In this document: positions 1 to 64,000 of the stretch, piece after piece
How positions within the stretch are numbered: position 1 is the first letter of the stretch
Layout of the letters: each line of letters starts with the position of its first letter
From: an uncultured Eubacteriales bacterium
GTDB taxonomy: Bacteria; Bacillota; Clostridia; Oscillospirales; Oscillospiraceae
Direction of reading: 5' to 3'
Length of the DNA: 64,000 nt
NCBI GenBank assembly: GCA_900316745.1
Contig: ONEB01000002.1
Coordinates: 248,061-312,060 of the forward strand
The notes under the pieces: generated by a model
What the model was told of the DNA's origin: nothing
Seen by the model: only the letters and a program-made list of their open reading frames with translations
Databases searched by the model: none
Translations under genes and position numbers: made by a program

Positions 1-254
1 CGCCGGTGCTGGTGCTCGTCATCGTGAGCCTTGCAGCTCCGAAAATGACGAACAGCATTTGTATTTCAGCCGTGATCGGCGCTACGATCACGAGCGTTCT
101 CTCCACGCTGGACGGATTCGGACTGTCCATGCCGTGGCTGCGGTATCTGCCCCTTTCCAACGTCGACATGGCGTGGGTGCTGCCGGCTTTGATTTTCGGT
201 GTTGCCGCGTTCCTGTATCGCCTGCCCTGGCAGGAAAAGACCGTGGACGACTGA
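1..254 (+). CDS. BrnQ-like branched-chain amino acid carrier, C-terminal part (partial)
   Basis: The reading frame is open from the window edge (codon phase from base 3) to TGA at 252-254. The 83 visible residues contain two hydrophobic helices and end in a short charged tail (LPWQEKTVDD). The pattern of a short loop with YLPLSN before a helix containing WVLPALIFG resembles the C-terminus of the LIVCS (BrnQ) family, which imports Leu/Ile/Val with sodium or protons. The N-terminal part lies outside the window, so the family call rests on this tail only. A terminator follows 30 bp downstream. Confidence 0.55.
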   Translation, partial: PVLVLVIVSLAAPKMTNSICISAVIGATITSVLSTLDGFGLSMPWLRYLPLSNVDMAWVLPALIFGVAAFLYRLPWQEKTVDD

Positions 255-283
255 ACGTCTCCGGTGAATCGGAAAGAATCCAT

Positions 284-322
284 GAAAGCTGCCATGCGTC
301 CTGCATGGCAGCTTCAGATTTT
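284..322 (+). terminator. Rho-independent terminator of the BrnQ-like gene
   Basis: Inverted repeat (arms near 286-297 and 303-315, core AGCTGCCATGC / GCATGGCAGCT) with a 5-base loop, followed by ATTTTT. It lies between the carrier gene and the convergent LysR gene. The rest of 323-475 shows no gene that I can support. Confidence 0.8.
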
Positions 323-475
323 TAAAAATGCCCGGCAAGGGTCTTTTTGACAGGCTGAGCAGTCGCCGGGATGCCTGCTGCGCAATCAGCAGATGATTGC
401 AGAACGTGCCGATGCCGAGCCCGGACTCGCCGCAGGCATTGCGCACCGTGATGCTGTCAGCGCCCCGCTGCTTTT

Positions 476-1381
476 TTACAGGCGTTTTGCCAATGCGGTT
501 CCGAGAATGACCACCAATTCCTCCAGGAAGCCCTCGACCTGTGGCGTTATGACTTTGCTGCGGTGCAGGATCATCTGAATCGACTGCCGGTGCTTCCAAT
601 GCGGAACGTTCAGGATCTTGATTTTTCCGGCGTCTGCGGCGTTCTTGACGGTATAAAGCGGGAGAACGGAGAGGAAATTGCCGTGTTCCACAATGCGGCA
701 GGCGGTATCTGCGCTCTCCAGCCGGAATACCGGCTCACACTCCAGATGATGCTGTGCCAGTACACGCTCAAATTCCAGACTGTAAGGCGCCAGCGTCTCC
801 ATCAGGACCAGTTCCTGTTTCGTGATCTCTTCCAGGCTGACGCTTTTCTTCTCCGCAAGCGGGTGATTTGCGTTGGCGACAACTACAATGGGGATTTCGA
901 TCTCGTCCCAGATCAGCCATTCGCTGCGCGGGAGCGGATTGTTGATGATGCAGGCTGCGTCCAGCTGCCCGTTTCGCAGCCGCTCGATCAGCATGCTGGT
1001 CGTGTCCAGCGCAATCTCCAGCTTGACCTTGGGGAAGCGTCGGTGATAGGAAATAAACGCGTCCTCCAGCAGGAGCTCAGAAAGAGAATCGGTCATGCCA
1101 AGGCGCACTGTGCCGCCGAGAACATCCTCGGACTTGAGCATGTTCTCCATCCTGATGGCGATGGAGCTGAGCTGCTGGGCATAGGGCAGAAGCTCCTCGC
1201 CAAACTGCGTCAGCGTGACACGCCTCCCGATCCGGTTGAAAAGCGGACCTCCGACCTCCTGCTCCAGCTGTTGGATCTGGGCGCTGACATTGGACTGGGA
1301 GTAGCCGAGTTCTTTTGCCGCGTGCGTAAAATTATGCAGGGTCGCGACCTTCAGAAACGTATTGAGATTTCGGATTTCCAC
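476..1381 (-). CDS. LysR-family transcriptional regulator
   Basis: A 301-residue protein of normal LTTR length. Residues 1-60 form the winged helix-turn-helix typical of the family (MEIRNLNTFLKVA start, then YSQSNVSAQIQQLEQEVG as the recognition region). Residues 90-295 form the periplasmic-binding-protein-like effector domain. It is divergent from the trans-sulfuration enzyme at 1563, and the 180-bp gap contains a perfect TTGATC-N5-GATCAA dyad of the T-N11-A type, so the enzyme gene is its likely target. Effectors of LTTRs next to sulfur amino acid genes are often O-acetylserine or homocysteine, but nothing in the sequence identifies the ligand here. Confidence 0.9.
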   Translation of the reverse strand: MEIRNLNTFLKVATLHNFTHAAKELGYSQSNVSAQIQQLEQEVGGPLFNRIGRRVTLTQFGEELLPYAQQLSSIAIRMENMLKSEDVLGGTVRLGMTDSLSELLLEDAFISYHRRFPKVKLEIALDTTSMLIERLRNGQLDAACIINNPLPRSEWLIWDEIEIPIVVVANANHPLAEKKSVSLEEITKQELVLMETLAPYSLEFERVLAQHHLECEPVFRLESADTACRIVEHGNFLSVLPLYTVKNAADAGKIKILNVPHWKHRQSIQMILHRSKVITPQVEGFLEELVVILGTALAKRL

Positions 1382-1450
1382 GCGCTGACACTCCTTCTCG
1401 TTTTTTCATCTTATCCTACCATGTCCGCCCGGAAAATACAATCTGCTTTT

Positions 1451-1467
1451 TTGATCGTTCCGATCAA
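1451..1467. promoter_or_regulatory. Probable LysR-type operator
   Basis: Perfect inverted repeat TTGATC-GTTCC-GATCAA located between the divergent lysR and trans-sulfuration genes. It fits the T-N11-A rule for LTTR boxes and lies about 20-35 bp upstream of the likely promoter of the enzyme gene. Confidence 0.65.
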
Positions 1468-1498
1468 ATCTATTTGTTTTTCTTTTTGATAAAGCTGT

Positions 1499-1542
1499 GT
1501 TATTCTGTTAACAGAAAAGAAAATGTGCGGAAACAGAATAAC
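1499..1542 (+). repeat. 11-bp inverted repeat in the leader of the trans-sulfuration gene
   Basis: GTTATTCTGTT at 1499-1509 is the exact reverse complement of AACAGAATAAC at 1532-1542. The repeat ends about 8 bp before the ribosome binding site AAGGAG (1550-1555). It could be an RNA hairpin in the leader or a second operator. No run of T follows the second arm, so it is not a standard terminator. Confidence 0.5.
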
Positions 1543-1562
1543 GATATGAAAGGAGAAACGAC

Positions 1563-2741
1563 ATGAAACATACACTGCATACCCAGACCACTGCGGTCCA
1601 CGGCGGAACCCGCAGGGACGATACCTTCGGCGCTATCAACGAGCCCATCTATATGACCTCCAACTACCGAATCCCCACCGACGGAACGCCCGTGGACTGG
1701 AGCGGTATTCACAGCAACATCTATCAGCGCAACCGCAACGTCAACCAGATGGTGCTGCAGGAGAAGCTCTGCGCCCTGACCGGCGCGGAGGACGGCGCGG
1801 TCTTTGCCAGCGGCGTGGCTGCTCTGGCAGCCGTGTTTACCACCTTCCTCAACTCCGGCGATCACGCCATTGTCTCCGAGGTCTGTTACAGCGCCACCAA
1901 CCTGCTGTTCCGGGAATACCTGCCCAAGAAGTACAACATCGAGGTCACTCTGCTGGACACCACCGATACCGAGGCCGTCCGCGCTGCGGTTCGTCCCAAC
2001 ACCAGACTCATCCATGTGGAGACGCCGGGAAACCCCACCACCGGTATCAGCGATCTGGACGCCATCGCTGAGATCGCGCATGAGGCGGGCGCGCTCATGA
2101 GCGTGGACGCCACCTTCGCCGGCCCCGTCTGCATTTATCCCCTCCGCCATGGCGCCGATCTGGAGATCCACAGCATGACCAAGTACATCAACGGCCACGG
2201 CGACTCTTTGGGCGGCTGTGTCCTGGGACGCACGGAGCTGATCGACCAGGTCAAGGAGCTGGCCATGGTCAACTACGGCGGTATCCTCAGCCCGTTCAAC
2301 GCCTGGCTTGTGGCCAGAGGCCTTGTGACGGCGCCTCTTCGCATGAAACAGCACAGTGAGGTGGCCATGGCGGTTGCCCGTTTCCTGGAGAACTGCCCGG
2401 CCGTCCGATTCATCTGGTATCCCGGCCTGGAGAGCCATCCTCAGCACGAGCGCGCCGTCGCGTACATGAGCGGCCAGTACTCCGGCATGATTTCCTTCGA
2501 CATCAAGGGCGATGAGAAAGCCCATGAGACGTTCCTGGACTCCCTCAAGCTGGTCACCCACGCGGTTTCCCTCGGCGACGTGGAAAGCCTGATCGTGTAC
2601 TATGACCGAAACAGTGACAAGCTGCCCCACTATCCCGCCATTTATCATGAGGGCTTTTTCCGTTTCAGCGTGGGTCTGGAGGACGCGGAGGACGTCATCG
2701 CCGATCTGCAGCAGGCCATGGAGAAGGCCGGCGTGCTTTGA
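1563..2741 (+). CDS. Cys/Met metabolism PLP-dependent enzyme (trans-sulfuration family)
   Basis: 392 residues, the usual length for the cystathionine gamma-synthase / beta-lyase / methionine gamma-lyase family. The PLP lysine lies in HSMTKYINGHGDSLGG (about residue 210), with the cofactor-binding SVDATFAGP segment upstream and the glycine-rich VFASGVAAL segment near residue 80. The start ATG has AAGGAG 7 bp upstream. Family members act in the cytoplasm on cystathionine, homocysteine, O-acyl-homoserine or methionine; the sequence alone does not separate these. The nearby LysR regulator and operator suggest substrate-responsive control. It is monocistronic, with a terminator near 2834. Confidence 0.85.
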   Translation: MKHTLHTQTTAVHGGTRRDDTFGAINEPIYMTSNYRIPTDGTPVDWSGIHSNIYQRNRNVNQMVLQEKLCALTGAEDGAVFASGVAALAAVFTTFLNSGDHAIVSEVCYSATNLLFREYLPKKYNIEVTLLDTTDTEAVRAAVRPNTRLIHVETPGNPTTGISDLDAIAEIAHEAGALMSVDATFAGPVCIYPLRHGADLEIHSMTKYINGHGDSLGGCVLGRTELIDQVKELAMVNYGGILSPFNAWLVARGLVTAPLRMKQHSEVAMAVARFLENCPAVRFIWYPGLESHPQHERAVAYMSGQYSGMISFDIKGDEKAHETFLDSLKLVTHAVSLGDVESLIVYYDRNSDKLPHYPAIYHEGFFRFSVGLEDAEDVIADLQQAMEKAGVL

Positions 2742-2833
2742 GCACCGCCTGACAGTGATTGCGCTATTGTTTGCAATCTGAATCTATAACGATCTGTGGC
2801 CGACAGGGGAGATAACCTGCGGTATCATCCGAC

Positions 2834-2869
2834 AAGCTCCGGCGCGTTTCGGCACGCCGGAGCTTTTCA
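2834..2869 (+). terminator. Rho-independent terminator
   Basis: Arms AAGCTCCGGCG (2834-2844) and CGCCGGAGCTT (2855-2865) around a 10-base loop, followed by TT. It closes the trans-sulfuration gene. Confidence 0.75.
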
Positions 2870-2965
2870 GCGCGTATCGCCACACCTTTTGCAGCGCAAA
2901 GAAATTGCCGCGCTTTTCTTTTTGTGATATGATGCAGATAAAACAGAAGCAGAGGGGATGACGAA

Positions 2966-3571
2966 TTGAACGAATCGGAACTCTACAAGGCGCTCGGAGC
3001 TCTGACAAAGGACAGGAGCCGGTGGAAAGAGAGCGTTCCCTATGTTTCGTCTCTTCTGACCCATGCATCCGTCAAAATACAGGCAAAGGCGCTCTGGCTG
3101 CTCGGCGAGATGGGGCTGAAAGATCCGCTGTCCGTGCAGGATGCGGTTCCGGTCATCGCCTCCTTCTTTGACAGTCCGGCGCCGCTTTTGAGAGAGCGCG
3201 CGGTGAACGCCCTCGGCAGGATCGGAAGAGGAAGCTTTTCTGTGGTCGAACCATATTGGGCGGATTTGTTCCGCTTTGCCTCGGATGCGGACGCAGGGGT
3301 CAGGCTGAGCTTCGTCTGGGCGTCGGAAAACATCGCCACGAACACGCCCGACATCTATGCGCATTCGATGCCGGTCTTTGCGGAGCTTCTGCAAGATGCG
3401 GATGACAAGGTGCGGATGGAGGCGCCGGAACTGTTCCGCGTGCTCGGCAAGCGCAGACCGGAGCTTGTCAGGCCTTTTGTGGAGCAGCTTCAAAGAATCT
3501 CGGAAAAAGACCCGAACCGTGTCGTAAGAATCCACTGCCTGGGTGCGATTCGGGCGACCGCACCGGATTGA
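2966..3571 (+). CDS. HEAT-repeat protein
   Basis: 201 residues starting at TTG with AGAGGGGATG upstream. The protein is alpha-helical with repeated pairs of amphipathic helices, for example AKALWLLGEMG, ERAVNALGRIG, MEAPELFRVLG and RIHCLGAIRA. These match the HEAT/PBS-lyase-like solenoid pattern used for protein or nucleic acid binding. No catalytic motif is visible. Its stop codon is 65 bp before the UvrA2 gene with no terminator between them, so the two are probably co-transcribed. HEAT-like solenoids also form the AlkD DNA glycosylase fold, but the catalytic residues of that family cannot be assigned here. Confidence 0.7.
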   Translation: MNESELYKALGALTKDRSRWKESVPYVSSLLTHASVKIQAKALWLLGEMGLKDPLSVQDAVPVIASFFDSPAPLLRERAVNALGRIGRGSFSVVEPYWADLFRFASDADAGVRLSFVWASENIATNTPDIYAHSMPVFAELLQDADDKVRMEAPELFRVLGKRRPELVRPFVEQLQRISEKDPNRVVRIHCLGAIRATAPD

Positions 3572-3636
3572 CGCATTCCGGCTTAAGCAAAATGCGTTGG
3601 CTTGATTGCAGAAAAGGAACGGAGGAAACAACCATC

Positions 3637-6120
3637 ATGGCAGACCGACCGGAGAAAATCGAAGTCAGGGGCGCGCGGGTTCACAATCTGAAGAATATCG
3701 ATGTGGACATTCCGCTGCACAGGATCGTCGGCGTCGCCGGCGTGTCCGGCTCCGGAAAATCCTCGCTGGCTCTGGGCGTGCTGTACGCCGAGGGGTCCAG
3801 AAGATATCTGGAGTCTCTCTCGACCTATACCAGACGGCGCATGACGCAGGCCGCGAGAGCCGATGTGGACGAGGTGCTGTACGTTCCCGCGTCGCTCGCG
3901 CTGCATCAGAGACCGGGCGTGCCGGGCATCCGCTCGACCTTCGGGACGGGCACGGAGCTCTTAAACAGCCTGCGCCTGATGTTATCGCGGCTTGCCTCGC
4001 ACCGCTGCCCGAACGGACACTATGCGGAGCCGGGCTTTCAGGTGGCGCTCATGCAGGAGATCGTCTGCCCGGAGTGCGGCGAGCATTTTTACGGCCCGGG
4101 CGCGGAGGAGCTGGCGTTCAACTCACAGGGCGCCTGCAAATGCTGCGGAGGCACCGGAACGGTCAGAACCGTTGACAGGAGCACCCTGATCCCGGACGAG
4201 AGCCTCACGATTGACGACGGCGCCGTCGCGCCGTGGAACAGCCTGATGTGGTCGCTCATGACCGACGTGTGCCGCGCGATGGGCGTGCGCACGGACGTCC
4301 CGTTCAGAGACCTGACGGAGCGGGAAAAAGAGATCGTCTATGACGGGCCGATGGAAAAGAAGCATATCTTTTACCGTCCGAAAAAAGCCGACACGCAGAC
4401 AGCCGGCGAGATGGATTTCACCTATTACAGCGCCACGGCAACGGTGCTGAACGCCCTGAACAAGGTCAAGGACGAAAAGGGCATGAAGCGGGTGGAAAAG
4501 TTCCTCAAGGAGGAGACCTGCCCGGAGTGCGGCGGCACGAGACTGTCAGATGCGGCCCGGGCGCCGCGAATCATGGGTATCTCGCTCGCGCAGGCCTGTG
4601 AGATGACGCTGAAGGACTCGGTCGAATGGGTCAGGCGGGTGCCGGACTCGCTGCCGGAGGACATGCGTCCGATGGCGCGGAATATCTGCGAATCCTATCT
4701 GGAGGTCGCGGCGCGGCTGATGGATCTGGGACTCGGGTACCTGACGCTGGACCGCGCGTCGGCCACGCTGTCGACCGGCGAGCGCCAGCGCATGCAGCTC
4801 GCCCGCGCGGTGCGCAACAGAACGACGGGTGTTTTGTATGTTCTGGACGAGCCCTCGATCGGGCTGCATCCGGCGAACATCGTCGGCCTGAACGGGGTCA
4901 TGCACGATCTGGTGCGGGACGGAAACTCCGTTTTGCTGGTCGATCATGACACGCAGATCCTGAAGGAATCGGACTGGATCATCGAGATGGGGCCGGAGGC
5001 CGGCGCCAAGGGCGGCAGGGTCATCGCGGAAGGCACCGTAGACGAGATGGAGGTCAATGCCGCTTCCGTGATCGGCAGGTACCTCGCCGGGAAGCAGGCC
5101 TCCGCGCGGAAAGGCGGCGGAAAGGACCTCTTTGCCGACGGGGAGATCCGCATGGAAACGGACCGGATCCATACGGTCAAGCCCCTCTCGGTCAGGATCC
5201 CGAAGACGGGACTGACGGTCATCACCGGCGTGTCGGGTTCGGGAAAGACAACGCTGATTTTGGAGAGCCTCGTTCCGGCGCTGGACGCGCTGTGCAGCGG
5301 CAAAAAAATGCCCGCCCACATTCGGAAGATCGAGGCGGAGGGCATCCGCCATGTCAAGCTCATTGACGCGACGCCCATCGGCATCAACGTCCGCTCGACC
5401 GTCGCCACCTATGCAAACGTGCACGATGAGCTCCGGAAGATTTACGGCAGGACGAAGGCTGCAAAGCAGCTGGGCTATAAGGCCGGCGATTTTTCCTATA
5501 ACACCGGCTCGCTCCGCTGCCCGGTCTGCGACGGGACGGGACAGATCTCGCTGGACGTTCAGTTCCTGCCGGACGTGGACATCCCGTGCCCCGACTGCCG
5601 CGGCTCGCGCTATGGCAAAGCGGCAAAGAAGATCCGCGTGAGTCAGGCTGGCGAAGAGCGCTCTCTGCCGGAGCTGATGGATATGGACGTCAACACCGCG
5701 CTAGGGTTCTGCCGGGACATGAAGACGGTGAGGCCCCGACTGGAGATTCTGCGCGACCTCGGGCTCGGCTATCTGACGCTCGGCGAGGAAACGCCGGGTC
5801 TGTCCGGCGGCGAAGCGCAGAGACTGAAGCTCGCCTCTGAAATGGGCCGGCAGCAGAACGACTCCGTCTTTGTCTTTGACGAGCCGACGATCGGCCTGCA
5901 CCCAAAGGACGTGGAGACGCTTCTGGCCGTGTTCCGGACGCTGATCGACCACGGCGCGACCGTGATCGTCATCGAGCATGATCTGGACGTGATCCGCTCT
6001 GCGGACTATGTGATCGACATGGGCCCCGGCGGCGGAGAGGACGGCGGCAGGGTCGTTGCCTGCGGAACGCCGGATGAGATCAGAAGCTGCGCCGAGAGCG
6101 TTACCGGACGGTTCATTTGA
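3637..6120 (+). CDS. UvrA paralogue (class II UvrA2-type ABC ATPase)
   Basis: 827 residues from ATG 3637, chosen because GGAGG lies at 3621-3625; an in-frame upstream TTG at 3568 has no such site. There are two ABC ATPase modules: Walker A GVSGSGKSS near residue 32 and GVSGSGKTT near 532, signatures LSTGERQRM and LSGGEAQRL, and Walker B motifs VLYVLDEPS and VFVFDEPT. Zinc-binding CxxC pairs are present (CPECGEHF, CKCCGGTG, CPECGGTR, CPVCDGTG, CPDCRGSR). The segment that holds the UvrB-binding domain in true UvrA (about 110 residues after the first RCP) is missing, which explains the short length. Class II proteins are linked to drug tolerance or UvrB-independent DNA damage binding. Partner candidate: the HEAT protein upstream. 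Confidence 0.9.
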   Translation: MADRPEKIEVRGARVHNLKNIDVDIPLHRIVGVAGVSGSGKSSLALGVLYAEGSRRYLESLSTYTRRRMTQAARADVDEVLYVPASLALHQRPGVPGIRSTFGTGTELLNSLRLMLSRLASHRCPNGHYAEPGFQVALMQEIVCPECGEHFYGPGAEELAFNSQGACKCCGGTGTVRTVDRSTLIPDESLTIDDGAVAPWNSLMWSLMTDVCRAMGVRTDVPFRDLTEREKEIVYDGPMEKKHIFYRPKKADTQTAGEMDFTYYSATATVLNALNKVKDEKGMKRVEKFLKEETCPECGGTRLSDAARAPRIMGISLAQACEMTLKDSVEWVRRVPDSLPEDMRPMARNICESYLEVAARLMDLGLGYLTLDRASATLSTGERQRMQLARAVRNRTTGVLYVLDEPSIGLHPANIVGLNGVMHDLVRDGNSVLLVDHDTQILKESDWIIEMGPEAGAKGGRVIAEGTVDEMEVNAASVIGRYLAGKQASARKGGGKDLFADGEIRMETDRIHTVKPLSVRIPKTGLTVITGVSGSGKTTLILESLVPALDALCSGKKMPAHIRKIEAEGIRHVKLIDATPIGINVRSTVATYANVHDELRKIYGRTKAAKQLGYKAGDFSYNTGSLRCPVCDGTGQISLDVQFLPDVDIPCPDCRGSRYGKAAKKIRVSQAGEERSLPELMDMDVNTALGFCRDMKTVRPRLEILRDLGLGYLTLGEETPGLSGGEAQRLKLASEMGRQQNDSVFVFDEPTIGLHPKDVETLLAVFRTLIDHGATVIVIEHDLDVIRSADYVIDMGPGGGEDGGRVVACGTPDEIRSCAESVTGRFI

Positions 6121-6236
6121 GCAGGCAGGAGAGGGGCTTCTCAGCTGAGATAATTCACAGTTCTTTCATGAATTGCAAAGAAATGTGTGATATATACTAA
6201 GTATGATAACTTTTTAACAAGAAAGGATGTATCACC

Positions 6237-7382
6237 ATGGCAAATCGCATTGTACTGAACACCATTTCCTATCACGGCTCCGGCGCCGTCGCCGAGATCG
6301 GCACCGAGCTCGAGGCCCGCGGCTACAAGCGCGCCTTCATCGCCTCCGGCCGCCACGTCGTGAAGTCCGGCGAGATCAAGAAGATCACGGACGTACTGAA
6401 CGCCAAGGGCATCGCCTACACCTTTTTCACCGACATGAAGCCGAACCCGACGATCGAGAATGTCCAGGCGGGCGTCGAGGCGTTCAAGGCCTTTGACGGC
6501 GACTGCATCATCGCCGTGGGCGGCGGCTCTGTCATGGATACCGCGAAGGCCGTCGGCATCATCATCAACAACCCCGAGTTCGCGGACGTCCGCTCCCTCG
6601 AGGGCGTCGCGCCGACGAAGAACCACGCCGTGTTTACGATCGCCGTGCCCACCACCGCCGGCACCGCCGCCGAGGTCACGATCAACTACGTCATCACCGA
6701 CGTGGAGCGCAAGCGCAAGTTCGTCTGCGTGGACGTGAACGATATCCCCGAGATTGCCGTCGTCGATCCCGACATGATGCACTCCATGCCCGAAGGCCTC
6801 ACCGCCTCCACCGGTATGGACGCGCTGACCCACGCCATCGAGGGCTACACCACCGCGGGCGCGTGGGAGATGACCGACATGATGCACCTCGAAGCCATCC
6901 GCCTCATTTCCGCGAACCTCCGCGCCGCGCTGAAGAACGACCCCGAGGGCCGCAAGGGCATGGCGCTCGGCCAGTATATCGCGGGCATGGGCTTCTCGAA
7001 TGTCGGCCTCGGCATCGCGCACTCCATGGCGCACACGCTGGGCGCTGTGTATGACACGCCGCACGGCGTCGCCTGCGCGATGATGCTCCCCATCGTCATG
7101 GAATACAACGCCGACTGCACCGGCGAGAAGTACCGCGAGATTGCCCGCGCCATGGGCGTCAAGGGTGTGGACGAGATGAGCGTCGAGGAATACCGCGCCG
7201 CCGCGATCAACGCCGTCAAACAGCTCTCCCGCGACGTCGGCATTCCCGAGAAGCTGGAAGCGCTCAAGGAAGAGGATCTTCCGTTCCTTGCCCAGAGCGC
7301 CTACGACGACGCCTGCCGCCCCGGCAACCCGAAGGACTGCGACGTGGAATCTCTCACGGCGCTGTTCCGCAAGCTGATGTAA
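6237..7382 (+). CDS. fucO: Lactaldehyde reductase / 1,2-propanediol oxidoreductase (iron-containing ADH)
   Basis: 381 residues, close to E. coli FucO in length and sequence. NAD-binding GGGSVMDTAKA is near residue 100, the family block TTAGTAAEVTINYVITD near 142, and the iron ligands lie in DALTHAIEGY (Asp, His) and GIAHSMAHTLGAVYDTPHG (two His). It reduces L-lactaldehyde to 1,2-propanediol during fucose or rhamnose fermentation, or oxidises the diol. The start follows AAAGGATG at 6222-6229. It is monocistronic, with a strong terminator 20 bp downstream. Codon use is strongly biased to GC-ending codons, suggesting high expression. Confidence 0.9.
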   Translation: MANRIVLNTISYHGSGAVAEIGTELEARGYKRAFIASGRHVVKSGEIKKITDVLNAKGIAYTFFTDMKPNPTIENVQAGVEAFKAFDGDCIIAVGGGSVMDTAKAVGIIINNPEFADVRSLEGVAPTKNHAVFTIAVPTTAGTAAEVTINYVITDVERKRKFVCVDVNDIPEIAVVDPDMMHSMPEGLTASTGMDALTHAIEGYTTAGAWEMTDMMHLEAIRLISANLRAALKNDPEGRKGMALGQYIAGMGFSNVGLGIAHSMAHTLGAVYDTPHGVACAMMLPIVMEYNADCTGEKYREIARAMGVKGVDEMSVEEYRAAAINAVKQLSRDVGIPEKLEALKEEDLPFLAQSAYDDACRPGNPKDCDVESLTALFRKLM

Positions 7383-7401
7383 GGTTTATAAGACAGAATC
7401 A

Positions 7402-7426
7402 GGGCACGCCATACTGGCGTGCCCTT
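7402..7426 (+). terminator. Rho-independent terminator of fucO
   Basis: GGGCACGCC (7402-7410), loop ATACT, GGCGTGCCC (7416-7424), then TT. Confidence 0.85.
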
Positions 7427-7510
7427 GGTTTATGCGGCAGTTTCTAGAGCAAATATAACGACGACGATTCCCGCGCAACGCGGGAGCAGAAAGATTCTGC
7501 CGCACGGCCT

Positions 7511-7790
7511 GTGCTTTCGGGCTTTGCAGAATGCATGGAGCAATATGACGCGTACCCCATCTGGCGGGGACAGACGCCGCGTATCATCAGCACGTTTATC
7601 GAAAGCTACGACTTCTCCGGCGAAACCATCGTGCCGTTCTGCACCTCCGGCTTCAGCAGCATCGGCAGCAGCGCGGAGAATCTGAAAGCGCTTTGCTCCG
7701 ATACTGCCGTCTGGCTTGACGGAAAGCGCTTTTCTGCGGGATTCTTCGATGATTTGGAGGCCTGGCTGCGTGAGCTGCCGGAGCAGTTCC
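7511..7790 (+). pseudogene. Flavodoxin remnant (N-terminally truncated)
   Basis: The frame contains blocks typical of the C-terminal two-thirds of clostridial flavodoxins: YPIWRGQTPRIISTF, FSGETIVPFCTSGFSSIGSS and WLDGKRFSAG, ending near residue LREL. The N-terminal FMN phosphate-binding loop (T/S-x-T-G-x-T) is absent, and the part just before YPIW also lacks a few expected residues. After the homologous part the frame runs on through the next promoter into the merR gene in another phase. It follows the fucO terminator and has no good start, so it is a decayed gene. Confidence 0.75.
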
Positions 7791-7841
7791 GGTTTTGCCT
7801 GTTTTTTTTGAGAAAAACAAAAAATATCCCTGCGTCAGGGG

Positions 7842-7872
7842 TTGCTTGTGACGCAGCGTCATGCGCTATTCT
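7842..7872 (+). promoter_or_regulatory. MerR-type promoter with 19-bp spacer and operator
   Basis: -35 TTGCTT (7842-7847) and -10 TATTCT (7867-7872) are separated by 19 bp, the over-long spacing typical of MerR-activated promoters. The spacer holds the perfect palindrome TGACGC-A-GCGTCA (7849-7861). A second TGCGTCA half site lies at 7831-7837. The merR start codon is 24 bp downstream, which suggests autoregulation of the merR-CPBP operon. Confidence 0.7.
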
Positions 7873-7895
7873 GGACGCAAAGGAGGTGAAACGCT

Positions 7896-8621
7896 GTGTC
7901 AAAATACACGACGGGGGAGATCGCAAAGCTCTGCGGCGTGACGGTCCGCACGGTTCAGTACTACGATTCCCGGGGAATCCTCGTGCCGTCGAAGCTCTCC
8001 GAAGGCGGAAGACGACTTTATTCAGAGGATGATCTGAAACGGTTGAAGGTCATCTGCTTTCTGCGGGAGCTGGACATTTCAATCGACGCTATTTCTCAGA
8101 TTCTTAAAGAAGAGCATCCCGAGAAAGTGATCGCCTTGCTGATTGAACAGCAGGAATCGGTTCTTTTGGATGAAATTTCTGAGAAACAGGAAAAGCTGGA
8201 AAAACTTCAAGAACTGAAAAACGGACTGAAAAACAAAGCAACAGTCTCTCTCGAAACCATCGGTGACATAGCTGTCATAATGGAAGGCAAGAAAAAACTG
8301 AGGAGCATGCGCCGGATGATGATCCTGACCGGAATTCCGGTCACGGCGCTGCAATGGTTTTCCGTCATTTTCTGGATCATCAAGGGCATTTGGTGGCCGT
8401 TCGTCATCTGGGTACTGGTGGCTGTTCCCTGGGGCATACTGGTCAGCCGGTACTACTTCAATCATGTGAAATACATCTGTCCGGAATGCCACGATGTATT
8501 CAAGCCAACACTGAAAGAAGCTTTTTGGGCAAAACATACCCCCACCGCCCGTAAGCTTACCTGCACCCAATGCGGTCACAAAGGCTTCTGCGTAGAAGTC
8601 TGGGGAGGTGATGGGAGATGA
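7896..8621 (+). CDS. MerR-family regulator with membrane segments and zinc ribbon
   Basis: 241 residues with a GTG start 6 bp after AGGAGGTG. Residues 1-70 are a MerR winged helix (TTGEIAKLCGVTVRTVQYYD, then EGGRRLYSEDDLKRL). Residues 85-115 are a coiled coil (EISEKQEKLEKLQEL). Two hydrophobic segments follow near 145-185 (WFSVIFWIIKGIWWPFVIWV). The C-terminus holds a zinc ribbon with CPEC and CTQCG pairs. The regulator is thus probably membrane-bound, and the ribbon could bind metal or the partner. The next gene overlaps by 4 bp (ATGA) and encodes a membrane protease, a likely functional partner. A membrane-anchored MerR protein is uncommon. Confidence 0.85.
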   Translation: MSKYTTGEIAKLCGVTVRTVQYYDSRGILVPSKLSEGGRRLYSEDDLKRLKVICFLRELDISIDAISQILKEEHPEKVIALLIEQQESVLLDEISEKQEKLEKLQELKNGLKNKATVSLETIGDIAVIMEGKKKLRSMRRMMILTGIPVTALQWFSVIFWIIKGIWWPFVIWVLVAVPWGILVSRYYFNHVKYICPECHDVFKPTLKEAFWAKHTPTARKLTCTQCGHKGFCVEVWGGDGR

Positions 8622-9385
8622 CGGCGCTTCTGAATCAATACAAAAAGCCTCTGCTGTTTGTTCTGGCGCTTGCTCCCATTGCCATTGTCGGCGGTTTTTT
8701 TACGGGGGTCTATGGCTGGGCTGAACTAACAGATGATGTTAAGCGTCAGATTCTGGCGCAAATCGGAAACAATCAAAGCCTGTATTATCTGATCACCACG
8801 ATGCAGACCCTGATATATGCGTTGATATTCGGCTTTTTCGGCTATATCCTTTCCGAGAAAACCGGTCTCATGAAACCGGTGAGATTTGAAAAAAAGCCGA
8901 TGCTGGTTACCATCGGGATGACTCTGTTTACCGGTCTTGTTCTCTGCACGGATCTCTTTTATTTCAAGAACCATATCCCGCAGGTTGCAGCATTGTATCA
9001 AGGCAAGCCGTCATTTGCATACTGGATGGCATCGGTGCTCTACGGCGGTGTGATTGAAGAGATCATGCTGAGATTGTTTATGATGTCGCTCATCGCCTGT
9101 ATTGCATGGAAGATTTTCTTCCGCAGAGAAGCAGCTCCGCCTACGGGCGTCATGATTGCAGCAAACATCATTGCTGCGCTTCTCTTCGCGGCAGGTCATC
9201 TGCCGTCTGCCATGCAGATGTTTGGCGAAATAACGCCGATGATTCTGCTGCGATGCTTTCTCCTGAACGGTGCCGGCGGACTGGCCTTTGGATACCTGTA
9301 TCGCAAATACGGCATTCAGTATTCCATGATGGCACACGCCGGGGCACATATCGTATGGAAGATTATCTGGATCATTTTGCTATAA
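8618..9385 (+). CDS. CPBP-family intramembrane metalloprotease
   Basis: 255 residues with about six to seven hydrophobic segments. The CPBP (Abi/Rce1-like) motifs are present: EEIMLRLFMM (motif 1, EExxxR) near residue 147, LLFAAGHLP (motif 2, His) near 190, and MAHAGAHIVW (motif 3) near 240. Such proteins cleave or process membrane-associated substrates, and in Gram-positive bacteria many confer bacteriocin self-immunity. Translation is coupled to the MerR-type gene by the ATGA overlap and the pair shares the MerR-type promoter. Confidence 0.85.
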   Translation: MTALLNQYKKPLLFVLALAPIAIVGGFFTGVYGWAELTDDVKRQILAQIGNNQSLYYLITTMQTLIYALIFGFFGYILSEKTGLMKPVRFEKKPMLVTIGMTLFTGLVLCTDLFYFKNHIPQVAALYQGKPSFAYWMASVLYGGVIEEIMLRLFMMSLIACIAWKIFFRREAAPPTGVMIAANIIAALLFAAGHLPSAMQMFGEITPMILLRCFLLNGAGGLAFGYLYRKYGIQYSMMAHAGAHIVWKIIWIILL

Positions 9386-9412
9386 GAGAAATACGGGCAA
9401 GAATGATTACTT

Positions 9413-9733
9413 ATGAAGAATGCAATAACATCAAAACCTATCAAAGCTCAATCAAGCAGATTATGGTGGTATCTGCTGCTGGTGATCGCTCTGTCTGCTT
9501 TTTGCTATATCACCCTCGATGTATTGCTGCTGCCGTATTCGGTTGAGTACAGCGAAACGGGAAAAATGACAGCCGGTTATTTCCTGTATGCAGCGATAGG
9601 ACTGTTATTCTCAACTCCGACACCTTTTGCAGCGGTTCTGATTCTTTCTCTATTATTCACGACTTTTTCTGCCCGGCAAATGGGCTGCAAAACGGGGCAG
9701 AATACGGCTTTTCAGGAGGCTGATCGCATTTGA
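9413..9733 (+). CDS. Small two-helix membrane protein, chimeric at its 3' end
   Basis: 106 residues with two hydrophobic segments (WWYLLLVIALSAFCYITLDVL and a second ending PFAAVLILSLLFTTF). The last 25 codons (from FTTFSARQM onward) are encoded by the repeated leader of the LMW-PTP gene, found again near 25.98 and 28.42 kb. The original C-terminus may therefore have been replaced. The ribosome binding site is weak. I do not recognise the family. It follows the CPBP gene by 27 bp and may be the third gene of that operon. Confidence 0.5.
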   Translation: MKNAITSKPIKAQSSRLWWYLLLVIALSAFCYITLDVLLLPYSVEYSETGKMTAGYFLYAAIGLLFSTPTPFAAVLILSLLFTTFSARQMGCKTGQNTAFQEADRI

Positions 9734-9777
9734 CCAAGATCCTTTTTGTGTGCCACGGCAACATCTGCCGCTCTCGA
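9656..9777 (+). repeat. Direct repeat copy 1: LMW-PTP 5' end (att-like site, left junction)
   Basis: The stretch from GACTTTTTCTGCC through CTTTTCAGGAGGCTGATCGC to the codons for TKILFVCHGNICR matches the leader and first 15 codons of the intact phosphatase gene at 28487. After about 9770 the sequence departs (CTCGA then AT-rich DNA). The first codons are left as a broken phosphatase start (TTG 9730, stop TGA 9789). The share of sequence with the other two copies is described under findings. Confidence 0.8.
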
Positions 9778-9789
9778 AAAACCCTTTGA
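9730..9789 (+). pseudogene. Truncated LMW-PTP start (P-loop fragment)
   Basis: TTG start with AGGAGG at 9714-9719, then TKILFVCHGNICRSRKTL and a stop. The CxxxxxR catalytic loop is present but the frame leaves the phosphatase sequence right after it. The intact copy is at 28487-28942. Confidence 0.75.
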
Positions 9790-9945
9790 TTTCAATGGTT
9801 TGCAGATGTGCGCACCTCCCATTTACACCATTTTTACACCATTTTCGCTCAACCTTTGAAAAAGATTGCCTGATATGCGCCAGAATAAAGCGGCAAATTG
9901 CAGCCGCATAATCATTCACATTCTTTTCGCACATTCGACAGCAAC

Positions 9946-10066
9946 GCCCTCCTTCGCTATAATTTGATCATCTTTTCATCGTCCGATGAACAACACAAAC
10001 TCAAAGTTTGTGTTGGGAAATCAATGCTTGTTGGGCATTGATTTAAACCATCAAACGAAGGAGGGC
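9946..10066 (+). repeat. Nested inverted repeats before a small gene
   Basis: An outer pair GCCCTCCTTCG (9946-9956) / CGAAGGAGGGC (10056-10066) encloses two perfect hairpins: AACACAAACT-CAA-AGTTTGTGTT (9992-10014) and AAATCAATGC-N7-GCATTGATTT (10018-10044). The right outer arm is the ribosome binding site of the 69-residue gene. A candidate promoter (TTCGAC 9934-9939, TATAAT 9958-9963, 18 bp apart) overlaps the left arm, so the outer pair may act in DNA rather than RNA. The remaining 9790-9945 shows no gene, only TTTACACCAT repeats (9829-9853). Confidence 0.6.
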
Positions 10067-10073
10067 TTCTTTC

Positions 10074-10283
10074 ATGCGATATAAAATCAAAATCAATGAC
10101 GATGAACGGCAGCTGATCGTCAAGGCGCTGTACGACTGGCGCAATGAGCTGCCCAAGGACAGCCTGCTCCGTCCCGATCTGGAGCAGCTGAAAGCAGAAG
10201 ATCAGTTGACTTGGGTGCGGCGGATGAACGCTGTTCGCGCCTGTGCGGAGAGGATTGTGACATCCGACTTATTGAACGATTAA
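10074..10283 (+). CDS. Small hypothetical protein
   Basis: 69 residues, charged and helical, with a very strong ribosome binding site (GAAGGAGGGC). The sequence is rich in Arg, Glu and Leu (for example DDERQLIVKALYDWRNELP) and has no membrane segment or cysteine pair. I do not recognise the family. It lies just inside the proposed left end of element A and is followed by a terminator at 10291, so it is a stand-alone unit. Its leader holds the nested inverted repeats. Confidence 0.65.
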   Translation: MRYKIKINDDERQLIVKALYDWRNELPKDSLLRPDLEQLKAEDQLTWVRRMNAVRACAERIVTSDLLND

Positions 10284-10502
10284 AATAGAAGTCCCGCACC
10301 GGTCGGTGCGGGACGATCTCGCTGGTATGTGTGAGAGCGCGGGCGGGAATGCGTTTTCAAATAATTCGCCGTGTTCGCATGGGACCGAATGGACCGCGCA
10401 GAGCATTCTGTATGCTTCCTCTTCATACAGCAGATACAGCTGGAATTCCCGGACGCTGACTGTACTCTGAATAAAGCCGTTTTGGCTGAAACGTTCTCCA
10501 CA
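10269..10502 (-). other. Open frame continuing after the stop of the acyltransferase-like gene
   Basis: The frame of the upstream gene stays open for 77 codons after its TGA (10503-10505). The translation looks protein-like (for example VREFQLYLLYEEEAYRML and HGELFENAFPPALSHIPA) but has no start codon with a ribosome binding site near its beginning. It may be a gene remnant fused after the stop, or a former C-terminal part lost by a stop mutation. I do not recognise the family. Confidence 0.35.
10291..10314. terminator. Hairpin terminator between convergent genes
   Basis: GTCCCGCACC-GGTC-GGTGCGGGAC, a perfect 10-bp stem between the small gene and the convergent acyltransferase-like gene. No long T tract on the plus strand; TTCTATTTTA follows on the minus strand. 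Confidence 0.65.
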
Positions 10503-11369
10503 TCAGAAGTCCACCTTTTCTCCCAGCGGGCGCTCCAGCAATTCCGGGTTTTCCAACAGCTTCCGAAGAAGCCGCACGGTTTTTGAATAATAATAGCCAT
10601 CGGCAATCCGTTCATCAATTGTAAGACCGAGATCAATGCTGTCGCGCATCTCGACGTTCCCTTCCTCATCAAAGAAGGGACGTTTTTTCCGCTCGCCAAT
10701 GACGCAGAACACCGAGCAGGTACCCCAGTTGGTCAAATGGTGATAGCCGGAATGGAGTTGAATGGAGCCCAGATTGGTCAGCACCACCGAGGCGTAATAG
10801 GGATCGGTGGCAATCACGTCCTTGGGCATCCAGCCGTGGCGGTCCAGGAACCGCGCGCCCGCGCCGACCAGCTTCAGAAGCGTGTGCGGCGTTTTCTGGA
10901 TGATGTCCATAGCGGCAGTAGACGGATCCTTTTTCTCACTGCGGCACAGGGAAACCTGGCGGAAAATCTCATCATGGATGGTGTCAATGGTGTCACCCTC
11001 TTTGGAATGAATAAACGCCAGTGCCTCACCGCCGTTGTCTGAAAAAATCTTCTTCACCGTAAACGCTGCTGATACCTCCTTTCGCTGATACATGGTTTGA
11101 TTCGCAATAAAACGGTTCATTTTCGGACGCTGTGTGATCACCTTTAGCAGAGCAGCAACCATGATCTGAAAGAGATTATATGGATATGCCGGGTTTTCCG
11201 CGTTCTTCCGCGCCAGATAAGCGTTCACGTTCGTCAAATCAATCCGCTCAGAGATAAACGCCTCATTGTCACAGCGGTTGGGATACATGAGCGGCATGAT
11301 GGTGTGCATGGAATCCAGCCTTTTCAGATAAACGCCGTCCTTACGGTTTGTCAGGCTTCCTTTTGTCAT
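10503..11369 (-). CDS. 2-oxoacid dehydrogenase acyltransferase / CAT-like protein without catalytic His
   Basis: 288 residues with the CAT-like E2 acyltransferase fold: YNLFQIMVAALLKVITQRPKMNRF near residue 65 and LGLTIDERIADGYYYSKTVRLLRKLL near 250. In active E2 and CAT enzymes the last block carries HxxxDG; here the His position is Glu (ERIADG), so normal acyl transfer chemistry is doubtful. No lipoyl or E3-binding domain is present. The start ATG follows AAGGGGCC. It is divergent from the lipid operon, sharing the 11370-11516 region. Possible role: acyl handling or a non-catalytic relative in envelope remodelling (inference). Confidence 0.75.
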   Translation of the reverse strand: MTKGSLTNRKDGVYLKRLDSMHTIMPLMYPNRCDNEAFISERIDLTNVNAYLARKNAENPAYPYNLFQIMVAALLKVITQRPKMNRFIANQTMYQRKEVSAAFTVKKIFSDNGGEALAFIHSKEGDTIDTIHDEIFRQVSLCRSEKKDPSTAAMDIIQKTPHTLLKLVGAGARFLDRHGWMPKDVIATDPYYASVVLTNLGSIQLHSGYHHLTNWGTCSVFCVIGERKKRPFFDEEGNVEMRDSIDLGLTIDERIADGYYYSKTVRLLRKLLENPELLERPLGEKVDF

Positions 11370-11450
11370 GTTTTATGGCCCCTTTTTCTCTATGATAAGA
11401 ATAGGATACCTAAAAAAGATAAAGTGAATCTAAACTCGTGTACCGGCACA

Positions 11451-11467
11451 GTTTCGTTTCGGTTTAT
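11451..11467 (+). promoter_or_regulatory. Predicted response-regulator box, lipid operon
   Basis: GTTTCG-N5-GTTTAT: two half sites with an 11-bp period (whole site GTTTCGTTTCGGTTTAT). It closely matches the boxes at 18346 and 18413. A -10 like element TATGAT (11479-11484) lies 11 bp downstream, the PhoB-type layout in which the bound regulator replaces the -35. Confidence 0.6.
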
Positions 11468-11516
11468 ATTTTGAGGCTATGATAATGGAAGAATATGAAA
11501 TAGCGGAGGAATGTGT

Positions 11517-11736
11517 ATGACAACCGCAAATAAAATCACGGTTTTCCGAATGCTGATGGTGCCGGTATTTGTGATACTGCTTTATCTGGATTTGCCGAGT
11601 GCAGGTTACTGGGCCTTGGGAGTTTTTATCCTTTTGGATTCTAGTTGTTATCACGACCGTCTGGTCCGGCACGGAGTATTTCATCCGAAATCGGGATGTA
11701 TTGAAGGAATCTGAAAGCGGGAGTGTCCTTTCATGA
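11517..11736 (+). pseudogene. pgsA-like phosphatidyltransferase with large internal deletion
   Basis: ATG 11517 with GGAGGA at 11505. The first 40 codons are a normal PgsA N-terminus (TANKITVFRMLMVPVFVILL). At about 11640 the frame breaks; the other frame then reads ILVVITTVWSGTEYFIRNRDVLK, a typical PgsA C-terminus, and stops at TGA 11734-11736, overlapping the cdsA ATG. About 100 central residues, including the DG-AR catalytic motif, are gone. It is therefore a pseudogene at the head of the lipid operon, whose leader may still couple translation to cdsA. Confidence 0.8.
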
Positions 11737-12536
11737 AAGATCGAGTCATTTACGGCGCGCTGCTCATGGCAGGGATGCTGCTTTGTGTGCTCCTGTCTCC
11801 GGTCACGCGCGTGGTGTTTTTTGCCGCAGCAGGGATTCTCTGCATGTATGAATACTGCGCCCGTCTGCGGGAGAGCGGCATTCACTGCGCCTTTTGGGCG
11901 CTTTCCCTGTTTCTGATTTCCGCAGCGGTACTGGCGCTGCTTGGCGCGGAGACAGAGCTGTGGTGCGCTGCATTCGCCATCTTCGTGTTTCTCTCGATGA
12001 GCTCCGGCATTTTCGACGCAAAGATATCCGGCCGCGGAGCGGTTTACACGGCGGCGGGACTTGCATATCCCGGTGTATTCTTTGCCTGGATCATCAGCAT
12101 TTCAGTCACGGAGCTGTGGCTGAAAGCGCTGACCTTGGCCTGCCTTTCCGTCTGGGTTTGCGACAGCGCCGCCATGTTTGGCGGGAAGCGCTTCGGAAAG
12201 CATAAGCTCGCGCCTGCAGTGTCACCCAACAAGACCGTGGAGGGCAGCATCTGCGGCGCGGTCAGCGCAGCCGCAGTTGGCGTGATCGTATGGGCTCTGG
12301 GGCAGTGGATTGGCGCGCTCAGCGGCATTTCATTGTGGCTGAGTATCTTGATCTGCGTGATTGCATCCACGGTTGGACAGGTCGGTGACCTTTCGGAATC
12401 TCTGATCAAGCGCATGATCGGGATCAAGGATTTTTCCGATCTGATTCCGGGCCACGGCGGTATGTTTGACCGGGCGGACAGCCTGCTGTTTGCCATACCG
12501 ACGGCATATCTGATCCTGCGGCTCGCAGGAATGTAA
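11733..12536 (+). CDS. cdsA: Phosphatidate cytidylyltransferase (CDP-diacylglycerol synthase)
   Basis: 267 residues, about eight membrane segments. The C-terminal signature is complete: SLIKRMIGIKDFSDLIPGHG followed by GMFDRADS. It makes CDP-diacylglycerol from phosphatidate and CTP at the membrane, the common precursor of phosphatidylglycerol, cardiolipin and phosphatidylserine. The start overlaps the stop of the broken pgsA, and dagK follows by 12 bp. Since cdsA is essential, a housekeeping copy probably exists elsewhere and this would be an extra one. Confidence 0.92.
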   Translation: MKDRVIYGALLMAGMLLCVLLSPVTRVVFFAAAGILCMYEYCARLRESGIHCAFWALSLFLISAAVLALLGAETELWCAAFAIFVFLSMSSGIFDAKISGRGAVYTAAGLAYPGVFFAWIISISVTELWLKALTLACLSVWVCDSAAMFGGKRFGKHKLAPAVSPNKTVEGSICGAVSAAAVGVIVWALGQWIGALSGISLWLSILICVIASTVGQVGDLSESLIKRMIGIKDFSDLIPGHGGMFDRADSLLFAIPTAYLILRLAGM

Positions 12537-12548
12537 AGGAGCGGAAGC

Positions 12549-13427
12549 ATGGATCAAAAGGAATTGCTGCATTTTCCGAAACGGGCGCTTTTTGTGGTGA
12601 ATCCCGTTGCGGGGCGAAAAACAATACAGAAGCATCTGTCGGACTGTGTCCGCGCTTTGATGGATGCGGGGTATCTCGTCACAACGATGGTCACCGCTGA
12701 GCGCGGCGAAGCGACGCAATACGCCAAGACATACGGGAAGTTCTATGATCTGGTGGTGTGCGCAGGGGGAGACGGCACCTTAAACGAGACTGTCACCGGA
12801 CTTGCGGAAAGTCATGCCAACGTTCCAGTGGGATACATTCCCTGCGGCACGACCAATGACTTTTCAGCCTCACATGGCTTGCCGAAAGATATTCCGGGCG
12901 CAATGCAGGGTATCGTCAGCGAACAGCGCGCACGATATGATGTAGGCTGTTTCGCTGATCAGTACTTTGTCGGTGTCGCGTTGTTCGGTGCATTTTCCTG
13001 GATGGCATATACCACCGAACAAACGAAGAAAAATAAGCTCGGTTATCACGCATATGTGCTCGACATGCGTCTGGAGGCGGATGGAACAACGCTGGAGGAT
13101 GATTATCTTTTCGGCGCCGTGAGCAATGCGTACAATTTGGGCGGTTATCTGGATCTGTCTGCGACCGGCGTGGATCTTTCGGATGGAATTCTGGAGCTGG
13201 TGCTGGTAAAGGCACCGCGTTCTTTGCCGGAATTGGATCAGCTGCTGCGCGCAATCACAGCGGGAGATTTCACAGGTCATTGGCTTACCCTGCGGCATGT
13301 GAAAAACATGAAAGTGCATAATCCACCGAAGCTGCAGTGGTCTTTGGATGGAGAGAAATCCGGCTGGTACGAGACAGTTGAGATTCGTGCACTGCCCGGC
13401 TTTTTGGAACTGCAGGGCGGAAAGTAA
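12549..13427 (+). CDS. Diacylglycerol kinase family lipid kinase (DagK/YegS type)
   Basis: 292 residues. The N-terminal block VVNPVAGRKTIQKHL and the catalytic loop CAGGDGTLNETVTGL near residue 75 identify the DAGK catalytic domain; the C-terminal beta-rich part (LDLSATGVDLSDGILELVLV) is typical of YegS/DagK. It phosphorylates diacylglycerol to phosphatidate, which feeds CdsA. It is the third frame of the lipid operon, with GGAGCGG 9 bp before ATG. Confidence 0.88.
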   Translation: MDQKELLHFPKRALFVVNPVAGRKTIQKHLSDCVRALMDAGYLVTTMVTAERGEATQYAKTYGKFYDLVVCAGGDGTLNETVTGLAESHANVPVGYIPCGTTNDFSASHGLPKDIPGAMQGIVSEQRARYDVGCFADQYFVGVALFGAFSWMAYTTEQTKKNKLGYHAYVLDMRLEADGTTLEDDYLFGAVSNAYNLGGYLDLSATGVDLSDGILELVLVKAPRSLPELDQLLRAITAGDFTGHWLTLRHVKNMKVHNPPKLQWSLDGEKSGWYETVEIRALPGFLELQGGK

Positions 13428-13443
13428 AAAAGAAGGTGTTGGA

Positions 13444-14019
13444 ATGAAAGCAATTTTTGAAGGAAAAATCCTGACAGTACCGAACCTGCTGTCCGCCCTC
13501 CGGTTATGTATGGTGCCGCTGTTCCTGTGGATTTACCTGCGGCTGGATGAACCCCTGTGGGCTGGGGGACTGCTTGTACTCTCCGGAATTACGGATACGG
13601 TCGATGGATGGATTGCACGAAGTTTTCACCAGGTAAGTAATTTGGGCAAAGCACTGGATCCGTTTGCGGATAAGGTTACGCAGATTGCCGTGGCAACCAG
13701 CCTCTCCATTCGATTCCCACGACTGTGGATCGTGTCGGGAATTTTGCTTGCGAAGGAAAGCTTTGCGCTGATCACCAGCCTCATGGCAATCCACAGCACC
13801 GGCGTCGTCACGGGCGCCGACTGGCACGGCAAGGTCACGACTACGCTAATGTATATCACTATGATTGCTCATCTGGTTTTCCCGGAGATCCCGGACATCG
13901 TCTCCATCACGCTGACAATCCTGTGCACCGGCATGATCTTGCTCTCCGGCGTACTCTACGGTATTCGAAACATCCACAGCATCTGTGCCGGAAAAGTGGA
14001 AGAGGTAACGGAATTATGA
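13444..14019 (+). CDS. CDP-alcohol phosphatidyltransferase (PgsA/cardiolipin synthase-like)
   Basis: 191 residues from ATG 13444, which follows AAGAAGGTGTTGGA. The catalytic motif D-x2-DG-x2-AR-x8-G-x3-D-x3-D is complete in DTVDGWIARSFHQVSNLGKA followed by LDPFADK. Several membrane helices follow. It transfers a phosphatidyl group from CDP-diacylglycerol to an alcohol, probably glycerol 3-phosphate or phosphatidylglycerol. It may substitute for the broken pgsA at the operon head. The next gene overlaps by ATGA. Confidence 0.88.
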   Translation: MKAIFEGKILTVPNLLSALRLCMVPLFLWIYLRLDEPLWAGGLLVLSGITDTVDGWIARSFHQVSNLGKALDPFADKVTQIAVATSLSIRFPRLWIVSGILLAKESFALITSLMAIHSTGVVTGADWHGKVTTTLMYITMIAHLVFPEIPDIVSITLTILCTGMILLSGVLYGIRNIHSICAGKVEEVTEL

Positions 14020-14699
14020 AGCTCAAATTCCAACGAGTGATGCGCATTTTCACGATCGTGCTTCTGGTGGTGTGGGCGGTACTAATCGCGTTGCTGTTTC
14101 GGAATGCGGGCAGCCTTTCCCTCAGCGATCTGCTGGCCTACCGACCGGAAAAACCAATACTTGCAGTGTTGGCACTGCTACTGATGTTCGCACTAAAGAG
14201 CATGGACGCGGTGATCCACTGCGGCGTGCTGTTCGCAGCAGCCGGACTGATTCTGCCGCTTCCGGCAGCCTTCACGGTCAATATTCTGGGAATCGTGCTC
14301 ATGTCTGTCATTCCCTACGCCGTGGGACGGCAATTGGGTCTGGAAGCGGCTGATGCCCTGCGGCAGAAACACCCTCGCCTTAGGGAAGCAGAGTCCTTCC
14401 AATCCCGACACGCGGTTCTGGTTTCCGCGCTGCTGCGCACTATCGGATTGCCAACCAATGTGACGGGAATCTATTTGGGCGCCATGCAGTTTGAGTTCCT
14501 GCCCTATCTTGAGGGCTCTGTGCTGGGCATGCTTCCGCTCCTGATTTTCTTCACGCTGATCGGCACCAGCGCCGATGATGTGCACTCCCCGCTGTTCATC
14601 GCATCCGTTGCAGGTCAGATTGTGCTGACGATATTGTCCGCGCTGGTCTATGCCGCCCTGCGAAAGCGGGACAGGCAGAATCATTCCAACGGAAGGTGA
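14016..14699 (+). CDS. TVP38/TMEM64 (VTT, DedA-related) membrane protein
   Basis: 227 residues from ATG 14016, overlapping the previous stop. Hydrophobic segments with the VTT-domain pattern are present: a re-entrant GLILPLPAAFTVNILG region and a second half with LLRTIGLPTNVTGIYLGAMQFEF. Proteins of this type are lipid scramblases or help recycle undecaprenyl phosphate and phosphatidylethanolamine in the membrane. Its place in an operon of CDP-DAG, lipid kinase and phosphatidyltransferase genes fits lipid flipping. Confidence 0.8.
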   Translation: MKLKFQRVMRIFTIVLLVVWAVLIALLFRNAGSLSLSDLLAYRPEKPILAVLALLLMFALKSMDAVIHCGVLFAAAGLILPLPAAFTVNILGIVLMSVIPYAVGRQLGLEAADALRQKHPRLREAESFQSRHAVLVSALLRTIGLPTNVTGIYLGAMQFEFLPYLEGSVLGMLPLLIFFTLIGTSADDVHSPLFIASVAGQIVLTILSALVYAALRKRDRQNHSNGR

Positions 14700-14709
14700 G
14701 TTTCACGAT

Positions 14710-15531
14710 ATGAATACAATACAATATCAAACCGATTTGAAAAGCGGCGTGCATTCCCTGCAAGCGTGGACGCAGCAGGAGCTGACACAGCGCTATGGGC
14801 GAGGACGCAGAATGATCCATGGGATGAGTGTGGATTTCTCGCTCTTTCTGACCTACAGCTTTGCCGGATGGCTGTGGGAGAGCACTGTGTGCTCTCTGTA
14901 CAATTACGGCAAGCTCATCAATCGCGGGTTTCTCAACGGCCCCTATTGTCCCATTTACGGCTGCGGCGGTCTGCTGGCAGTCCATTTGCTCAGTGAGCTG
15001 GAGCATCCCTCTGCCCGATTTCTGGCCAGCGGTACGCTTTGCTGTGCTCTGGAATACGCGACCAGCTGGGGTATGGAAAAGCTATTTCATGCCCGCTGGT
15101 GGGATTATTCCAATAAACCGTTCAATCTGAATGGACGCATTTATCTCAATGGATTCCTTGCCTTTGGCGCTGCAGCATCGCTTTTGGTTGACCGTCTGGA
15201 TCCGAAGCTCCGAGAGAAGATCAATGCACTGCCTCCGGCTTTGGTAGACATGGCTGCCGCCGCGGCGTTGATTGGCTTTGGCACCGATTCTGCGATCACG
15301 ATTCTGGGCGTCATGGGCTTCAGCCGCCAGTTGGAACAGCTTGCGGCAATACTCGAATCCGGGCTGGAGCAGCTGCCTGCGGCGGAACGGATTCGATCGG
15401 CCTACGATCGTATGAGCACCCAGCAGCGTCGAATTCTCTCTGCATTCCCGCGGCTGCGAGCGCCGGCAAACAACCACGCGCTATCCGCGATTCGACATCT
15501 GATTTCAGAAAGGAACGGCCAGTATGAATGA
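14710..15531 (+). CDS. Putative ABC-transporter type IV (CmpB-like) membrane protein
   Basis: 273 residues from ATG 14710 with GGAAGGTGAG upstream. Residues 48-190 have the pattern of the putative ABC-transporter type IV family (FAGWLWESTVCSLYNYGKLINRGFLNGPYCPIYG split over about residues 53-85), then WWDYSNKPFNLNGRIYL. The C-terminal 70 residues are helical and charged. Family function is not established; members lie near envelope and teichoic or lipid genes. Last full gene of the lipid operon. Confidence 0.75.
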   Translation: MNTIQYQTDLKSGVHSLQAWTQQELTQRYGRGRRMIHGMSVDFSLFLTYSFAGWLWESTVCSLYNYGKLINRGFLNGPYCPIYGCGGLLAVHLLSELEHPSARFLASGTLCCALEYATSWGMEKLFHARWWDYSNKPFNLNGRIYLNGFLAFGAAASLLVDRLDPKLREKINALPPALVDMAAAAALIGFGTDSAITILGVMGFSRQLEQLAAILESGLEQLPAAERIRSAYDRMSTQQRRILSAFPRLRAPANNHALSAIRHLISERNGQYE

Positions 15532-15631
15532 GCATCGAAATCCTGCGCCGAATATTGAAGGCAGATTGCGCCGCGGGATCTTGCGTGTGCCGGAGGCAAC
15601 GTATGACGCAAGGATCTCTTTCGAGAGATGA
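15524..15631 (+). CDS. Very short open frame at the operon end, possibly frameshifted
   Basis: 35 codons (MNEHRNPAPNIEGRLRRGI...) starting inside the end of the previous gene with AGGAACGG upstream. A shift near 15607 would continue as KDLFREMMAKYRDM to a stop at 15654, which reads more like a natural protein end. It could be a frameshifted small gene, the start of a truncated one, or chance. Function unknown. Confidence 0.35.
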   Translation: MNEHRNPAPNIEGRLRRGILRVPEATYDARISFER

Positions 15632-15659
15632 TGGCGAAATACCGGGATATGTAAAGGAA

Positions 15660-15697
15660 GAACGGCAGAGCATATCTGTGCTCTGCCGTTCACACGC
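15660..15697. terminator. Strong bidirectional terminator
   Basis: GAACGGCAGAGCA (15660-15672), 6-base loop, TGCTCTGCCGTTC (15679-15691). It closes the lipid operon on the plus strand and the response-regulator operon on the minus strand. Confidence 0.8.
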
Positions 15698-15719
15698 ATT
15701 TGAACTGATTTTTCCCTGC

Positions 15720-16547
15720 TCAGACCTCAGAGGTTTGTCTCTCGGGATCTGCTATTATCTGCACAGGGCGAGGTACGAGCTCTTCAACGATCTGCTCTGC
15801 GCGCCGGCTGCGGGAGCGGAAATACCCGATCACGGAAAAGACGAACGCGCCGATCATGTTGACGAAGAGATCCTCCATCGTGTCATACAGGCCAATGTCC
15901 AGATAGCCGCCGAGCCCGAGAGAATTCCCGTTGACGGACACATCCGATATGTCCTTGAGCACGATCGGAGTGTTGCTGTTCGTCGGGTCCAGCATCACAC
16001 TGGCGAATTGAGAGATCACGGTGTCCTTCTGCATATCCGCGAGAAAGATTCGATCGACGCCGTATTCAAAGAACTCCCACAGGACGCCGATGGTCATGGA
16101 AAAGCAAAACGCGACCACTGCGAGAAAAGCCGGTGAGAGCTGGAAATGGGTTCGTTCATTACGGTTCAGAAGATCTACAATGGCATAACCGATGGCGGCG
16201 CAGAGGAAGCCCCACACGGTATGTGTGATGGTATCCCAGTGGGGATAGCGCACATAGTAGCAACCCAGTTCGCCCAGAATCTCACAGGCAAAAATATGGA
16301 GCAGAATTACGATTTGCAGCCCGGAAGGAAAAGCGATACCAAATCGCTTGGCCAGAATGGAAGGCAGCAGGAAGAGGAACAGCACCAGCAGACAGATGAA
16401 TACGTTTTCCCACAGGCCGTTCATGGCGGAGCGAATCAGAATCAGTACCACCAGCAGCCGCAGCACCACCCAGGTCACGAAAGCAGCCCGATTGTGTTTC
16501 CACTGTTGTGACAGGATGCTTCTCAGCCGTTGTCCACCCGCGGTCAT
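15720..16547 (-). CDS. Integral membrane protein (YjdF/DUF2238-like)
   Basis: 275 residues with six to seven hydrophobic segments. Family-type blocks: RYPHWDTITHTVWGFLCAAIG near residue 100, SMTIGVLWEFFEYGVDR near 150 and YDTMEDLFVNMIGAFVFSVIG near 225, with conserved Asp, His and Glu inside the membrane. The family is uncharacterised. It is the last gene of the response regulator - sensor kinase operon, with its start overlapping the kinase stop, so it is likely involved in sensing or in the response. Confidence 0.7.
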   Translation of the reverse strand: MTAGGQRLRSILSQQWKHNRAAFVTWVVLRLLVVLILIRSAMNGLWENVFICLLVLFLFLLPSILAKRFGIAFPSGLQIVILLHIFACEILGELGCYYVRYPHWDTITHTVWGFLCAAIGYAIVDLLNRNERTHFQLSPAFLAVVAFCFSMTIGVLWEFFEYGVDRIFLADMQKDTVISQFASVMLDPTNSNTPIVLKDISDVSVNGNSLGLGGYLDIGLYDTMEDLFVNMIGAFVFSVIGYFRSRSRRAEQIVEELVPRPVQIIADPERQTSEV

Positions 16548-17620
16548 GGCAATTTCACCTCCTCGTGGGGCAGCGTCACCGTGAAAGTCGTTTTGCCTTC
16601 CGCGCTCTCCACCGACACATCTCCCCCGTGGAGTTCTATAATCTTCTGTACAACCGCCAGGCCGATGCCGTTACCCTCGCCGGAGTGGGATTCATCGGCC
16701 TGATAGAATTTCTGGAAGATCCGCCCCAGGCTCGCGTCCGGAATCTCGCTGCCGGAGTTGATGACCGAGACAGAGGTGTGCTCTGCATCGTCAGCCACAG
16801 TAATCTCAATCACGCCGTAATCCGGCGTAAACTTGACGGCATTATCCAGCAGGTTGACCCAAACCTGTTTCATAAGCTCCTCGTTTGCTGCGATCGTTTG
16901 CTCATGAAAATCCAGCAGCAGTTCCAGGTGCTTTGGACTCCACTTATTTTCCAAAAGCAGAACACAGTTTCGCAGCTGCTCAGAGAGATTATATTCGGTC
17001 ACGTCGGTCAGAATTGTCTGAGTTTCCACGCGTGACAAGTTCAGCACATTCGTCGCCATCGCGCTCAAACGCAGCGCCTCAGCTTCGATGATACCCAGAT
17101 ACTCCTCCTGCTCCTGGGCGCTCAGATCCCCTTTTCGCAGAAGCTTGGCAAAGCCCGCGATGGAGACGATCGGCGTCTTGAACTCATGGGAGAAATTGTT
17201 GATAAAGTCAGACCGGAGCAACTCTGTGTTTTCCAGCTCAGCAGCCATTTTGTTGAAGCTGTCAGCGATCTCGCGGACGACCGGAAGCCTCCCGAGTTTC
17301 CCCCCATACTCCAGACGTGCCTGATAATCTCCGTCAGCCAGTCGGTTCATGGCATTGATGATAGCATTGAGCGGGCGCAGCGGGTATCTTCCGACAGTAG
17401 CACTCAGCACGGTGCCGATCACAATGCTGGCCAAACCGATAATGAGAATAAACGTGCCGGTACGCAGCGCCCCATTCCCTGTACGAAGCAAATCCATGTG
17501 AACCAGCAGGACAATGATCAGGCCGACAAACACCATCGTAATCAGCAAAAACACAAAAACCAGCCCTGTGAACAGCAGTGTCAGAGACAGACGCTGCTTT
17601 TGCTCTTCCAATGACCTCAT
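16544..17620 (-). CDS. Sensor histidine kinase with HAMP domain and very short sensor loop
   Basis: 358 residues. Two membrane helices (about 12-40 and 53-75) are separated by only about a dozen residues, as in intramembrane-sensing kinases that detect envelope stress. A HAMP domain follows (PLRPLNAIINAMNRLADGDY), then the H-box NFSHEFKTP near residue 148, N-box NLLDNAVKFTPD near 260, and G-box GEGNGIGLAVV. It should phosphorylate the response regulator encoded just upstream, whose stop overlaps this start. Confidence 0.92.
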   Translation of the reverse strand: MRSLEEQKQRLSLTLLFTGLVFVFLLITMVFVGLIIVLLVHMDLLRTGNGALRTGTFILIIGLASIVIGTVLSATVGRYPLRPLNAIINAMNRLADGDYQARLEYGGKLGRLPVVREIADSFNKMAAELENTELLRSDFINNFSHEFKTPIVSIAGFAKLLRKGDLSAQEQEEYLGIIEAEALRLSAMATNVLNLSRVETQTILTDVTEYNLSEQLRNCVLLLENKWSPKHLELLLDFHEQTIAANEELMKQVWVNLLDNAVKFTPDYGVIEITVADDAEHTSVSVINSGSEIPDASLGRIFQKFYQADESHSGEGNGIGLAVVQKIIELHGGDVSVESAEGKTTFTVTLPHEEVKLP

Positions 17621-18291
17621 GATTTTTTCACCGCCCTGTAGCCTAAGCCGCGTACCGACTGAAGCTCAAATTCTTTCCATCCTTCAAACCGCTTCCGCAG
17701 TCTGCCGATGTGTACGGTGACGGTCTCCCAGCCGGTCTCGCTCTCATTGCCCCAGATCTCATCCATCAGCTGGATGCGGGTAAAGATCTTTCCGGGATAG
17801 CTGAGCAGCTTGAACAGGAGAAGAAACTCCTTCTGCGGCAGCACCTGAACCTCGTCTCCCCGCGTGACCGTCATGGTATCGTAATCCAACTCCACATCAC
17901 CAATCACAATGCGGCGCTCGCTTGCGATTCGTGCGCGGCGCAGCAGCGCCTTGATGCGCAAGAGCAGCTCCTCCTCGTCAATCGGCTTGGTCATGTAATC
18001 GTCTGTTCCGACGAGAAAACCATGCTTTCGATCCTCAGGAAGCTGCTTTGCAGTCACCATCAAAATCGGAAGCTCTAAATTGCTGCTGCGCAGCAGCGAT
18101 GTGAGCGCATAGCCGTCCATCTGCGGCATCATGATATCCACAATGACCAGATCGACATGCTCCCGATCCATGACCGCAAGCGCTTCCTCACCGCCGCTTG
18201 CCGTAAAGACGGTGTAGTGCTCTGATTCCAGAACCGCTCTCAGCAGACGCCGGGTGTTTTTGTCGTCGTCCACGACCAGAATCTGAAACAT
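17617..18291 (-). CDS. OmpR-family response regulator
   Basis: 224 residues from ATG 18291, chosen because AGGAGGG lies just upstream; an in-frame ATG 39 bp earlier lacks such a site. The receiver domain holds DDD near residue 8, the phosphorylated Asp in LVIVDIMMPQMDGY, the Thr in MVTAKQ and the Lys in MTKPID. The C-terminal winged helix (EFLLLFKLLSYPGKIFTR, then RGLGYRAVK) binds DNA. Its promoter region carries the same direct-repeat box as ftsH and the lipid operon, so it probably activates all three and itself. Confidence 0.93.
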   Translation of the reverse strand: MFQILVVDDDKNTRRLLRAVLESEHYTVFTASGGEEALAVMDREHVDLVIVDIMMPQMDGYALTSLLRSSNLELPILMVTAKQLPEDRKHGFLVGTDDYMTKPIDEEELLLRIKALLRRARIASERRIVIGDVELDYDTMTVTRGDEVQVLPQKEFLLLFKLLSYPGKIFTRIQLMDEIWGNESETGWETVTVHIGRLRKRFEGWKEFELQSVRGLGYRAVKKS

Positions 18292-18345
18292 CGAATCCCT
18301 CCTGTTCCCGCTGGGTTTCCGTTTCTTCATATTCTATCATAAAAA

Positions 18346-18362
18346 ATAAACTGAAAATAAAT
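18346..18362 (-). promoter_or_regulatory. Predicted response-regulator box, regulator operon
   Basis: On the minus strand ATTTATTTTCAGTTTAT, two half sites at 11-bp period. TAGAAT lies 9 bp downstream and can serve as -10. Matches the divergent box at 18413 in 15 of 17 positions. Confidence 0.6.
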
Positions 18363-18412
18363 TTCTCGGAGAGGCCGGTGCCAACCGATTCGCCACGCAG
18401 ATCCATTCATTA

Positions 18413-18429
18413 GTTTATTTTCGGTTTAT
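18413..18429 (+). promoter_or_regulatory. Predicted response-regulator box, ftsH
   Basis: GTTTATTTTCGGTTTAT, with TACTAT (18440-18445) 10 bp downstream as the -10. Same layout as at 11451, so one regulator likely drives both. Confidence 0.65.
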
Positions 18430-18537
18430 CTTGCTTATTTACTATGTCAAATGATATCATGTATCGTAGTAAAAAAGAAGACCCGACTTCAGAGAAGCAC
18501 AGGTGTTCTGTGAATCAACAAAAAAGGGGAGACTATC

Positions 18538-20352
18538 TTGAACGAAGTCAAACGTCCGAAAAAACCGCTCATTGTCTTTTACACAACCGTACTTGTACTG
18601 CTGCTGGCTTTTAACCTGTTTATTCTTCCTGCGCTTGTACAGGGCAGTGTAAAGGAAGTCGATTACGGCACATTTATGACCGCAACGGAAAAGGGCCAGA
18701 TCGACGAGGTGCAGATCGACAGCCATCAGATTCTCTATACGCTCAAGGGAGAGAAAACAGTCTACAAGACCGGTCTCATGAACGATCCGGGGCTGACTGA
18801 GCGCCTTTACAAGTCGGGTGCGACCTTCTCGCAGGAGATCGTGGAGGAGGCCTCGCCTCTGATGACGCTTGTGCTCAGCTGGCTGCTGCCGATGGGAATT
18901 TTCCTGCTGCTCGGGAACCTGATTTCCAAAAAACTCATGAACAAGGCCGGCGGCGGCCCGGGCTCGATGATGTTCAATCTCGGTAAGAGCAACGCCAAGG
19001 TCTACGTCAAGAGCTCTGACGGTATTCGCTTCAGCGATGTGGAGGGCGTGGACGAAGCCGAAGAGAATCTGCAGGAGATCGTGGATTACCTGCACGACCC
19101 AAAAAAATACAGTGAGATCGGCGCCTCCATGCCGAAGGGCATCCTGCTCGTCGGCCCTCCGGGAACCGGCAAGACGATGCTTGCCAAGGCTGTCGCCGGC
19201 GAGGCGAACGTGCCGTTTTTCTCCATGTCCGGCTCGGAATTCGTGGAGATGTTCGTCGGCATGGGCGCGAGCAAGGTGCGCGACCTGTTTTCGCAGGCAA
19301 AGGAAAAGGCCCCCTGCATCGTATTCATCGATGAGATCGACGCCATCGGCAAGAAGCGCGAGGGGCAGGTTGGCGGGAACGACGAGCGCGAGCAGACGCT
19401 CAACCAGCTCCTGACCGAGATGGACGGCTTTGAGGGCAACAACGGCGTCATCATCCTCGCTGCGACGAACCGTCCGGAGAGTCTCGACCCCGCGCTCACG
19501 CGCCCCGGACGCTTTGACCGCCGCGTGCCGGTGGAGCTGCCGGATCTCAAGGGCCGCGAGGCGATTTTGAAGGTGCATTCCAAAAAGGTCCGGATGTCGG
19601 ACGGTGTGGACTTTGAGAAGATCGCGCGCATGGCCTCCGGCGCATCGGGCGCGGAGCTCGCGAATATCATCAACGAGGCCGCGCTGCGCGCCGTGCGCGA
19701 CGGGCGCGGCGCGGTGACGCAGTCAGATCTGGAGGAGAGCATCGAGGTCGTCATCGCGGGCTACCAGAAGAAAAACGCGATCCTCTCCGAGCAGGAGAAG
19801 CGCGTTGTCGCCTATCACGAGATCGGCCATGCGCTCGTGGCGGCGCGGCAGACGCAGTCCGCTCCCGTGCAGAAGATCACGATCGTGCCGCGCACCTCCG
19901 GCGCGCTGGGCTATACCATGCAGGTCGAGGAGGGCAACCACTACCTCGTCAGCCGGGAGGAGCTGGAGAATAAGATCGCCACGCTCACCGGCGGCAGAGC
20001 GGCTGAGGAGATCGTCTTCGGCTCGATCACGACCGGCGCCTCCAACGATATCGAGCAGGCGACGAAGCTCGCCCGCGCCATGATCACGCGCTACGGCATG
20101 AGCCCCGCGTTCGACATGGTCGCGCTCGAGACCGTCACGAACCAGTACCTTGGCGGAGATTCCTCGCTGGCATGCAGCCCGGAGACGCAGCGCGAGATCG
20201 ACGAGAAGGTGGTCGCGCTCGTGAAAAAGCAGCACGAGAAAGCCGCGTCCATCCTCATGGCCGACCGCGAAAAGCTCGATGAGCTCGCCCAGTATCTCTA
20301 CAAGAAGGAGACCATTACCGGCGAGGAGTTCATGAAAATTTTGAATTCCTGA
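18538..20352 (+). CDS. ftsH: FtsH-type AAA+ membrane metalloprotease
   Basis: 604 residues, TTG start with AAAAGGGGAGA upstream. Two membrane helices (near 15-33 and 108-125) flank a small external domain. The AAA module has Walker A GPPGTGKT near residue 202, Walker [12 protein letters not shown] and the second region of homology RPGRFDRRV. The protease domain has zinc motif HEIGH near 426 and a downstream Asp ligand ([12 protein letters not shown]). It degrades misfolded membrane proteins and short-lived regulators. It is divergent from the two-component operon, likely under its control, and is probably a second copy besides a housekeeping ftsH. Confidence 0.93.
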
Positions 20353-20451
20353 CGAATGGCTAAACGCTCGCTGCACAGCATAGAGCAGGACTCGTGTTGG
20401 GATCTTTGCATCCGTCCTTCAATGTTCAGTGGGTGAAGTTGCAGTGTAGGA

Positions 20452-20488
20452 AGCGCCCTGTGTTGCGCAACACAGGGCGCTGTTTCTT
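20452..20488. terminator. Bidirectional terminator after ftsH
   Basis: Perfect palindrome with arms AGCGCCCTGTGTTGC / GCAACACAGGGCGCT (20452-20481) followed by GTTTCTTT. Also ends the convergent degV fragment. Confidence 0.85.
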
Positions 20489-20910
20489 TATTCGGGGCTT
20501 CTGCCGTTGCAGAGATAGAATATCGTCAGCAGACCGGGCCCGCAGTGCGCGCCAATGACCACACCCAGGCTCGTAATGGTGATCTCCCCAATCTGGGGAT
20601 AAGCCGCTCGAATGCTGTCCCGCACGAACTCCGCATTTCCGCGGCAGTCAGCCTGCAGAATGTGAATCCGCAGCCCTGTGGGATCTGCGACTTTGCTCAA
20701 ATCGTGAAATACGCCGTCCAGAATGGCATGCAGCGCCGCTTTGCGTCCGCGAGCCTTCTTGACCACATCCAGTGTTCCTCCGTCCGGCACATACAGAACA
20801 GGCTTGATGCCGAGCACGGAGCCTACCAGCGCCGCCGCATTGGATATCAACTCCGGATCGACCTTCGGGCTGTTTGTATTCCAAGCAAGATCTGCTTGAC
20901 CAAAATTCAT
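20488..20910 (-). pseudogene. DegV-family fragment (5'-truncated)
   Basis: The frame from about residue 15 matches the C-terminal half of DegV fatty-acid-binding proteins: ISNAAALVGSVLGIKPVLYV, VVKKARGRKAAL and GVVIGAHCGPGLLTIFYL at the end. Normal DegV has about 280 residues; the N-terminal domain with the first fatty-acid contacts is missing and the first 14 residues are unrelated. No good ribosome binding site is seen. Probably a remnant left by rearrangement inside element A. Confidence 0.7.
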
Positions 20911-20936
20911 TAAGCTTCAAGAAATCGGTTTTGACT

Positions 20937-21518
20937 TTAGGATTGCGCAAGGTTTGCGAGGTATCCGATGATATTGTCATTGATTTCGCCGGTGAGGGCG
21001 CGGTTGTAGTTGCACAGGAAGGTGCCGGAGATGAGAATCATCATGGCTTCGGCCTCCTTCCTGCCGACGTCCTCGCCATAAACCGCGATCAGGCACTGCT
21101 CCATGATCTCCCGCCACTCGCGGAATTCGTCCGTGACCATCTTCCCGATCTCTTCCTTGTAGTGACCAAGCACATAGGTCTGGGTGGTGGCATTCGGGCG
21201 CAGCTCGCCCTCCGGAGCCTCGGCGACGTAGTGCATGAAGTCGTTCAGAAATGCCAGATTTGAGTCGTAATCCTTTCTGTCGTGTGTGGCAAACCACTTC
21301 ATGCAGTGCTCGGTCATGTAATCCTTCGTGTATTTCACATACGTCAGGATCAGGTCATCCTTGCTGTCGAAATAGTGCAGCAGCTTCGGATGACTCATGC
21401 CCGCTTCCGCCGCGATGTCCCGGAGTGAGATCGTGTCGATGGGCTTTTTCTCGATGCAGCGCTGGAACGCCATTAGGATGTCCATGCGCATTTTTTCTTT
21501 GTCAACAATGATAGGCAT
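20937..21518 (-). CDS. TetR-family repressor, probably from a leaderless mRNA
   Basis: 193 residues from ATG 21518. Helix-turn-helix: DTISLRDIAAEAGMSHPKLL then HYFDSKDDL. The rest is the helical ligand and dimer domain. The promoter TTGACC-17 bp-TATAAT (21553 to 21525, minus strand) ends 6 bp before this ATG, so the transcript should start at or next to the ATG and lack a Shine-Dalgarno site. Two or three TTACCA-NN-TGGTAA operators in the divergent gap indicate that it represses itself and the copper cluster. Confidence 0.88.
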   Translation of the reverse strand: MPIIVDKEKMRMDILMAFQRCIEKKPIDTISLRDIAAEAGMSHPKLLHYFDSKDDLILTYVKYTKDYMTEHCMKWFATHDRKDYDSNLAFLNDFMHYVAEAPEGELRPNATTQTYVLGHYKEEIGKMVTDEFREWREIMEQCLIAVYGEDVGRKEAEAMMILISGTFLCNYNRALTGEINDNIIGYLANLAQS

Positions 21519-21524
21519 GGTTGG

Positions 21525-21553
21525 ATTATAGCACAGATTTACCAACTGGTCAA
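21525..21553 (-). promoter_or_regulatory. tetR promoter (leaderless)
   Basis: -35 TTGACC (21553-21548), 17-bp spacer, -10 TATAAT (21530-21525), minus strand. Predicted start is at about 21518, the A of the ATG. Confidence 0.75.
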
Positions 21554-21626
21554 CAAAACTCTTGACAGAGGCAAACAGATATGATACTTTTAATTTACCA
21601 AGTGGTAAGCAAAGACCAAACGGTAA
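21539..21626. promoter_or_regulatory. TetR operators and promoter of the copper cluster
   Basis: Operator 1 TTACCA-AC-TGGTCA (21539-21552) covers the tetR -35. Operator 2 TTACCA-AG-TGGTAA (21595-21608) is a perfect palindrome at the expected start site of the plus-strand promoter (TTGACA 21562-21567, 17 bp, TACTTT 21585-21590). A weaker third site, AGACCA-AA-CGGTAA, lies at 21613-21626. Confidence 0.75.
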
Positions 21627-21649
21627 ATGAAAATTGGGAGGAACCGATC

Positions 21650-22162
21650 ATGACACTGGAACAGGAGAAGAAAACAGCGAAGTTTCTGGACAGCCGTCTG
21701 GATGACAAAACCGCAGCCAAGGTGGAGAAGTGGAATCTCGCCTTGCTGGGCCTGACGCTTGCCCACGACGCGGATCATATCATGCAGGCCCGCCGTTGGC
21801 ATTATCACATCCCGCTGCAGCTGTGGGTCATCAATCTGGCGGTCTACGTGCTTCCCACGGTGACGGAGTTTCTGGTCCGCAACAAGCGGGCGTCCTCCTT
21901 CAGCGCGGCGGCGGTGGGCAGCCTGCTCACCACAGTGGCCTTCAACAAGGTGCACTTCTGGAAGCCCACCACCGACGTCTGGGGCGTCTGGAACAACAAC
22001 TACTTCAAGATCAACAAGGGCGTCTGGCACGAGGGACAGTTCATCCAGGGCATCAAGTGGTACGACTGGGCGCTGCTGCTGGATCTGGTGGTGCTGTGCA
22101 TCCCCATGACCACCAAAATGCTGCAGATGCGCAAGGAGCACAAGGAGCAGTTGGAGAAGTAA
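21650..22162 (+). CDS. Unknown His/Trp-rich membrane protein of the copper cluster
   Basis: 170 residues from ATG 21650 with GGGAGGAA upstream. About four hydrophobic segments; polar stretches carry clustered His and Trp (LAHDADHIMQARRWHYHIP; KVHFWKPTTDVWGVWNN; VWHEGQFIQGIKWYDWALLL). These could bind metal or a hydrophobic ligand near the membrane surface. I do not recognise a characterised family. It is the first gene behind the TetR operators and is followed by the copper ATPase after 31 bp. Confidence 0.65.
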   Translation: MTLEQEKKTAKFLDSRLDDKTAAKVEKWNLALLGLTLAHDADHIMQARRWHYHIPLQLWVINLAVYVLPTVTEFLVRNKRASSFSAAAVGSLLTTVAFNKVHFWKPTTDVWGVWNNNYFKINKGVWHEGQFIQGIKWYDWALLLDLVVLCIPMTTKMLQMRKEHKEQLEK

Positions 22163-22193
22163 AGCCATTCGGGTTGACTGAGAGGTGTCATCC

Positions 22194-24542
22194 ATGAAAA
22201 CCATCACGCTGACCGTGCTCGGCATGGACTGTGCCGCCTGCGCTTCTACGCTGGAGCGTTCTATGCGGTGGCAAAAGGGCGTCCAACACGCAGTGGTAAA
22301 CTACACCGCCGGAACCATGGAGCTGACCTATGACGACGCAGCCCTCACGCTGGAGGATGTGGTCCTGTATGTGAAAAAGGCCGGATATCGCGTCCCCGTG
22401 GAGGAGGCGGATCTCGCGCTGCCAAAAGGCGCGGATACCGAGGCTGTGAAGAACGCGCTGCGCTCTGTCTACGGCGTCTGCGGCGTGGAAGACCGTCCGG
22501 ACAGAAAGATCATGGTGACGTTCCGCCCGGTGGGCGTGGACAGCCATGCCCTGCTGGACGCTGTGCGGTCTGCCGGCGCAGAAGCGGAGGTAACAGATTT
22601 CCGCGCCGGGGAGGAATATCACCAGCTGGACACGAGAATGCGGCTGCTGCGGACGCTGGTTACCTCGGCTTCGCTCACCGCTCCGCTGATGCTGGAGCTG
22701 CATCCGAAAGCGCAGTTTCTTCTAGGCACTGCGCTGCAATTCGGGCCAGGGCGGTATTTTCACCAGGGGGCGCTGCGAAATCTGCGAAACCGCACCTTCG
22801 GCATGGATCTTTTGGTCTCCCTCTCCAGCTCCATCATCTGGCTTTACAGCAGCTTTGTGGCGCTCACCAGAAAGAAGTGTTTCACCCTCTACTTCACCTC
22901 TCAGGGCGTGCTGCTGAGTCTGATCCTCTTCGGCAAATATATGGAGCAGGTGGCGGCGGGGGAGGCCGGCGCCGCCATCCGGAAACTCCTGCGGCTCCAG
23001 CCCGCCTCCGCCATGGTGCGCAGAGACGGGGAATGGAGGGAGCTCGCGGCAGACCAGATCCGAACCGGAGACGAAATCCTGCTTCGTCCAGGCGAGCGTG
23101 TTCCCGCGGACGGCGTGATCGTCAGCGGCTCGTGCGCCGTAGACGAATCCATGCTCACCGGCGAGAGTATGCCGGTGGACAAGGCCGAGGGCGACAAGCT
23201 CGTCGGCGGCAGTCTGAACCGCTCCGGCTCCGTCACCTACGCGGCCACTACAATCGGAAAGGATTCCGTCCTGCAGCAGATCGTCGCCATGGTGCGGCAG
23301 GCGCAGACGGAAAAGGCGCCGATCCAGCGCTTTGCCGATGCGGTGGCGCAGTGGTTTGTTCCCGGTGTGGTAGCTGCTGCTGCGGGCACCTTCGCTTTAT
23401 GGTTCTTCAAACTGAAAAAAGGCGATCTGGAAACGGCGATCCTCAACTGCTGCGATGTGCTCACGGTGGCCTGCCCCTGTGCGCTCGGTCTCGCCACGCC
23501 CACAGCGCTGATGGTGGGCTCCGGTGCAGGGGCGGAGCGCGGTGTGCTCTTTAAGAGCGGCGGCGCCCTGGAAACTGCTTGGAAGGCTGACGCCGTTGTC
23601 TTTGATAAGACCGGCACCCTCACCCTGGGCGAGCCGCGGCTTACAGACGTCTGTCCGCTGTCTGATGTGACTGCGGAGGAGCTGTTGAAAGTCGCTGCTG
23701 CCATTGAGACCTGCTCTGATCATCCGATCTCCAAAGCTGTGACGGCTTACACAAAGGAGTCTGTTTCCGATTTCGAGCCCCAAGAGGTCACGGCGTTTGC
23801 GTACCTCCCCGGCCGCGGCGTTATGGGGGAGATTGCGGGTAAGGAAGTGCTCTGCGGCAACCGTGCGCTGCTTTCTGAGCACGGCGTGAAGCTCACGGAG
23901 CTGGAGCGGCTGCCGGATCTTAGAAAAGAAGCAAAAACGGAGCTCTGCGTGGCGAAAAACGGAAAACTGCTGGGCGTTCTCGCTGTGGCGGATGTGCTGC
24001 GCTCTGATGCTGCTGAGACCGTCTCCGCGCTGAAAGCACAGGGAAAGGAGCTTTGGATCCTGACCGGCGACCACGAGGAGACCGCAAAGGCCATCGCGGC
24101 GAAAGTCGGCGTCGACCATGTGCTCTCCGGCGTGATGCCGGAGGACAAGGTGCAGAAGATCAAGGCGCTGAAGGAAGAGGGAAAGACCGTCTGCATGGTG
24201 GGCGACGGCATCAACGACACGCCCGCCCTCGCCGCGGCGGACATCTCTGTTGCCATGGGCACCGGATCGGACGTCGCTATCGAGTCTGCCGGCATTCTCC
24301 TGCCTGCAGGAAAGCTCACAAAGCTGACCGAGGCATTCTCCATCTCAAGGAAAACCATGCGTGTGGTACGGCAGAATCTCCACTGGGCCCTCGGCTATAA
24401 CCTCGTCAGCATCCCGGTGGCGGCGGCAGGGCTCCTGCACCCGTCATTGTGCGCCATGGCCATGTCGGCAAGCTCCATCGGCGTGCTGATGAACTCGCTG
24501 CGGCTGCAGAAGCGTGGAAAGAAAAAGGAGCGTGACTGCTGA
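22194..24542 (+). CDS. copA: P1B-type copper-transporting ATPase
   Basis: 782 residues from ATG 22194. The N-terminal heavy-metal domain has GMDCAAC near residue 9. Membrane metal site CPC lies in ACPCALGLATPTALM; phosphorylation site DKTGT in VVFDKTGTLTLG near 460; ATP-binding HP in CSDHPISKA; hinge GDGINDTPALAAADI. The last helices carry YN and MxxSS (GYNLVS, MSASSIG), the P1B-1 signature for Cu(I). A second metal-like domain at 75-145 has lost its CxxC. It exports cytoplasmic Cu(I) or delivers it to cuproenzymes. TetR-controlled and coupled to the next gene by ATGA-type overlap. Confidence 0.9.
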   Translation: MKTITLTVLGMDCAACASTLERSMRWQKGVQHAVVNYTAGTMELTYDDAALTLEDVVLYVKKAGYRVPVEEADLALPKGADTEAVKNALRSVYGVCGVEDRPDRKIMVTFRPVGVDSHALLDAVRSAGAEAEVTDFRAGEEYHQLDTRMRLLRTLVTSASLTAPLMLELHPKAQFLLGTALQFGPGRYFHQGALRNLRNRTFGMDLLVSLSSSIIWLYSSFVALTRKKCFTLYFTSQGVLLSLILFGKYMEQVAAGEAGAAIRKLLRLQPASAMVRRDGEWRELAADQIRTGDEILLRPGERVPADGVIVSGSCAVDESMLTGESMPVDKAEGDKLVGGSLNRSGSVTYAATTIGKDSVLQQIVAMVRQAQTEKAPIQRFADAVAQWFVPGVVAAAAGTFALWFFKLKKGDLETAILNCCDVLTVACPCALGLATPTALMVGSGAGAERGVLFKSGGALETAWKADAVVFDKTGTLTLGEPRLTDVCPLSDVTAEELLKVAAAIETCSDHPISKAVTAYTKESVSDFEPQEVTAFAYLPGRGVMGEIAGKEVLCGNRALLSEHGVKLTELERLPDLRKEAKTELCVAKNGKLLGVLAVADVLRSDAAETVSALKAQGKELWILTGDHEETAKAIAAKVGVDHVLSGVMPEDKVQKIKALKEEGKTVCMVGDGINDTPALAAADISVAMGTGSDVAIESAGILLPAGKLTKLTEAFSISRKTMRVVRQNLHWALGYNLVSIPVAAAGLLHPSLCAMAMSASSIGVLMNSLRLQKRGKKKERDC

Positions 24543-24820
24543 TGCAGGACGCGATTTTCAAGACCTATGTGAAGGGCATCTGGTGCGTCCAGTGCCCGGA
24601 GCTGATCATCTCGGGACTCCTGCAGCAGCGCGGCGTCATCGACGCGGACGTGGCTTATTTCCAGTCGCTTGTGACGGTGAAATACGATCCTGCCATCGTG
24701 ACCGAGGAACAGATGCGCGAGAGGCTGATGGAGCTGGGCTATCCGCCCTTTGACCGGAAGCCCTCTGCGGCAGAGCGTCTGGCGGCAAAGCTGAGACATC
24801 TGGTCGGAGGAACATCATGA
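24542..24820 (+). CDS. Small heavy-metal-associated (HMA) domain protein
   Basis: 92 residues. The ferredoxin-like HMA pattern is present with metal site GIWCVQCPE near residue 12 and C-terminal LGYPPF. The length suits one HMA domain plus a short basic tail. It probably acts as a Cu(I) chaperone between the ATPase and the next protein. Start overlaps the copA stop and its stop overlaps the next start. Confidence 0.8.
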   Translation: MQDAIFKTYVKGIWCVQCPELIISGLLQQRGVIDADVAYFQSLVTVKYDPAIVTEEQMRERLMELGYPPFDRKPSAAERLAAKLRHLVGGTS

Positions 24821-25716
24821 GTACACAGACCTTTCAGCAGCGAGTGGACGGGATCATCTGCCCAAACTGCACCTATGAGATCAACTCGCGCCTGCAGAGA
24901 GCGGACGGCATTCTTTCCGCCAAAACCAGCTACATCAAAAGCGAGGTCACAGTTGAATTTGACCCCGACCGCATCACGGAGCAGGAGATCGAGGCGCAGC
25001 TTGCCAAAATGGGCTACCCGGTGGGCAATGGGCGGTTTAACCTGCTCTCTGACGCGTTGGGCCTCGTGTGCATCGCGGCGCTGTATTTCCTGTTGACGCG
25101 GCTCATCGGTGCCGTGCCCATGCCCATGGCGGAGCAGGGCATGTCCCTGTGGCTGGTATTTTTGACCGGGCTTCTCGGCGGCGTCCACTGCATCGGCATG
25201 TGCGGCGGCATCATGCTCACGCAGCATAACGCCCTCGCCTACAACGGCGGCCGCATGGTCGGCTATGCGTTCATGGGCGGTGTTTTCGGCGCGGTAGGCA
25301 GCGCTTTGGTGTTCAGCGCGGGGCTGAAAAGCGCGGTGTTTATCATCGCGGGTGGACTCGTGATCCTCATCGGTCTGCAAATGTGGGGCGTGCCGCTGCT
25401 CAGAAAGCTCCGCCCGGGACTCCCAAGCCCCTGCGGCCGCCGTGGAAAGCCCTTCGTCGTCGGGCTGCTCACCGGTGTGATGCCCTGCGGGATGCTCACC
25501 TCCATGTGGTTTGTCGCGGCGTCGGCATCATCCATACCGAAAGGCGCGGCGATTATGCTGGTGTTCGGTCTGGGCACCTGTGTCTGTATGCTGCTCTTCG
25601 GGCTCCTCGGCGACGCGATGACCAGAAAATACAACAAGTACATCCTCAAAGCCAGCACCATGCTCATCATCACCATGGGTCTCATGCTGATGGTGAAGGG
25701 CATACAGCTTTTGTGA
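24817..25716 (+). CDS. HMA domain fused to SafE/DsbD-like membrane transporter
   Basis: 299 residues. Residues 1-70: an HMA domain with GIICPNCTYE. Residues 80-299: six membrane helices of the sulfite exporter TauE/SafE - DsbD-like family, with paired motifs GGVHCIGMCGGIM near 118 and GVMPCGMLTSMW near 220. In copper systems such proteins work with CopA-like ATPases in cuproprotein assembly, moving Cu or reductant across the membrane. Last gene of the TetR-controlled cluster; a terminator follows. Confidence 0.85.
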   Translation: MSTQTFQQRVDGIICPNCTYEINSRLQRADGILSAKTSYIKSEVTVEFDPDRITEQEIEAQLAKMGYPVGNGRFNLLSDALGLVCIAALYFLLTRLIGAVPMPMAEQGMSLWLVFLTGLLGGVHCIGMCGGIMLTQHNALAYNGGRMVGYAFMGGVFGAVGSALVFSAGLKSAVFIIAGGLVILIGLQMWGVPLLRKLRPGLPSPCGRRGKPFVVGLLTGVMPCGMLTSMWFVAASASSIPKGAAIMLVFGLGTCVCMLLFGLLGDAMTRKYNKYILKASTMLIITMGLMLMVKGIQLL

Positions 25717-25761
25717 AAAAGGAACCGACCCGTTTCCTGACCTGGCAGAAATGAAAGTAAC

Positions 25762-25794
25762 AGAGGAGAGGCTTCGTGCCTCTCCTCTTTTTTT
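25762..25794 (+). terminator. Rho-independent terminator of the copper cluster
   Basis: AGAGGAGAGGC-TTCGT-GCCTCTCCTCT followed by TTTTTT. Confidence 0.9.
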
Positions 25795-25862
25795 GCGCTG
25801 TTGCTCCCGAGGCGTCTATGTGGTATATTTACGGAGAAAACCACGGTAGAAAACACCCCGAT

Positions 25863-26052
25863 TTTTACTACCATTTGACTACAATTGACGGCTGTGACTT
25901 GCCGCATTTTGCCGTATTTTGCGTTTTCCATGACAGAGTCACATTTTGTTCACGAAATTTTGAGGTCGGCAAATCGCGGTAAAACGGGGCAGAATACGGC
26001 TTTTCAGGAGGCTGATCGCATTTGACAAAGATCCTATTTTTGTGTCACGGCA
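25863..26052 (+). repeat. Direct repeat copy 2: element right end plus LMW-PTP 5' end
   Basis: About 190 bp (TTTACTACCA... to ...TGTGTCACGGCA) nearly identical to 28329-28517. It holds the LMW-PTP leader (AGGAGGCTGATCGC) and start codons TTG ACA AAG ATC (26023), after which the frame is broken (LTKILFLCHGTRGRMRNFR stop). The first 120 bp of the repeat are shared with copy 3 only, not with copy 1. The interval 25795-25862 and 26053-26178 shows no gene. Confidence 0.85.
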
Positions 26053-26178
26053 CTCGAGGTAGAATGCGGAATTTTCGTTGAAATATCAAAGGTTTTCGCG
26101 ATTTGCGCCTGATCTGATACCCTGTTTGTACCGAATGATTTTTCCTCCAAAACTGTGTGCTTTTGAGTAAAATAAAAC

Positions 26179-26217
26179 ACGACCATACCGTGCACATTTT
26201 CTGCCCGGTATGGTCGT
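26179..26217 (-). terminator. Terminator of the element B gene
   Basis: ACGACCATACC (26179-26189) pairs with GGTATGGTCGT (26207-26217); on the minus strand it is followed by GTTTTATTTTA. It lies 33 bp after the stop codon of the 557-residue gene. Confidence 0.75.
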
Positions 26218-26249
26218 TTAATATTTGGGTTGTCCAACGCATAAGGAAT

Positions 26250-27923
26250 TTATTTCATGGCCTCTTCAACACGACTTTTTATTAGAGCGGGGGTTATGCT
26301 TTCCCAATAATTAACGTATATGAGCTTTATGCCATTATCGCGACTTCTTTCTGCTTTGAGTTTATCCCTTTCCTGCTGCTTTTCAAAATTCTCTTTACCG
26401 CCGAAATAGTCGACAGGTTCAAAATGCTGCTTTCCTTGGTATTCAATAGCCACCTTGAGACCGCAAATGTAAACGTCATATGACATATTTCCATTTTCCG
26501 TTTGAAGGAAAAACGGCCTGTATTGATATATTACATGATAATCATGATAAAGCTTCTTGGTAATATTAAATACAAGCTCTTCGCTTTTCCAACGGTTTAG
26601 CGGCTTGGAGTATTCTCCAAATTCGTAGGGATCATATTCTCCAGCATATGCATTGCTGATCAGCTGACCAGGAATCAGAAATAGGTCGGCATCATCTTTT
26701 ATTTGCCTATCGACGTAGTAGTATGAAAACTTGTTTTCTAATCGCCAGCGCTTCTTTTTGCCTTTCCAAGATAGAAAAGCCTTAATGAAGCCGCGATTCT
26801 CAGGAAATGATAAGCAGCTCGCTCCATTCAATTCAAGGCTTCTGGAATTAGTGTCTTCAAGTTCTTTGCATAGCTTTAAAACGAAAGAATGGATAACACC
26901 TTTTGTATAACCTGCACCGTACTGCTTGCTTCCGTCAATATCAACCATTTTGAAGATCAGAAAATGATATGTTTCTCCGCCATACTCGTCAAATCTTCTC
27001 TGGAGCTCCAGCTCAGGCAGTGCTTTATCAACAACCGGAAAGTTATCTATATCTCTAACATAATAATTAAGACCATGAAACTTAAAAAAGTCTATTCCTA
27101 TGGAATCAAATACGAAGCTTCTTCGAAAGCCCTGATAATTGAACTTAAATAGATCATTGTGAGTCAACTCTTGAATCATCACGCAAGGAAAATCCCAGTC
27201 TCTTCCGTACTGATCATCGTGCATGCTTCTCCAATTTTTAGGTACAAGACGGAAATCTACAATCAAACTATCTTCAATTTTTAGGACAACATCATGGCTA
27301 GATATTCTGTATTCTTGAACATCCATGTGCTTGCAATACATGGTTATGTACTGGTTAATCACCGTGCGGAGAGATTTTTCAGGTTCTTCTTTTGTTATAC
27401 AGACCTTCTCATTTACGATATTCTTTTTTGTTCGACGTTTATCACCTGCGAGATACTTGCGCCGCAATTCATCGGCACTCCTTCTGTAATAGTGCATTTC
27501 CGATTTATTCCTGTCATCAATGTAACTAACAAGATATCCAAATTCGGTTCGATTCATTATTACATCACGGAAAGATATTGTGAATGATTTCCACGATCCA
27601 GCAACGGCAAGCAGATCATAAAGTGCATGAACATGTTTAATAAAAGAGCTTTCGTCTTCTATTGAGATAGATACCTTGTTGATCTCAACAGAACAAACAC
27701 TACTAGGGAGAGTATCTAATATCGCATACACAAGAGGTGCGTTTTTTGCAGTGCTTCCAATCACAAAAGATACTGTGAATTTTTTAAAGATAAGAGTCGG
27801 ATAATCAGGGAAACAACGCTGCAGGTATGAGTTCCTTGCGCTTCGATAGCAATCTATGTCATCTGGCTGTTGATAGGATTCCAACTCTTTCTTCATTTTC
27901 TCCCAGAAGTCTGATGTGCTCAT
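26250..27923 (-). CDS. Unknown protein with nuclease-like (PD-(D/E)XK/Vsr-type) C-terminus
   Basis: 557 residues, the only gene between repeat copies 2 and 3. Base composition is clearly A+T-richer than its neighbours, a sign of transfer. Residues 1-470 have no family I recognise; they are mixed alpha/beta with many aromatic residues. The last 85 residues read NMSYDVYICGLKVAIEYQGKQ followed by HFEPVDYFGG, then a QERDKLKAE helix and IKLIYVNYWE. This D...ExQ-x2-H plus D-x2-K layout resembles the C-terminal domains of Vsr-like and restriction-like endonucleases. No helicase, methylase or toxin partner is nearby. A defence function is plausible but unproven. Confidence 0.6.
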   Translation of the reverse strand: MSTSDFWEKMKKELESYQQPDDIDCYRSARNSYLQRCFPDYPTLIFKKFTVSFVIGSTAKNAPLVYAILDTLPSSVCSVEINKVSISIEDESSFIKHVHALYDLLAVAGSWKSFTISFRDVIMNRTEFGYLVSYIDDRNKSEMHYYRRSADELRRKYLAGDKRRTKKNIVNEKVCITKEEPEKSLRTVINQYITMYCKHMDVQEYRISSHDVVLKIEDSLIVDFRLVPKNWRSMHDDQYGRDWDFPCVMIQELTHNDLFKFNYQGFRRSFVFDSIGIDFFKFHGLNYYVRDIDNFPVVDKALPELELQRRFDEYGGETYHFLIFKMVDIDGSKQYGAGYTKGVIHSFVLKLCKELEDTNSRSLELNGASCLSFPENRGFIKAFLSWKGKKKRWRLENKFSYYYVDRQIKDDADLFLIPGQLISNAYAGEYDPYEFGEYSKPLNRWKSEELVFNITKKLYHDYHVIYQYRPFFLQTENGNMSYDVYICGLKVAIEYQGKQHFEPVDYFGGKENFEKQQERDKLKAERSRDNGIKLIYVNYWESITPALIKSRVEEAMK

Positions 27924-28070
27924 AAATGGTCACCTTATATTTATGTCGTTTTTATTGTAAAGGGCATGTGATGGGCTTTAGACTTGTATCTAATGTGCTA
28001 ATATTATAGCATAGCCTTGCAAGGTAGATGTGTCAACCACAGATGGTAATGTGAGAGACAAATGAAGGAT

Positions 28071-28104
28071 GACGCTCAGCTTTTCCGGCTGGGCGTCTTT
28101 TTTT
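28071..28104 (+). terminator. Orphan rho-independent terminator
   Basis: GACGCTCAGC-loop-GCTGGGCGTC followed by TTTTTTTATTTTT. No intact plus-strand gene precedes it, so it may have ended a gene now lost. The rest of 27924-28328 contains no supported gene. Confidence 0.75.
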
Positions 28105-28328
28105 ATTTTTGGCTTCATGATATAATGGAAACTAACAGTGTTGCCGAGCGTTAGATGCTAAATTTTGCGTTGCCTTCTGACGAGCAGAAACATGGTCACC
28201 TTTTTTGGACAACATTGCGCGTAAAATGAAGGCATAAACGCAACACGAAGGAAGTACACGCGCTCTCTGAAAGTGCTTAGCTCGTCACCTTGTGCTCCTG
28301 CTTTCGACGGTAGTAAGGACCCCTCAGT

Positions 28329-28517
28329 TTTACTACCATTTTACTACAATTGACGGCTGTGACTTGCCGCATTTTGCCGTATTTTGCTTTTTCCATGACA
28401 GAGTCACATTTTGTTCATGACTTTTTCTGCTCGGTAAAACGCGGCAAAACGGGGCAGAATACGGCTTTTCAGGAGGCTGATCGCATTTGACAAAGATACT
28501 TTTTGTGTGCCACGGCA
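28329..28517 (+). repeat. Direct repeat copy 3: element right end plus LMW-PTP 5' end (intact)
   Basis: Near-identical to 25863-26052 and, for its last 105 bp, to 9656-9777. Here the repeat continues into the complete phosphatase gene. Confidence 0.85.
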
Positions 28518-28942
28518 ATATCTGCCGGTCGCCGATGGCGGAGTTTGTGTTCGCGGAGCTGGCGCGGCGGGCGGACGTTTCGGATCGGTTTGAAGTCTCC
28601 TCCGCCGCGACGAGCCGGGAGGAGATCGGCAACGACATGTATCCGCCGGCAAAGTCCTGCCTGCGCGCCCACGGCATCCCGTTTTCGCGCCGCCGTGCCC
28701 GACAGGTGACGCCTGCGGACTACGACGCATACGATCTGCTCATCATCATGGAGGAATACAACCGCCGCAATCTCCGCCGCATCATCCCCGATGACCCGCA
28801 GGGCAAGGTGCGCACGCTCATGAGCTTTACCGGACGCGACCGCGACGTGGCCGACCCGTGGTACACGGATGATTTCGAGACCGCCTACGACGATATCCTG
28901 CGCGGCTGCACGGCGCTGCTCGAATCGCTTACAGATGCATGA
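28487..28942 (+). CDS. Low-molecular-weight protein tyrosine phosphatase
   Basis: 151 residues, TTG start with AGGAGG at 28471-28476. Catalytic P-loop CHGNICRS near residue 8 and general-acid loop DPWYTDDF near 126 are intact; length is normal. LMW-PTPs dephosphorylate tyrosine (or arginine) phosphates, often in exopolysaccharide control, and polysaccharide genes lie 2 kb downstream. The first 10-15 codons occur as broken copies at 9730 and 26023. Confidence 0.92.
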   Translation: MTKILFVCHGNICRSPMAEFVFAELARRADVSDRFEVSSAATSREEIGNDMYPPAKSCLRAHGIPFSRRRARQVTPADYDAYDLLIIMEEYNRRNLRRIIPDDPQGKVRTLMSFTGRDRDVADPWYTDDFETAYDDILRGCTALLESLTDA

Positions 28943-28944
28943 AG

Positions 28945-28982
28945 AAAACGAGACCGTCTCAGATCCGAGACGGTCTCGTTTT
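28945..28982. terminator. Bidirectional terminator
   Basis: AAAACGAGACCGTCTC-N6-GAGACGGTCTCGTTTT, a perfect 16-bp stem between convergent genes. Confidence 0.9.
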
Positions 28983-28996
28983 GCAGTTTCAGAATT

Positions 28997-29785
28997 CTAT
29001 GCCTGCTCCATCCGGAGAAAGTCCGCAACGGCGGCGGGGGAGCCGGCGACGATGTCGGTCTTGCCGCCGTCGGCCGGAAAGACGCTGCCGTCCGTCCGGC
29101 AGCACTGCCCGCCCGCCTCCCGGACAATCAGCGCGCCGGCGGCGTAGTCCCAGAGACTGGTCTGCAGCTCAAAGTACAGCCCCGCGCGTCCGGCGGCGAC
29201 GGTGCAGAGATCCAGAGCAGCGGAGCCCTCGCGGCGCAGATCGAGGCTCAGGTCAAACACCCTGCGCGCCATGGCAAACGTCCGGTCGGCGAGCGCCGCG
29301 TCGTAGGGCGAGGTGCCGAAGCAGACGACGCTTCCGGCAAGCCCGGCGTCCGTCACACGGATCGCGCTTCCGTTCAGATACGCGCCCTGACCTTTCACGG
29401 CGGTGAACATCTCGTCGACATAAGGGTTATAGACCGCGCCGATCAGAACCGTGCCGCGCTCGGCGTAGGCTACGGAGATGCAGCTGTGGTGAAAGCCATG
29501 GACAAAGTTCATCGTCCCGTCGATCGGGTCGATAATGAAAAGCTGCCCGGAGTCGAGCCGGTCCCGCTCGGGCATCTCCTCGCAGAAGAAGTGCGCGCCG
29601 GGAACGGCCTTGCTCAGAAGCTCCATCAGCAGCGCCTGCACGCGGCGGTCGTATTCGGTGACGACGTCGCGCCTGCCCGACTTTGTCTCGGCGAGAATGC
29701 TGTGCGCGCGGAGCATCAGCTCCGCTGCCTGCCGCTCTGCCGCTTCCATTTGCAGGCGGATCCGGTTCAGATGATCAAGCTCCAT
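28997..29785 (-). CDS. Inositol monophosphatase family protein
   Basis: 262 residues. Metal and phosphate motifs are present: FFCEEMPE (Glu), IIDPIDGTMNFVHG near residue 85 and DYAAGALIVREAGG near 215. Such enzymes hydrolyse inositol-1-phosphate or related sugar phosphates, fructose-1,6-bisphosphate or PAP in the cytoplasm. Last gene of the fnlA-fnlB-fnlC-phosphoesterase run, overlapping the preceding gene by 11 bp. Confidence 0.9.
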   Translation of the reverse strand: MELDHLNRIRLQMEAAERQAAELMLRAHSILAETKSGRRDVVTEYDRRVQALLMELLSKAVPGAHFFCEEMPERDRLDSGQLFIIDPIDGTMNFVHGFHHSCISVAYAERGTVLIGAVYNPYVDEMFTAVKGQGAYLNGSAIRVTDAGLAGSVVCFGTSPYDAALADRTFAMARRVFDLSLDLRREGSAALDLCTVAAGRAGLYFELQTSLWDYAAGALIVREAGGQCCRTDGSVFPADGGKTDIVAGSPAAVADFLRMEQA

Positions 29786-30677
29786 TTGCTGCTCCTTTCG
29801 GCGTCAGATCGACGACGCAGATCTCCGGAAGATTGAAGATGCGCGGGACGAAGTCATGCCCGGAGAGACCGGACGTGATGATCATGCGCATTTGGCTGTT
29901 CAGCATCATGTCGCCGTAGTCATAGCGCGGCCACCAGCCCTGCATCGGGGCATAGAGCCCGCCGAAAAACGGCACGCGGATCACACCGCCGTGCGTGTGC
30001 CCGCTCAGCACGAGACCGATGTGCCAGCGCTGTTTTCCGTCGCTGAGCGCGACCGTGTCCGGCTTGTGCGCGAGCAGAACGGCGGGGTGGGGGCTCTCTT
30101 CCAGCGCGGAAAGGACACTGTATTCGCTTGAGGCTTCAAATGCCTCTCTGCTGCGCCCAAAGAGATAGCCGTGCCCCAGAGTGCCGCCGAGGCGGATCGT
30201 GTTACCGGCAATTTCAAAGTCGTCCCACGCCTCGTCCAGCACGATCGCGCCGGTGTCCGCGACGGCGTCGATCCAGTCGCTGCCGTAGCGCGCGGTGAAG
30301 TCGGTCTCGTGATTTCCCATGGCGAAATAGACCTGCGCGATGTCCTGCATGCTCTGCGTGAGGCGCACGACGTAGTCTGCGTCCGCCTGCGTCGGATGGG
30401 AGGGGAAGAGATCGCCCAGCAGCACGATGGCGTCCGGAGACTGCGCCGCCGCTTTCTCACAGAGCGCGGCGTTGCCCGCGCCGTATTCCTTGCCGTGGAG
30501 GTCCGCCACGACAACGAGCCGGACGGGCGCTGTAAGGCCGTCCGTCGGAACGTCATATCGCGTCACCTTGATGTGGCGGCTGCACACGACGGCGGAGATA
30601 CCCGCGGCGATGAGAAGCAAAACCAAAAGCGCCGCAAGGACCTCGGCGCTTCTGATCAGGATTCTTTTTGCCCTCAA
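29775..30677 (-). CDS. YkuE-like membrane-anchored metallophosphoesterase
   Basis: 300 residues, TTG start overlapping the fnlC stop by 4 bp. One N-terminal membrane helix (VLAALLVLLLIAAGISAVV) puts the enzyme outside. The calcineurin-like motifs are complete: VVADLHGKEYG, LLGDLF, GNHETD, LAHKPD and SGHTHGG. YkuE-type enzymes are bimetal phosphoesterases linked to envelope phospholipid or lipid-linked sugar hydrolysis. Placement behind surface polysaccharide genes fits that setting. Confidence 0.88.
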   Translation of the reverse strand: MRAKRILIRSAEVLAALLVLLLIAAGISAVVCSRHIKVTRYDVPTDGLTAPVRLVVVADLHGKEYGAGNAALCEKAAAQSPDAIVLLGDLFPSHPTQADADYVVRLTQSMQDIAQVYFAMGNHETDFTARYGSDWIDAVADTGAIVLDEAWDDFEIAGNTIRLGGTLGHGYLFGRSREAFEASSEYSVLSALEESPHPAVLLAHKPDTVALSDGKQRWHIGLVLSGHTHGGVIRVPFFGGLYAPMQGWWPRYDYGDMMLNSQMRMIITSGLSGHDFVPRIFNLPEICVVDLTPKGAANGA

Positions 30678-31819
30678 GACTGTTTTCTCCAGACGAAGCG
30701 ATCCACGATGCCGGTGTAGCTCTGGATGAGCTTCACGACCTTGATCGAGACGTTTTCATCCGTGTAGTCCCGCACCGGCAGACCGAGATCGCCGTTTCGG
30801 TTCATCTCCACGGCAGTGTCCACGGCCTGCAGCACCTGCTTGGTCGTGATGCCGGCGAGGATGAAGTTGCCGCGGTCGAGCGCCTCGGGCCGCTCCGTGC
30901 TCGTGCGGATGCAGACCGCCGGGAACGGGTGCCCCACGGAGAGGAAGAAGCTCGATTCCTCCGGCAGCGTGCCGGAGTCGGAGACGACGGCGAAAGCGTT
31001 CATCTGCAGGCAGTTGTAGTCGTGGAAGCCGAGCGGCTTGTGGGGCATGACGCGCCAGTCGAACTGAAAGCTGCGCTGCTCGATGAACTTCCGGCTCCTG
31101 GGGTGGCAGGAGTAGAGGATCGGCATGTCGTATTTTTCCGCCAACGCGTTCACCGCGCTCATGAGGGAGAAGAAGTTGGCCTCCGTGTCGATGTTCTCCT
31201 CGCGGTGCGCCGAGAGCAGGATGTACTTGCCCTTTTCGAGTCCCAGCCGCGCGTGCACGTCGGAGGCTTCGATCTGGGCGAGGTTTTTGTGCAGCACCTC
31301 CGCCATCGGCGAGCCCGTGACGTAGGTGCGCTCCTTCGGCACGCCCGCGGCGTTTAAGTAGCGCCGCGCGTGCTCGGAGTAGCAGAGATTCACGTCCGCC
31401 GTCACGTCCACGATGCGGCGGTTGGTCTCCTCCGGCAGGCACTCGTCAAAGCAGCGGTTGCCCGCCTCCATGTGGAAGATCGGGATGTGCAGGCGCTTGG
31501 CTGCGATGACGGAGAGGCACGAGTTCGTGTCGCCCAGCACCAGAACGGCGTCGGGCTTTACCTCGCGCATGAGCTTGTAGGACGCCGAGATGATGTTGCC
31601 GATCGTCTCACCAAGATCGCCGCCCGCGGCGTTCAGATAATAGTCCGGCGCGCGCAGACCGAGATCGTCGAAAAAGACCTGGTTGAGCTCATAGTCATAG
31701 TTCTGCCCCGTGTGCACGAGGATCTGGTCAAAGTAGCGGTCGCACGCCTTGATCGTCTCACTCAGCCGGATGATCTCCGGGCGCGTGCCGATGATGGTCA
31801 TGAGTTTCAGCTTTGCCAT
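30674..31819 (-). CDS. fnlC: UDP-N-acetylglucosamine 2-epimerase-type enzyme (FnlC/CapG)
   Basis: 381 residues from ATG 31819 with GGAGGTATAAGC upstream. UDP-GlcNAc 2-epimerase fold: IIGTRPEIIRL, LVHTGQNYD, HMEAGNRCFDECLPEETNRR, SDSGTLPEE and ERPEALDRGNF. Next to FnlA and FnlB homologues it should perform the C2 epimerisation giving UDP-L-FucNAc. Cytoplasmic. Alternative: a WecB-type enzyme for UDP-ManNAc, made less likely by the neighbours. Confidence 0.88.
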   Translation of the reverse strand: MAKLKLMTIIGTRPEIIRLSETIKACDRYFDQILVHTGQNYDYELNQVFFDDLGLRAPDYYLNAAGGDLGETIGNIISASYKLMREVKPDAVLVLGDTNSCLSVIAAKRLHIPIFHMEAGNRCFDECLPEETNRRIVDVTADVNLCYSEHARRYLNAAGVPKERTYVTGSPMAEVLHKNLAQIEASDVHARLGLEKGKYILLSAHREENIDTEANFFSLMSAVNALAEKYDMPILYSCHPRSRKFIEQRSFQFDWRVMPHKPLGFHDYNCLQMNAFAVVSDSGTLPEESSFFLSVGHPFPAVCIRTSTERPEALDRGNFILAGITTKQVLQAVDTAVEMNRNGDLGLPVRDYTDENVSIKVVKLIQSYTGIVDRFVWRKQS

Positions 31820-31821
31820 GC

Positions 31822-32970
31822 TTATACCTCCAGAAAGAACGTGTCGGGGCGAGCGGGATCGAAGCGCTCGTTTGCCCACATGAGCGTCACGAGATCGTCG
31901 GTATCGGAGAGGTTGATGATGTTGTGGGTGTACCCCGGCAGCATGTGCACCGCCGTAGGCTGCTCGCCCGTGACCTCAAACGTCCAGACCTCGTCCGAGC
32001 CGACCCTGCGCTCCTCGATGCGCGCGCGGCCGGACACCACGATGAAAAATTCCCATTTCGTATTGTGCCAGTGCTGCCCCTTCGTGATGCCGGGCTTTGA
32101 GACGTTCACGGAGAACTGCCCGCAGCGCTCGGTCTTCAAAAGCTCCGTAAAGCTCCCGCGCTGGTCGCAGTTCCTCTTCAGCGGGAACGCGACCTTTTCG
32201 CGGGGCAGATAGCTGAGATACGTCGAATAGAGCTTCTTTGCAAAGCTCCCGTTCGGAATGTCGGGGACAAGCAGCGTCTCCGGCTGCGCGCGGAAGGACT
32301 CGATCAGATCCACGATCTCGCCGAGCGTGACCGTGTGCGTCACGGGCACGGCGCAGAAGTCGCCCTCGCGGTTTTCCTCCCCTTTGAGCGCGCGGATGAG
32401 CTCGTCCACCACGTCGTCGATGTATACGAGCGTCAGCACCGTGGCGCGGTCGTTCACCTGAATGGGCAGGTCGTTTGCACGGTTATGGCAGAACGTGGCG
32501 ACGGCGGAGTTGTAGTTCGGCCTGCACCACTTGCCGAAGACGTTCGGGAAGCGATAAATCAGCGTCCGCGCGCCGGTCTCGCGTCCGTAGGCGCGCACGG
32601 CCTCTTCGCCGGCAAGCTTGCTTTTGCCATAGGGGTTATCGCGCTCGGCCTGAATGGAGCTGGAGAGCATGACAGGGCAGGTGTTTCCGACGCGGCGCAG
32701 CGTTTCGAGCAGCGTCCGGGTGAGACCGAGGTTGCCGGTCATGAATTCCGCTTCCTCTTTCGGGCGGTTCACGCCCGCGAGGTGAAACACAAAGTCCGCC
32801 GCGCGGCAGTAGTCAGAGAGCGTCTGGGCGCTCGTCTGCCGCGTATAGGGCAGGATCGTGATGTCCGGATCGAGTCCGCGCGTGCGGTCCTTGCCGTCGC
32901 GGACGTTTTCCAGCGCCGCGACGAGATTTTTTCCCACAAAGCCGCCCGCGCCGGTGATGAGAATGTTCAT
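31822..32970 (-). CDS. fnlB: Bifunctional epimerase/reductase of UDP-L-FucNAc synthesis (FnlB/CapF)
   Basis: 382 residues from ATG 32970. Residues 1-245 are an SDR domain (GAGGFVGKNL at the N-terminus, YGKSKLAGEE catalytic YxxxK). Residues 255-382 are a cupin (KGQHWHNTKWEFFIVVSG, then PGYTHNIINLSD). The two-domain layout is specific for CapF/WbjC/FnlB, which epimerises at C3 and reduces at C4. Two bases separate its stop from the fnlC start codon. Confidence 0.92.
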   Translation of the reverse strand: MNILITGAGGFVGKNLVAALENVRDGKDRTRGLDPDITILPYTRQTSAQTLSDYCRAADFVFHLAGVNRPKEEAEFMTGNLGLTRTLLETLRRVGNTCPVMLSSSIQAERDNPYGKSKLAGEEAVRAYGRETGARTLIYRFPNVFGKWCRPNYNSAVATFCHNRANDLPIQVNDRATVLTLVYIDDVVDELIRALKGEENREGDFCAVPVTHTVTLGEIVDLIESFRAQPETLLVPDIPNGSFAKKLYSTYLSYLPREKVAFPLKRNCDQRGSFTELLKTERCGQFSVNVSKPGITKGQHWHNTKWEFFIVVSGRARIEERRVGSDEVWTFEVTGEQPTAVHMLPGYTHNIINLSDTDDLVTLMWANERFDPARPDTFFLEV

Positions 32971-32974
32971 GCCC

Positions 32975-34018
32975 TTACTCCTTTGCGAGCTCCTCACGGA
33001 TGTAGGCGAGCGTGAGCAGCTTCTGCTTCACCTGCTCGACGTCCATGAGCGTGGTGTTGGAGGAGGTAAACTCCGTGAGCGGATTGCGGTCGGCCTCGCC
33101 CTGCTTGAAATACTTGTCGTAGTTTAAGTCGCGCTGGTCGGCGGGCACGCGGTAGAAGTCGCCGAGGTCAATCGCGTGGGCGCACTCCTCGTTCGTCAGC
33201 AGCGTCTCATAGAGCTTCTCGCCGTGGCGGATGCCGATGATCTTCACCGGGATCCTGTCCTCGGGATCGAAGAGCGCTTTCGTGGCGAGTGCCAGCGTCT
33301 CGATCGTGCAGGCGGGCGCTTTCTGGACGAGAATATCGCCGGAAGCGCCGTTTTCAAAGGCGAAGAGCACGAGATCGACGGCTTCTTCCAGACTCATGAC
33401 GAAGCGCGTCATGCTCTTTTCCGTGATCGTGATGGGCTCGCCCTTGCGGATCTGGTCGATCCAGAGCGGCACCACGCTGCCGCGCGAGCAGAGGACGTTG
33501 CCGTACCGGGTGCAGCAGATCTTGGTCTGCTTCGTCGTGCGCGCTTTGGCGACGGCGACCTTTTCCATCATGGCCTTGCTCGTGCCCATGGCGTTCACGG
33601 GATAGGCGGCCTTGTCCGTGGAGAGGCAGATCACGCTCTTCACGCCGGCTTCGATGGCGGCGGTGAGCACATTGTCCGTGCCGAAGACGTTCGTCTTCAC
33701 GGCCTCCATCGGGAAAAATTCGCAGCTCGGCACCTGCTTGAGCGCCGCTGCGTGGAAGATGTAGTCCACATCATGCATGGCATTGCGCACCGAGGCGATG
33801 TCGCGCACGTCGCCGATGTAAAAGCGCAGCTTTTCGGACGCCTCCGGGTGGCTCGCCTGATATTCGTGGCGCATGTCGTCCTGCTTCTTCTCGTCACGGG
33901 AGAAGATGCGGATCTCACCGATGTCGGTCTCCAGAAAGCGATTCAGTACCGCGTTGCCGAAAGAGCCCGTGCCGCCGGTGATCAGCAGTGTTTTGCCGCA
34001 AAAAGAACTTGAACTCAT
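32975..34018 (-). CDS. fnlA: UDP-GlcNAc 4,6-dehydratase/5-epimerase (FnlA/CapE)
   Basis: 347 residues from ATG 34018 with AAAAGGGTG upstream. SDR extended fold: GGTGSFGNAV near residue 15, AALKQVPSCEF, and TDKAAYPVNAMGTSKAMMEK in which Tyr is replaced in the SDR YxxxK by MxxxK, as in CapE/WbjB enzymes. First step from UDP-GlcNAc toward UDP-L-FucNAc. First gene of the minus-strand operon; the promoter lies in the 34019-34209 gap shared with the divergent glycosyl transferase. Confidence 0.92.
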   Translation of the reverse strand: MSSSSFCGKTLLITGGTGSFGNAVLNRFLETDIGEIRIFSRDEKKQDDMRHEYQASHPEASEKLRFYIGDVRDIASVRNAMHDVDYIFHAAALKQVPSCEFFPMEAVKTNVFGTDNVLTAAIEAGVKSVICLSTDKAAYPVNAMGTSKAMMEKVAVAKARTTKQTKICCTRYGNVLCSRGSVVPLWIDQIRKGEPITITEKSMTRFVMSLEEAVDLVLFAFENGASGDILVQKAPACTIETLALATKALFDPEDRIPVKIIGIRHGEKLYETLLTNEECAHAIDLGDFYRVPADQRDLNYDKYFKQGEADRNPLTEFTSSNTTLMDVEQVKQKLLTLAYIREELAKE

Positions 34019-34137
34019 GGGATTCACCCTTTTCGAAGTAATCATACAAATACAGATTATCACATTTTCATCGTCTTCGCAATGGTATGGATGCAACTGG
34101 ATGCCATAAAAATCACCCGCATTTTGTTCTGTGTCAA

Positions 34138-34180
34138 TTGACGAGAAAAACCGAATATGCTACACTATAATCTGTGTAGC
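34138..34180 (+). promoter_or_regulatory. Promoter and dyad before the phosphoglycosyl transferase
   Basis: TTGACG (34138-34143), 17 bp, TACACT (34161-34166). An inverted repeat GCTACAC-N8-GTGTAGC (34159-34180) covers the -10 and start region and may be an operator. The remaining 34019-34137 holds nothing else that I can identify. Confidence 0.55.
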
Positions 34181-34209
34181 TATGACTGTTTTTCAATGGA
34201 GGCGCGGCA

Positions 34210-34815
34210 ATGTACAAAGACACGATAAAAAGAGCGCTGGACTGCGCGATCGCGTTCCCCGTCCTGACGGTCGGCGCGGTGCCGATGGCGCTGGTCGCCG
34301 CTGCGGTGAAGCTGGATTCTCCCGGGCCGGTCCTGTTCAAGCAGGATCGGATCGGAAAGGACGGCAAGGTGTTCCAGATCCTGAAATTCCGCAGCATGTG
34401 CCAGAACGCCGAGCACACGGGCTCCGGCGTTTATTCCGGCAAAGGGGACACTCGCGTCACCCGCGTCGGGAAGATCATCCGCGCGACCAGCATCGATGAG
34501 CTGCCGCAGCTGATTAACATTCTGCGCGGCGACATGTCTCTGATCGGTCCGCGTCCTCCGCTTACATACCATCCCTGGCCGTATGAGGAGTACACCGATG
34601 AGCAGAAGCGCATGTTCGAGGTGCGCCCCGGCATCACCGGCTGGGCACAGGTCCACGGCCGCAAGGACGTGGAGTGGCACAAGCGGATCGAGCTGAACGT
34701 GTGGTATGTGGATCATGTCTCGTTCTGGCTGGACGTGAAGATCTTCTTCATGACCATCTTCAAGGTCCTGAGCAACGCGGACAACGAAAACATCGGCGAA
34801 ACGGTCGCAAAGTAA
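34210..34815 (+). CDS. Monotopic phosphoglycosyl transferase (bacterial sugar transferase)
   Basis: 201 residues, the small PglC-type size without the WbaP N-terminal membrane domains. One re-entrant hydrophobic segment (LDCAIAFPVLTVGAVPMAL), then LKFRSM, TSIDELPQLINILRGDMSLI, GPRPP and RPGITGWAQVHGR. It transfers a sugar phosphate from a UDP-sugar to undecaprenyl phosphate, starting surface glycan assembly. The divergent FnlABC product UDP-L-FucNAc or a relative may be used in the same glycan. Confidence 0.92.
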   Translation: MYKDTIKRALDCAIAFPVLTVGAVPMALVAAAVKLDSPGPVLFKQDRIGKDGKVFQILKFRSMCQNAEHTGSGVYSGKGDTRVTRVGKIIRATSIDELPQLINILRGDMSLIGPRPPLTYHPWPYEEYTDEQKRMFEVRPGITGWAQVHGRKDVEWHKRIELNVWYVDHVSFWLDVKIFFMTIFKVLSNADNENIGETVAK

Positions 34816-34830
34816 GAGAGAAGCGTAAGT

Positions 34831-35679
34831 ATGGCACTGAATATGATGTACATCACCAACGATCCCGACGTCGCGGTTATCGCAGAGCGGTACGGCGTGG
34901 ACCGGATCTGGGTGGACATGGAATTTATCGGCAAACGTCTCCGGCAGGGCAGTATGGATACCGTCCAGTCGCATCATACGATCGAAGACATCCGCACCAT
35001 CCGCGCCGCTGTGCAGCGCTCTGAGGTGCTCGTGCGCATCAACCCGATCCACGCTGCGACACAGGATTACGGCAGCTCCGTCTGGGAGATTGACGCCGCC
35101 ATCGAAGCCGGCGCGGATGTGCTGATGCTTCCGTATTTCAAGACCGTGGACGAGGTCCGGATGTTTCTCGCGCTCGTGCACGGCCGCGTCAAGACCATGC
35201 TTCTGGTCGAAACGCCGGAGGCGGTGGCAGTCATTGACGAGATCCTCGCGCTGGACGGCATCGATGAGATCCATATCGGGCTGAACGATCTGAGCCTCGG
35301 CTACGGGCAGAAATTCATGTTCCAGCTGCTTGCCGACGGCACGGTCGAGCGGCTCTGCCTGAAATTCCGCGAAAAGGGCATCCCCTATGGCTTCGGCGGG
35401 ATCGCCGCGCTGGGAAAGGGCATGCTCCCCGCAGAGCGCGTGATCCGCGAGCATTATCGCCTCGGCTCCACGCGTGTGATTCTCTCCCGGAGCTTCTGCA
35501 ACACGAGCGTCGTGACCAATCTCAATGAGATCGAAGAGATCTTCCGGACCGGCATGGCGGAGATCCGCTCGTTGGAAAAAGAGTGCGATTTTTACGCGCG
35601 CTATTTCTGGGACAACCGCGCCGCCGTGGAGCAGGGCGTGGCGCAGATCTGCGCGTCGATTGAGGAGAAAAACCGATGA
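34831..35679 (+). CDS. HpcH/HpaI aldolase - citrate lyase family protein
   Basis: 282 residues. TIM-barrel family blocks: RIWVDMEF near residue 25, VLVRINP, MLLVETPEAVAVIDEIL with the metal Glu near 133, and IHIGLNDLSLGYG near 150. Family members join or split pyruvate or acetyl-CoA and an aldehyde. It is 15 bp after the glycosyl transferase and overlaps the dehydrogenase gene by 4 bp. Residues 200-280 extend past the usual catalytic core. Substrate unknown. Confidence 0.82.
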   Translation: MALNMMYITNDPDVAVIAERYGVDRIWVDMEFIGKRLRQGSMDTVQSHHTIEDIRTIRAAVQRSEVLVRINPIHAATQDYGSSVWEIDAAIEAGADVLMLPYFKTVDEVRMFLALVHGRVKTMLLVETPEAVAVIDEILALDGIDEIHIGLNDLSLGYGQKFMFQLLADGTVERLCLKFREKGIPYGFGGIAALGKGMLPAERVIREHYRLGSTRVILSRSFCNTSVVTNLNEIEEIFRTGMAEIRSLEKECDFYARYFWDNRAAVEQGVAQICASIEEKNR

Positions 35680-36587
35680 GGCTTCTGGTTACCGGGGCGT
35701 GGCAGGACGCCGGGGCGCATCTGGATATGCTGACGGCGATGGGGCATGAGGTCGCTTTCCTCCAGCAGGAAAAGGAGCCCCTCCCGGTCGATCCCGCGTG
35801 GGTCGAGGGCGTGATCTGCAACGGCCTGTTCCTGCACCACCCGATCGAAGCATTCACGAGCCTGCGGTATATCCAGCTCACCAGCGCAGGCTTTGACCGC
35901 GTCCCGATGGACGCTGTACGCGCGCGGAGGATCACCATCCGCAATGCCCGCGGCGTTTACAGCGTGCCGATGGCGGAGCACGCGCTCTGGGGCGTGCTGA
36001 GCCTCTATCATCAGGGCGCCTTTTTCCTGAAAAACCAGAGGAAGGCGCGCTGGGAGAAGCATCGCGGACTGCGTGAGCTCGCGGGAAAGACCGTCTGCAT
36101 TCTGGGGTGCGGCAGCGTGGGCACGGAGTGCGCCGGACGCTTTCGCGCGTTTGGCTGCCGGGTTGTGGGCGTGAACCGCACCGTGCGGGAGAATGCCGCG
36201 TTCGACGCGATCCTGCCGCTGACGGCGCTGGACGAAGCGCTCGCGCAGACGGACGTCGTCGTCATCACGCTCCCGCTGACTGAGCAGACGCGCGGGCTGA
36301 TGAATGATGAGCGCCTTGCGGTCATGAAGCCCGGCGCCGTGCTCGTGAACATCGCCCGCGGCGCAATCGTGGATGCGGATGCGCTGCTGCGCGCGCTGGA
36401 CGAAAACCTCTCCGGCGCCGTGCTGGACGTGTTTGAGCCCGAGCCGCTCGCGCCGGAAAGCCCGCTGTGGCATCGCCCGGACGTGATCGTGACGCCGCAC
36501 AACAGCTTCGTCGGCGACGGCAACGCCGCACGGCTGCGTGCGGTGATTCTGAAGAACCTGGAGGACTACCTCGCGGACAGGAAATGA
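35676..36587 (+). CDS. D-2-hydroxyacid dehydrogenase
   Basis: 303 residues. NAD motif GCGSVGTECAGRF near residue 145, NIARGAIVDADALLRAL with the catalytic Arg, and the His in TPHNSF near 275. Family enzymes reduce 2-oxo acids to D-2-hydroxy acids. The overlap with the aldolase suggests that it acts on the aldolase product. Last gene of a three-gene operon, followed by a terminator. Confidence 0.88.
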   Translation: MRLLVTGAWQDAGAHLDMLTAMGHEVAFLQQEKEPLPVDPAWVEGVICNGLFLHHPIEAFTSLRYIQLTSAGFDRVPMDAVRARRITIRNARGVYSVPMAEHALWGVLSLYHQGAFFLKNQRKARWEKHRGLRELAGKTVCILGCGSVGTECAGRFRAFGCRVVGVNRTVRENAAFDAILPLTALDEALAQTDVVVITLPLTEQTRGLMNDERLAVMKPGAVLVNIARGAIVDADALLRALDENLSGAVLDVFEPEPLAPESPLWHRPDVIVTPHNSFVGDGNAARLRAVILKNLEDYLADRK

Positions 36588-36592
36588 GTAAA

Positions 36593-36627
36593 AAACCGCG
36601 CCTGAGCGTTCAGGCGCGGTTTATGTT
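36593..36627. terminator. Bidirectional terminator
   Basis: AAACCGCGCCTGA-GCGT-TCAGGCGCGGTTT followed by ATGTTTT on the plus strand; AAAA runs before it give T runs on the minus strand. Confidence 0.85.
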
Positions 36628-36652
36628 TTAAGACAATTCTGACCACGGAGCT

Positions 36653-37549
36653 TCAAGCCCGCCTGCGCAGCTCGCCGAACATGGCGCCGCCGATGATGAG
36701 CACAGCGCCGATCAGCTGCACCGGCGTCATGGTCTCGTGCAGCAGCACGGCGGAAAACAGCAGCGCCGACACCGGATCCACATAGCTGATCAGCGCGACG
36801 GACTGCCCGGGCAGCTTCTGCAGGCCCGAGAAGTACAGCAGATAGGCAAGTCCGGTGTTGACCAGCCCGATGACGGCGATGTAGGGCAGATCCGACGCTT
36901 TCGGATGCGGGAGCCCGACCGTGAGCAGCACATACAAAAGCACGACGACAAAGGCGACGTCCAGCTCGACGGCCGCCGTCTGCAAGCCTCCGGTTCGCTC
37001 GATCCGCTTGTTCAGCGCGATCAGCGAAGCATAGAACAGGGCGGAAACCATCGCCGTCAAAAGCCCCGCCGGATTCATCCCGCCGAGGGCGATGCTGCCG
37101 CTGATGCAGACAAGGCCGACCGCCACGATGCAGACCGCCGCGATCTTCCGGCTCGTCAGCTTTTCGCGAAACAAGACGGGGGAGAGCAGCAGAATCAGCA
37201 TCGGCCCGACGTAATAGATCAAAGTCGCAAGACTGACGTTCAAAAGCCGGTATGCCTCGAACAGCGCGACCCAGTTGAAGCCGAGCGCGGCCCCGCCGAG
37301 CAGGAGCGGCACGGCGTCTGCGCGGAGTGCCCTGCGGTCAAACCCACCCCGCAGCAGCACCAGTCCCGTGAGCAGCACGCCGCCGATCAGCGTGCGCAGC
37401 AAAACGACCTGGCTGCCCTGAAAGGAGATGTGCGCGGCAATGAATCCGTTCGTGCCGAAAATCAGCATCGCCAGAATATACATGCCGTAATAGAAAACAG
37501 TCGGAAGACCTCCGCCGTGCGCGTGATGGGATTCTTTCATGCGGCTCAC
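36653..37549 (-). CDS. EamA/DMT-family permease
   Basis: 298 residues with ten hydrophobic segments in two EamA repeats, for example MLIFGTNGFIAAHIS in the first and ALFYASLIALNKRI, LIGAVLIIGGAMFGELRRR in the second. Start taken as GTG 37549 because GGAGAGG lies just upstream; ATG 37540 is an alternative. Family members export or import amino acids and other metabolites; substrate not predictable. The N-terminus carries a His-rich HHAHGGG stretch. Confidence 0.88.
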   Translation of the reverse strand: MSRMKESHHAHGGGLPTVFYYGMYILAMLIFGTNGFIAAHISFQGSQVVLLRTLIGGVLLTGLVLLRGGFDRRALRADAVPLLLGGAALGFNWVALFEAYRLLNVSLATLIYYVGPMLILLLSPVLFREKLTSRKIAAVCIVAVGLVCISGSIALGGMNPAGLLTAMVSALFYASLIALNKRIERTGGLQTAAVELDVAFVVVLLYVLLTVGLPHPKASDLPYIAVIGLVNTGLAYLLYFSGLQKLPGQSVALISYVDPVSALLFSAVLLHETMTPVQLIGAVLIIGGAMFGELRRRA

Positions 37550-37679
37550 AATCCTCTCCGGGGTTGACTTGCATCATTTTGGGTTTACTGATTGTTTCAC
37601 TCAGTATATAATAAAAGCAGCGGAAACGCAACGTCCGTTTGATTCTTTCATTATGAACGTGCAGAAAAGGAGAAACACA

Positions 37680-38453
37680 ATGAAGCAGTATGTTGTTGAC
37701 GCCTTTACCGATCGGGTTTTCCACGGCAATCAGGCCGCGGTCTGCGTGCTGGAGCAGTGGCCGGATGAGGATCTGATGATGAACATCACCAGAGAAAACA
37801 ATTTCTCCGAGACCGCCTTCACCGTCAGGGAGGGCGAGAAATGGCATCTGCGCTGGTTCACGCCCGGCGGTGAAATTGACCTCTGCGGCCACGCCACGCT
37901 GGGTACTGCCTTTGTGCTGCTGAACTACTATGAAAAGGACGCGCAGCAGGTGGTGTTCACCACGCTTTCGGGCGACCTGATCGTTACACGCAGGGGCGAG
38001 CTGTATGAGATGGAGTTTCCCGCCTACGACCTGAAAAAGGTGGACGTGACGGAGGCAATGGAGGACGCCCTTGGCGTCCGGGTGCGCGAAGCCTACCTCG
38101 CCCGCGACCTGCTGTGCGTGGTGGACGACGAGCAGACGGTGCGCGAGCTGACGCCCGATCTGGAAAAGATCAAGCAGATCGACGGCCTGCTGGTGCATGT
38201 CACCGCCCGCGGTAAGGATGAGGACTGCGTCTCGCGCAGCTTTGCGCCGAAGCTCTCCGTCGCGGAGGATCCGGTCTGCGGCTCCGGTCACTGCCACATC
38301 ATTCCCTACTGGGCGGATGTGCTCGGCAAAAATGAGCTGGTCGCCTATCAGGCGTCGAAGCGCGGCGGCACGCTCTACTGCCGCCAGGAGGGCGAGAAGA
38401 TCTTCATGGCCGGCAAGGCCGCGCTCTATTCCGTCGACGAGCTCAATATTTGA
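37680..38453 (+). CDS. PhzF-family isomerase
   Basis: 257 residues from ATG 37680 with AAAAGGAG upstream. Diaminopimelate-epimerase-like fold with the PhzF motifs: VFHGNQAAV, NNFSETAF (catalytic Glu), GGEIDLCGHATLGTA and EDPVCGSGHCH. Substrate unknown. Monocistronic; divergent from the EamA gene. Confidence 0.88.
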   Translation: MKQYVVDAFTDRVFHGNQAAVCVLEQWPDEDLMMNITRENNFSETAFTVREGEKWHLRWFTPGGEIDLCGHATLGTAFVLLNYYEKDAQQVVFTTLSGDLIVTRRGELYEMEFPAYDLKKVDVTEAMEDALGVRVREAYLARDLLCVVDDEQTVRELTPDLEKIKQIDGLLVHVTARGKDEDCVSRSFAPKLSVAEDPVCGSGHCHIIPYWADVLGKNELVAYQASKRGGTLYCRQEGEKIFMAGKAALYSVDELNI

Positions 38454-38467
38454 ATGCGTACCGAAAA

Positions 38468-38498
38468 CAGGCAGGGCTTTTCATGCTCTGCCTGCTTT
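38468..38498 (+). terminator. Terminator of the phzF-type gene
   Basis: CAGGCAGGGC-TTTTCAT-GCTCTGCCTG with one G-T pair, followed by CTTTCC. Confidence 0.65.
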
Positions 38499-38521
38499 CC
38501 ATCTCTGCGCGCAGAAAACGC

Positions 38522-38550
38522 GTGACAGAACAGGCAAGATACGCTATAAT
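38522..38550 (+). promoter_or_regulatory. Promoter of the cobalamin operon
   Basis: GTGACA (38522-38527), 17 bp, TATAAT (38545-38550). The predicted start near 38557 lies just before the riboswitch. Confidence 0.7.
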
Positions 38551-38570
38551 ATGCCTAAATCCATCACATG

Positions 38571-38682
38571 CGCTTTTCTCTGCCCGCGGAACGCGGCACA
38601 TGGAATCGGGTGAAAGTCCCGGCGAGTCGGTCACTGTGAAGCTCCCTGTGCGGAGATCAGTCAGATACATGAGAGAAAAGCG
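38571..38682 (+). ncRNA. Cobalamin riboswitch aptamer
   Basis: The closing stem CGCTTTTCTC (38571-38580) / GAGAAAAGCG (38673-38682) is perfect. Inside are the cobalamin-element blocks: GGAATCGGGTGAAAGTCCCG, GTCGGTCACTGTGA (B12 box) and AGTCAGATACAT. The expression platform with a terminator stem at 38743 follows, so B12 binding should stop transcription of the cobalamin operon. Confidence 0.92.
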
Positions 38683-38742
38683 GTGTTCCTGCCGGAACCG
38701 GGATACACGTTTTTTCAGGCGCAGTCTCTGCGTCCGGTTTGG

Positions 38743-38775
38743 CGTGTCCTTTTTCGGGAGGACACGTCATTTTTG
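38743..38775 (+). terminator. Riboswitch-controlled terminator
   Basis: CGTGTCC (38743-38749) / GGACACG (38760-38766) followed by TCATTTTTGCTTTT. It lies between aptamer and first gene; the region 38683-38742 can supply the anti-terminator. Confidence 0.75.
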
Positions 38776-38795
38776 CTTTTGATCGGAGTAAGACT

Positions 38796-39557
38796 ATGGT
38801 TCATTTTGTCGGAGCCGGCCCCGGGGCGACAGATCTCATCACGGTGCGCGGCGCGAAGCTTCTGCAGCAGGCGGATACGGTCATCTATGCCGGAAGCCTT
38901 GTAAACCCGGAGCTGCTGCAGCTGTGCCGCTCTGAATGCCGCGTTTATGACAGCGCGCGGCTGACGCTGGAAGAGGTGCTGCAGATCATGGCCGACGCTG
39001 AAAAACAGGGGCACCTCACGGTGCGCCTGCACACGGGCGACCCCAGCGTATACGGCGCGATCCGGGAGCAGATGGACGCGCTGGATCAGATGGGCATCGC
39101 GTACAGCGTCACGCCCGGGGTCTCCAGCTTCTGCGGCGCGGCGGCGGCAGCCAAAGCGGAATACACGCTGCCCGGCGTCAGCCAGACGGTGATCCTGACG
39201 CGCATGGAGGGGCGAACTCCCGTGCCCGAGCGCGAGCGGCTCAAGGAGCTTGCGTCGCACGGCGCGTCCATGGCGATTTTTCTCTCTGCCGGGATGCTGG
39301 ACGCGGTGCAGGCGGAGCTGCTGAAAGGGGCGTACACGGACACGACGCCCGCCGCCATCGTCTACAAGGCCACGTGGCCGGACGAACGCGTGCTTCGCTG
39401 CACGGTCGGCACGCTTGCCGAGACGGGGCGGCGTCACAGCATCCGAAAAACCGCGCTGGTGCTGGTGGGGGATTTCCTCTCCGGCGGGTATGAGCGAAGC
39501 CGCCTGTATGCGCCGGAGTTTACCACGGCGTTTCGCAAGGGAACCGAACAGGAGTGA
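38796..39557 (+). CDS. cbiF: Precorrin-4/cobalt-precorrin-4 C11-methyltransferase
   Basis: 253 residues from ATG 38796 (GATCGGAG upstream). SAM-dependent tetrapyrrole methylase fold: HFVGAGPGATDLITVRG at the N-terminus, LHTGDPSVYGAIREQ, and VTPGVSSFCGAAAA. It methylates C11 in anaerobic corrin ring synthesis. First gene after the riboswitch. Confidence 0.93.
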   Translation: MVHFVGAGPGATDLITVRGAKLLQQADTVIYAGSLVNPELLQLCRSECRVYDSARLTLEEVLQIMADAEKQGHLTVRLHTGDPSVYGAIREQMDALDQMGIAYSVTPGVSSFCGAAAAAKAEYTLPGVSQTVILTRMEGRTPVPERERLKELASHGASMAIFLSAGMLDAVQAELLKGAYTDTTPAAIVYKATWPDERVLRCTVGTLAETGRRHSIRKTALVLVGDFLSGGYERSRLYAPEFTTAFRKGTEQE

Positions 39558-39564
39558 TCGACAC

Positions 39565-40761
39565 ATGAACATCACATTGATCGGCGCCGGCTGCGGCGCG
39601 TCTGCTTTGACCGGCGAGGCGCGGCGCGCGCTCTCGAATGCGCAGCTGGTGCTGGGCGCAAAGCGCCTTTTGGAGACGCTCTCCGACTTCTGCCCGCCGG
39701 ATTCGCAGTGCGTGCGCGCGGTGGCGCCGGAGGAGATCCTGCGCCAGATCGAAGCGCACGCGGACTGCGCGCGGGCGTGCGTGCTCCTGAGCGGAGACAG
39801 CGGCTTTTATTCCGGCGCGCGCAGACTTCTGCCGCTGCTGGCGGGGCATGATGTGCGCGTGCTGCCCGGCATTTCAAGCCTGCAGCTGCTCGCCGCCCGG
39901 CTGGGGCGGCCGTGGCAGGACTGGACGCTCTCGTCGGCGCACGGCACGGATTGCGATGTGCTCGCGGCGGTCTGCGGCGGGAAGCCGGTTTTCTTTCTCA
40001 CCGGCGGCAGCGAAGCCCCGGCGGAGATCTGCCGCACGCTCACGGAGGCGGGACTCGGCGATCTGACCGTCACGGTGGCCGAGACGCTGGGCAGCGCGGA
40101 TGAGCGCATCGTCTCCGCGCCCGCCGGGATGCTGACGGAGCGCAGCTTTGCGCCATTGAACGTCGTGCTCACGGAGGCGGCGCCGCGCTTTGCACCGCGC
40201 GCGCCCGGGCTGCCGGACGAGCTGTTTGCGCGCGTGGAGCGCGTCCCCATGACAAAGCAGGAGGTGCGCGCTCTGGCGCTTTCGAAGCTCGGCGCTGCGC
40301 CGACGGATCTCTGCTGGGACATCGGCGCCGGCACGGGCAGCGTCAGCGTGGAGCTTGCGCTGCACACCCGCGCCGTGTGGGCCGTGGAGCGCGACGCCGC
40401 CGCGCTGGAAGCGGCGGAAGCCAACCGCAAAAAATTCGGCGCGTGGAATCTGCGCCTGCGCGCAGGCTCGGCGCCGGAAGCCCTTGCCGGGCTGCCCGCG
40501 CCGGATAAGGTGTTCGTGGGCGGCACGGGCGGCAGAATGCGCGAGGTGCTGCGCGCCGTTCACGCGGCAAACCCGAAGGCGCGCGTCTGCGTTTCTGCCA
40601 TTGCGCTGGAAAGTCTGCAGCAGGCCGTCTCGGAGCTGGAGACTCTGGGCTATGACACGGAGATCACCCAGATCGCGGTCAGCCGAAGCCGGAACGCGGG
40701 CGGGCTGCACATGATGCTGGCGCACAATCCGATTTACCTGATCGTGGGGTACGGCGCATGA
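39565..40761 (+). CDS. cbiET: Cobalt-precorrin-7/-6B methyltransferase, CbiE-CbiT fusion
   Basis: 398 residues from ATG 39565. N-terminal half: CbiE-type methylase (LIGAGCGASALTGEA, LLSGDSGFYSGA, VLPGISSLQLLAARLG). C-terminal half from about residue 215: CbiT, a Rossmann SAM domain (WDIGAGTGSVSVELAL) that methylates C15 and decarboxylates C12. The fusion corresponds to CobL. The stop overlaps the cbiA start. Confidence 0.92.
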   Translation: MNITLIGAGCGASALTGEARRALSNAQLVLGAKRLLETLSDFCPPDSQCVRAVAPEEILRQIEAHADCARACVLLSGDSGFYSGARRLLPLLAGHDVRVLPGISSLQLLAARLGRPWQDWTLSSAHGTDCDVLAAVCGGKPVFFLTGGSEAPAEICRTLTEAGLGDLTVTVAETLGSADERIVSAPAGMLTERSFAPLNVVLTEAAPRFAPRAPGLPDELFARVERVPMTKQEVRALALSKLGAAPTDLCWDIGAGTGSVSVELALHTRAVWAVERDAAALEAAEANRKKFGAWNLRLRAGSAPEALAGLPAPDKVFVGGTGGRMREVLRAVHAANPKARVCVSAIALESLQQAVSELETLGYDTEITQIAVSRSRNAGGLHMMLAHNPIYLIVGYGA

Positions 40762-42083
40762 AGCGGATCATGCTCTCCGCAATGCACAGCGGCGCGGGCA
40801 AGACGGTTGCCGTCTGCGCGCTGCTCGCGGCGCTGAAAAAACGCGGACTGGACGTCCGCGCGTTCAAATGCGGCCCGGATTATATCGACCCCATGTTCCA
40901 TACCCGCGTGCTCGGCGTTCCGGGCCGGAACCTCGACCTGTTTTTGCAGGGCGACGACGGCGCGGCGCGAACGCTCCACCGGTGCGCGGGCGACATTGCC
41001 GTGCTCGAAGGCGCGATGGGCTACTATGACGGCGTTGCCGGCACGGAGCAGGCCAGCGCCTGGGACGTCGCGGCAAAGACGCGCACGCCCGTGGTCCTCG
41101 TGCTGCGCCCGCAGGGCGTGGGGCTCAGTCTCGCGGCGCAGGTGCGCGGCATGATGGACTTTCGTCCGGACAGCCGGATTGCCGGTCTGCTGCTCACCGA
41201 TTGCCGGAAGAGCCTTTCTGACTATCTCACGCCGATTCTGGAGCGCGAGACCGGACTGCCGGTTCTGGGGTACCTGCCCCCGATGGAGGAGGCGCGGCTG
41301 GAAAGCCGCCACCTCGGGCTCCTGACGCCGGACGAGATCACGGCGCTCGGTGCGCGGTTTGATGTGATCGCCGAGCAGATGGAGCGGACGGTCGATCTGG
41401 ACCGCCTGCTGTCGCTCGCGGCGGAGGGGTCACACGAGATCCCGGAGCCGGAGCCGCGCTGCTGGGTCTGCCGCATTGCCGTGGCGCGGGACGAGGCCTT
41501 TTGCTTTTATTATGCCGACGGGCTCGATGCCCTCCGCGCCGCCGGGGCGGAGCTGGTGTTTTTCAGCCCGCTTCGGGATCATGCGCTCCCGGAAAAGACC
41601 GACGGGCTGTATCTCGGCGGCGGTTATCCGGAGCTTTACGCGCAGGCGCTTTCGGAAAACGGCGCTATGCGCGCCGCTGTGCGCGGCGCCGTGCTGGGCG
41701 GCCTGCCCACCGTGGCGGAATGCGGCGGGTTTCTGTACCTGCAAAAATCGCTGGAGGATCCGCAGGGCGAGGCGTATCCGATGTGCGGCGCGCTGCCGGG
41801 CGCGGGCGTGCGCACCGATCGCCTGCGGCGCTTCGGCTATGCCTGGCTGGAGGCGGAGGCGGACTCGCTGCTCATGCGAAAAGGCGAGCGCGTCCCCGTC
41901 CACGAATTTCACTACTGGGACTGCACGCAAAACGGCGCGGATCTGCGCGCCGTGAAGCCCGGCGGCAGTCAGTGGCGGTGCGGCTGGGCGTCGCAGACGC
42001 TCTATGCCGCCTTTCCGCATCTGCATTTTGACGGCGCGCTGCCGCTGGCGGAGCGCTTTGTAAGGGCGTGTGAACGCAAATGA
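40758..42083 (+). CDS. cbiA: Cobyrinate a,c-diamide synthase
   Basis: 441 residues. P-loop SAMHSGAGKTVAVCALL at the N-terminus, CGPDYIDPMFH and the class I amidotransferase part with YLGGGYPELYA and catalytic Cys in VAECGGFLYL near residue 325. It uses glutamine and ATP to amidate the a and c side chains. Overlaps both neighbours by 4 bp. Confidence 0.95.
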   Translation: MKRIMLSAMHSGAGKTVAVCALLAALKKRGLDVRAFKCGPDYIDPMFHTRVLGVPGRNLDLFLQGDDGAARTLHRCAGDIAVLEGAMGYYDGVAGTEQASAWDVAAKTRTPVVLVLRPQGVGLSLAAQVRGMMDFRPDSRIAGLLLTDCRKSLSDYLTPILERETGLPVLGYLPPMEEARLESRHLGLLTPDEITALGARFDVIAEQMERTVDLDRLLSLAAEGSHEIPEPEPRCWVCRIAVARDEAFCFYYADGLDALRAAGAELVFFSPLRDHALPEKTDGLYLGGGYPELYAQALSENGAMRAAVRGAVLGGLPTVAECGGFLYLQKSLEDPQGEAYPMCGALPGAGVRTDRLRRFGYAWLEAEADSLLMRKGERVPVHEFHYWDCTQNGADLRAVKPGGSQWRCGWASQTLYAAFPHLHFDGALPLAERFVRACERK

Positions 42084-43141
42084 TGGAACTGAATGCATGG
42101 CTTTCGAAGATCGCCCCGCCGGATGAAGCGGCGGCGCGCGCGGCGCGTGCGCGCTGGGATTCCATCGCAAAGCCCCTCGGAAGCCTGGGTATATTGGAGG
42201 ACGCGATCGCGCAGATCGCCGCTCTGACCGGGAGCGCGGACGTGCGTCTCGCGCCGCGGACGCTGCTGGTGTTCTGCGCGGACAACGGCGTGGTCGCGCA
42301 GGGCGTGACGCAGTGCGCAAGCCATGTGACCGCGTCGGTCGCGCGGGCGCTGGGCGAGGGGCGCAGCACCGTAAACCCCATGGCGCGGCTGGCAAACTGC
42401 GCGGTGAGAGCGGTGGACGTGGGAATCCGGGATTTTGCACCCGCACCCGGCGTGCTGGATCGCCGCGTGCAAAACGGCACGGACGATATCACGCGCGGCC
42501 CCGCCATGCGCCGCGAGGCGTGTCTTGCCGCGATCCAGGCAGGCGCGGAGCTTGCCGCGGAGCAGGCGCGCCGGGGCGTGAGACTCCTCGCCGCGGGCGA
42601 GATGGGCATCGGCAACACCACCACAGCCGCCGCCGTGACGGCGGCGCTGCTGGGCTGCCCGCCGGAACAGGTCGTCGGGCGCGGCGCGGGGCTGTCGGAC
42701 GCCGGACTGCAGCGCAAGATAGAGGCAGTGGAAACGGCCTTGCGGGTGAACCGCCCGGATGCCGCGGACGCCGTGGACGTGCTCGCCAAGGTGGGGGGGC
42801 TCGATCTCGCTGCGATGTGCGGCGCGTTTCTCGGCGCGGCTGCCTGCCGCGTTCCGGTGCTGATCGACGGGTTTATCAGCGCTGTCGCGGCGCTGTGCGC
42901 CCTGCGGCTGTGTCCCGGGGCGGGCGGCGCTATGCTGGCAAGCCATGTATCCGCTGACCGCGCGGGGCAGCTCGTGATGCAGGCGCTCGGAAAGCGGGCG
43001 CCGCTCACGGCGGAAATGCGCCTCGGCGAGGGCAGCGGCGCGGTTGTCGCGATGCCGCTGCTGGATATGGCGCTGGAGGTCTACAACAGCGGCCAGACCT
43101 TCGGGCGGCTCGGAATCGAATCCTATACCAAACAGAGTTGA
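42080..43141 (+). CDS. cobT: Nicotinate-nucleotide-dimethylbenzimidazole phosphoribosyltransferase
   Basis: 353 residues, normal CobT length. KPLGSLG near the N-terminus, CADNGVVAQGVTQC, GEMGIGNTTTAAAV, and the catalytic Glu in RLGEGSGAVVAMPL near 318. It makes alpha-ribazole phosphate for the lower ligand. Located between ring synthesis and nucleotide-loop assembly genes. Confidence 0.95.
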   Translation: MMELNAWLSKIAPPDEAAARAARARWDSIAKPLGSLGILEDAIAQIAALTGSADVRLAPRTLLVFCADNGVVAQGVTQCASHVTASVARALGEGRSTVNPMARLANCAVRAVDVGIRDFAPAPGVLDRRVQNGTDDITRGPAMRREACLAAIQAGAELAAEQARRGVRLLAAGEMGIGNTTTAAAVTAALLGCPPEQVVGRGAGLSDAGLQRKIEAVETALRVNRPDAADAVDVLAKVGGLDLAAMCGAFLGAAACRVPVLIDGFISAVAALCALRLCPGAGGAMLASHVSADRAGQLVMQALGKRAPLTAEMRLGEGSGAVVAMPLLDMALEVYNSGQTFGRLGIESYTKQS

Positions 43142-43148
43142 GAAAACC

Positions 43149-43664
43149 ATGTTTACTTTGATCATAGGCGGCGCGGCGAGCGGAAAGAGCGCGCTCGCCG
43201 AGCGCGCGGCACAGACGCTGCCGGGGGAAAAAGTGTATCTTGCCACGATGGAGGTCTTTGACGCGGAGAGCCGGGCGCGCGTTGCGCGCCACCGCGCCGC
43301 GCGCGCGGGAAAAGGCTTTCAAACGCTCGAGCAGCCGACCGCGGTCGATCTCGCGACGCTGCCGGCGGGGGCGAATGTGCTGCTGGAGGACCTCTCCAAT
43401 CTGCTCGCAAACGAGATGTTCTCGCCCGCCGGAGGCGGGGCGCAGGCGGCATTGCGGGGCGTGGAAGCGCTCGAGCGCCGCTGCGCAAATCTCACGGTGG
43501 TGACGAACGAGGTGTTTTCCGGCGGGACGGACTATGCCGGAGACACGCTCTCTTACCTCGCGGAGCTCGCGTGGCTCAACCGCGTGCTCTCTGCGCGCGC
43601 GGATACGGTCATAGAGGTCGTCTGCGGACTTGCGAATGTGCTGAAAGGAGCGCTCCCATGGTAG
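43149..43664 (+). CDS. cobU: Adenosylcobinamide kinase / guanylyltransferase
   Basis: 171 residues from ATG 43149. P-loop IIGGAASGKSALAE, YLATMEVFD, RHRAARAGKGFQTLE and VTNEVFSGG. It phosphorylates adenosylcobinamide and transfers GMP. Overlaps cobS by 7 bp. A second shorter homologue is at 44416. Confidence 0.92.
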   Translation: MFTLIIGGAASGKSALAERAAQTLPGEKVYLATMEVFDAESRARVARHRAARAGKGFQTLEQPTAVDLATLPAGANVLLEDLSNLLANEMFSPAGGGAQAALRGVEALERRCANLTVVTNEVFSGGTDYAGDTLSYLAELAWLNRVLSARADTVIEVVCGLANVLKGALPW

Positions 43665-44419
43665 TGCTGGAAACGATCATCGTGGCTTTTTCCATGTTCT
43701 CGGCGCTGCCGATGCCGCAGATCGAATGGAACAGCCGGAACATGCGATACAGCCTCCTGGCCTTTCCGCTCATCGGCGCGGTGATCGGCGGCGTGTGCTG
43801 GCTCTGGGCGGCTTTGTGCCTCGCGCTCGGTCTGCCCGCAATTTTGCGCGGGGCGGGACTTTGCATCCTGCCGGTGCTGCTCACGGGCGGCATCCATCTC
43901 GACGGCTATGCCGACACCTGCGACGCCCTCGCAAGCCACGCGCCCCCGGCGCGCAAGCGGGAGATCCTGAAAGACGCGCATCTCGGCGCGTTTGCCGCCA
44001 TTCGCCTCGGCGTCTGGTTCGTCGCGAGCTTTGCCCTGTGGACGGCGCTGCCGGATTATCACGGCTGGGCGATCGTGTGCCTGTTCTGCCTTTCACGCAC
44101 GCTGTCCGCGCTGGCGCTGACGCTGTTCCCGCTCGCGGAGGGCAGCGGCCTTGCCCGGAGCTTTGCCGAGGCGTCCGACCGGAAAACGGTGCGCGCGGTG
44201 CTCATCGTGTATGCGGCGCTTCTTTGCCTTGCGCTCATCCTCGCGCGCGGCGCGGTGATGACGCTCGCGGCGCTCTGCGTGTTTCTCGACTTTCGGCGCA
44301 TGGCGCGCACGCAGTTCGAGGGGCTCTCCGGCGACCTCTCCGGCTGGTTTTTGCAGACGGCGGAGCTCTGGATGCTGGCGGCGCTGTGCCTCATGGAATA
44401 TATGGAGAAATTGCTATGA
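43658..44419 (+). CDS. cobS: Adenosylcobinamide-GDP ribazoletransferase (cobalamin synthase)
   Basis: 253 residues, about six to seven membrane helices. Signature GGIHLDGYADTCDAL near residue 72 (metal-binding Asp cluster) and KDAHLGAFAAI. It joins adenosylcobinamide-GDP with alpha-ribazole at the membrane. The stop overlaps the next start by ATGA. Confidence 0.93.
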   Translation: MVVLETIIVAFSMFSALPMPQIEWNSRNMRYSLLAFPLIGAVIGGVCWLWAALCLALGLPAILRGAGLCILPVLLTGGIHLDGYADTCDALASHAPPARKREILKDAHLGAFAAIRLGVWFVASFALWTALPDYHGWAIVCLFCLSRTLSALALTLFPLAEGSGLARSFAEASDRKTVRAVLIVYAALLCLALILARGAVMTLAALCVFLDFRRMARTQFEGLSGDLSGWFLQTAELWMLAALCLMEYMEKLL

Positions 44420-44760
44420 TTTTTATTACCGGCCCGCTGTATGCGGGAAAGCGCGCTTATATTCGTTCCGCTCTGGGACTCTCCGGGGAGGAGCTTGCCC
44501 GTCGGGCGGTCTGGGACGTGCAGGAGCGCGTCCCGGATGAGACGCCGGAGACGCTGGCAGAGGAGCTGGCGGAAAAGGAGATCGTGATCGCCACCGAGCT
44601 CGGCGGCGGCGTCGTGCCCGTGGACGCGCGGCAGCGCGCGCAGCGGGAGGCGGCGGGGCGGCTCGCGTGCCTGCTCGCTGAGCGGGCGGACACGGTGATC
44701 CGGGTCTGCTGCGGACTGCCGCAGCTTTTGAAAGGAGACTGGCCATGCGCATCCGGCTGA
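44416..44760 (+). CDS. Short CobU-like protein
   Basis: 114 residues. The start (FITGPLYAGKRAYI) and end (ADTVIRVCCGLPQLLKGDWP) match the CobU ends, but the middle is about 60 residues shorter, and the P-loop ends in GKR rather than GKS/T. Such short CobU-like proteins are found in clostridial cobalamin operons. Activity is uncertain; it may be regulatory or remnant. Overlaps the cobC-type gene by 16 bp. Confidence 0.7.
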   Translation: MIFITGPLYAGKRAYIRSALGLSGEELARRAVWDVQERVPDETPETLAEELAEKEIVIATELGGGVVPVDARQRAQREAAGRLACLLAERADTVIRVCCGLPQLLKGDWPCASG

Positions 44761-45323
44761 TCCGCCACGGCATGACGGCGCTGGGCGCCGAGCGGCGCTA
44801 TCAGGGCAGCCTGGACACGCCGCTTTCGGACATCGGGCGAAAAACGCTTCGGACGCAGGACGATGCCGCGCGCGTCTATCACTCGCCGCTGCTTCGCGCG
44901 TCCGAGACTGCGCAGCTGCTGTTTCCGGGCGCGGAAAAGATCGCCGTTTCCGATCTGCGGGAGATGGATTTCGGCGCCTTTGAGGGGCGCGGCTGGTGGG
45001 AGATGGAGCAGGACGCGGACTATCGCGCGTGGGTCGACGGCGGCTGTCTGGGGCAATGTCCCGGCGGCGAGGATCGGGCGACCTTTTCCGCGCGTGTCTG
45101 TGCGGCGTTCTCACAGCTCGTGGAGCAGTCCCGCGCACAGGATGCGCCCGAGCTCGTCATCGTCGCCCACGGCGGCACGCAGATGGCGGTGCTGGAGCGC
45201 TGGGGCTGTCCGAAGAGAGACTATTACAGATGGCAGACGCCGTGCGGCGCGGGCTATGAACTCGACGCCCGGGACTGGCCTGCGCGGCTTGCGATTTTGA
45301 GAGAGGTTTGTTACACCGAATGA
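44745..45323 (+). CDS. cobC: Alpha-ribazole phosphatase-type histidine phosphatase
   Basis: 192 residues. RHGMTALGAERRYQG (catalytic RHG), YHSPLLRASETAQLLF, EMDFGAFEGR and VAHGGTQMA identify the histidine phosphatase superfamily. Removes phosphate from alpha-ribazole phosphate or adenosylcobalamin phosphate. Overlaps cbiB by ATGA. Confidence 0.88.
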   Translation: MRIRLIRHGMTALGAERRYQGSLDTPLSDIGRKTLRTQDDAARVYHSPLLRASETAQLLFPGAEKIAVSDLREMDFGAFEGRGWWEMEQDADYRAWVDGGCLGQCPGGEDRATFSARVCAAFSQLVEQSRAQDAPELVIVAHGGTQMAVLERWGCPKRDYYRWQTPCGAGYELDARDWPARLAILREVCYTE

Positions 45324-46288
45324 AGACTGTATCCACAGCGCTCTGCGGCTTCGGGCTGGATCTGCTGCTGGGCGATCCGGCGGCGCTGACTTCGCTGCAC
45401 CCGGTCGTGCTCATGGGGCGCGAGATCCGCGCGCTGGAAGGTAAGCTGCGCGCCCGCTTTCCCGAGACGGCGCAGGGCGAGCGTCTGGCGGGCGCGGTGC
45501 TTGCGGCAGTTGTGCCGACGGGGACGTATCTTGCCAGCCGCATGGCGCTGCGCGCGCTGAACCGCCGCGCACCGGCAGCCGCGTTTCTGCTGGAAACGCT
45601 CTGGAGCTGGCAGGTGCTGGCGGTGAAAAATCTGAAAGACGAGGCCATGAACGTCCGCCGAAAGCTCGATCACGATACGATCGAGGCCGCCCGCGCGGCG
45701 GTGGGGCGCATCGTGGGCAGAGACACCGACGCTCTGCAGCCCGATGAGATCGCCCGCGCGGCGGTGGAGACCGTGGCGGAGAATTTTTCCGACGGCGTCG
45801 TCGCGCCCATGCTTTACCTCGTGCTGGGCGGCGCGCCGCTCGCGCTGACGTATAAGGCGATCAACACCATGGACAGCATGATCGGCTACAAAAATGATCG
45901 CTATCTCTGGTTCGGGCGCACGGCGGCGCGGCTGGATGACGCGGCAAATTACCTGCCCGCCCGTCTCTCGGCGCTCATGCTGATCGCGGCGGCGGGGCTG
46001 ACCGGACAGGACGCGAAAAACGCGCGGCGCATCTGGCGGCGGGATCGGCGGCAGCACGCAAGCCCGAACTCCGGCCAGTGCGAGGCCGCAGCCGCGGGCG
46101 CGCTGCACCTGCGCCTGTGCGGGCCGACGCGCTATTTCGGCCAGCTGTATGAAAAGCCCTATATCGGCGACGATGACAGACCCGTCGAGCCGGAGGATAT
46201 CGCCCGCGCCTGCCGCATGGAGTACGCGGGCAGCGCACTCGCGCTCGCGCTGCTCATCGGCGCAAGGCTGCTGATTTTCGGAGCATAA
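45320..46288 (+). CDS. cbiB: Adenosylcobinamide-phosphate synthase
   Basis: 322 residues from ATG 45320. Membrane protein with LDLLLGDPAALTSLHPVVLMGR at the N-terminus (residues about 12-34), NFSDGVVAPMLY and TMDSMIGYKNDRYLWFG. Attaches aminopropanol phosphate to the f side chain of adenosylcobyric acid. Next gene is the decarboxylase that provides this substrate. Confidence 0.93.
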   Translation: MKTVSTALCGFGLDLLLGDPAALTSLHPVVLMGREIRALEGKLRARFPETAQGERLAGAVLAAVVPTGTYLASRMALRALNRRAPAAAFLLETLWSWQVLAVKNLKDEAMNVRRKLDHDTIEAARAAVGRIVGRDTDALQPDEIARAAVETVAENFSDGVVAPMLYLVLGGAPLALTYKAINTMDSMIGYKNDRYLWFGRTAARLDDAANYLPARLSALMLIAAAGLTGQDAKNARRIWRRDRRQHASPNSGQCEAAAAGALHLRLCGPTRYFGQLYEKPYIGDDDRPVEPEDIARACRMEYAGSALALALLIGARLLIFGA

Positions 46289-46289
46289 C

Positions 46290-47339
46290 ATGGAACGGAC
46301 ACACGGCGGCGACTGGGCCGCGTATGAAATGGAATATGGCGCGCTGCCGCTGGATTTCTCGGCGAGCATCAGCCCCCTGGGGCTGCCGGAGGCGGCGCGG
46401 GCGGCGGCAGCCGCGGCGCTGGAGCATGCCGACCGCTATCCCGACCCCCTCTGCCGGAGACTCCGGGCTGCGCTCTCTGAGCACCACGGCGTTCCGGCGG
46501 AGCGGATCGTGTGCGGCGCTGGTGCGGCGGATCTGATTGACCGCCTCGCGCGAACGCTGCGAGCGAAGCGTGCGCTCATCCCGGCGCCGACGTTTTCGGA
46601 GTATGAACGCGCCCTGCGGGCGGCAGGCAGCGCAGTTACGCGCTTTCCTCTGGCGAAAGAAACCGGCTTTGCGCTGCCGGACGCGTTTTCAGACGCGATC
46701 GGGCCGGGGGTGGAGCTGGTGTTTCTCTGCCAGCCGAACAACCCCACCGGACTGCTGACAGAGCCTGAGCTTACGCACCGCGTGCTGCGGCGCTGCGCCG
46801 AGGTCGGCGCGGTGCTGGTCGCGGACGAATGCTTTCTGGACTTTGCGGAGTCGCCCGCGCGGTATTCGCTTGCGGCGGCGCTTGCGCAATGGAAAAATCT
46901 CGTGATCCTCAAGGCGTTTACGAAAACCTACGCCATGGCGGGGCTGCGCCTCGGCTATGCCCTGTGCGGCGATGCCGCGCTTGCCGAGCGCCTGCAGGGC
47001 TGCGGTCAGCCGTGGGCGGTGTCCGCTCCCGCCGAGGCGGCGGGACGCGCGGCGCTGGGGGACGCGGATTACGTTTTGCGGCTGCGAAAGCTTCTTCAAG
47101 CCGAGCGCCCGCGCGTGGCGGAGGCGCTCACCGGACTGGGATTCAGCGTGCTGCCCGGCGCAGCCAACTATCTGCTTTTTTACAGCGCGGATCACGCTCT
47201 GGGGGAAAAGCTGCGCTGTCGCGGCATTCTGCTGCGCGACTGCGCCGACTTTCCGGGGCTTGGCGCGGGCTGGTATCGCGCGGCAATTCGGACGCGCGCG
47301 GAAAACGACGCCCTGATCCGGGCGCTGCGGGAGGTGTAA
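46290..47339 (+). CDS. cobD: L-threonine-O-3-phosphate decarboxylase
   Basis: 349 residues, PLP aminotransferase fold. SASISPLGLPEAARAA at the N-terminus, CQPNNPTGLL, ADECFLDF and the PLP lysine in LKAFTKTYAMAGLRLGYAL near residue 210. Produces (R)-1-aminopropan-2-ol phosphate for CbiB. Confidence 0.9.
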   Translation: MERTHGGDWAAYEMEYGALPLDFSASISPLGLPEAARAAAAAALEHADRYPDPLCRRLRAALSEHHGVPAERIVCGAGAADLIDRLARTLRAKRALIPAPTFSEYERALRAAGSAVTRFPLAKETGFALPDAFSDAIGPGVELVFLCQPNNPTGLLTEPELTHRVLRRCAEVGAVLVADECFLDFAESPARYSLAAALAQWKNLVILKAFTKTYAMAGLRLGYALCGDAALAERLQGCGQPWAVSAPAEAAGRAALGDADYVLRLRKLLQAERPRVAEALTGLGFSVLPGAANYLLFYSADHALGEKLRCRGILLRDCADFPGLGAGWYRAAIRTRAENDALIRALREV

Positions 47340-47342
47340 CAG

Positions 47343-48842
47343 ATGGCAAAATGCATCATGGTGCAGGGCACAATGTCCGGCGCGGGAAAGAGCCTGCTGG
47401 TCACGGCGCTGTGCCGCATCTTTCTGCAGGACGGCTACCGCGTCGCGCCCTTCAAGAGCCAGAACATGGCGCTCAACAGCTTCATCACGCCCGACGGGCT
47501 GGAGCTGGGGCGCGCGCAGGCGACGCAGGCGGAGGCCGCGGGACTCGAATGCGACGTGCGCATGAACCCGATCCTCCTGAAGCCCTCCAGCGACATGGGC
47601 AGCCAGCTGATCGTAAACGGCGAGGTGCGCGGGCATTACAGCGCATCGGAGTATTACCGCATGAAGAAGGGCCTGATCCCGGAGATCCTTGCGGCGTACA
47701 GCAGCCTCGCCGCGGAAAACGACATCATCGTCATCGAGGGCGCGGGCTCTCCCGCAGAGATCAACCTCCGCGCGGACGATATTGTAAACATGGGGCTGGC
47801 AGAGCTCGTAAACGCTCCGGTGCTGCTCGTGGGCGACATTGACCGCGGCGGCGTCTTTGCCCAGCTTTACGGCACGGTGGCGCTTTTGCGCCCGGAGGAG
47901 CAAAAGCGCGTGGTCGGCACGATCATCAACAAGTTTCGCGGCGACCCTGCGCTGCTGGGCTCGGGGCTTCGGCAGCTGGAGGAGCTGACCGGCGTGCCGG
48001 TGCTCGGCGTCGTGCCGTATACGCGCGCGGACATTGACGATGAGGACAGTCTCTCGCCGCGCCTGAACCGGACACAGGCGGCGCGCACGCTCGATGTGGC
48101 GGTCGTGCGGCTGCCGCACATCTCGAATTTCACGGACTTCTCGCCTCTGGAGGAGCACCCCGCCGTGGGTGTGCGCTATGTTTCGAGCGCGGACGCGCTC
48201 TGCGCGCCCGATCTCGTGATCCTGCCGGGCAGCAAGAGCACGGCAGCGGACCTGCTCTGGCTGCGGGAAACCGGCATGGAGGCCGCGATCCAATCCCTCG
48301 CGGCGGCGGGCACCCCGATCCTCGGCGTCTGCGGCGGATATCAGATGCTGGGACAGCGCCTGCACGACCCGGATGGCGTGGAGTGCGCGGGCACGGTGGA
48401 GGGGCTTGGGCTCCTGCCGTGCGAGACGGTGTTCTCCAGTGAAAAGCGGCGCACGCGCAGACAGGCCGTTGTGCTTGCCGCGCCCTTTGCGGGGGCGGCG
48501 CTCGAGGGCTATGAGATCCACAACGGACGCACCGAGGTACACGGCGCGGCGCCGTTCTGCCGGTTTTCCGACGGCAGCGCGGACGGCGCGGCGCTGGGCA
48601 ATGTGTTCGGCACCTATTTGCACGGGCTGTTCGACACGGGCTCGCTCACGGTCGCGCTGGCAAACTGGCTCGCCGCGCGCCGGGGTCTGACGATCCCGGA
48701 AGCCGAGCCGCAGCCGCGCGCTGCCTACCGCCAGCGGCAGTATGATCTGCTCGCCGACGCAGTGCGCGCGAGTCTGGATATGAAGAAGATTTATGAAGCG
48801 ATGGAGGCGTATGACCATGGGAACACACCGCCTGCCCGGTGA
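47343..48842 (+). CDS. cbiP: Cobyric acid synthase
   Basis: 499 residues. P-loop VQGTMSGAGKSLLVTALC, FKSQNMALNSF, VEGAGSPAEINL, and the glutaminase domain with catalytic Cys in GVCGGYQMLG near residue 331 and His in LHGLFD. Amidates b, d, e and g side chains. Overlaps cbiC. Confidence 0.95.
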   Translation: MAKCIMVQGTMSGAGKSLLVTALCRIFLQDGYRVAPFKSQNMALNSFITPDGLELGRAQATQAEAAGLECDVRMNPILLKPSSDMGSQLIVNGEVRGHYSASEYYRMKKGLIPEILAAYSSLAAENDIIVIEGAGSPAEINLRADDIVNMGLAELVNAPVLLVGDIDRGGVFAQLYGTVALLRPEEQKRVVGTIINKFRGDPALLGSGLRQLEELTGVPVLGVVPYTRADIDDEDSLSPRLNRTQAARTLDVAVVRLPHISNFTDFSPLEEHPAVGVRYVSSADALCAPDLVILPGSKSTAADLLWLRETGMEAAIQSLAAAGTPILGVCGGYQMLGQRLHDPDGVECAGTVEGLGLLPCETVFSSEKRRTRRQAVVLAAPFAGAALEGYEIHNGRTEVHGAAPFCRFSDGSADGAALGNVFGTYLHGLFDTGSLTVALANWLAARRGLTIPEAEPQPRAAYRQRQYDLLADAVRASLDMKKIYEAMEAYDHGNTPPAR

Positions 48843-49485
48843 CATCGAGCGCAGCAGCATGGCGATCATTCGTCAGGAGCTGCATGAGCGCGGCATTGAC
48901 CTGCCGTCGGAGAACGCCGCTGTGATTCTGCGGGTGATCCATGCCACGGCGGATTTTGACTATGCCGAAACGCTGCGCCTCTCGCCGGACGCTGTGCGCC
49001 TCGGCGCCGAGGCGCTGCGGCGGGGAACGCCCATCGTGACGGATACGAACATGGCGCGCGCGGGCGTCAGCCGCCCGGGACTGGAGCGGCTGGGCGGCGC
49101 GGTGCATTGCTTTATGGCGGAGCCCGAGATCGCCGAGACCGCCAGACGCGACGGCACGACCCGCGCGGTCGCCGCCATGCGCCGCGCGGCGGAGCGCTAT
49201 CCCGACGCGGTGCTCGCCGTGGGCAACGCGCCCACCGCGCTCTTTCAGATCGCGGATGAGATCGAGGCCGGTCTGCGCCCCGCGCTCGTGGTCGCCGTGC
49301 CGGTGGGATTCGTGAACGTCGTGGAGAGCAAGGAGCGGATCGTTTCCGTGTGCAAAACGCACGGCGTCCCGGTCATCGCGGCCATGGGACGTAAGGGCGG
49401 CAGCAGCGTGGCGGCGGCGATTATGAACGCGCTCATTTATACCGCGTCAGACATGCTCGACCCGGCCGCAAGAGGCTGGAGATGA
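48817..49485 (+). CDS. cbiC: Precorrin-8X methylmutase (cobalt-precorrin-8)
   Basis: 222 residues from ATG 48817, preferred to ATG 48811 because GGAGG at 48803 is better spaced. RVIHATADFDYAETL, IVTDTNMARAGVS, GNAPTALFQIADEI and GFVNVVESKE are the CbiC/CobH blocks. Moves the C11 methyl to C12. Confidence 0.93.
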   Translation: MGTHRLPGDIERSSMAIIRQELHERGIDLPSENAAVILRVIHATADFDYAETLRLSPDAVRLGAEALRRGTPIVTDTNMARAGVSRPGLERLGGAVHCFMAEPEIAETARRDGTTRAVAAMRRAAERYPDAVLAVGNAPTALFQIADEIEAGLRPALVVAVPVGFVNVVESKERIVSVCKTHGVPVIAAMGRKGGSSVAAAIMNALIYTASDMLDPAARGWR

Positions 49486-49495
49486 GGAAACACGC

Positions 49496-49777
49496 ATGAA
49501 CGAAAAACACTATTCCTTTTTTCAACACAGAGACTGCGAATTTTTCCCCTGCCACGCGGGTGTGCCGGAGGAGGACTTCAACTGCCTGTTCTGCTACTGC
49601 CCGCTCTATGCGCTGGGCAGACAGTGCGGCGGGAACTGCGTCTATCTGGAGAGCGGCGTGAAGAGCTGCGAGCATTGCGCCTTTCCGCATTACCGCGCAA
49701 ACTATGCGGCGGTGCTCGCGCGCTTTCCGGAGCTGGCGAAGCTCGCGGCGGAAAGGCGGGGCGGCGATGGCGTTTGA
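49496..49777 (+). CDS. Cysteine-rich small protein of cobalamin operons
   Basis: 93 residues with eleven Cys, in pairs such as NCLFCYCPLY and KSCEHCAFPH, plus FFPCHAG. It matches the cysteine-rich small domain often found within cobalamin operons. The Cys and His layout suggests binding of metal or a cluster. Role unknown; cobalt handling is a guess. Overlaps cbiD by 11 bp. Confidence 0.82.
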   Translation: MNEKHYSFFQHRDCEFFPCHAGVPEEDFNCLFCYCPLYALGRQCGGNCVYLESGVKSCEHCAFPHYRANYAAVLARFPELAKLAAERRGGDGV

Positions 49778-50906
49778 ACACTATGTGCGCAGCGGCGCGA
49801 AGCGTCTGCGCTGCGGCTATACCACAGGCACCTGCGCGGCGCTCGCGGCGGCGGGCGCGGCGGAGGTGCTCCTCACGGGGTGCGCCCCGGAGACTGTGGG
49901 ACTGCGAACGCCCAAGGGCCTGATTGTCGAAGTCCGGCCGGAGGAGTGCGCCCTGCGGGACGACGCCGCTGTCTGTGCCGTGCGCAAGGACGCGGGAGAC
50001 GACCCGGACGTGACGGACGGAATTCTTATTTACGCGACCGTGCGAAAAAGCGCGCGCGGCTTTGCCGTCGACGGCGGCGCCGGCGTGGGGCGCGTGACGA
50101 AGCCCGGACTCGATCAGCCCGTCGGCGCGGCGGCGATCAACTCCGTGCCCCGCGAGATGATCCGCGCCGCGCTCGAGGCGGTGTGCGACGAGGTCGGCTA
50201 TTCCGGCGGGCTGGACGCGGTGATCTCCGTGCCGGAGGGCGCGGCGGTCGCGCAAAAGACCTTTAACCCCATGCTGGGCGTCGAGGGCGGCATCTCCATC
50301 CTCGGCACGTCCGGCATCGTCGAGCCCATGAGCGAGCAGGCAATCGTGGATACGATCGCCGTGGAAGTGCGTCAGGCCGCCGCTGTGCGCCCGGAGCGGC
50401 TGGTGCTCGCCCCGGGCAATTACGGGGTGGATTTCATTCAGACGCACTTTCCTGCGCTGCAGGCCATGCCGCTTGTGAAGTGCTCGAACTACATCGGCGA
50501 CGCCATCGACATTGCGGCGCTGGAGGGCTTTCAAGCCGTCCTGCTCGTGGGGCATATCGGAAAGCTCGTGAAGCTCGCGGGCGGCGTCATGAATACGCAT
50601 TCCAGAGCGGCCGACTGCCGGCGGGAGCTCCTGTGCGCGCACGCGGCAATCTGCGGCGCGCCGAACGAGGTGTGCCGCACGCTGATGGAGCAGGTTACGA
50701 CGGACGGCTGCATCGCCGTGCTGGATGCGGCGGGGCTGCGAGAGCGCGTGATGGACTCCGTGCTGCGCGCCGTGCAGACCCATCTGGACCGACGAGCAGC
50801 CGGGGCGCTCATCATAGGCGCGGTGACATTTTCCAACGAGTACGGGCTGCTCGGCATGACGGATACGGCGGCGCGGCTGCTGGACGCGTGGAGGGAGAAC
50901 GGATGA
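49767..50906 (+). CDS. cbiD: Cobalt-precorrin-5B C1-methyltransferase
   Basis: 379 residues from ATG 49767. RCGYTTGTCAALAAAGAAE at the N-terminus is the CbiD signature; VGRVTKPGLDQPVG, IVEPMSEQAI and LVGHIGKLVKLAGG follow. Specific to the anaerobic route. Confidence 0.94.
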   Translation: MAFEHYVRSGAKRLRCGYTTGTCAALAAAGAAEVLLTGCAPETVGLRTPKGLIVEVRPEECALRDDAAVCAVRKDAGDDPDVTDGILIYATVRKSARGFAVDGGAGVGRVTKPGLDQPVGAAAINSVPREMIRAALEAVCDEVGYSGGLDAVISVPEGAAVAQKTFNPMLGVEGGISILGTSGIVEPMSEQAIVDTIAVEVRQAAAVRPERLVLAPGNYGVDFIQTHFPALQAMPLVKCSNYIGDAIDIAALEGFQAVLLVGHIGKLVKLAGGVMNTHSRAADCRRELLCAHAAICGAPNEVCRTLMEQVTTDGCIAVLDAAGLRERVMDSVLRAVQTHLDRRAAGALIIGAVTFSNEYGLLGMTDTAARLLDAWRENG

Positions 50907-51892
50907 GACAGGGCATCGCCATCGTGGCGTTTACCGATCGCGGCGAGACGCTTGCAAAAACGCTCGGCGCGGCGCTGGGCGGCAGCGTCTCCCGTGCGGG
51001 AAGCGGGGACGTGTCGTTCCGCGCGTGGACGCGGGAGATGTTCTCTGCGCGTGAGGCGCTGATATTTGTGGGCGCGACGGGCATCGCGGTGCGCGCGGTC
51101 GCGCCGCATCTGAAAAGCAAGGCGGAGGATCCCGCCGTGGTCGTCGTGGACGAGACGGGGCAGTTTGTGATCCCGCTCGTGTCGGGGCATCTCGGCGGCG
51201 CGAACGCGCTTGCGCGGCGCATTGCGGCGCTTCTGGACGCCACGCCGGTCATCACCACGGCGACGGACTTAAACCGCGTGTTCGCCGTGGATCTCTGGGC
51301 AAAGCGGCAGGGCATGACCGTTTTGCAGCCGGAGCGGATCAAGCGCGTGTCGGCAAAGCGCCTCGCCGGGGCGCGTGTGGACATTTCCTGCCCGTGGCCG
51401 ATCGCGGGCGAAGCGCCGGAGGGCGTCACGCTCGGACAGGGGAGCGACGTGATCGTGGACGTTCGCCCCTGCGCGGGCGAGGCTCTGCAGCTCGTGCCGC
51501 ATGCGCTCGTTTTGGGCGTCGGCTGCCGGCGCGGAACGACCGCGGAGCAGATCGAAACGGTGTTCCGGCGCTTTTGCGGCGCGCGCGGCATCCTGCCGCA
51601 GGCAATCCGGGCGACGGCGTCCATCGACCGCAAGCAGGACGAGGCGGGGCTGCTCGCTTTCTGCGAAAAGCACGGCTGGCCGGTGCGGTTTTTCACCGCC
51701 GAGGCGCTCATGGCGGCGGCGGGGGACTTTTCCGCCTCCGCGTTCGTGCTGGAGACTGTCGGCGCGGACAACGTCTGTGAGCGCAGTGCGGTGCTGTGCG
51801 CGGGCGGCGCGCTGCTGGAGAAAAAATACGCTGCGGAGGGCGTGACGCTTGCCCTTGCGCTCACGCCGCCGCAGCTGGATTGGAGCTGTTAG
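50903..51892 (+). CDS. cbiG: Cobalt-precorrin-5A hydrolase
   Basis: 329 residues from ATG 50903. N- and mid-domain: IVAFTDRGETLAKTL, FVGATGIAVRAVAPHL, IPLVSGHLGGANALAR; C-terminal: GVGCRRGTTAEQIE. It opens the delta-lactone and releases acetaldehyde. Specific to the anaerobic route. Confidence 0.93.
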   Translation: MRQGIAIVAFTDRGETLAKTLGAALGGSVSRAGSGDVSFRAWTREMFSAREALIFVGATGIAVRAVAPHLKSKAEDPAVVVVDETGQFVIPLVSGHLGGANALARRIAALLDATPVITTATDLNRVFAVDLWAKRQGMTVLQPERIKRVSAKRLAGARVDISCPWPIAGEAPEGVTLGQGSDVIVDVRPCAGEALQLVPHALVLGVGCRRGTTAEQIETVFRRFCGARGILPQAIRATASIDRKQDEAGLLAFCEKHGWPVRFFTAEALMAAAGDFSASAFVLETVGADNVCERSAVLCAGGALLEKKYAAEGVTLALALTPPQLDWSC

Positions 51893-51895
51893 ACC

Positions 51896-52624
51896 ATGGG
51901 AACGCTGTACGTTGTGGGACTCGGTCCCGGAGATCCGTCCTATCTCACAGGGGCGGCGAAGACTGCGCTTTCGCGCGCGGAGGTGCTCTGCGGCTACACG
52001 CTGTATGTGGAGCTCATTCGCCCTCTGTTTCCCGATAAAGAGATTTATACCACCGCCATGACCGGCGAGATCGAGCGCTGCCGTCATGCCCTTGACCTCG
52101 CGCAGAGCGGGAGGGACACGGCAATGGTGTGCAGCGGTGACGCGGGCGTCTATGGCATGGCGGCGCCCGTGGTGGAGCTGCTGCCGGATTACCCCGGCGC
52201 CGCGGTGGAGATCGTGCCGGGCGTCACGGCGGCGCTCTCCGGCGCCGCGCTTCTGGGCGCGCCGCTGGGACATGATTTCTGCGTGATCTCCCTCTCGGAC
52301 CGGCTGACAGACTGGTCGGTGATAGAACGGCGGCTCGAGTGCGCGGCGGCGGGGGACTTTGCCATCTGCCTTTATAATCCCGCTTCCAATCATCGGCGGG
52401 ATTATCTGCGCTGCGCGTGCGAGATTCTCCTGCGCGAAAAGTCACCGGACACCGTCTGCGGCATGGTGCGCAGCATCGGCCGCGCGGGCGAGAGCGTGCG
52501 CGTGCTCACGCTCTCAGAAATGCGCGACGCGGACGCCGACATGTTCACGACCGTGTTTGTCGGCTCGTCGCAGACGCGCCGGATCGGAAAGCACATCGTC
52601 ACGCCGCGGGGGTATCGGTCATGA
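51896..52624 (+). CDS. cbiH: Cobalt-precorrin-3B C17-methyltransferase
   Basis: 242 residues. VVGLGPGDPSYLTGAA, CSGDAGVYGMAAPVVEL, IVPGVTAALSGAALLG and YNPASNHRRDYL are the CbiH/CobJ blocks. Catalyses ring contraction and C17 methylation. The stop overlaps the cbiJ start. Confidence 0.94.
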   Translation: MGTLYVVGLGPGDPSYLTGAAKTALSRAEVLCGYTLYVELIRPLFPDKEIYTTAMTGEIERCRHALDLAQSGRDTAMVCSGDAGVYGMAAPVVELLPDYPGAAVEIVPGVTAALSGAALLGAPLGHDFCVISLSDRLTDWSVIERRLECAAAGDFAICLYNPASNHRRDYLRCACEILLREKSPDTVCGMVRSIGRAGESVRVLTLSEMRDADADMFTTVFVGSSQTRRIGKHIVTPRGYRS

Positions 52625-53358
52625 AGCTTGTGATCTTCAGCGGTACGACCGAGGGGCGCGCGCTCTCGGTGCGCATGGCGGAGGCCGGCGCGGAGGTGAC
52701 GGTCTGCGTCGCGACGGACTACGGCAGCGAGGAGCAGCCGGCGCACCCCGGCATCCGGACGCGCGTCGGCCCGCTTACCGCCCGCGAAAAGCAGGCGCTG
52801 CTGCGCGGCGCCGCGCTCTGCGTGGACGCCACGCACCCCTACGCCACGCATGTGACGCGCTCCGTGCGCGAGGCGTGCAGGGCGGCGGGCGTGCCGTACG
52901 ATCGGCTGCTGCGCGCGCCGAGCGAGATCGAGGGCGCCCACATCGTCGAAAGCGCGGCGGAGGCGGCGGCCTACCTATCCGCTTTCCCGGGAAACATCCT
53001 GCTCACGACCGGTGCGAAGGAGCTTGGCGCCTATGCGCGCCTTGACCCGGAGCGGCTCTATCCCCGGGTGCTCCCGTCGCACGCGGCGCTCGACGCCTGC
53101 GAGGCGCTGGGCATTCCGCACCGCAACATCATTGCCATGCAGGGGCCGTTCAGCCGGGAGCTGAACGAAGCGCTGCTGCGGCAGTATGAGATCGCGTATC
53201 TTGTCACCAAAGACGGCGGCGCGCCCGGCGGCTTCCCGGAAAAGGCGACGGCTGCCAGGGCGACAGGCGCGCAGCTCGTGGTGCTGCGGCGTCCCGCGGA
53301 AACGGGTCACAGCTTTGAGCAGGTTCTCAAGCGCTGCCTTGCCGCCCTTGATGCTTAA
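52621..53358 (+). CDS. cbiJ: Cobalt-precorrin-6A reductase
   Basis: 245 residues from ATG 52621. LVIFSGTTEGRALSVRMAEA, CVDATHPYATHVT, NILLTTGAKELG and VTKDGGAPGGFPEK. NAD(P)H-dependent reduction of the macrocycle. Last cytoplasmic ring-building enzyme in this run; the gap to cbiK is 44 bp. Confidence 0.93.
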   Translation: MKLVIFSGTTEGRALSVRMAEAGAEVTVCVATDYGSEEQPAHPGIRTRVGPLTAREKQALLRGAALCVDATHPYATHVTRSVREACRAAGVPYDRLLRAPSEIEGAHIVESAAEAAAYLSAFPGNILLTTGAKELGAYARLDPERLYPRVLPSHAALDACEALGIPHRNIIAMQGPFSRELNEALLRQYEIAYLVTKDGGAPGGFPEKATAARATGAQLVVLRRPAETGHSFEQVLKRCLAALDA

Positions 53359-53402
53359 TTTGTCAGCAATTTCAATTTTTATATTTGCAGGAGGAAAAAC
53401 CA

Positions 53403-54368
53403 ATGAAACGAATCCTTTCGGGCATTCTGATGCTCACGATGCTCCTTGCCGTCTGCGCCGGCTGCGGCAGCGACAAGCCGCAGCCCAAGCCGTCCGCCGC
53501 TCCGGCGGAGGCAGCGGACGAGGAAAACTACGACACCGGCGACGCCTCGCTGGACGATCCGCGCAATCAGGACGAGATCGGCGAGCAGGAGCTTCTGACG
53601 GTCAGCTTCGGCACGAGCTTCAACGACAGCCGCCGTCTGACGATCGGCGGGATCGAGCAGAGCCTTGCCGATGCCTTCCCGGACTGGAGCGTGCGCCGCG
53701 CCTTCACGAGCCAGATCATCATCGACCATGTGAAGTCCCGCGACGGCGTGCAGATCGATAACGTGACCGCCGCGCTCGACCGCGCCATGGAAAACGGCGT
53801 CAGGCAGCTCGTCGTGCAGCCCACGCACCTGATGCACGGCTTTGAGTATAACGATCTCGTGGACGAGCTGGGTACTTACGCCGATGCCTTTGACAAAATC
53901 GTTGTGGGCGAGCCGCTGCTCACAAGCGACGAGGATTTTGCCGCCGTGGCGGAGATCATCGTGAAAGCGACCGAGCAGTATGACGACGGCGAGACTGCCA
54001 TCTGCTTCATGGGTCACGGCACCGAGGCGGAGTCCAACGCTGTCTATGCAAAGATGCAGCAGGTGCTCGCCGATGCCGGCCACAAGAATTACTTCGTCGG
54101 CACGGTCGAGGCCGAGCCCTCCGTGGAGGATGTGCTGGCGATGGTGCAGGCGGGCGACTATACCAGGGTCGTGCTCCGTCCGCTGATGATCGTCGCGGGC
54201 GACCATGCCAACAATGACATGGCGGGCGACGATGAGGATTCCTGGAAGAGCATTTTTGAGGCGGCGGGCTATGACGTCACCTGTGTGGTCGAGGGGCTCG
54301 GCCAGCTGCCGGAGATCCAGGCGCTCTTCGTGCAGCACGCGAAAGCCGCAATCGATTCGATCAAGTAA
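53403..54368 (+). CDS. cbiK: Sirohydrochlorin cobaltochelatase CbiK, exported lipoprotein form
   Basis: 321 residues. Residues 1-21 are a lipoprotein signal (LMLTMLLAVCAGC, with Cys 21 as the likely lipid site), followed by a low-complexity linker. From about residue 65 the CbiK chelatase starts (LLTVSFGTSFNDSRR), with metal His residues in PTHLMHGFEY and MGHGTEAESN and RPLMIVAGDHANNDM. Standard CbiK is cytoplasmic; this one should be attached outside. Exported CbiK is known in Desulfovibrio, where it binds haem. Here it precedes a NEAT-like lipoprotein and an ABC importer, so it may insert or remove metal in tetrapyrroles at the surface. Confidence 0.9.
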   Translation: MKRILSGILMLTMLLAVCAGCGSDKPQPKPSAAPAEAADEENYDTGDASLDDPRNQDEIGEQELLTVSFGTSFNDSRRLTIGGIEQSLADAFPDWSVRRAFTSQIIIDHVKSRDGVQIDNVTAALDRAMENGVRQLVVQPTHLMHGFEYNDLVDELGTYADAFDKIVVGEPLLTSDEDFAAVAEIIVKATEQYDDGETAICFMGHGTEAESNAVYAKMQQVLADAGHKNYFVGTVEAEPSVEDVLAMVQAGDYTRVVLRPLMIVAGDHANNDMAGDDEDSWKSIFEAAGYDVTCVVEGLGQLPEIQALFVQHAKAAIDSIK

Positions 54369-54377
54369 GGAGAAACC

Positions 54378-55259
54378 ATGAAACAGAATCTTTCCCTGCT
54401 CCTGTGCCTCGTGCTGCTGTTTGGCCTGCTGACAGGCTGCGCGCAGACCGCCGAGACACCCGCCCCCTCCGAGTCCCTGCCCGTGGCGGACGCCTCGCAG
54501 ATGACCGAGGTGGAGGAAGTGGTTCAGCCCGGCATGACGCCGATTTCGGCGGAGAGCCTTGCGGACGGCAGCTATCCCATCGAAGTGGATTGCAGCTCCT
54601 CCATGTTCCGCATCGACGCCTGCACGCTCACCGTTCAGGACGGCAAAATGGAAGCCGCGCTCACGATGAGCAGCCAGAGCTATCTCTATGTCTATCCCGG
54701 CACCGCCGTGGACGCTGCCAGGGCGGACAGCGCCGACTACATCACCCCGGTCGAGGACGGCGCGGGCAGCCGCGTGTTCACCATCCCGGTCGAGGCGCTG
54801 GACGCGGGCGTGCTCTGCGCTGCGTACAGCAAGAACAAAGAACTGTGGTATGACCGCACGCTCTGCTTCCGCGCAGACTCCCTGCCGCTCGAGGCGTTCA
54901 AGCCCGGCGTGATCGTAACGCCCGAAAGCCTCGCGCTCGCGGACGGAACGTATACCGTCGACGTCACGCTCAGCGGCGGCAGCGGCAAGGCGAGCGTTTC
55001 CTCGCCCGCGAAGCTCACGGTCGAGGGCGGCGTCTGCACGGCGGAGATCGTCTGGAGCAGCCCCAATTATGACTACATGAAGGTCGGCGGCACGCAGTAT
55101 CTGCCCGTCAATACCGAGGGCAACTCCGTCTTTCAGATCCCCGTGACGGTGTTTGACCGCCCGATGGCGGTCGTCGCCGATACGGTCGCCATGAGCGAGC
55201 CGCACGAGATCGCGTATGCGCTCTGCTTTGCGTCTGAGAGCATAGAGGCCGCTTCGTGA
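54378..55259 (+). CDS. Lipoprotein with tandem NEAT-like domains
   Basis: 293 residues. Signal with lipobox LLTGC (Cys 21). Two related domains of about 110 residues each begin with LADGSYPIEVD (near 57) and LADGTYTVDVT (near 190). Each has a TLTVQDGKMEAAL / KLTVEGGVCTAEI strand, a FTIPVEALD / FQIPVTVFD strand and a closing aromatic strand. That order matches NEAT domains that bind haem. The typical YxxxY is replaced by YDRTLCF and HEIAYALCF. Haem or corrinoid binding is inferred, helped by the ABC importer next door. AAGGAG precedes the ATG. Confidence 0.7.
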   Translation: MKQNLSLLLCLVLLFGLLTGCAQTAETPAPSESLPVADASQMTEVEEVVQPGMTPISAESLADGSYPIEVDCSSSMFRIDACTLTVQDGKMEAALTMSSQSYLYVYPGTAVDAARADSADYITPVEDGAGSRVFTIPVEALDAGVLCAAYSKNKELWYDRTLCFRADSLPLEAFKPGVIVTPESLALADGTYTVDVTLSGGSGKASVSSPAKLTVEGGVCTAEIVWSSPNYDYMKVGGTQYLPVNTEGNSVFQIPVTVFDRPMAVVADTVAMSEPHEIAYALCFASESIEAAS

Positions 55260-56374
55260 AACGGAGCGTTCTGATCGCGGCGCTTGCGCTGTGCCTGCTG
55301 CTTTCTGCCTGCGGCGCGCCAAAGCCCGACCGCACGGCGCCGGAGCCCACGGGACACATGGCGCTGGAGTATGCGGAAAACTTCTCCGTGGACTATTATG
55401 GCGACGACGCGGCGCTGCTCACCGTCGCCGGAAGCGAGCAGTATCTGCTCTTGGAGCACGACGCCGCGATCCCGCAGGGCTTTGCGGACGTCCCCGTGAT
55501 CCGCTGTCCGGTGGAGCAGGTGTATCTCGCGAGCTCCTCCGTCGCCGATCTCTTCGCGCAGCTGGACGCGCTTGGCTGCGTGCGCTTTACGAGCACAAAG
55601 GCGTCCGACTGGCGGCTGCCCGCGATGCAGGAGGCGCTTTCGTCCGGGAGCACGCTCTACGCGGGCAAGTTCAGCGCGCCGGACTATGAGCTGCTGCTGG
55701 AGCAGGGGAGCGATCTCGTCGTGGAGAACACGATGATCTTCCATGAGCCCGCGACCAGGGAAAAGCTCGAGACGCTGGGCTTCCCGGTTCTGGTGGAGTA
55801 TTCCAGCTATGAGCCGCACCCGCTGGGGCGCGTGGAGTGGATCAAGCTCTATGGTCTGCTGACCGGGCGTCTCGCGGAGGCGGAGGCGTTCTTCGCCGAG
55901 CAGGCGGAGACGGTGCGGCAGCTCTCTGCGGTGGAGAACACCGGCAGGACCGTCGCGTTTTTCTATATCACGCCGAGCGGCGCCGTGGTCGTGCGCAAGA
56001 GCGCGGACTATGTCACGCGCATGATAGAGCTCGCGGGCGGCGCGAGCGCGCTCACCGATCTGCCGGAGGATGACTCCGCCCTCTCCTCCGTGACGATCCA
56101 GATGGAATCGTTCTACGCACAGGCGAAGGACGCGGATGTGCTGATCTACAACAGCACCGTCCCCGGCGACCTGACGCGTCTGGAGGATCTGCTTGCCCAG
56201 GCGCCGCTGCTTTCGGACTGCAGGGCAGTGCAGACCGGGGAAGTCTGGTGCACCGAGCAGAGCATGTTTCAGCAGACCTCCGCCACCGCCGGCATGATCA
56301 CGGACATGCACCGGATCTTCAGCGGCGAGGCGGACGATACCGACCGGCTGCAGTTTATGCACCGGGTGAAATGA
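55256..56374 (+). CDS. ABC transporter substrate-binding lipoprotein (BtuF/FecB type)
   Basis: 372 residues, GTG start overlapping the previous stop by 4 bp. Lipobox LLSAC (Cys 18). Type III periplasmic-binding fold: VPVIRCPVEQVYLASSS, DLVVENTMIFHE near 160, and a long helix EAEAFFAEQAETVRQL. Family members bind corrinoids, haem or ferric siderophores. Location directly behind the B12 operon favours a tetrapyrrole. Confidence 0.87.
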   Translation: MKRSVLIAALALCLLLSACGAPKPDRTAPEPTGHMALEYAENFSVDYYGDDAALLTVAGSEQYLLLEHDAAIPQGFADVPVIRCPVEQVYLASSSVADLFAQLDALGCVRFTSTKASDWRLPAMQEALSSGSTLYAGKFSAPDYELLLEQGSDLVVENTMIFHEPATREKLETLGFPVLVEYSSYEPHPLGRVEWIKLYGLLTGRLAEAEAFFAEQAETVRQLSAVENTGRTVAFFYITPSGAVVVRKSADYVTRMIELAGGASALTDLPEDDSALSSVTIQMESFYAQAKDADVLIYNSTVPGDLTRLEDLLAQAPLLSDCRAVQTGEVWCTEQSMFQQTSATAGMITDMHRIFSGEADDTDRLQFMHRVK

Positions 56375-56383
56375 GGACAGGCC

Positions 56384-57397
56384 ATGGAACGAACCAAGCG
56401 ATATGGATGGGGCTATCTGCTGCTGGCGGGGCTCCTGTGCGCGCTGGCGCTTGCAAATCTGCTCTCGGGCAGCACGCGCCTCCCTGCCGGGGAGGTGTTC
56501 GCGGCGCTCTTTCACCCGGGAGGACAGGGGACGGCGGCCGGCATCGTCTGGAACATCCGCCTGCCGCGCCTGCTTGCCGCCGCCGTTCTGGGCGGGGCGC
56601 TGTCGGTCTCGGGCTTTCTGCTCCAGACCTTTTTCGGAAACCCCATCGCGGGACCTTATGTGCTCGGCATCTCGTCGGGCGCCAAGCTCACGGTAGCCCT
56701 TGCGATGATCCTCTGCCTGAGCCGAGGCATCATGATCCGTTCCGTCACGCTGATCGCCGCCGCGTTTCTGGGTTCGCTGATCTCCATGAGCTTCATCCTG
56801 CTCGCGTCGAGACGGCTGCGCAGCATGGCGCTGCTCATCGTCTGCGGCGTCATGATCGGCTACATCTGCTCGGCGGTCACGGAGCTTGTCGTGACCTTTG
56901 CCGATGACTCCAACATCGTGAATCTGCACAACTGGTCGATGGGCAGCTTCTCCGGCATCTCGTGGCGCGATGTCGCGGCGGCGGGCGCGGCGGTGTGCGC
57001 GGCGGTCGTCTGCGCGGTGCTGCTGTCCAAGCCCATGGGGGCGTATCAGCTCGGCGAGGCCTATGCGCAGAGCATGGGCGTCAATGTCCGGCGCTTTCGC
57101 GTGGCGCTGATTCTGCTCTCGAGCTTGCTTTCCGCCTGCGTGACCGCGTTTGCGGGGCCCATCTCGTTTGTGGGCATCGCCGTGCCGCATCTGATGAAGA
57201 GCCTCTTTGGCACGGCGCGCCCGCTCGTCATGGTGCCCGCGTGCTTTCTCGGCGGCAGCGTGTTCTGCCTTCTGTGCGATCTCATCGCCCGCACGCTGTT
57301 TGCGCCCACGGAGCTCAGCATCAGCTCCGTCACGGCGGTGTTCGGCGCGCCGGTGGTCATCTGGATGCTGCTGACACGAAAGCGAGGTGCGGCATGA
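56384..57397 (+). CDS. FecCD/BtuC-type ABC permease
   Basis: 337 residues with about ten membrane helices. Family blocks: RLPRLLAAAVLGGALSVSGFLLQ near residue 63, NPIAGPYVLGISSGAK, NWSMGSFSGISW and FAGPISFVGIAVPHLMK near 260. Forms the membrane channel of the importer. Overlaps the ATPase gene by ATGA. Confidence 0.92.
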   Translation: MERTKRYGWGYLLLAGLLCALALANLLSGSTRLPAGEVFAALFHPGGQGTAAGIVWNIRLPRLLAAAVLGGALSVSGFLLQTFFGNPIAGPYVLGISSGAKLTVALAMILCLSRGIMIRSVTLIAAAFLGSLISMSFILLASRRLRSMALLIVCGVMIGYICSAVTELVVTFADDSNIVNLHNWSMGSFSGISWRDVAAAGAAVCAAVVCAVLLSKPMGAYQLGEAYAQSMGVNVRRFRVALILLSSLLSACVTAFAGPISFVGIAVPHLMKSLFGTARPLVMVPACFLGGSVFCLLCDLIARTLFAPTELSISSVTAVFGAPVVIWMLLTRKRGAA

Positions 57398-58512
57398 TGA
57401 ACCATGAGATCCTGCGCACCGAGCGCCTTTTCGTGGGCTACGGTGACAAGACCGTGGTGGAAAATGTCTCTCTTCTGGCGGCCGCCGGGCAGATCCTCAC
57501 GCTGATCGGCCCGAACGGCGCGGGGAAGTCCACGATCCTGAAAACGCTCATCCGGCAGCTTGCGCCCCTCGGCGGCGCGGTCTGGATCTCGGGGCGCGAG
57601 GCGCGCTCGTTCAGCCAGATGGAGCTTGCCCGCGCGAGCGCCGCGGTGCTTACGGGCAGACCGCGCCCGGAGCTGATGCGCTGTGTGGACGTGGTTTCCG
57701 CCGGGCGCTACCCCTATACCGGGCGGCTCGGCGTCCTCTCCGATCAGGACCGCGCGGCGGTGCGCGAGACGATGCGCATCGTCGGCGTCGCGGACATTGC
57801 CGGACAGGACTTTGACCGGATCAGCGACGGGCAGCGCCAGCGCGTGATGCTCGCGCGCGCCATCTGTCAGGAGCCGCAGCTGCTGGTGCTGGACGAGCCG
57901 ACGTCGTTTCTGGACATTCGCAGCAAGCTGGAGTTTCTCCATCTGCTGCGCAGGCTCGTGCGCGAGCGGCAGCTTGCCGTGGTCATGTCCATGCATGAGC
58001 TTGATCTGGCGCAGAAGTTATCCGATACCGTCGCCTGCGTGAAGGACGGCAGGATCGACCGCGCCGGAACGCCCGAGGAGATCTTCACCGGCGACTATAT
58101 CCGCGCGCTCTACGGCGTGGAGCACGGGAGCTACGATGCCCTCTTCGGCTCCGCCGAGCCCGAGGGCAGCCGGGGCGCGCCGCAGGTCTTTGTCATCGGC
58201 GGCGGCGGAAGCGGCATCCCGGTCTATCGCAGGCTGCAGCGCATGGATGTGCCGTTTGCCGCCGGGGTGCTGCATGAAAACGATCTCGACCTCCCCGTGG
58301 CGCGCGCTCTGGCGTGCGCGGTGATCGTCGAGCGCGCGTTCGAGCCTGTCAGCCCCGCGCGCGAGGCGGAGGCAATGGATCTGCTGCGGCAATGCCGCGC
58401 CGTCCTCTGCCCGCTGGATCGGTTCGGGACGATGAACCGGGCAAACCGGACCCTGCGCGATTGGGCCGATGCGCAGGGAAAGCTAAAGACAATCACCGAT
58501 CTGGAACGCTGA
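57394..58512 (+). CDS. FecE/BtuD-type ABC ATPase with C-terminal extra domain
   Basis: 372 residues from ATG 57394. Residues 1-255: ATPase with Walker A GPNGAGKST near 38, signature ISDGQRQRVMLARAI, and Walker B LLVLDEPTSFLD. Residues 260-372 form an additional domain with a glycine-rich start (VFVIGGGGSGIPVYRRL) and a Rossmann-like order, ending near NRTLRDWADAQGK. Usual FecE proteins stop near residue 255. The tail may bind a nucleotide or a corrinoid-related ligand and regulate import (inference). A strong terminator follows. Confidence 0.9.
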   Translation: MMNHEILRTERLFVGYGDKTVVENVSLLAAAGQILTLIGPNGAGKSTILKTLIRQLAPLGGAVWISGREARSFSQMELARASAAVLTGRPRPELMRCVDVVSAGRYPYTGRLGVLSDQDRAAVRETMRIVGVADIAGQDFDRISDGQRQRVMLARAICQEPQLLVLDEPTSFLDIRSKLEFLHLLRRLVRERQLAVVMSMHELDLAQKLSDTVACVKDGRIDRAGTPEEIFTGDYIRALYGVEHGSYDALFGSAEPEGSRGAPQVFVIGGGGSGIPVYRRLQRMDVPFAAGVLHENDLDLPVARALACAVIVERAFEPVSPAREAEAMDLLRQCRAVLCPLDRFGTMNRANRTLRDWADAQGKLKTITDLER

Positions 58513-58553
58513 AAGGGCGGCTGCCTCGCAGATGAGGCAGCCGCCCTTTTTGT
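58512..58553 (+). terminator. Rho-independent terminator of the cobalamin/ABC unit
   Basis: AAAGGGCGGCTGCCTC-N6-GAGGCAGCCGCCCTTT followed by TTGTTTG; a 16-bp stem. Confidence 0.9.
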
Positions 58554-58759
58554 TTGCGCTGCGCGGACAAAGTGGGCAGGATTAACGCATTCATTTGGCG
58601 CAGGAATGCACCGGGAAATTCTTAAATTTTACACAAGAAACTGAATTGTCAGCCGGCAAAACGCGGCCTTGATGTGAGCTTTTGCCGCTTCGCACGATCC
58701 GCCGGAGCGGAAAAAGCCTTGAAACAGCTGGAAAAACAAGATATCCGTGCAAAAAACTG

Positions 58760-58789
58760 GTGGGGAAAAAGGTATACCTTTTTCCCCAC
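58760..58789. repeat. 30-bp perfect palindrome
   Basis: Arms GTGGGGAAAAAGGTA / TACCTTTTTCCCCAC without a loop. A near copy lies at 58974-59001. The whole 58554-59272 region has no gene that I can support. Confidence 0.85.
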
Positions 58790-58973
58790 TATTTCCATAG
58801 TAACAGATTGTAACGTCATGTTATCACAATTTCAAATTGAATGCAAGCAATCCGATGCTAAAAATCACAATTCTTAAAAAACACCATCTTTTCCGCTTCT
58901 AGAACATGGAATTGCAGGAAATATGACGAAAGCAGGAGGCATTTTGTTCCAAAGAAGTGAAATGCTAGGCGAT

Positions 58974-59001
58974 TGGGGAAAAAGGTATACTTTTTTCCCC
59001 A
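58974..59001. repeat. Second copy of the palindrome (one mismatch)
   Basis: TGGGGAAAAAGGTATA then CTTTTTTCCCCA; differs from the first copy by one base in the right arm. Confidence 0.85.
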
Positions 59002-59016
59002 CTTCCGGTACAGATT

Positions 59017-59186
59017 TCCGCCGTTGTTTGTCAGCAACCGGACGGCGGCGGTCCCATGCGCTGCGCTGTTTGTCAGCAACCGGACAGTGCAGTGATTCTC
59101 TCTCTTGGATGCGCGGCGAAGTAACCGGCGCTGCGTGTTCATGGTCAAACCCTTGCGCTGCGCTGTGTCAGCAACCCACAGCGCAG
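59017..59186 (+). repeat. Three hairpins with a shared loop and different stems
   Basis: Each hairpin has GTCAGCAACC in its loop. Hairpin 1 (about 59018-59048): stem CCGCCGT/ACGGCGG. Hairpin 2 (about 59061-59093): CTGCGCTGT/ACAGTGCAG. Hairpin 3 (59158-59186): CTGCGCTGTG/CACAGCGCAG. Stem bases differ between copies but stay paired. Hairpins 1 and 2 also share GTTTGTCAGCAACCGGAC (59026-59043 and 59068-59085). Confidence 0.7.
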
Positions 59187-59272
59187 TGCTCTGGTTCTTT
59201 GGTACACACCCGCACCCCACGCGCAAACATTTTTTGTTTTTATATATATATCCCAATCAATAGAAAGGAAGC

Positions 59273-62200
59273 ATGAGAATGAATAAACGCTTTATGAGCC
59301 TCCTGCTCGTCCTCGTGATGGTCTTCTCGCTGCTGCCGACGTTCGCGACGGCGGAGGGAGCCACTCGGGGTGTTTATGCAGTTGACGATGATTCGGCGAC
59401 TTATACTTTTAAAGTCGGCGAAGAAACAGTCAGCACGCAGAGCATTGTTGCCGGAGGAACTCTGGTCGAGCCTGCTGCGCCTGCGGTAACAGCAAATCAG
59501 GCATTCGACGGCTGGTACGTCGGAGACACAAAGCTCGACTTTGACGCAAACGGCGACCTTGTGGTGGATGCCGTTGACGGGAATGTGACCGTTCAGGCCC
59601 GCATTGTCAATGTCTGGCGCGTGACCTTCAAGGATGAAAGTGACGCGAATGTTGTTTCCGTCAAATCCGTGAAGCAGGGTGAAGCGCTCGATCTGAGCGA
59701 GGTCAAATACGACGTGACGAGTACGGACGGCAACCGCTCTGTGGTCGGCTGGACGGAGACGAAGGGCAGCACGACTATGGTTTCTGACCCGTATGTGCCG
59801 GCTGCAGATAAGACGCTGTATCCCGTCATCAAGACCGGCAACTGGCTGAAGTTCGATGAGAACGACGGTGACGCCAGCGGCCGCGCGGGTGCTTCCTATA
59901 CGCCCTCTCAGTTCCTGACGACCGGCCAGAAGCCGACGCAGCCTGCCAACCCGACGCGTGCCGGCTACACCTTCGGCGGCTGGTACACCAATGCTGCGTG
60001 CACAGGCTCCCAGTTCAATTTCAACAGCACCATCAGTGCAGAGACGACCCTCTTTGCCAAGTGGGTTGCGGGCAATGCGAACTATACCATTATCATCTGG
60101 AAGCAGCGCATCACGGATGCGGTGGACGCCGGCACCAAAACCTGGGATTACGAGGTTTCCATCCCGAAAACAGCGGCTGTGGACTCTAGCGTTAGTGTTG
60201 ATAACCAGTATCAGGGTTACAAGGATAACAGCAACGTTAAGATCAATGGTAAGACCTATGATTTCATGGGATTCCAGTTCGACCATTGCGATGACGCGAA
60301 GACCGTCGCCGCTGACGGCAGTACGATCCTGAATGTATATTATACCCGCCGAGTAATTACGATTAGATTCAATCCCGGGACGGTGCGCGTTCAAACAGGA
60401 GAAACTGATTGGTGGGGAAATCCTAAGTACTTGACTTTACAGAGCTATTTACCGCTGAATGGGAAAGAATCTGACTATAATAAAAATGAGACGTGGACTG
60501 CAGAAGATGATGGCACAGAATACAGTGCATGGGTTGAGTATAAAGGACTGTATGGTGCAGAATTGAATTTTGAATGGCCGACGACGGTCGTTCCTTCAAA
60601 TGACAATTCGTACTATTCTCCTGTCAATAGAGGCTGGTATTATGGTAATATTAGCTTGTCCTTTGTCGGTAATTTCATCTTGCCCACGAAAACGTCGAAT
60701 TCCATTACGCTTTACGGTGAAGAAACCGGATCTTCTCCGGTCCGCTTCTATAAGCAGAGCGTGGATGGAAACTCCTGGGATCTTGCCCGCGAAGTGAAAA
60801 TGTCTGGTATCAATGGCTTTACCATCACGGATAAGTTCCAGGGATTTACGGCATACGCATATTATTCGAACAATAGCGAATCATATCCCGCGGAATCCAA
60901 CTGGACGAAAGTCTCCTACAATGCTTCGGATGAAGATTACGGTAGTGCCGAAACCGGTAACAATGATTATCTCCACATCTTCTTCAAGCGCAATTCCTAC
61001 AATATTGACTTCCAGTATACCGACGGCACTACGGCTAAGGATACGATTGTTAAGAAGTATCAGGCCAGCCTGAGTGATGTTTCCGAGGCAGCGCCGGCCT
61101 ATCCGGGCTTCCTGCCCGCGGAGCAGTATGAGTTTGTCGGCTGGTTCGCCGATCCGGAGCTCACGACCTATGTGTCCTTCTCGGAGATTTCCGACGCAAA
61201 GAAGCAGCAGTTGACCGATGAATACGGTATCAGCAGCTTTGTGTCCTATGCGGGACAGACGATGCCCACGAACAACATCGTGCTTTATGCGGGCTTCTTC
61301 CCGATCGGCTATGACTGCGCGCTGAATCCCAACGGCGGCGAGTTTAACAAGAACACACAGGCAGGTGTGTTCTGGACGGCCAAAAACAGCCAGATCGACA
61401 GCGTGATCAGCGAGCATGTCTCGCGAGACGGCTATTCCATCGCCGGCTGGGAGGTCAGCACTGTAGACGGTAGCCTGATCAACGTCTCTCGTGATGGCGC
61501 AGACAATCCCAATCACTACCGCTATGTGGGCGACTATTCCAACTGGACTTCCACTGGTGAGCTCTACGAATTTTCGCAGCAGATCACTGCGCCGGTCTAT
61601 CTGACGGCAAAGTGGCTGTCTGACACCAAGCTCGCCGTTGCCTATGATCTGGCAGGCGGCACCGGCAGCATTACGGACGGCAATCATTATTTCGATGGCG
61701 CGGACGTTGCCGTTTCCGTGACTGCGCCGACCAAGGACGGCTATCAGTTCATCGGCTGGAAGGTCGAGGGCGATGAGGAAGGTCTCCTGCTGCCCGGCGG
61801 CACGCTGGAGCTGAACAAGGCAGACCAGGACAAAGATAACAATAATGTCATCACGCTCACAGCGGTCTATAATCAAATGCCCAACGTCACGCTGACGTTT
61901 GATGCAAACACGGAAGGCGGCTCTGTTGATCCGGCCTCCGTCAGACTTCAGAAAAACGGGGCGTACGATCTCAGCAGGGTAAAGGCGACGTGCGCGGACA
62001 AGATTCTGCTCGGCTGGAGCAAAGAAGCGGACAATACCGTTGAATTCCAGACGAACACCGTGGTCGCAACTGACTGCGACGCTACCCTCTACGCCGTGTG
62101 GGATCAGATCGACAACCACAACTACGTCATCGACTTCAACGGCAAGATGACGATTGCGACGAGCGCGACTGCGAAAAAGGACGACAGCCATAACAACGGC

Positions 62201-63580
62201 GCGTTCAACGTCGCAGACGGCCTGGGCACCTATCAGCTCAAAGCTGATGAAAAGGATTATACCAACGGCGCGAACCTCGCGTTCAACGGCATTGACACCG
62301 CCCTGATCAACGGCGTCCCGGTCGGCTCGGCGGATGGCACGACGGCCTCCTGGGAGAAGTACACCGTCATCCCCGCGAACAACGTGTACTTCGATGACAG
62401 CCTTGTCAACGCATCTATGGTCGCAGGTGATGACAACAGCATCAAAGCTGCGGTGAAAGCGAATGAGGATTCGCCTACGACTGCTGCCGGCAACGAGCAG
62501 GGACAGGCAACTCTGATCTTCACATTCAAGGGCACGGGCATCGACGTCTACTGCACGACCGATGCGACTGCGGGCTGGATCCAGGCGAATGTGGACGGCA
62601 CGGCATATCCGTTCGTCAACAGCCGCTATCAGGAATCTGAGGGCAGCACCACCGCGATCTACAACACACCTGTCATCAGCATTGACGGTCTTGCGCCCAA
62701 CGTGGAGCACACGCTGACGCTCCGCACGCTCACGAACTCTAACTTCCGTCTCGACGGTATCCGCGTCTACAACCCGATGCAGGGTGTAGGCGACGAAGCT
62801 ACGCAGGCGACAGTGAATAAGGCCTATGATGATGCTGATGAAAGCAACGCCGTGTTCCTCGAGGTGCGCGACCGCATCCTCGCGGCAGGCGTGTTCAGCA
62901 ATGGCGCAGCGGATACCGATGTCGGCGATATCACCGGCGCTGTGTTCCTCGAGACCAAGGCAGAGGGCGCTACCATCGCGGATTACACGGCCAAGGGCCC
63001 GAAGGAAGAGGCCTATCTGGCTCCCGGTCAGGCGATCGCGTTCAACCTCGGCGGCTGGACTGAGAATACCTACAAGGTCATGGCCGGCCTGAGCATGCCG
63101 AAGAGCACAGACAGCGGAACGGCTACGGTCTATGCCTCGGGGCATGGAACAAGCAACCCCATCAAAGTCAGCGCCCGCACGGATATGTTCTATGAGATCA
63201 CGCCTGATGCATCCGGCAACGTGATCATCAAGAACAATGGCGGCGGCATGATCTCCGTCACGAAGCTGAAGATCACCACGATCGACCCGAACGGCACGGC
63301 TTATGAAGTCCCGGCACAGACGACCGGCGAACCGGCGGCAGAGGGCGCTCGCGGCCTGCGCGTGACGAAATCGCTCATGGCTTATGCGATGGCATTCGAC
63401 CCCGCAACGGAGGTCTCCCCGACCGATAACGTTGAGGAGCCCGACACGCCTGAAGAGCCGGACGATCCGAAGCCCGGCTGGAACGATGGCGCATTCAATC
63501 CCATGTCGATTCTGAAGAATCTGTTCCAGAACCTGCTTGACGGCCTGGGAAAACTCTTCGGGAATCTCCCCAAGTGGTAA
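59273..63580 (+). CDS. Large secreted InlB-type repeat protein
   Basis: 1435 residues. Start ATG 59273 or 59279, after AAAGGAA (59264-59270). Signal peptide: FMSLLLVLVMVFSLLPTFATAEGA. Several Listeria-Bacteroides (InlB B) repeats with the GW-Y/F block follow, for example AFDGWYVGDTKL near 80, GYTFGGWYTNAACTG near 235, FVGWFADPELTTY near 620 and GYQFIGWKVEG near 820. Residues about 940-1390 form beta-rich domains without a family I recognise. There is no LPxTG sorting signal; the end is an acidic Pro/Glu linker (EEPDTPEEPDDPKPG) and an amphipathic segment (ILKNLFQNLLDGLGKLFG). A role in surface attachment is likely but unproven. Confidence 0.82.
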   Translation: MRMNKRFMSLLLVLVMVFSLLPTFATAEGATRGVYAVDDDSATYTFKVGEETVSTQSIVAGGTLVEPAAPAVTANQAFDGWYVGDTKLDFDANGDLVVDAVDGNVTVQARIVNVWRVTFKDESDANVVSVKSVKQGEALDLSEVKYDVTSTDGNRSVVGWTETKGSTTMVSDPYVPAADKTLYPVIKTGNWLKFDENDGDASGRAGASYTPSQFLTTGQKPTQPANPTRAGYTFGGWYTNAACTGSQFNFNSTISAETTLFAKWVAGNANYTIIIWKQRITDAVDAGTKTWDYEVSIPKTAAVDSSVSVDNQYQGYKDNSNVKINGKTYDFMGFQFDHCDDAKTVAADGSTILNVYYTRRVITIRFNPGTVRVQTGETDWWGNPKYLTLQSYLPLNGKESDYNKNETWTAEDDGTEYSAWVEYKGLYGAELNFEWPTTVVPSNDNSYYSPVNRGWYYGNISLSFVGNFILPTKTSNSITLYGEETGSSPVRFYKQSVDGNSWDLAREVKMSGINGFTITDKFQGFTAYAYYSNNSESYPAESNWTKVSYNASDEDYGSAETGNNDYLHIFFKRNSYNIDFQYTDGTTAKDTIVKKYQASLSDVSEAAPAYPGFLPAEQYEFVGWFADPELTTYVSFSEISDAKKQQLTDEYGISSFVSYAGQTMPTNNIVLYAGFFPIGYDCALNPNGGEFNKNTQAGVFWTAKNSQIDSVISEHVSRDGYSIAGWEVSTVDGSLINVSRDGADNPNHYRYVGDYSNWTSTGELYEFSQQITAPVYLTAKWLSDTKLAVAYDLAGGTGSITDGNHYFDGADVAVSVTAPTKDGYQFIGWKVEGDEEGLLLPGGTLELNKADQDKDNNNVITLTAVYNQMPNVTLTFDANTEGGSVDPASVRLQKNGAYDLSRVKATCADKILLGWSKEADNTVEFQTNTVVATDCDATLYAVWDQIDNHNYVIDFNGKMTIATSATAKKDDSHNNGAFNVADGLGTYQLKADEKDYTNGANLAFNGIDTALINGVPVGSADGTTASWEKYTVIPANNVYFDDSLVNASMVAGDDNSIKAAVKANEDSPTTAAGNEQGQATLIFTFKGTGIDVYCTTDATAGWIQANVDGTAYPFVNSRYQESEGSTTAIYNTPVISIDGLAPNVEHTLTLRTLTNSNFRLDGIRVYNPMQGVGDEATQATVNKAYDDADESNAVFLEVRDRILAAGVFSNGAADTDVGDITGAVFLETKAEGATIADYTAKGPKEEAYLAPGQAIAFNLGGWTENTYKVMAGLSMPKSTDSGTATVYASGHGTSNPIKVSARTDMFYEITPDASGNVIIKNNGGGMISVTKLKITTIDPNGTAYEVPAQTTGEPAAEGARGLRVTKSLMAYAMAFDPATEVSPTDNVEEPDTPEEPDDPKPGWNDGAFNPMSILKNLFQNLLDGLGKLFGNLPKW

Positions 63581-63601
63581 GCAAAGGAGCGTGTTTTCAA
63601 A

Positions 63602-63886
63602 ATGAGAATGGAATATACAAAACCAATGCTTTTTGCAGAGCGCTTCGCGCTTGTGGAGCATATTTCACAATGCGCCCACTTGAACTCGGCAACTTCCGGA
63701 GATCCGGATAATTGCGCGTTTTACTTAAATGGACCCGAGAATCCCCCAGCTATTTTTACAAGACCAGAAAATCTTTGCACGGATCTATATACGGCAGCCG
63801 ATTTTCCGGGCACGGGTGACAAGAAACCTACAGGCTATTGCTACAACTACTTCTTGGATGAAGGCACTCTGCTGATGCATTCATAA
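63602..63886 (+). CDS. Small Cys-containing protein of unknown function
   Basis: 94 residues; ATG 63602 (or 63608) with AAAGGAG at 63583-63589. No signal peptide. N-terminus EYTKPMLFAERFALVEHISQ fits a short leader-like pattern (Y-x-KP, then a helix), followed by a polar part with four Cys (QCAH, NCAF, LCTD, YCYN) and many Pro, Gly and Asn. This two-part layout recalls peptides that are processed, but no modifying enzyme is in the window. It lies 21 bp after the large surface protein and may be co-transcribed. Confidence 0.6.
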   Translation: MRMEYTKPMLFAERFALVEHISQCAHLNSATSGDPDNCAFYLNGPENPPAIFTRPENLCTDLYTAADFPGTGDKKPTGYCYNYFLDEGTLLMHS

Positions 63887-63902
63887 CACCCTATCATAAA
63901 GA

Positions 63903-63945
63903 AAAGGGCGCGTTGCAAAATGGAAATTTTGCAGCGCGCCTTTCT
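63903..63945 (+). terminator. Terminator after the small protein gene
   Basis: AAAGGGCGCGTTGCAAAA pairs (with one unpaired base) with TTTTGCAGCGCGCCTTT, then CTC. The remaining 55 bases hold nothing identifiable. Confidence 0.7.
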
Positions 63946-64000
63946 CAACGAGAAAAAGCAAAGAAAAGCCGAGAGATTGTGGAAAACCATCCGCAATTCT

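Follow-up and report, generated by a model that had tools for sequence, protein, structure and literature searches.

How did one phosphatase gene come to have three starts? The window, a stretch of 64,000 nucleotides from an uncultured Eubacteriales bacterium (contig ONEB01000002.1), contains the leader and first codons of an LMW-PTP gene three times, and these occur nowhere else in the 2.44-Mb genome. The initial annotation had proposed three such copies bounding two elements, A and B, and the copies were recovered by self-BLAST and nhmmer at the positions given below, together with the features that lie between them.

9652..9760, forward strand: copy 1, with leader, RBS, start codon and core TTTGTGTGCCACGGCA of a broken LMW-PTP; attL of element A (nhmmer, hmm 103-210, E 3e-31; self-BLAST)
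9761..26052, no strand assigned: element A, without integrase and probably composite (Pfam on 16 ORFs)
9761..9850, forward strand: left end of A, with tandem arm repeats ACACCATTT at 9825 and 9836 (20-mer ACACCATTTTTACACCATTT)
25844..26052, forward strand: copy 2, the right end of A, with arm repeats TTTACTACC / TTTGACTAC, leader and core; a broken LMW-PTP start (nhmmer full length, E 2e-68)
26053..28517, no strand assigned: element B, 2.5 kb, 39% GC, with a single cargo gene
26053..26120, forward strand: left end of B, with a TCAAAGGTTTTCG motif and no clear arm repeats (from the sequence)
26250..27923, reverse strand: cargo gene of B, encoding a 557-aa protein
28281..28307, forward strand: spacer GCTCGTCACCTTGTGCTCCTGCTTTCGA of the "empty" (gene-less) right-end type (aligned with L202, L137, L201, L211 and L220)
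28308..28517, forward strand: copy 3, the right end of B, core intact (nhmmer full length, E 2e-70)
28487..28942, forward strand: intact LMW-PTP gene of 151 aa that follows from copy 3, the attachment-site gene (Pfam LMWPc 2e-36)

In the self-BLAST of the window, copies 2 and 3 align over 211 bp at 90% identity (E 3e-76), copies 1 and 3 over 121 bp at 90% (E 8e-40) and copies 1 and 2 over 108 bp at 86% (E 2e-28), and the other direct repeats at E<=1e-3 measured just 30 and 42 bp. The core repeats end at 9760, 26052 and 28517. As originally described, copy 1 lacks the upstream part common to copies 2 and 3, corresponding to the first ~102 bp of the right end. The common exit of copies 1 and 2 into CTCGA needs correction: copy 2 leaves the phosphatase right after CACGGCA (26052), and in copy 1 the P-loop codons continue as far as codon 15, with phosphatase similarity reaching 9774, so that CTCGA is not at an equivalent position in the two copies.

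The GC content is 55% in A, 39% in B and 63% in the right flank. Pfam analysis of the 16 ORFs of A identified CdsA-, DAGK- and PgsA-like genes, a VTT protein, a two-component system, an FtsH-like protease, a truncated DegV, a metal-type P-ATPase and HMA/DsbD proteins. The FtsH-like gene also matches the PADLOC IetA models (8.5e-43), a match that we read as a probable reflection of the shared AAA domain. The C-terminal ~110 aa of the 557-aa protein of B have relatives in 3 of 299 other genomes searched, and its EYQGKQH stretch resembles the motif of PD-(D/E)XK nucleases; a defence function was considered for this protein and dropped, with no match in PADLOC, Pfam or NCBIfam.

The absence of a recombinase gene from both elements, noted at the outset, was confirmed. 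None of the window ORFs of at least 30 aa matched a profile of the LMW-PTP-site integrases at E<=10, integrase remnants are absent from A and B, and no relaxase or transfer families were present among the 16 ORFs of A and the single ORF of B. Since the left end of A carries one arm type (TTTACACC) and its right end another (TTTACTACC), this element is probably composite. Its left end has matches in integrase-bearing elements of genus mates, one of which includes a relaxase, and the 20-mer arm repeat of this end, ACACCATTTTTACACCATTT, is identical in the integrase-side right ends of G002, G004, G007 and G008.

An integrase lies directly upstream of LMW-PTP in five of the eight genus mates having the gene, and at 11 of 80 LMW-PTP loci, 65 of which had 1.5 kb of upstream sequence; four of these 11 are the genus mates already counted, and one (L048) holds integrase fragments only. 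In two genomes with LMW-PTP (G001 and G003), no integrase was found on the contig carrying the gene. PF02920 and PF00589 were present in both of the site integrases scanned, and the best PDB matches were 6emy (7e-75), Tn1549 Int, and 1b69 (7e-13), the Tn916 arm-binding domain. The LMW-PTP-site integrases include 389-aa and 425-aa types. The arm repeat TTTACTAC resembles the Tn916 arm site AGTAGTAAA. Judged from these sequences, Tn916-type tyrosine integrases use the P-loop codons of LMW-PTP for attachment, and the recombinase sharing the element ends that the initial annotation envisaged is represented by an integrase family with the same site and one of the arm repeats. Candidate helpers include a relaxase (PF03432) adjoining the integrase at L014, and a holin and GH25 lysin at L094. 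In the window's own genome, which is 92.5% complete, no integrase of this type was found in the ten integrase regions holding its eleven PF00589 matches; identity to the LMW-PTP type was at most 29% over long stretches, with short fragments reaching 49% over 41 aa.

Viral sequences were also searched. An IMG/VR scan for the P-loop codons returned four contigs, including L094, a prophage using the site. The right-end patterns gave no match in IMG/VR, and a phage origin of the array was rejected. Streptococcus phage Javan141, located beside an LMW-PTP, differs in arrangement, with about 4 kb between its integrase and the gene.

Other members of the family also carry the ~210-bp right end of A and B; of 102 genomes in one genus, 36 match it at E<1e-30. 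Among 58 core-bearing right ends, 27 precede an intact LMW-PTP, 30 precede another left end, the phosphatase being broken at the core or within about 15 bases of it, and one lies at a contig end. From their sequences, the 30 broken copies comprise left-end families of 11, 4, 3, 3 and 2 members and seven single cases, and identical families recur across different genomes. A gene stop is positioned 20-55 bp ahead of 36 of 57 right ends, compared with 2.7 expected. Many relatives are short units in which a terminator-promoter module is followed by one gene and then by the right end, and many units carry a promoter module of their own, which contains a TATAAT. Gene-less units, consisting of the promoter module and the right end with about 30 bp between them, occur in seven loci, and some right ends come after integrase remnants. 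Other cargo flanked by the same repeat, which the initial annotation had suggested looking for, was found: one right-end type bounds many unrelated genes in other genomes, including acetyltransferases, a methyltransferase, CrcB (L136) and others. No known RNA element reached the gathering score in seven array loci. In a search of 394 genomes of the order, in which the best two candidates or fewer per genome were scored and the counts are lower bounds, the full right end was found in the window's own genome only, and G099 of the same family matched 139 bases of it at 70%; outside the family, nine genomes matched 25-30 bases of the LMW-PTP codons only and one matched 29 bases inside the right end.

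Units also vary at otherwise matching loci. In the sister genomes G117 and G269 both flanks correspond (95% over 9.9 kb and 97% over 5 kb) but the units between them differ, which is not the uniform arrangement across all relatives that was initially named as counting against insertion. Among the loci compared, a BLAST search with the window's own left flank matched its own genome only, and an empty site next to that flank was not found. Nine unit pairs, four of them between genera g41 and g5, show 94-96% DNA identity over 654-1451 bp, with the LMW-PTPs of their contigs 48-64% identical in protein, and the unit common to L134 and L206 includes the core and left end. A hydroxyacid dehydrogenase unit of G008 and G442 is 96.8% identical across genera; this pair was not used as proof because the G008 contig (C12), which has a match of some 14.6 kb in G414, a genome from a different genus, may be misplaced. 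The relatives appear to swap single-gene units.

In all likelihood, A and B are decayed, att-flanked elements of the CIME type that were acquired by successive site-specific insertions at the LMW-PTP P-loop core, with Tn916/Tn1549-type integrases supplied by autonomous elements. Comparison with the relatives supports the earlier proposal of two successive insertions at these codons, each rebuilding the gene. A and then B would have entered one after the other by recombination at the core, and the integrase would have come from mobilizable or conjugative elements or prophages using the same site. Each right end would bring integrase arm sites, leader, RBS and first codons, so that the phosphatase would be rebuilt after every insertion and the old gene start left behind as a broken copy. 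The terminator-promoter module would be the region behind the lost integrase gene, and its promoter presumably drives the cargo and the phosphatase. The elements and units would be mobile, the units moving by integrases acting in trans or by accretion.

It is possible, although we do not favor it, that the elements entered by integrase long ago and that homologous recombination between the promoter module (95 bp) and the right end (210 bp) now accounts for most of the spread of single-gene units. These two long conserved modules often frame the units, fusion points lie at GCGGCA or behind GTCACAG in some junctions, and 13 of 17 common blocks with the module in register start within 15 bp of the module (seven of the 17 are gene-less pairs, and six of the 10 with a gene start at the module). 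A block start at the module is also expected from any unrelated upstream DNA. However, tandem broken starts with recurring left-end families need insertion at the core, and the unit common to L134 and L206 brings core and left end along.

An assembly artefact, in which the assembler joined unrelated contigs through repeats common to many gut genomes, is very improbable. The assemblies are of the metagenome type, with many fragmented array genomes and some mixed bins (two distinct LMW-PTPs occur in G440); the repeat is where several contigs stop, and N occurs in one junction, so that individual junctions could be misassembled. Nevertheless, the window copies differ by 10-14% with a longest exact match of 52 bp, the window lies within a contig of over 300 kb, the sister genomes independently show 95-97% identical flanks around the array, and identical left-end families are found in different genomes. 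Least credible is simple segmental duplication of the gene start or unequal crossing-over, which would suit direct repeats that are 86-90% identical and able to recombine homologously but is already contradicted by the common left-end families (11, 4, 3, 3 and 2 of 30, seven single) and the G117/G269 comparison, by copies that give way to unrelated left ends at a single core or immediately after it, by different genes bounded by the same right end in other genomes and by integrases with a matching arm repeat at the site.

Insertion at the P-loop core can be compared with known systems. Like integrons, the arrays show tandem single-gene units with broad cargo; each gene is followed by a conserved site, and a promoter lies next to the integrase gene. 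Integron attC sites are folded single strands. Unlike in integrons, the integrase here is of the Tn916/Tn1549 type with an arm-binding domain, many units have their own promoter module, and insertion occurs inside a protein-coding gene; four LMW-PTP-site integrases scored 47-61 bits with the IntI model TIGR02249, against a cut-off of 265. Composite SCC and pseudo-SCC elements of staphylococci are stacked with and without recombinase at one gene, as are the phosphatase-site elements, and use serine recombinases (ccr) at the 3' end of rlmH, whereas the site here is LMW-PTP and its integrases are tyrosine recombinases. The ssrA islands of Dehalococcoides are arranged in tandem at one conserved gene, with an integration module in 16 of 31 (PMC3146451), and differ from the phosphatase-site arrays in the serine recombinase, the tmRNA gene and the larger islands. 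The LMW-PTP-site integrases share their domain structure with those of Tn1549 and Tn916, their closest PDB relatives; these transposons target AT-rich DNA and have no strict sequence specificity (PMC8138268), unlike the relatives at the LMW-PTP, which sit at one site.

Streptococcal CIMEs and microCIMEs (PMC5704250, PMC7563491) are att-flanked, lack integrase and transfer genes and stack at one gene end, which is rebuilt at each insertion; CIMEs span 1.2-13 kb and gene-less microCIMEs 130-220 bp, and composites are located at the 3' ends of rpmG, rpsI, fda and rplL. Set against those descriptions, the phosphatase-site arrays are similar in integrase-less stacking, gene rebuilding and the 157-bp gene-less insert of L040, but differ in using catalytic-loop codons at the 5' end and in that many units are one gene behind a conserved terminator-promoter module, recurring in different arrays. 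A and B are flanked by attL and attR (core repeats and arm sites, B's left end having no clear arm repeats) and contain no integrase or transfer genes, with no integrase match in the window. By this definition they are probably CIMEs, and the arrays are a new, integron-like variant.

A bolder reading, which we offer tentatively, is that this family of gut Clostridia possesses an integron-like platform for capturing and expressing genes, with a site-specific relative of the Tn1549 integrase at its base. Terminator, promoter and right end would be located behind the integrase gene, genes would be caught between promoter and right end, units would pile up in tandem at the P-loop, and gene-less units, of which B would bear a right end, would be the empty platform.

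Literature searches identified no report of LMW-PTP as an insertion site by title or abstract; one match has a phosphatase in an expression table only, and the word "phosphatase" is absent from the main text of the papers searched for it. The probable insertion of decayed CIME-type elements at the P-loop core points to a common gut-bacterial hotspot that was not found described in these searches. Its attachment site is the most conserved catalytic codons of a protein gene, and one integrase family could therefore work in many hosts. The accretion of integrase-less units is nearly as regular as in integrons, outside the integron family, with units common to distant contigs. The right-end and promoter modules are ready markers with which to find such arrays in metagenomes and to test how single genes acquire mobility.

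Comparison of the window with itself yielded three copies of the start of the low-molecular-weight phosphatase gene (PTP), with an intact gene behind copy 3 only, as the initial annotation had claimed. The three pairs gave E values of 3e-76 to 2e-28, with 90% identity over 211 bp between copies 2 and 3, 90% over 121 bp between copies 1 and 3, and 86% over 108 bp between copies 1 and 2. The remaining direct repeats in the window were one of 30 bp and one of 42 bp, and no fourth copy was found in the rest of the 2.44-Mb genome. The copies bound two elements, A and B:

9652-9760, copy 1 of the PTP start, broken, with PTP codons retained up to codon 15
9761-26052, element A, 55% GC, bounded by copies 1 and 2
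25844-26052, copy 2, broken, departing from PTP immediately after CACGGCA
26053-28517, element B, 39% GC, bounded by copies 2 and 3
28308-28517, copy 3, continuing into the intact 151-aa LMW-PTP gene

The right flank of the array, at 63% GC, lies above both elements. The claimed absence of a recombinase in A and B also stood, as no window ORF matched the profile of integrases found at PTP; none of the ten integrase regions of the window's genome is of this type. To the left of copy 1, a UvrA-like gene (3568-6120) has 82% DNA identity to one in G197, a relative of genus g41, in which it lies 2.3 kb upstream of PTP (locus L140), so the zone of accretion, or stacking at one site, may extend further left than 9656.

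The PTP start is an integrase site. PTP was present in 9 of 10 genomes searched of the window's genus, its own counted, and five of the eight other members (G002, G004, G006, G007 and G008) have a tyrosine integrase directly upstream. Four of these five integrases belong to a 389-aa form; behind its stop codon come TACACCATTTTTACACCATTT, the leader and the PTP start. Among 80 PTP loci from Clostridia, Spirochaetia, Bacteroidales and others by title, with 1.5 kb upstream in 65, 11 have such an integrase on the same strand at most 548 bp from the gene. By title, all 11 records are of Clostridia type; four are among the genus mates listed above, and one (L048) holds integrase fragments only. The integrase-PTP spacers vary between loci; paired arm repeats (TTTTACAACC, TTTGCACC, TTTACTAC, TTAACCA, TTGACTAC) precede the leader and the same PTP codons in L028, L040, L048, L050, L075 and L152, and none were seen in the spacers of L016 and L017. 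Both integrases scanned carry PF02920, the Tn916 arm-binding domain, together with PF00589, and the closest PDB matches were 6emy (7e-75) and 1b69 (7e-13), which we take to be Tn1549 Int and the Tn916 arm-binding domain. PMC8138268 describes insertion of Tn916 and Tn1549 without strict sequence specificity, so the PTP-site integrases would be site-specific relatives of these.

Carriers of a PTP-site integrase include an element in L014 that also has a relaxase and, in L094, a prophage with genes for holin and lysin. In L028 and L050, the integrase next to PTP has replication initiators (Rep_trans, Rep_OBD) immediately upstream. Directly behind the full-length integrase of L188 (2756-10546) are a large serine recombinase, a MobA/MobL relaxase and an ORF that by eye resembles a ribosomal protection protein, an arrangement resembling insertion of another mobilizable element into the platform. 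In L133, the integrase is soon followed by a run of N (12904-12943) with an inverted repeat on both sides, at the place where one would expect a right end. A gene-less 157-bp insert with TTTGCACC arm repeats separates a broken from an intact PTP start in a Lachnospiraceae MAG (L040, 1160-1560) and resembles a microCIME.

The initial annotation had proposed looking for a recombinase that shares the element ends, and this succeeded in part. The window contains a single occurrence of ACACCATTTTTACACCATTT, the 20-base arm repeat found in the 389-aa integrase elements; it lies at 9825, within the left end of A, the DNA directly behind the core. At their right ends (about 210 bp of arm repeats, leader, first PTP codons and core), A and B are of another arm type, TTTACTACC; both right ends matched a profile built from twelve right ends, their own included, at E 2e-68 and 2e-70. 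Because its two ends differ in arm type, A looks composite. Its cargo fits accreted pieces, comprising CdsA-, DAGK- and PgsA-like genes, a VTT protein, a two-component system, an FtsH-like protease, a truncated DegV, a metal P-ATPase and HMA/DsbD proteins. The DegV family ORF (20488-20910) matches the C-terminal part of the profile only, a sign of decay in A. Relatives of two A genes, CdsA (54%) and a 275-aa membrane protein (72% aa), lie near a right end in another genome (L204).

At least 153 of 400 genomes of the family matched the right end in a DNA search that scored up to two candidates per genome, most matches listed covering PTP codons only, and at least 10 of the 400, the window's genome counted, matched at E<1e-40. 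Of 102 genomes in the genus of G117, 49 matched, with E<1e-30 in 36. An order-wide search of 394 genomes found the full right end, among the matches listed, only in the window's genome; G099, of the window's family, has 139 bases of it at 70%. Arrays were analyzed in 67 stretches chosen from right-end matches, with the window and three viral/phage loci. Among the 58 core-bearing right ends, 27 lead into intact PTP, 30 into other DNA, breaking at the core or within about 15 bases, and one to a contig end. The 30 left ends form five recurrent families (11, 4, 3, 3 and 2 members) and seven single ones, including both from the window. A full-length integrase ORF is present in three of the 52 loci with a 5'-intact right end (L094, L133, L188), and a C-terminal remnant in five more (L196, L202, L209, L215, L221). 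Other cargo bounded by the same right end, suggested earlier as a check, was indeed found, as units with many different genes in relatives; no empty site with the left-flank DNA of the window was found among the loci compared, nor was excision observed. Several array-bearing assemblies break at the repeat, and some bins are mixed. In G440, a sign of a mixed bin is the presence of two PTPs (L189, L190) with 54% identity, one of which equals the PTP of G328 from another genus.

Of the 57 right ends for which 400 bp or more of upstream sequence was available, not all independent since units recur, 36 are preceded by a same-strand ORF of at least 100 aa that stops 20-55 bp before them, versus 2.7 for random positions in the same loci. 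A 95-bp module with a terminator hairpin and promoter (70 matches) stands in front of many unit genes. An integrase 3' end is recognizable before 11 of 42 full module copies compared with 3 of 5000 random positions, and on this excess we interpret the module as the sequence that follows an integrase gene. Gene-less units, in which about 30 bp separate module and right end, occur in seven loci, and a spacer of this type is also present at the right end of B (28281-28307). The scanned units carry GNAT acetyltransferases, 2-hydroxyacid dehydrogenase, epimerase, TraB-like, B3/4, flavodoxin-like, metallophosphoesterase, methyltransferase, PNPOx, CrcB and DUF5655 genes, and, below the respective cut-offs, a Vat/CatB-type hexapeptide acetyltransferase (family cut-off) and a radical SAM protein (its cut-off). 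Integron membership was considered and rejected on the integrase.

G117 and G269 have 9886 bp in common left of the array (95.4%) and 5050 bp from PTP onward (97%), and carry different units in between. In nine contig pairs, a common unit of 654-1451 bp has 94-96% DNA identity and the PTPs of the same contigs 48-64% protein identity, a same-contig comparison that is independent of binning and takes PTP as an assumed measure of host distance; four of the nine pair G197 (g41) with genus g5. Another four pairs have common units at 85-91% and PTPs 49-67% identical. G008 (window's genus) and G442 (g5) have a hydroxyacid dehydrogenase unit in common with 96.8% identity over 1222 bp, which was not used as support because the G008 contig may be misplaced. 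This contig, C12 (L130, L251), has 88-94% identity to G414 of genus g5 over about 14.6 kb, most of its length, a sign of a mixed bin. With modules in register, 13 of 17 common blocks begin at most 15 bp from the module, and in 12 of the 17 the common sequence extends into the right end of each locus; seven of the 17 blocks come from gene-less pairs, and six of the ten gene-bearing blocks begin at most 15 bp from the module. Certain junctions are fused within modules, at GCGGCA or behind GTCACAG, and could represent either deletions or another way of joining.

By the definition in PMC5704250 and PMC7563491, A and B are CIMEs, att-flanked elements without integrase or transfer genes, in tandem accretion. 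Searches of an open-access library found nothing on the PTP start as an insertion site. New here are the site itself, catalytic-loop codons at the 5' end of a gene, and the regular single-gene units with a common expression module, recurring in distant arrays.
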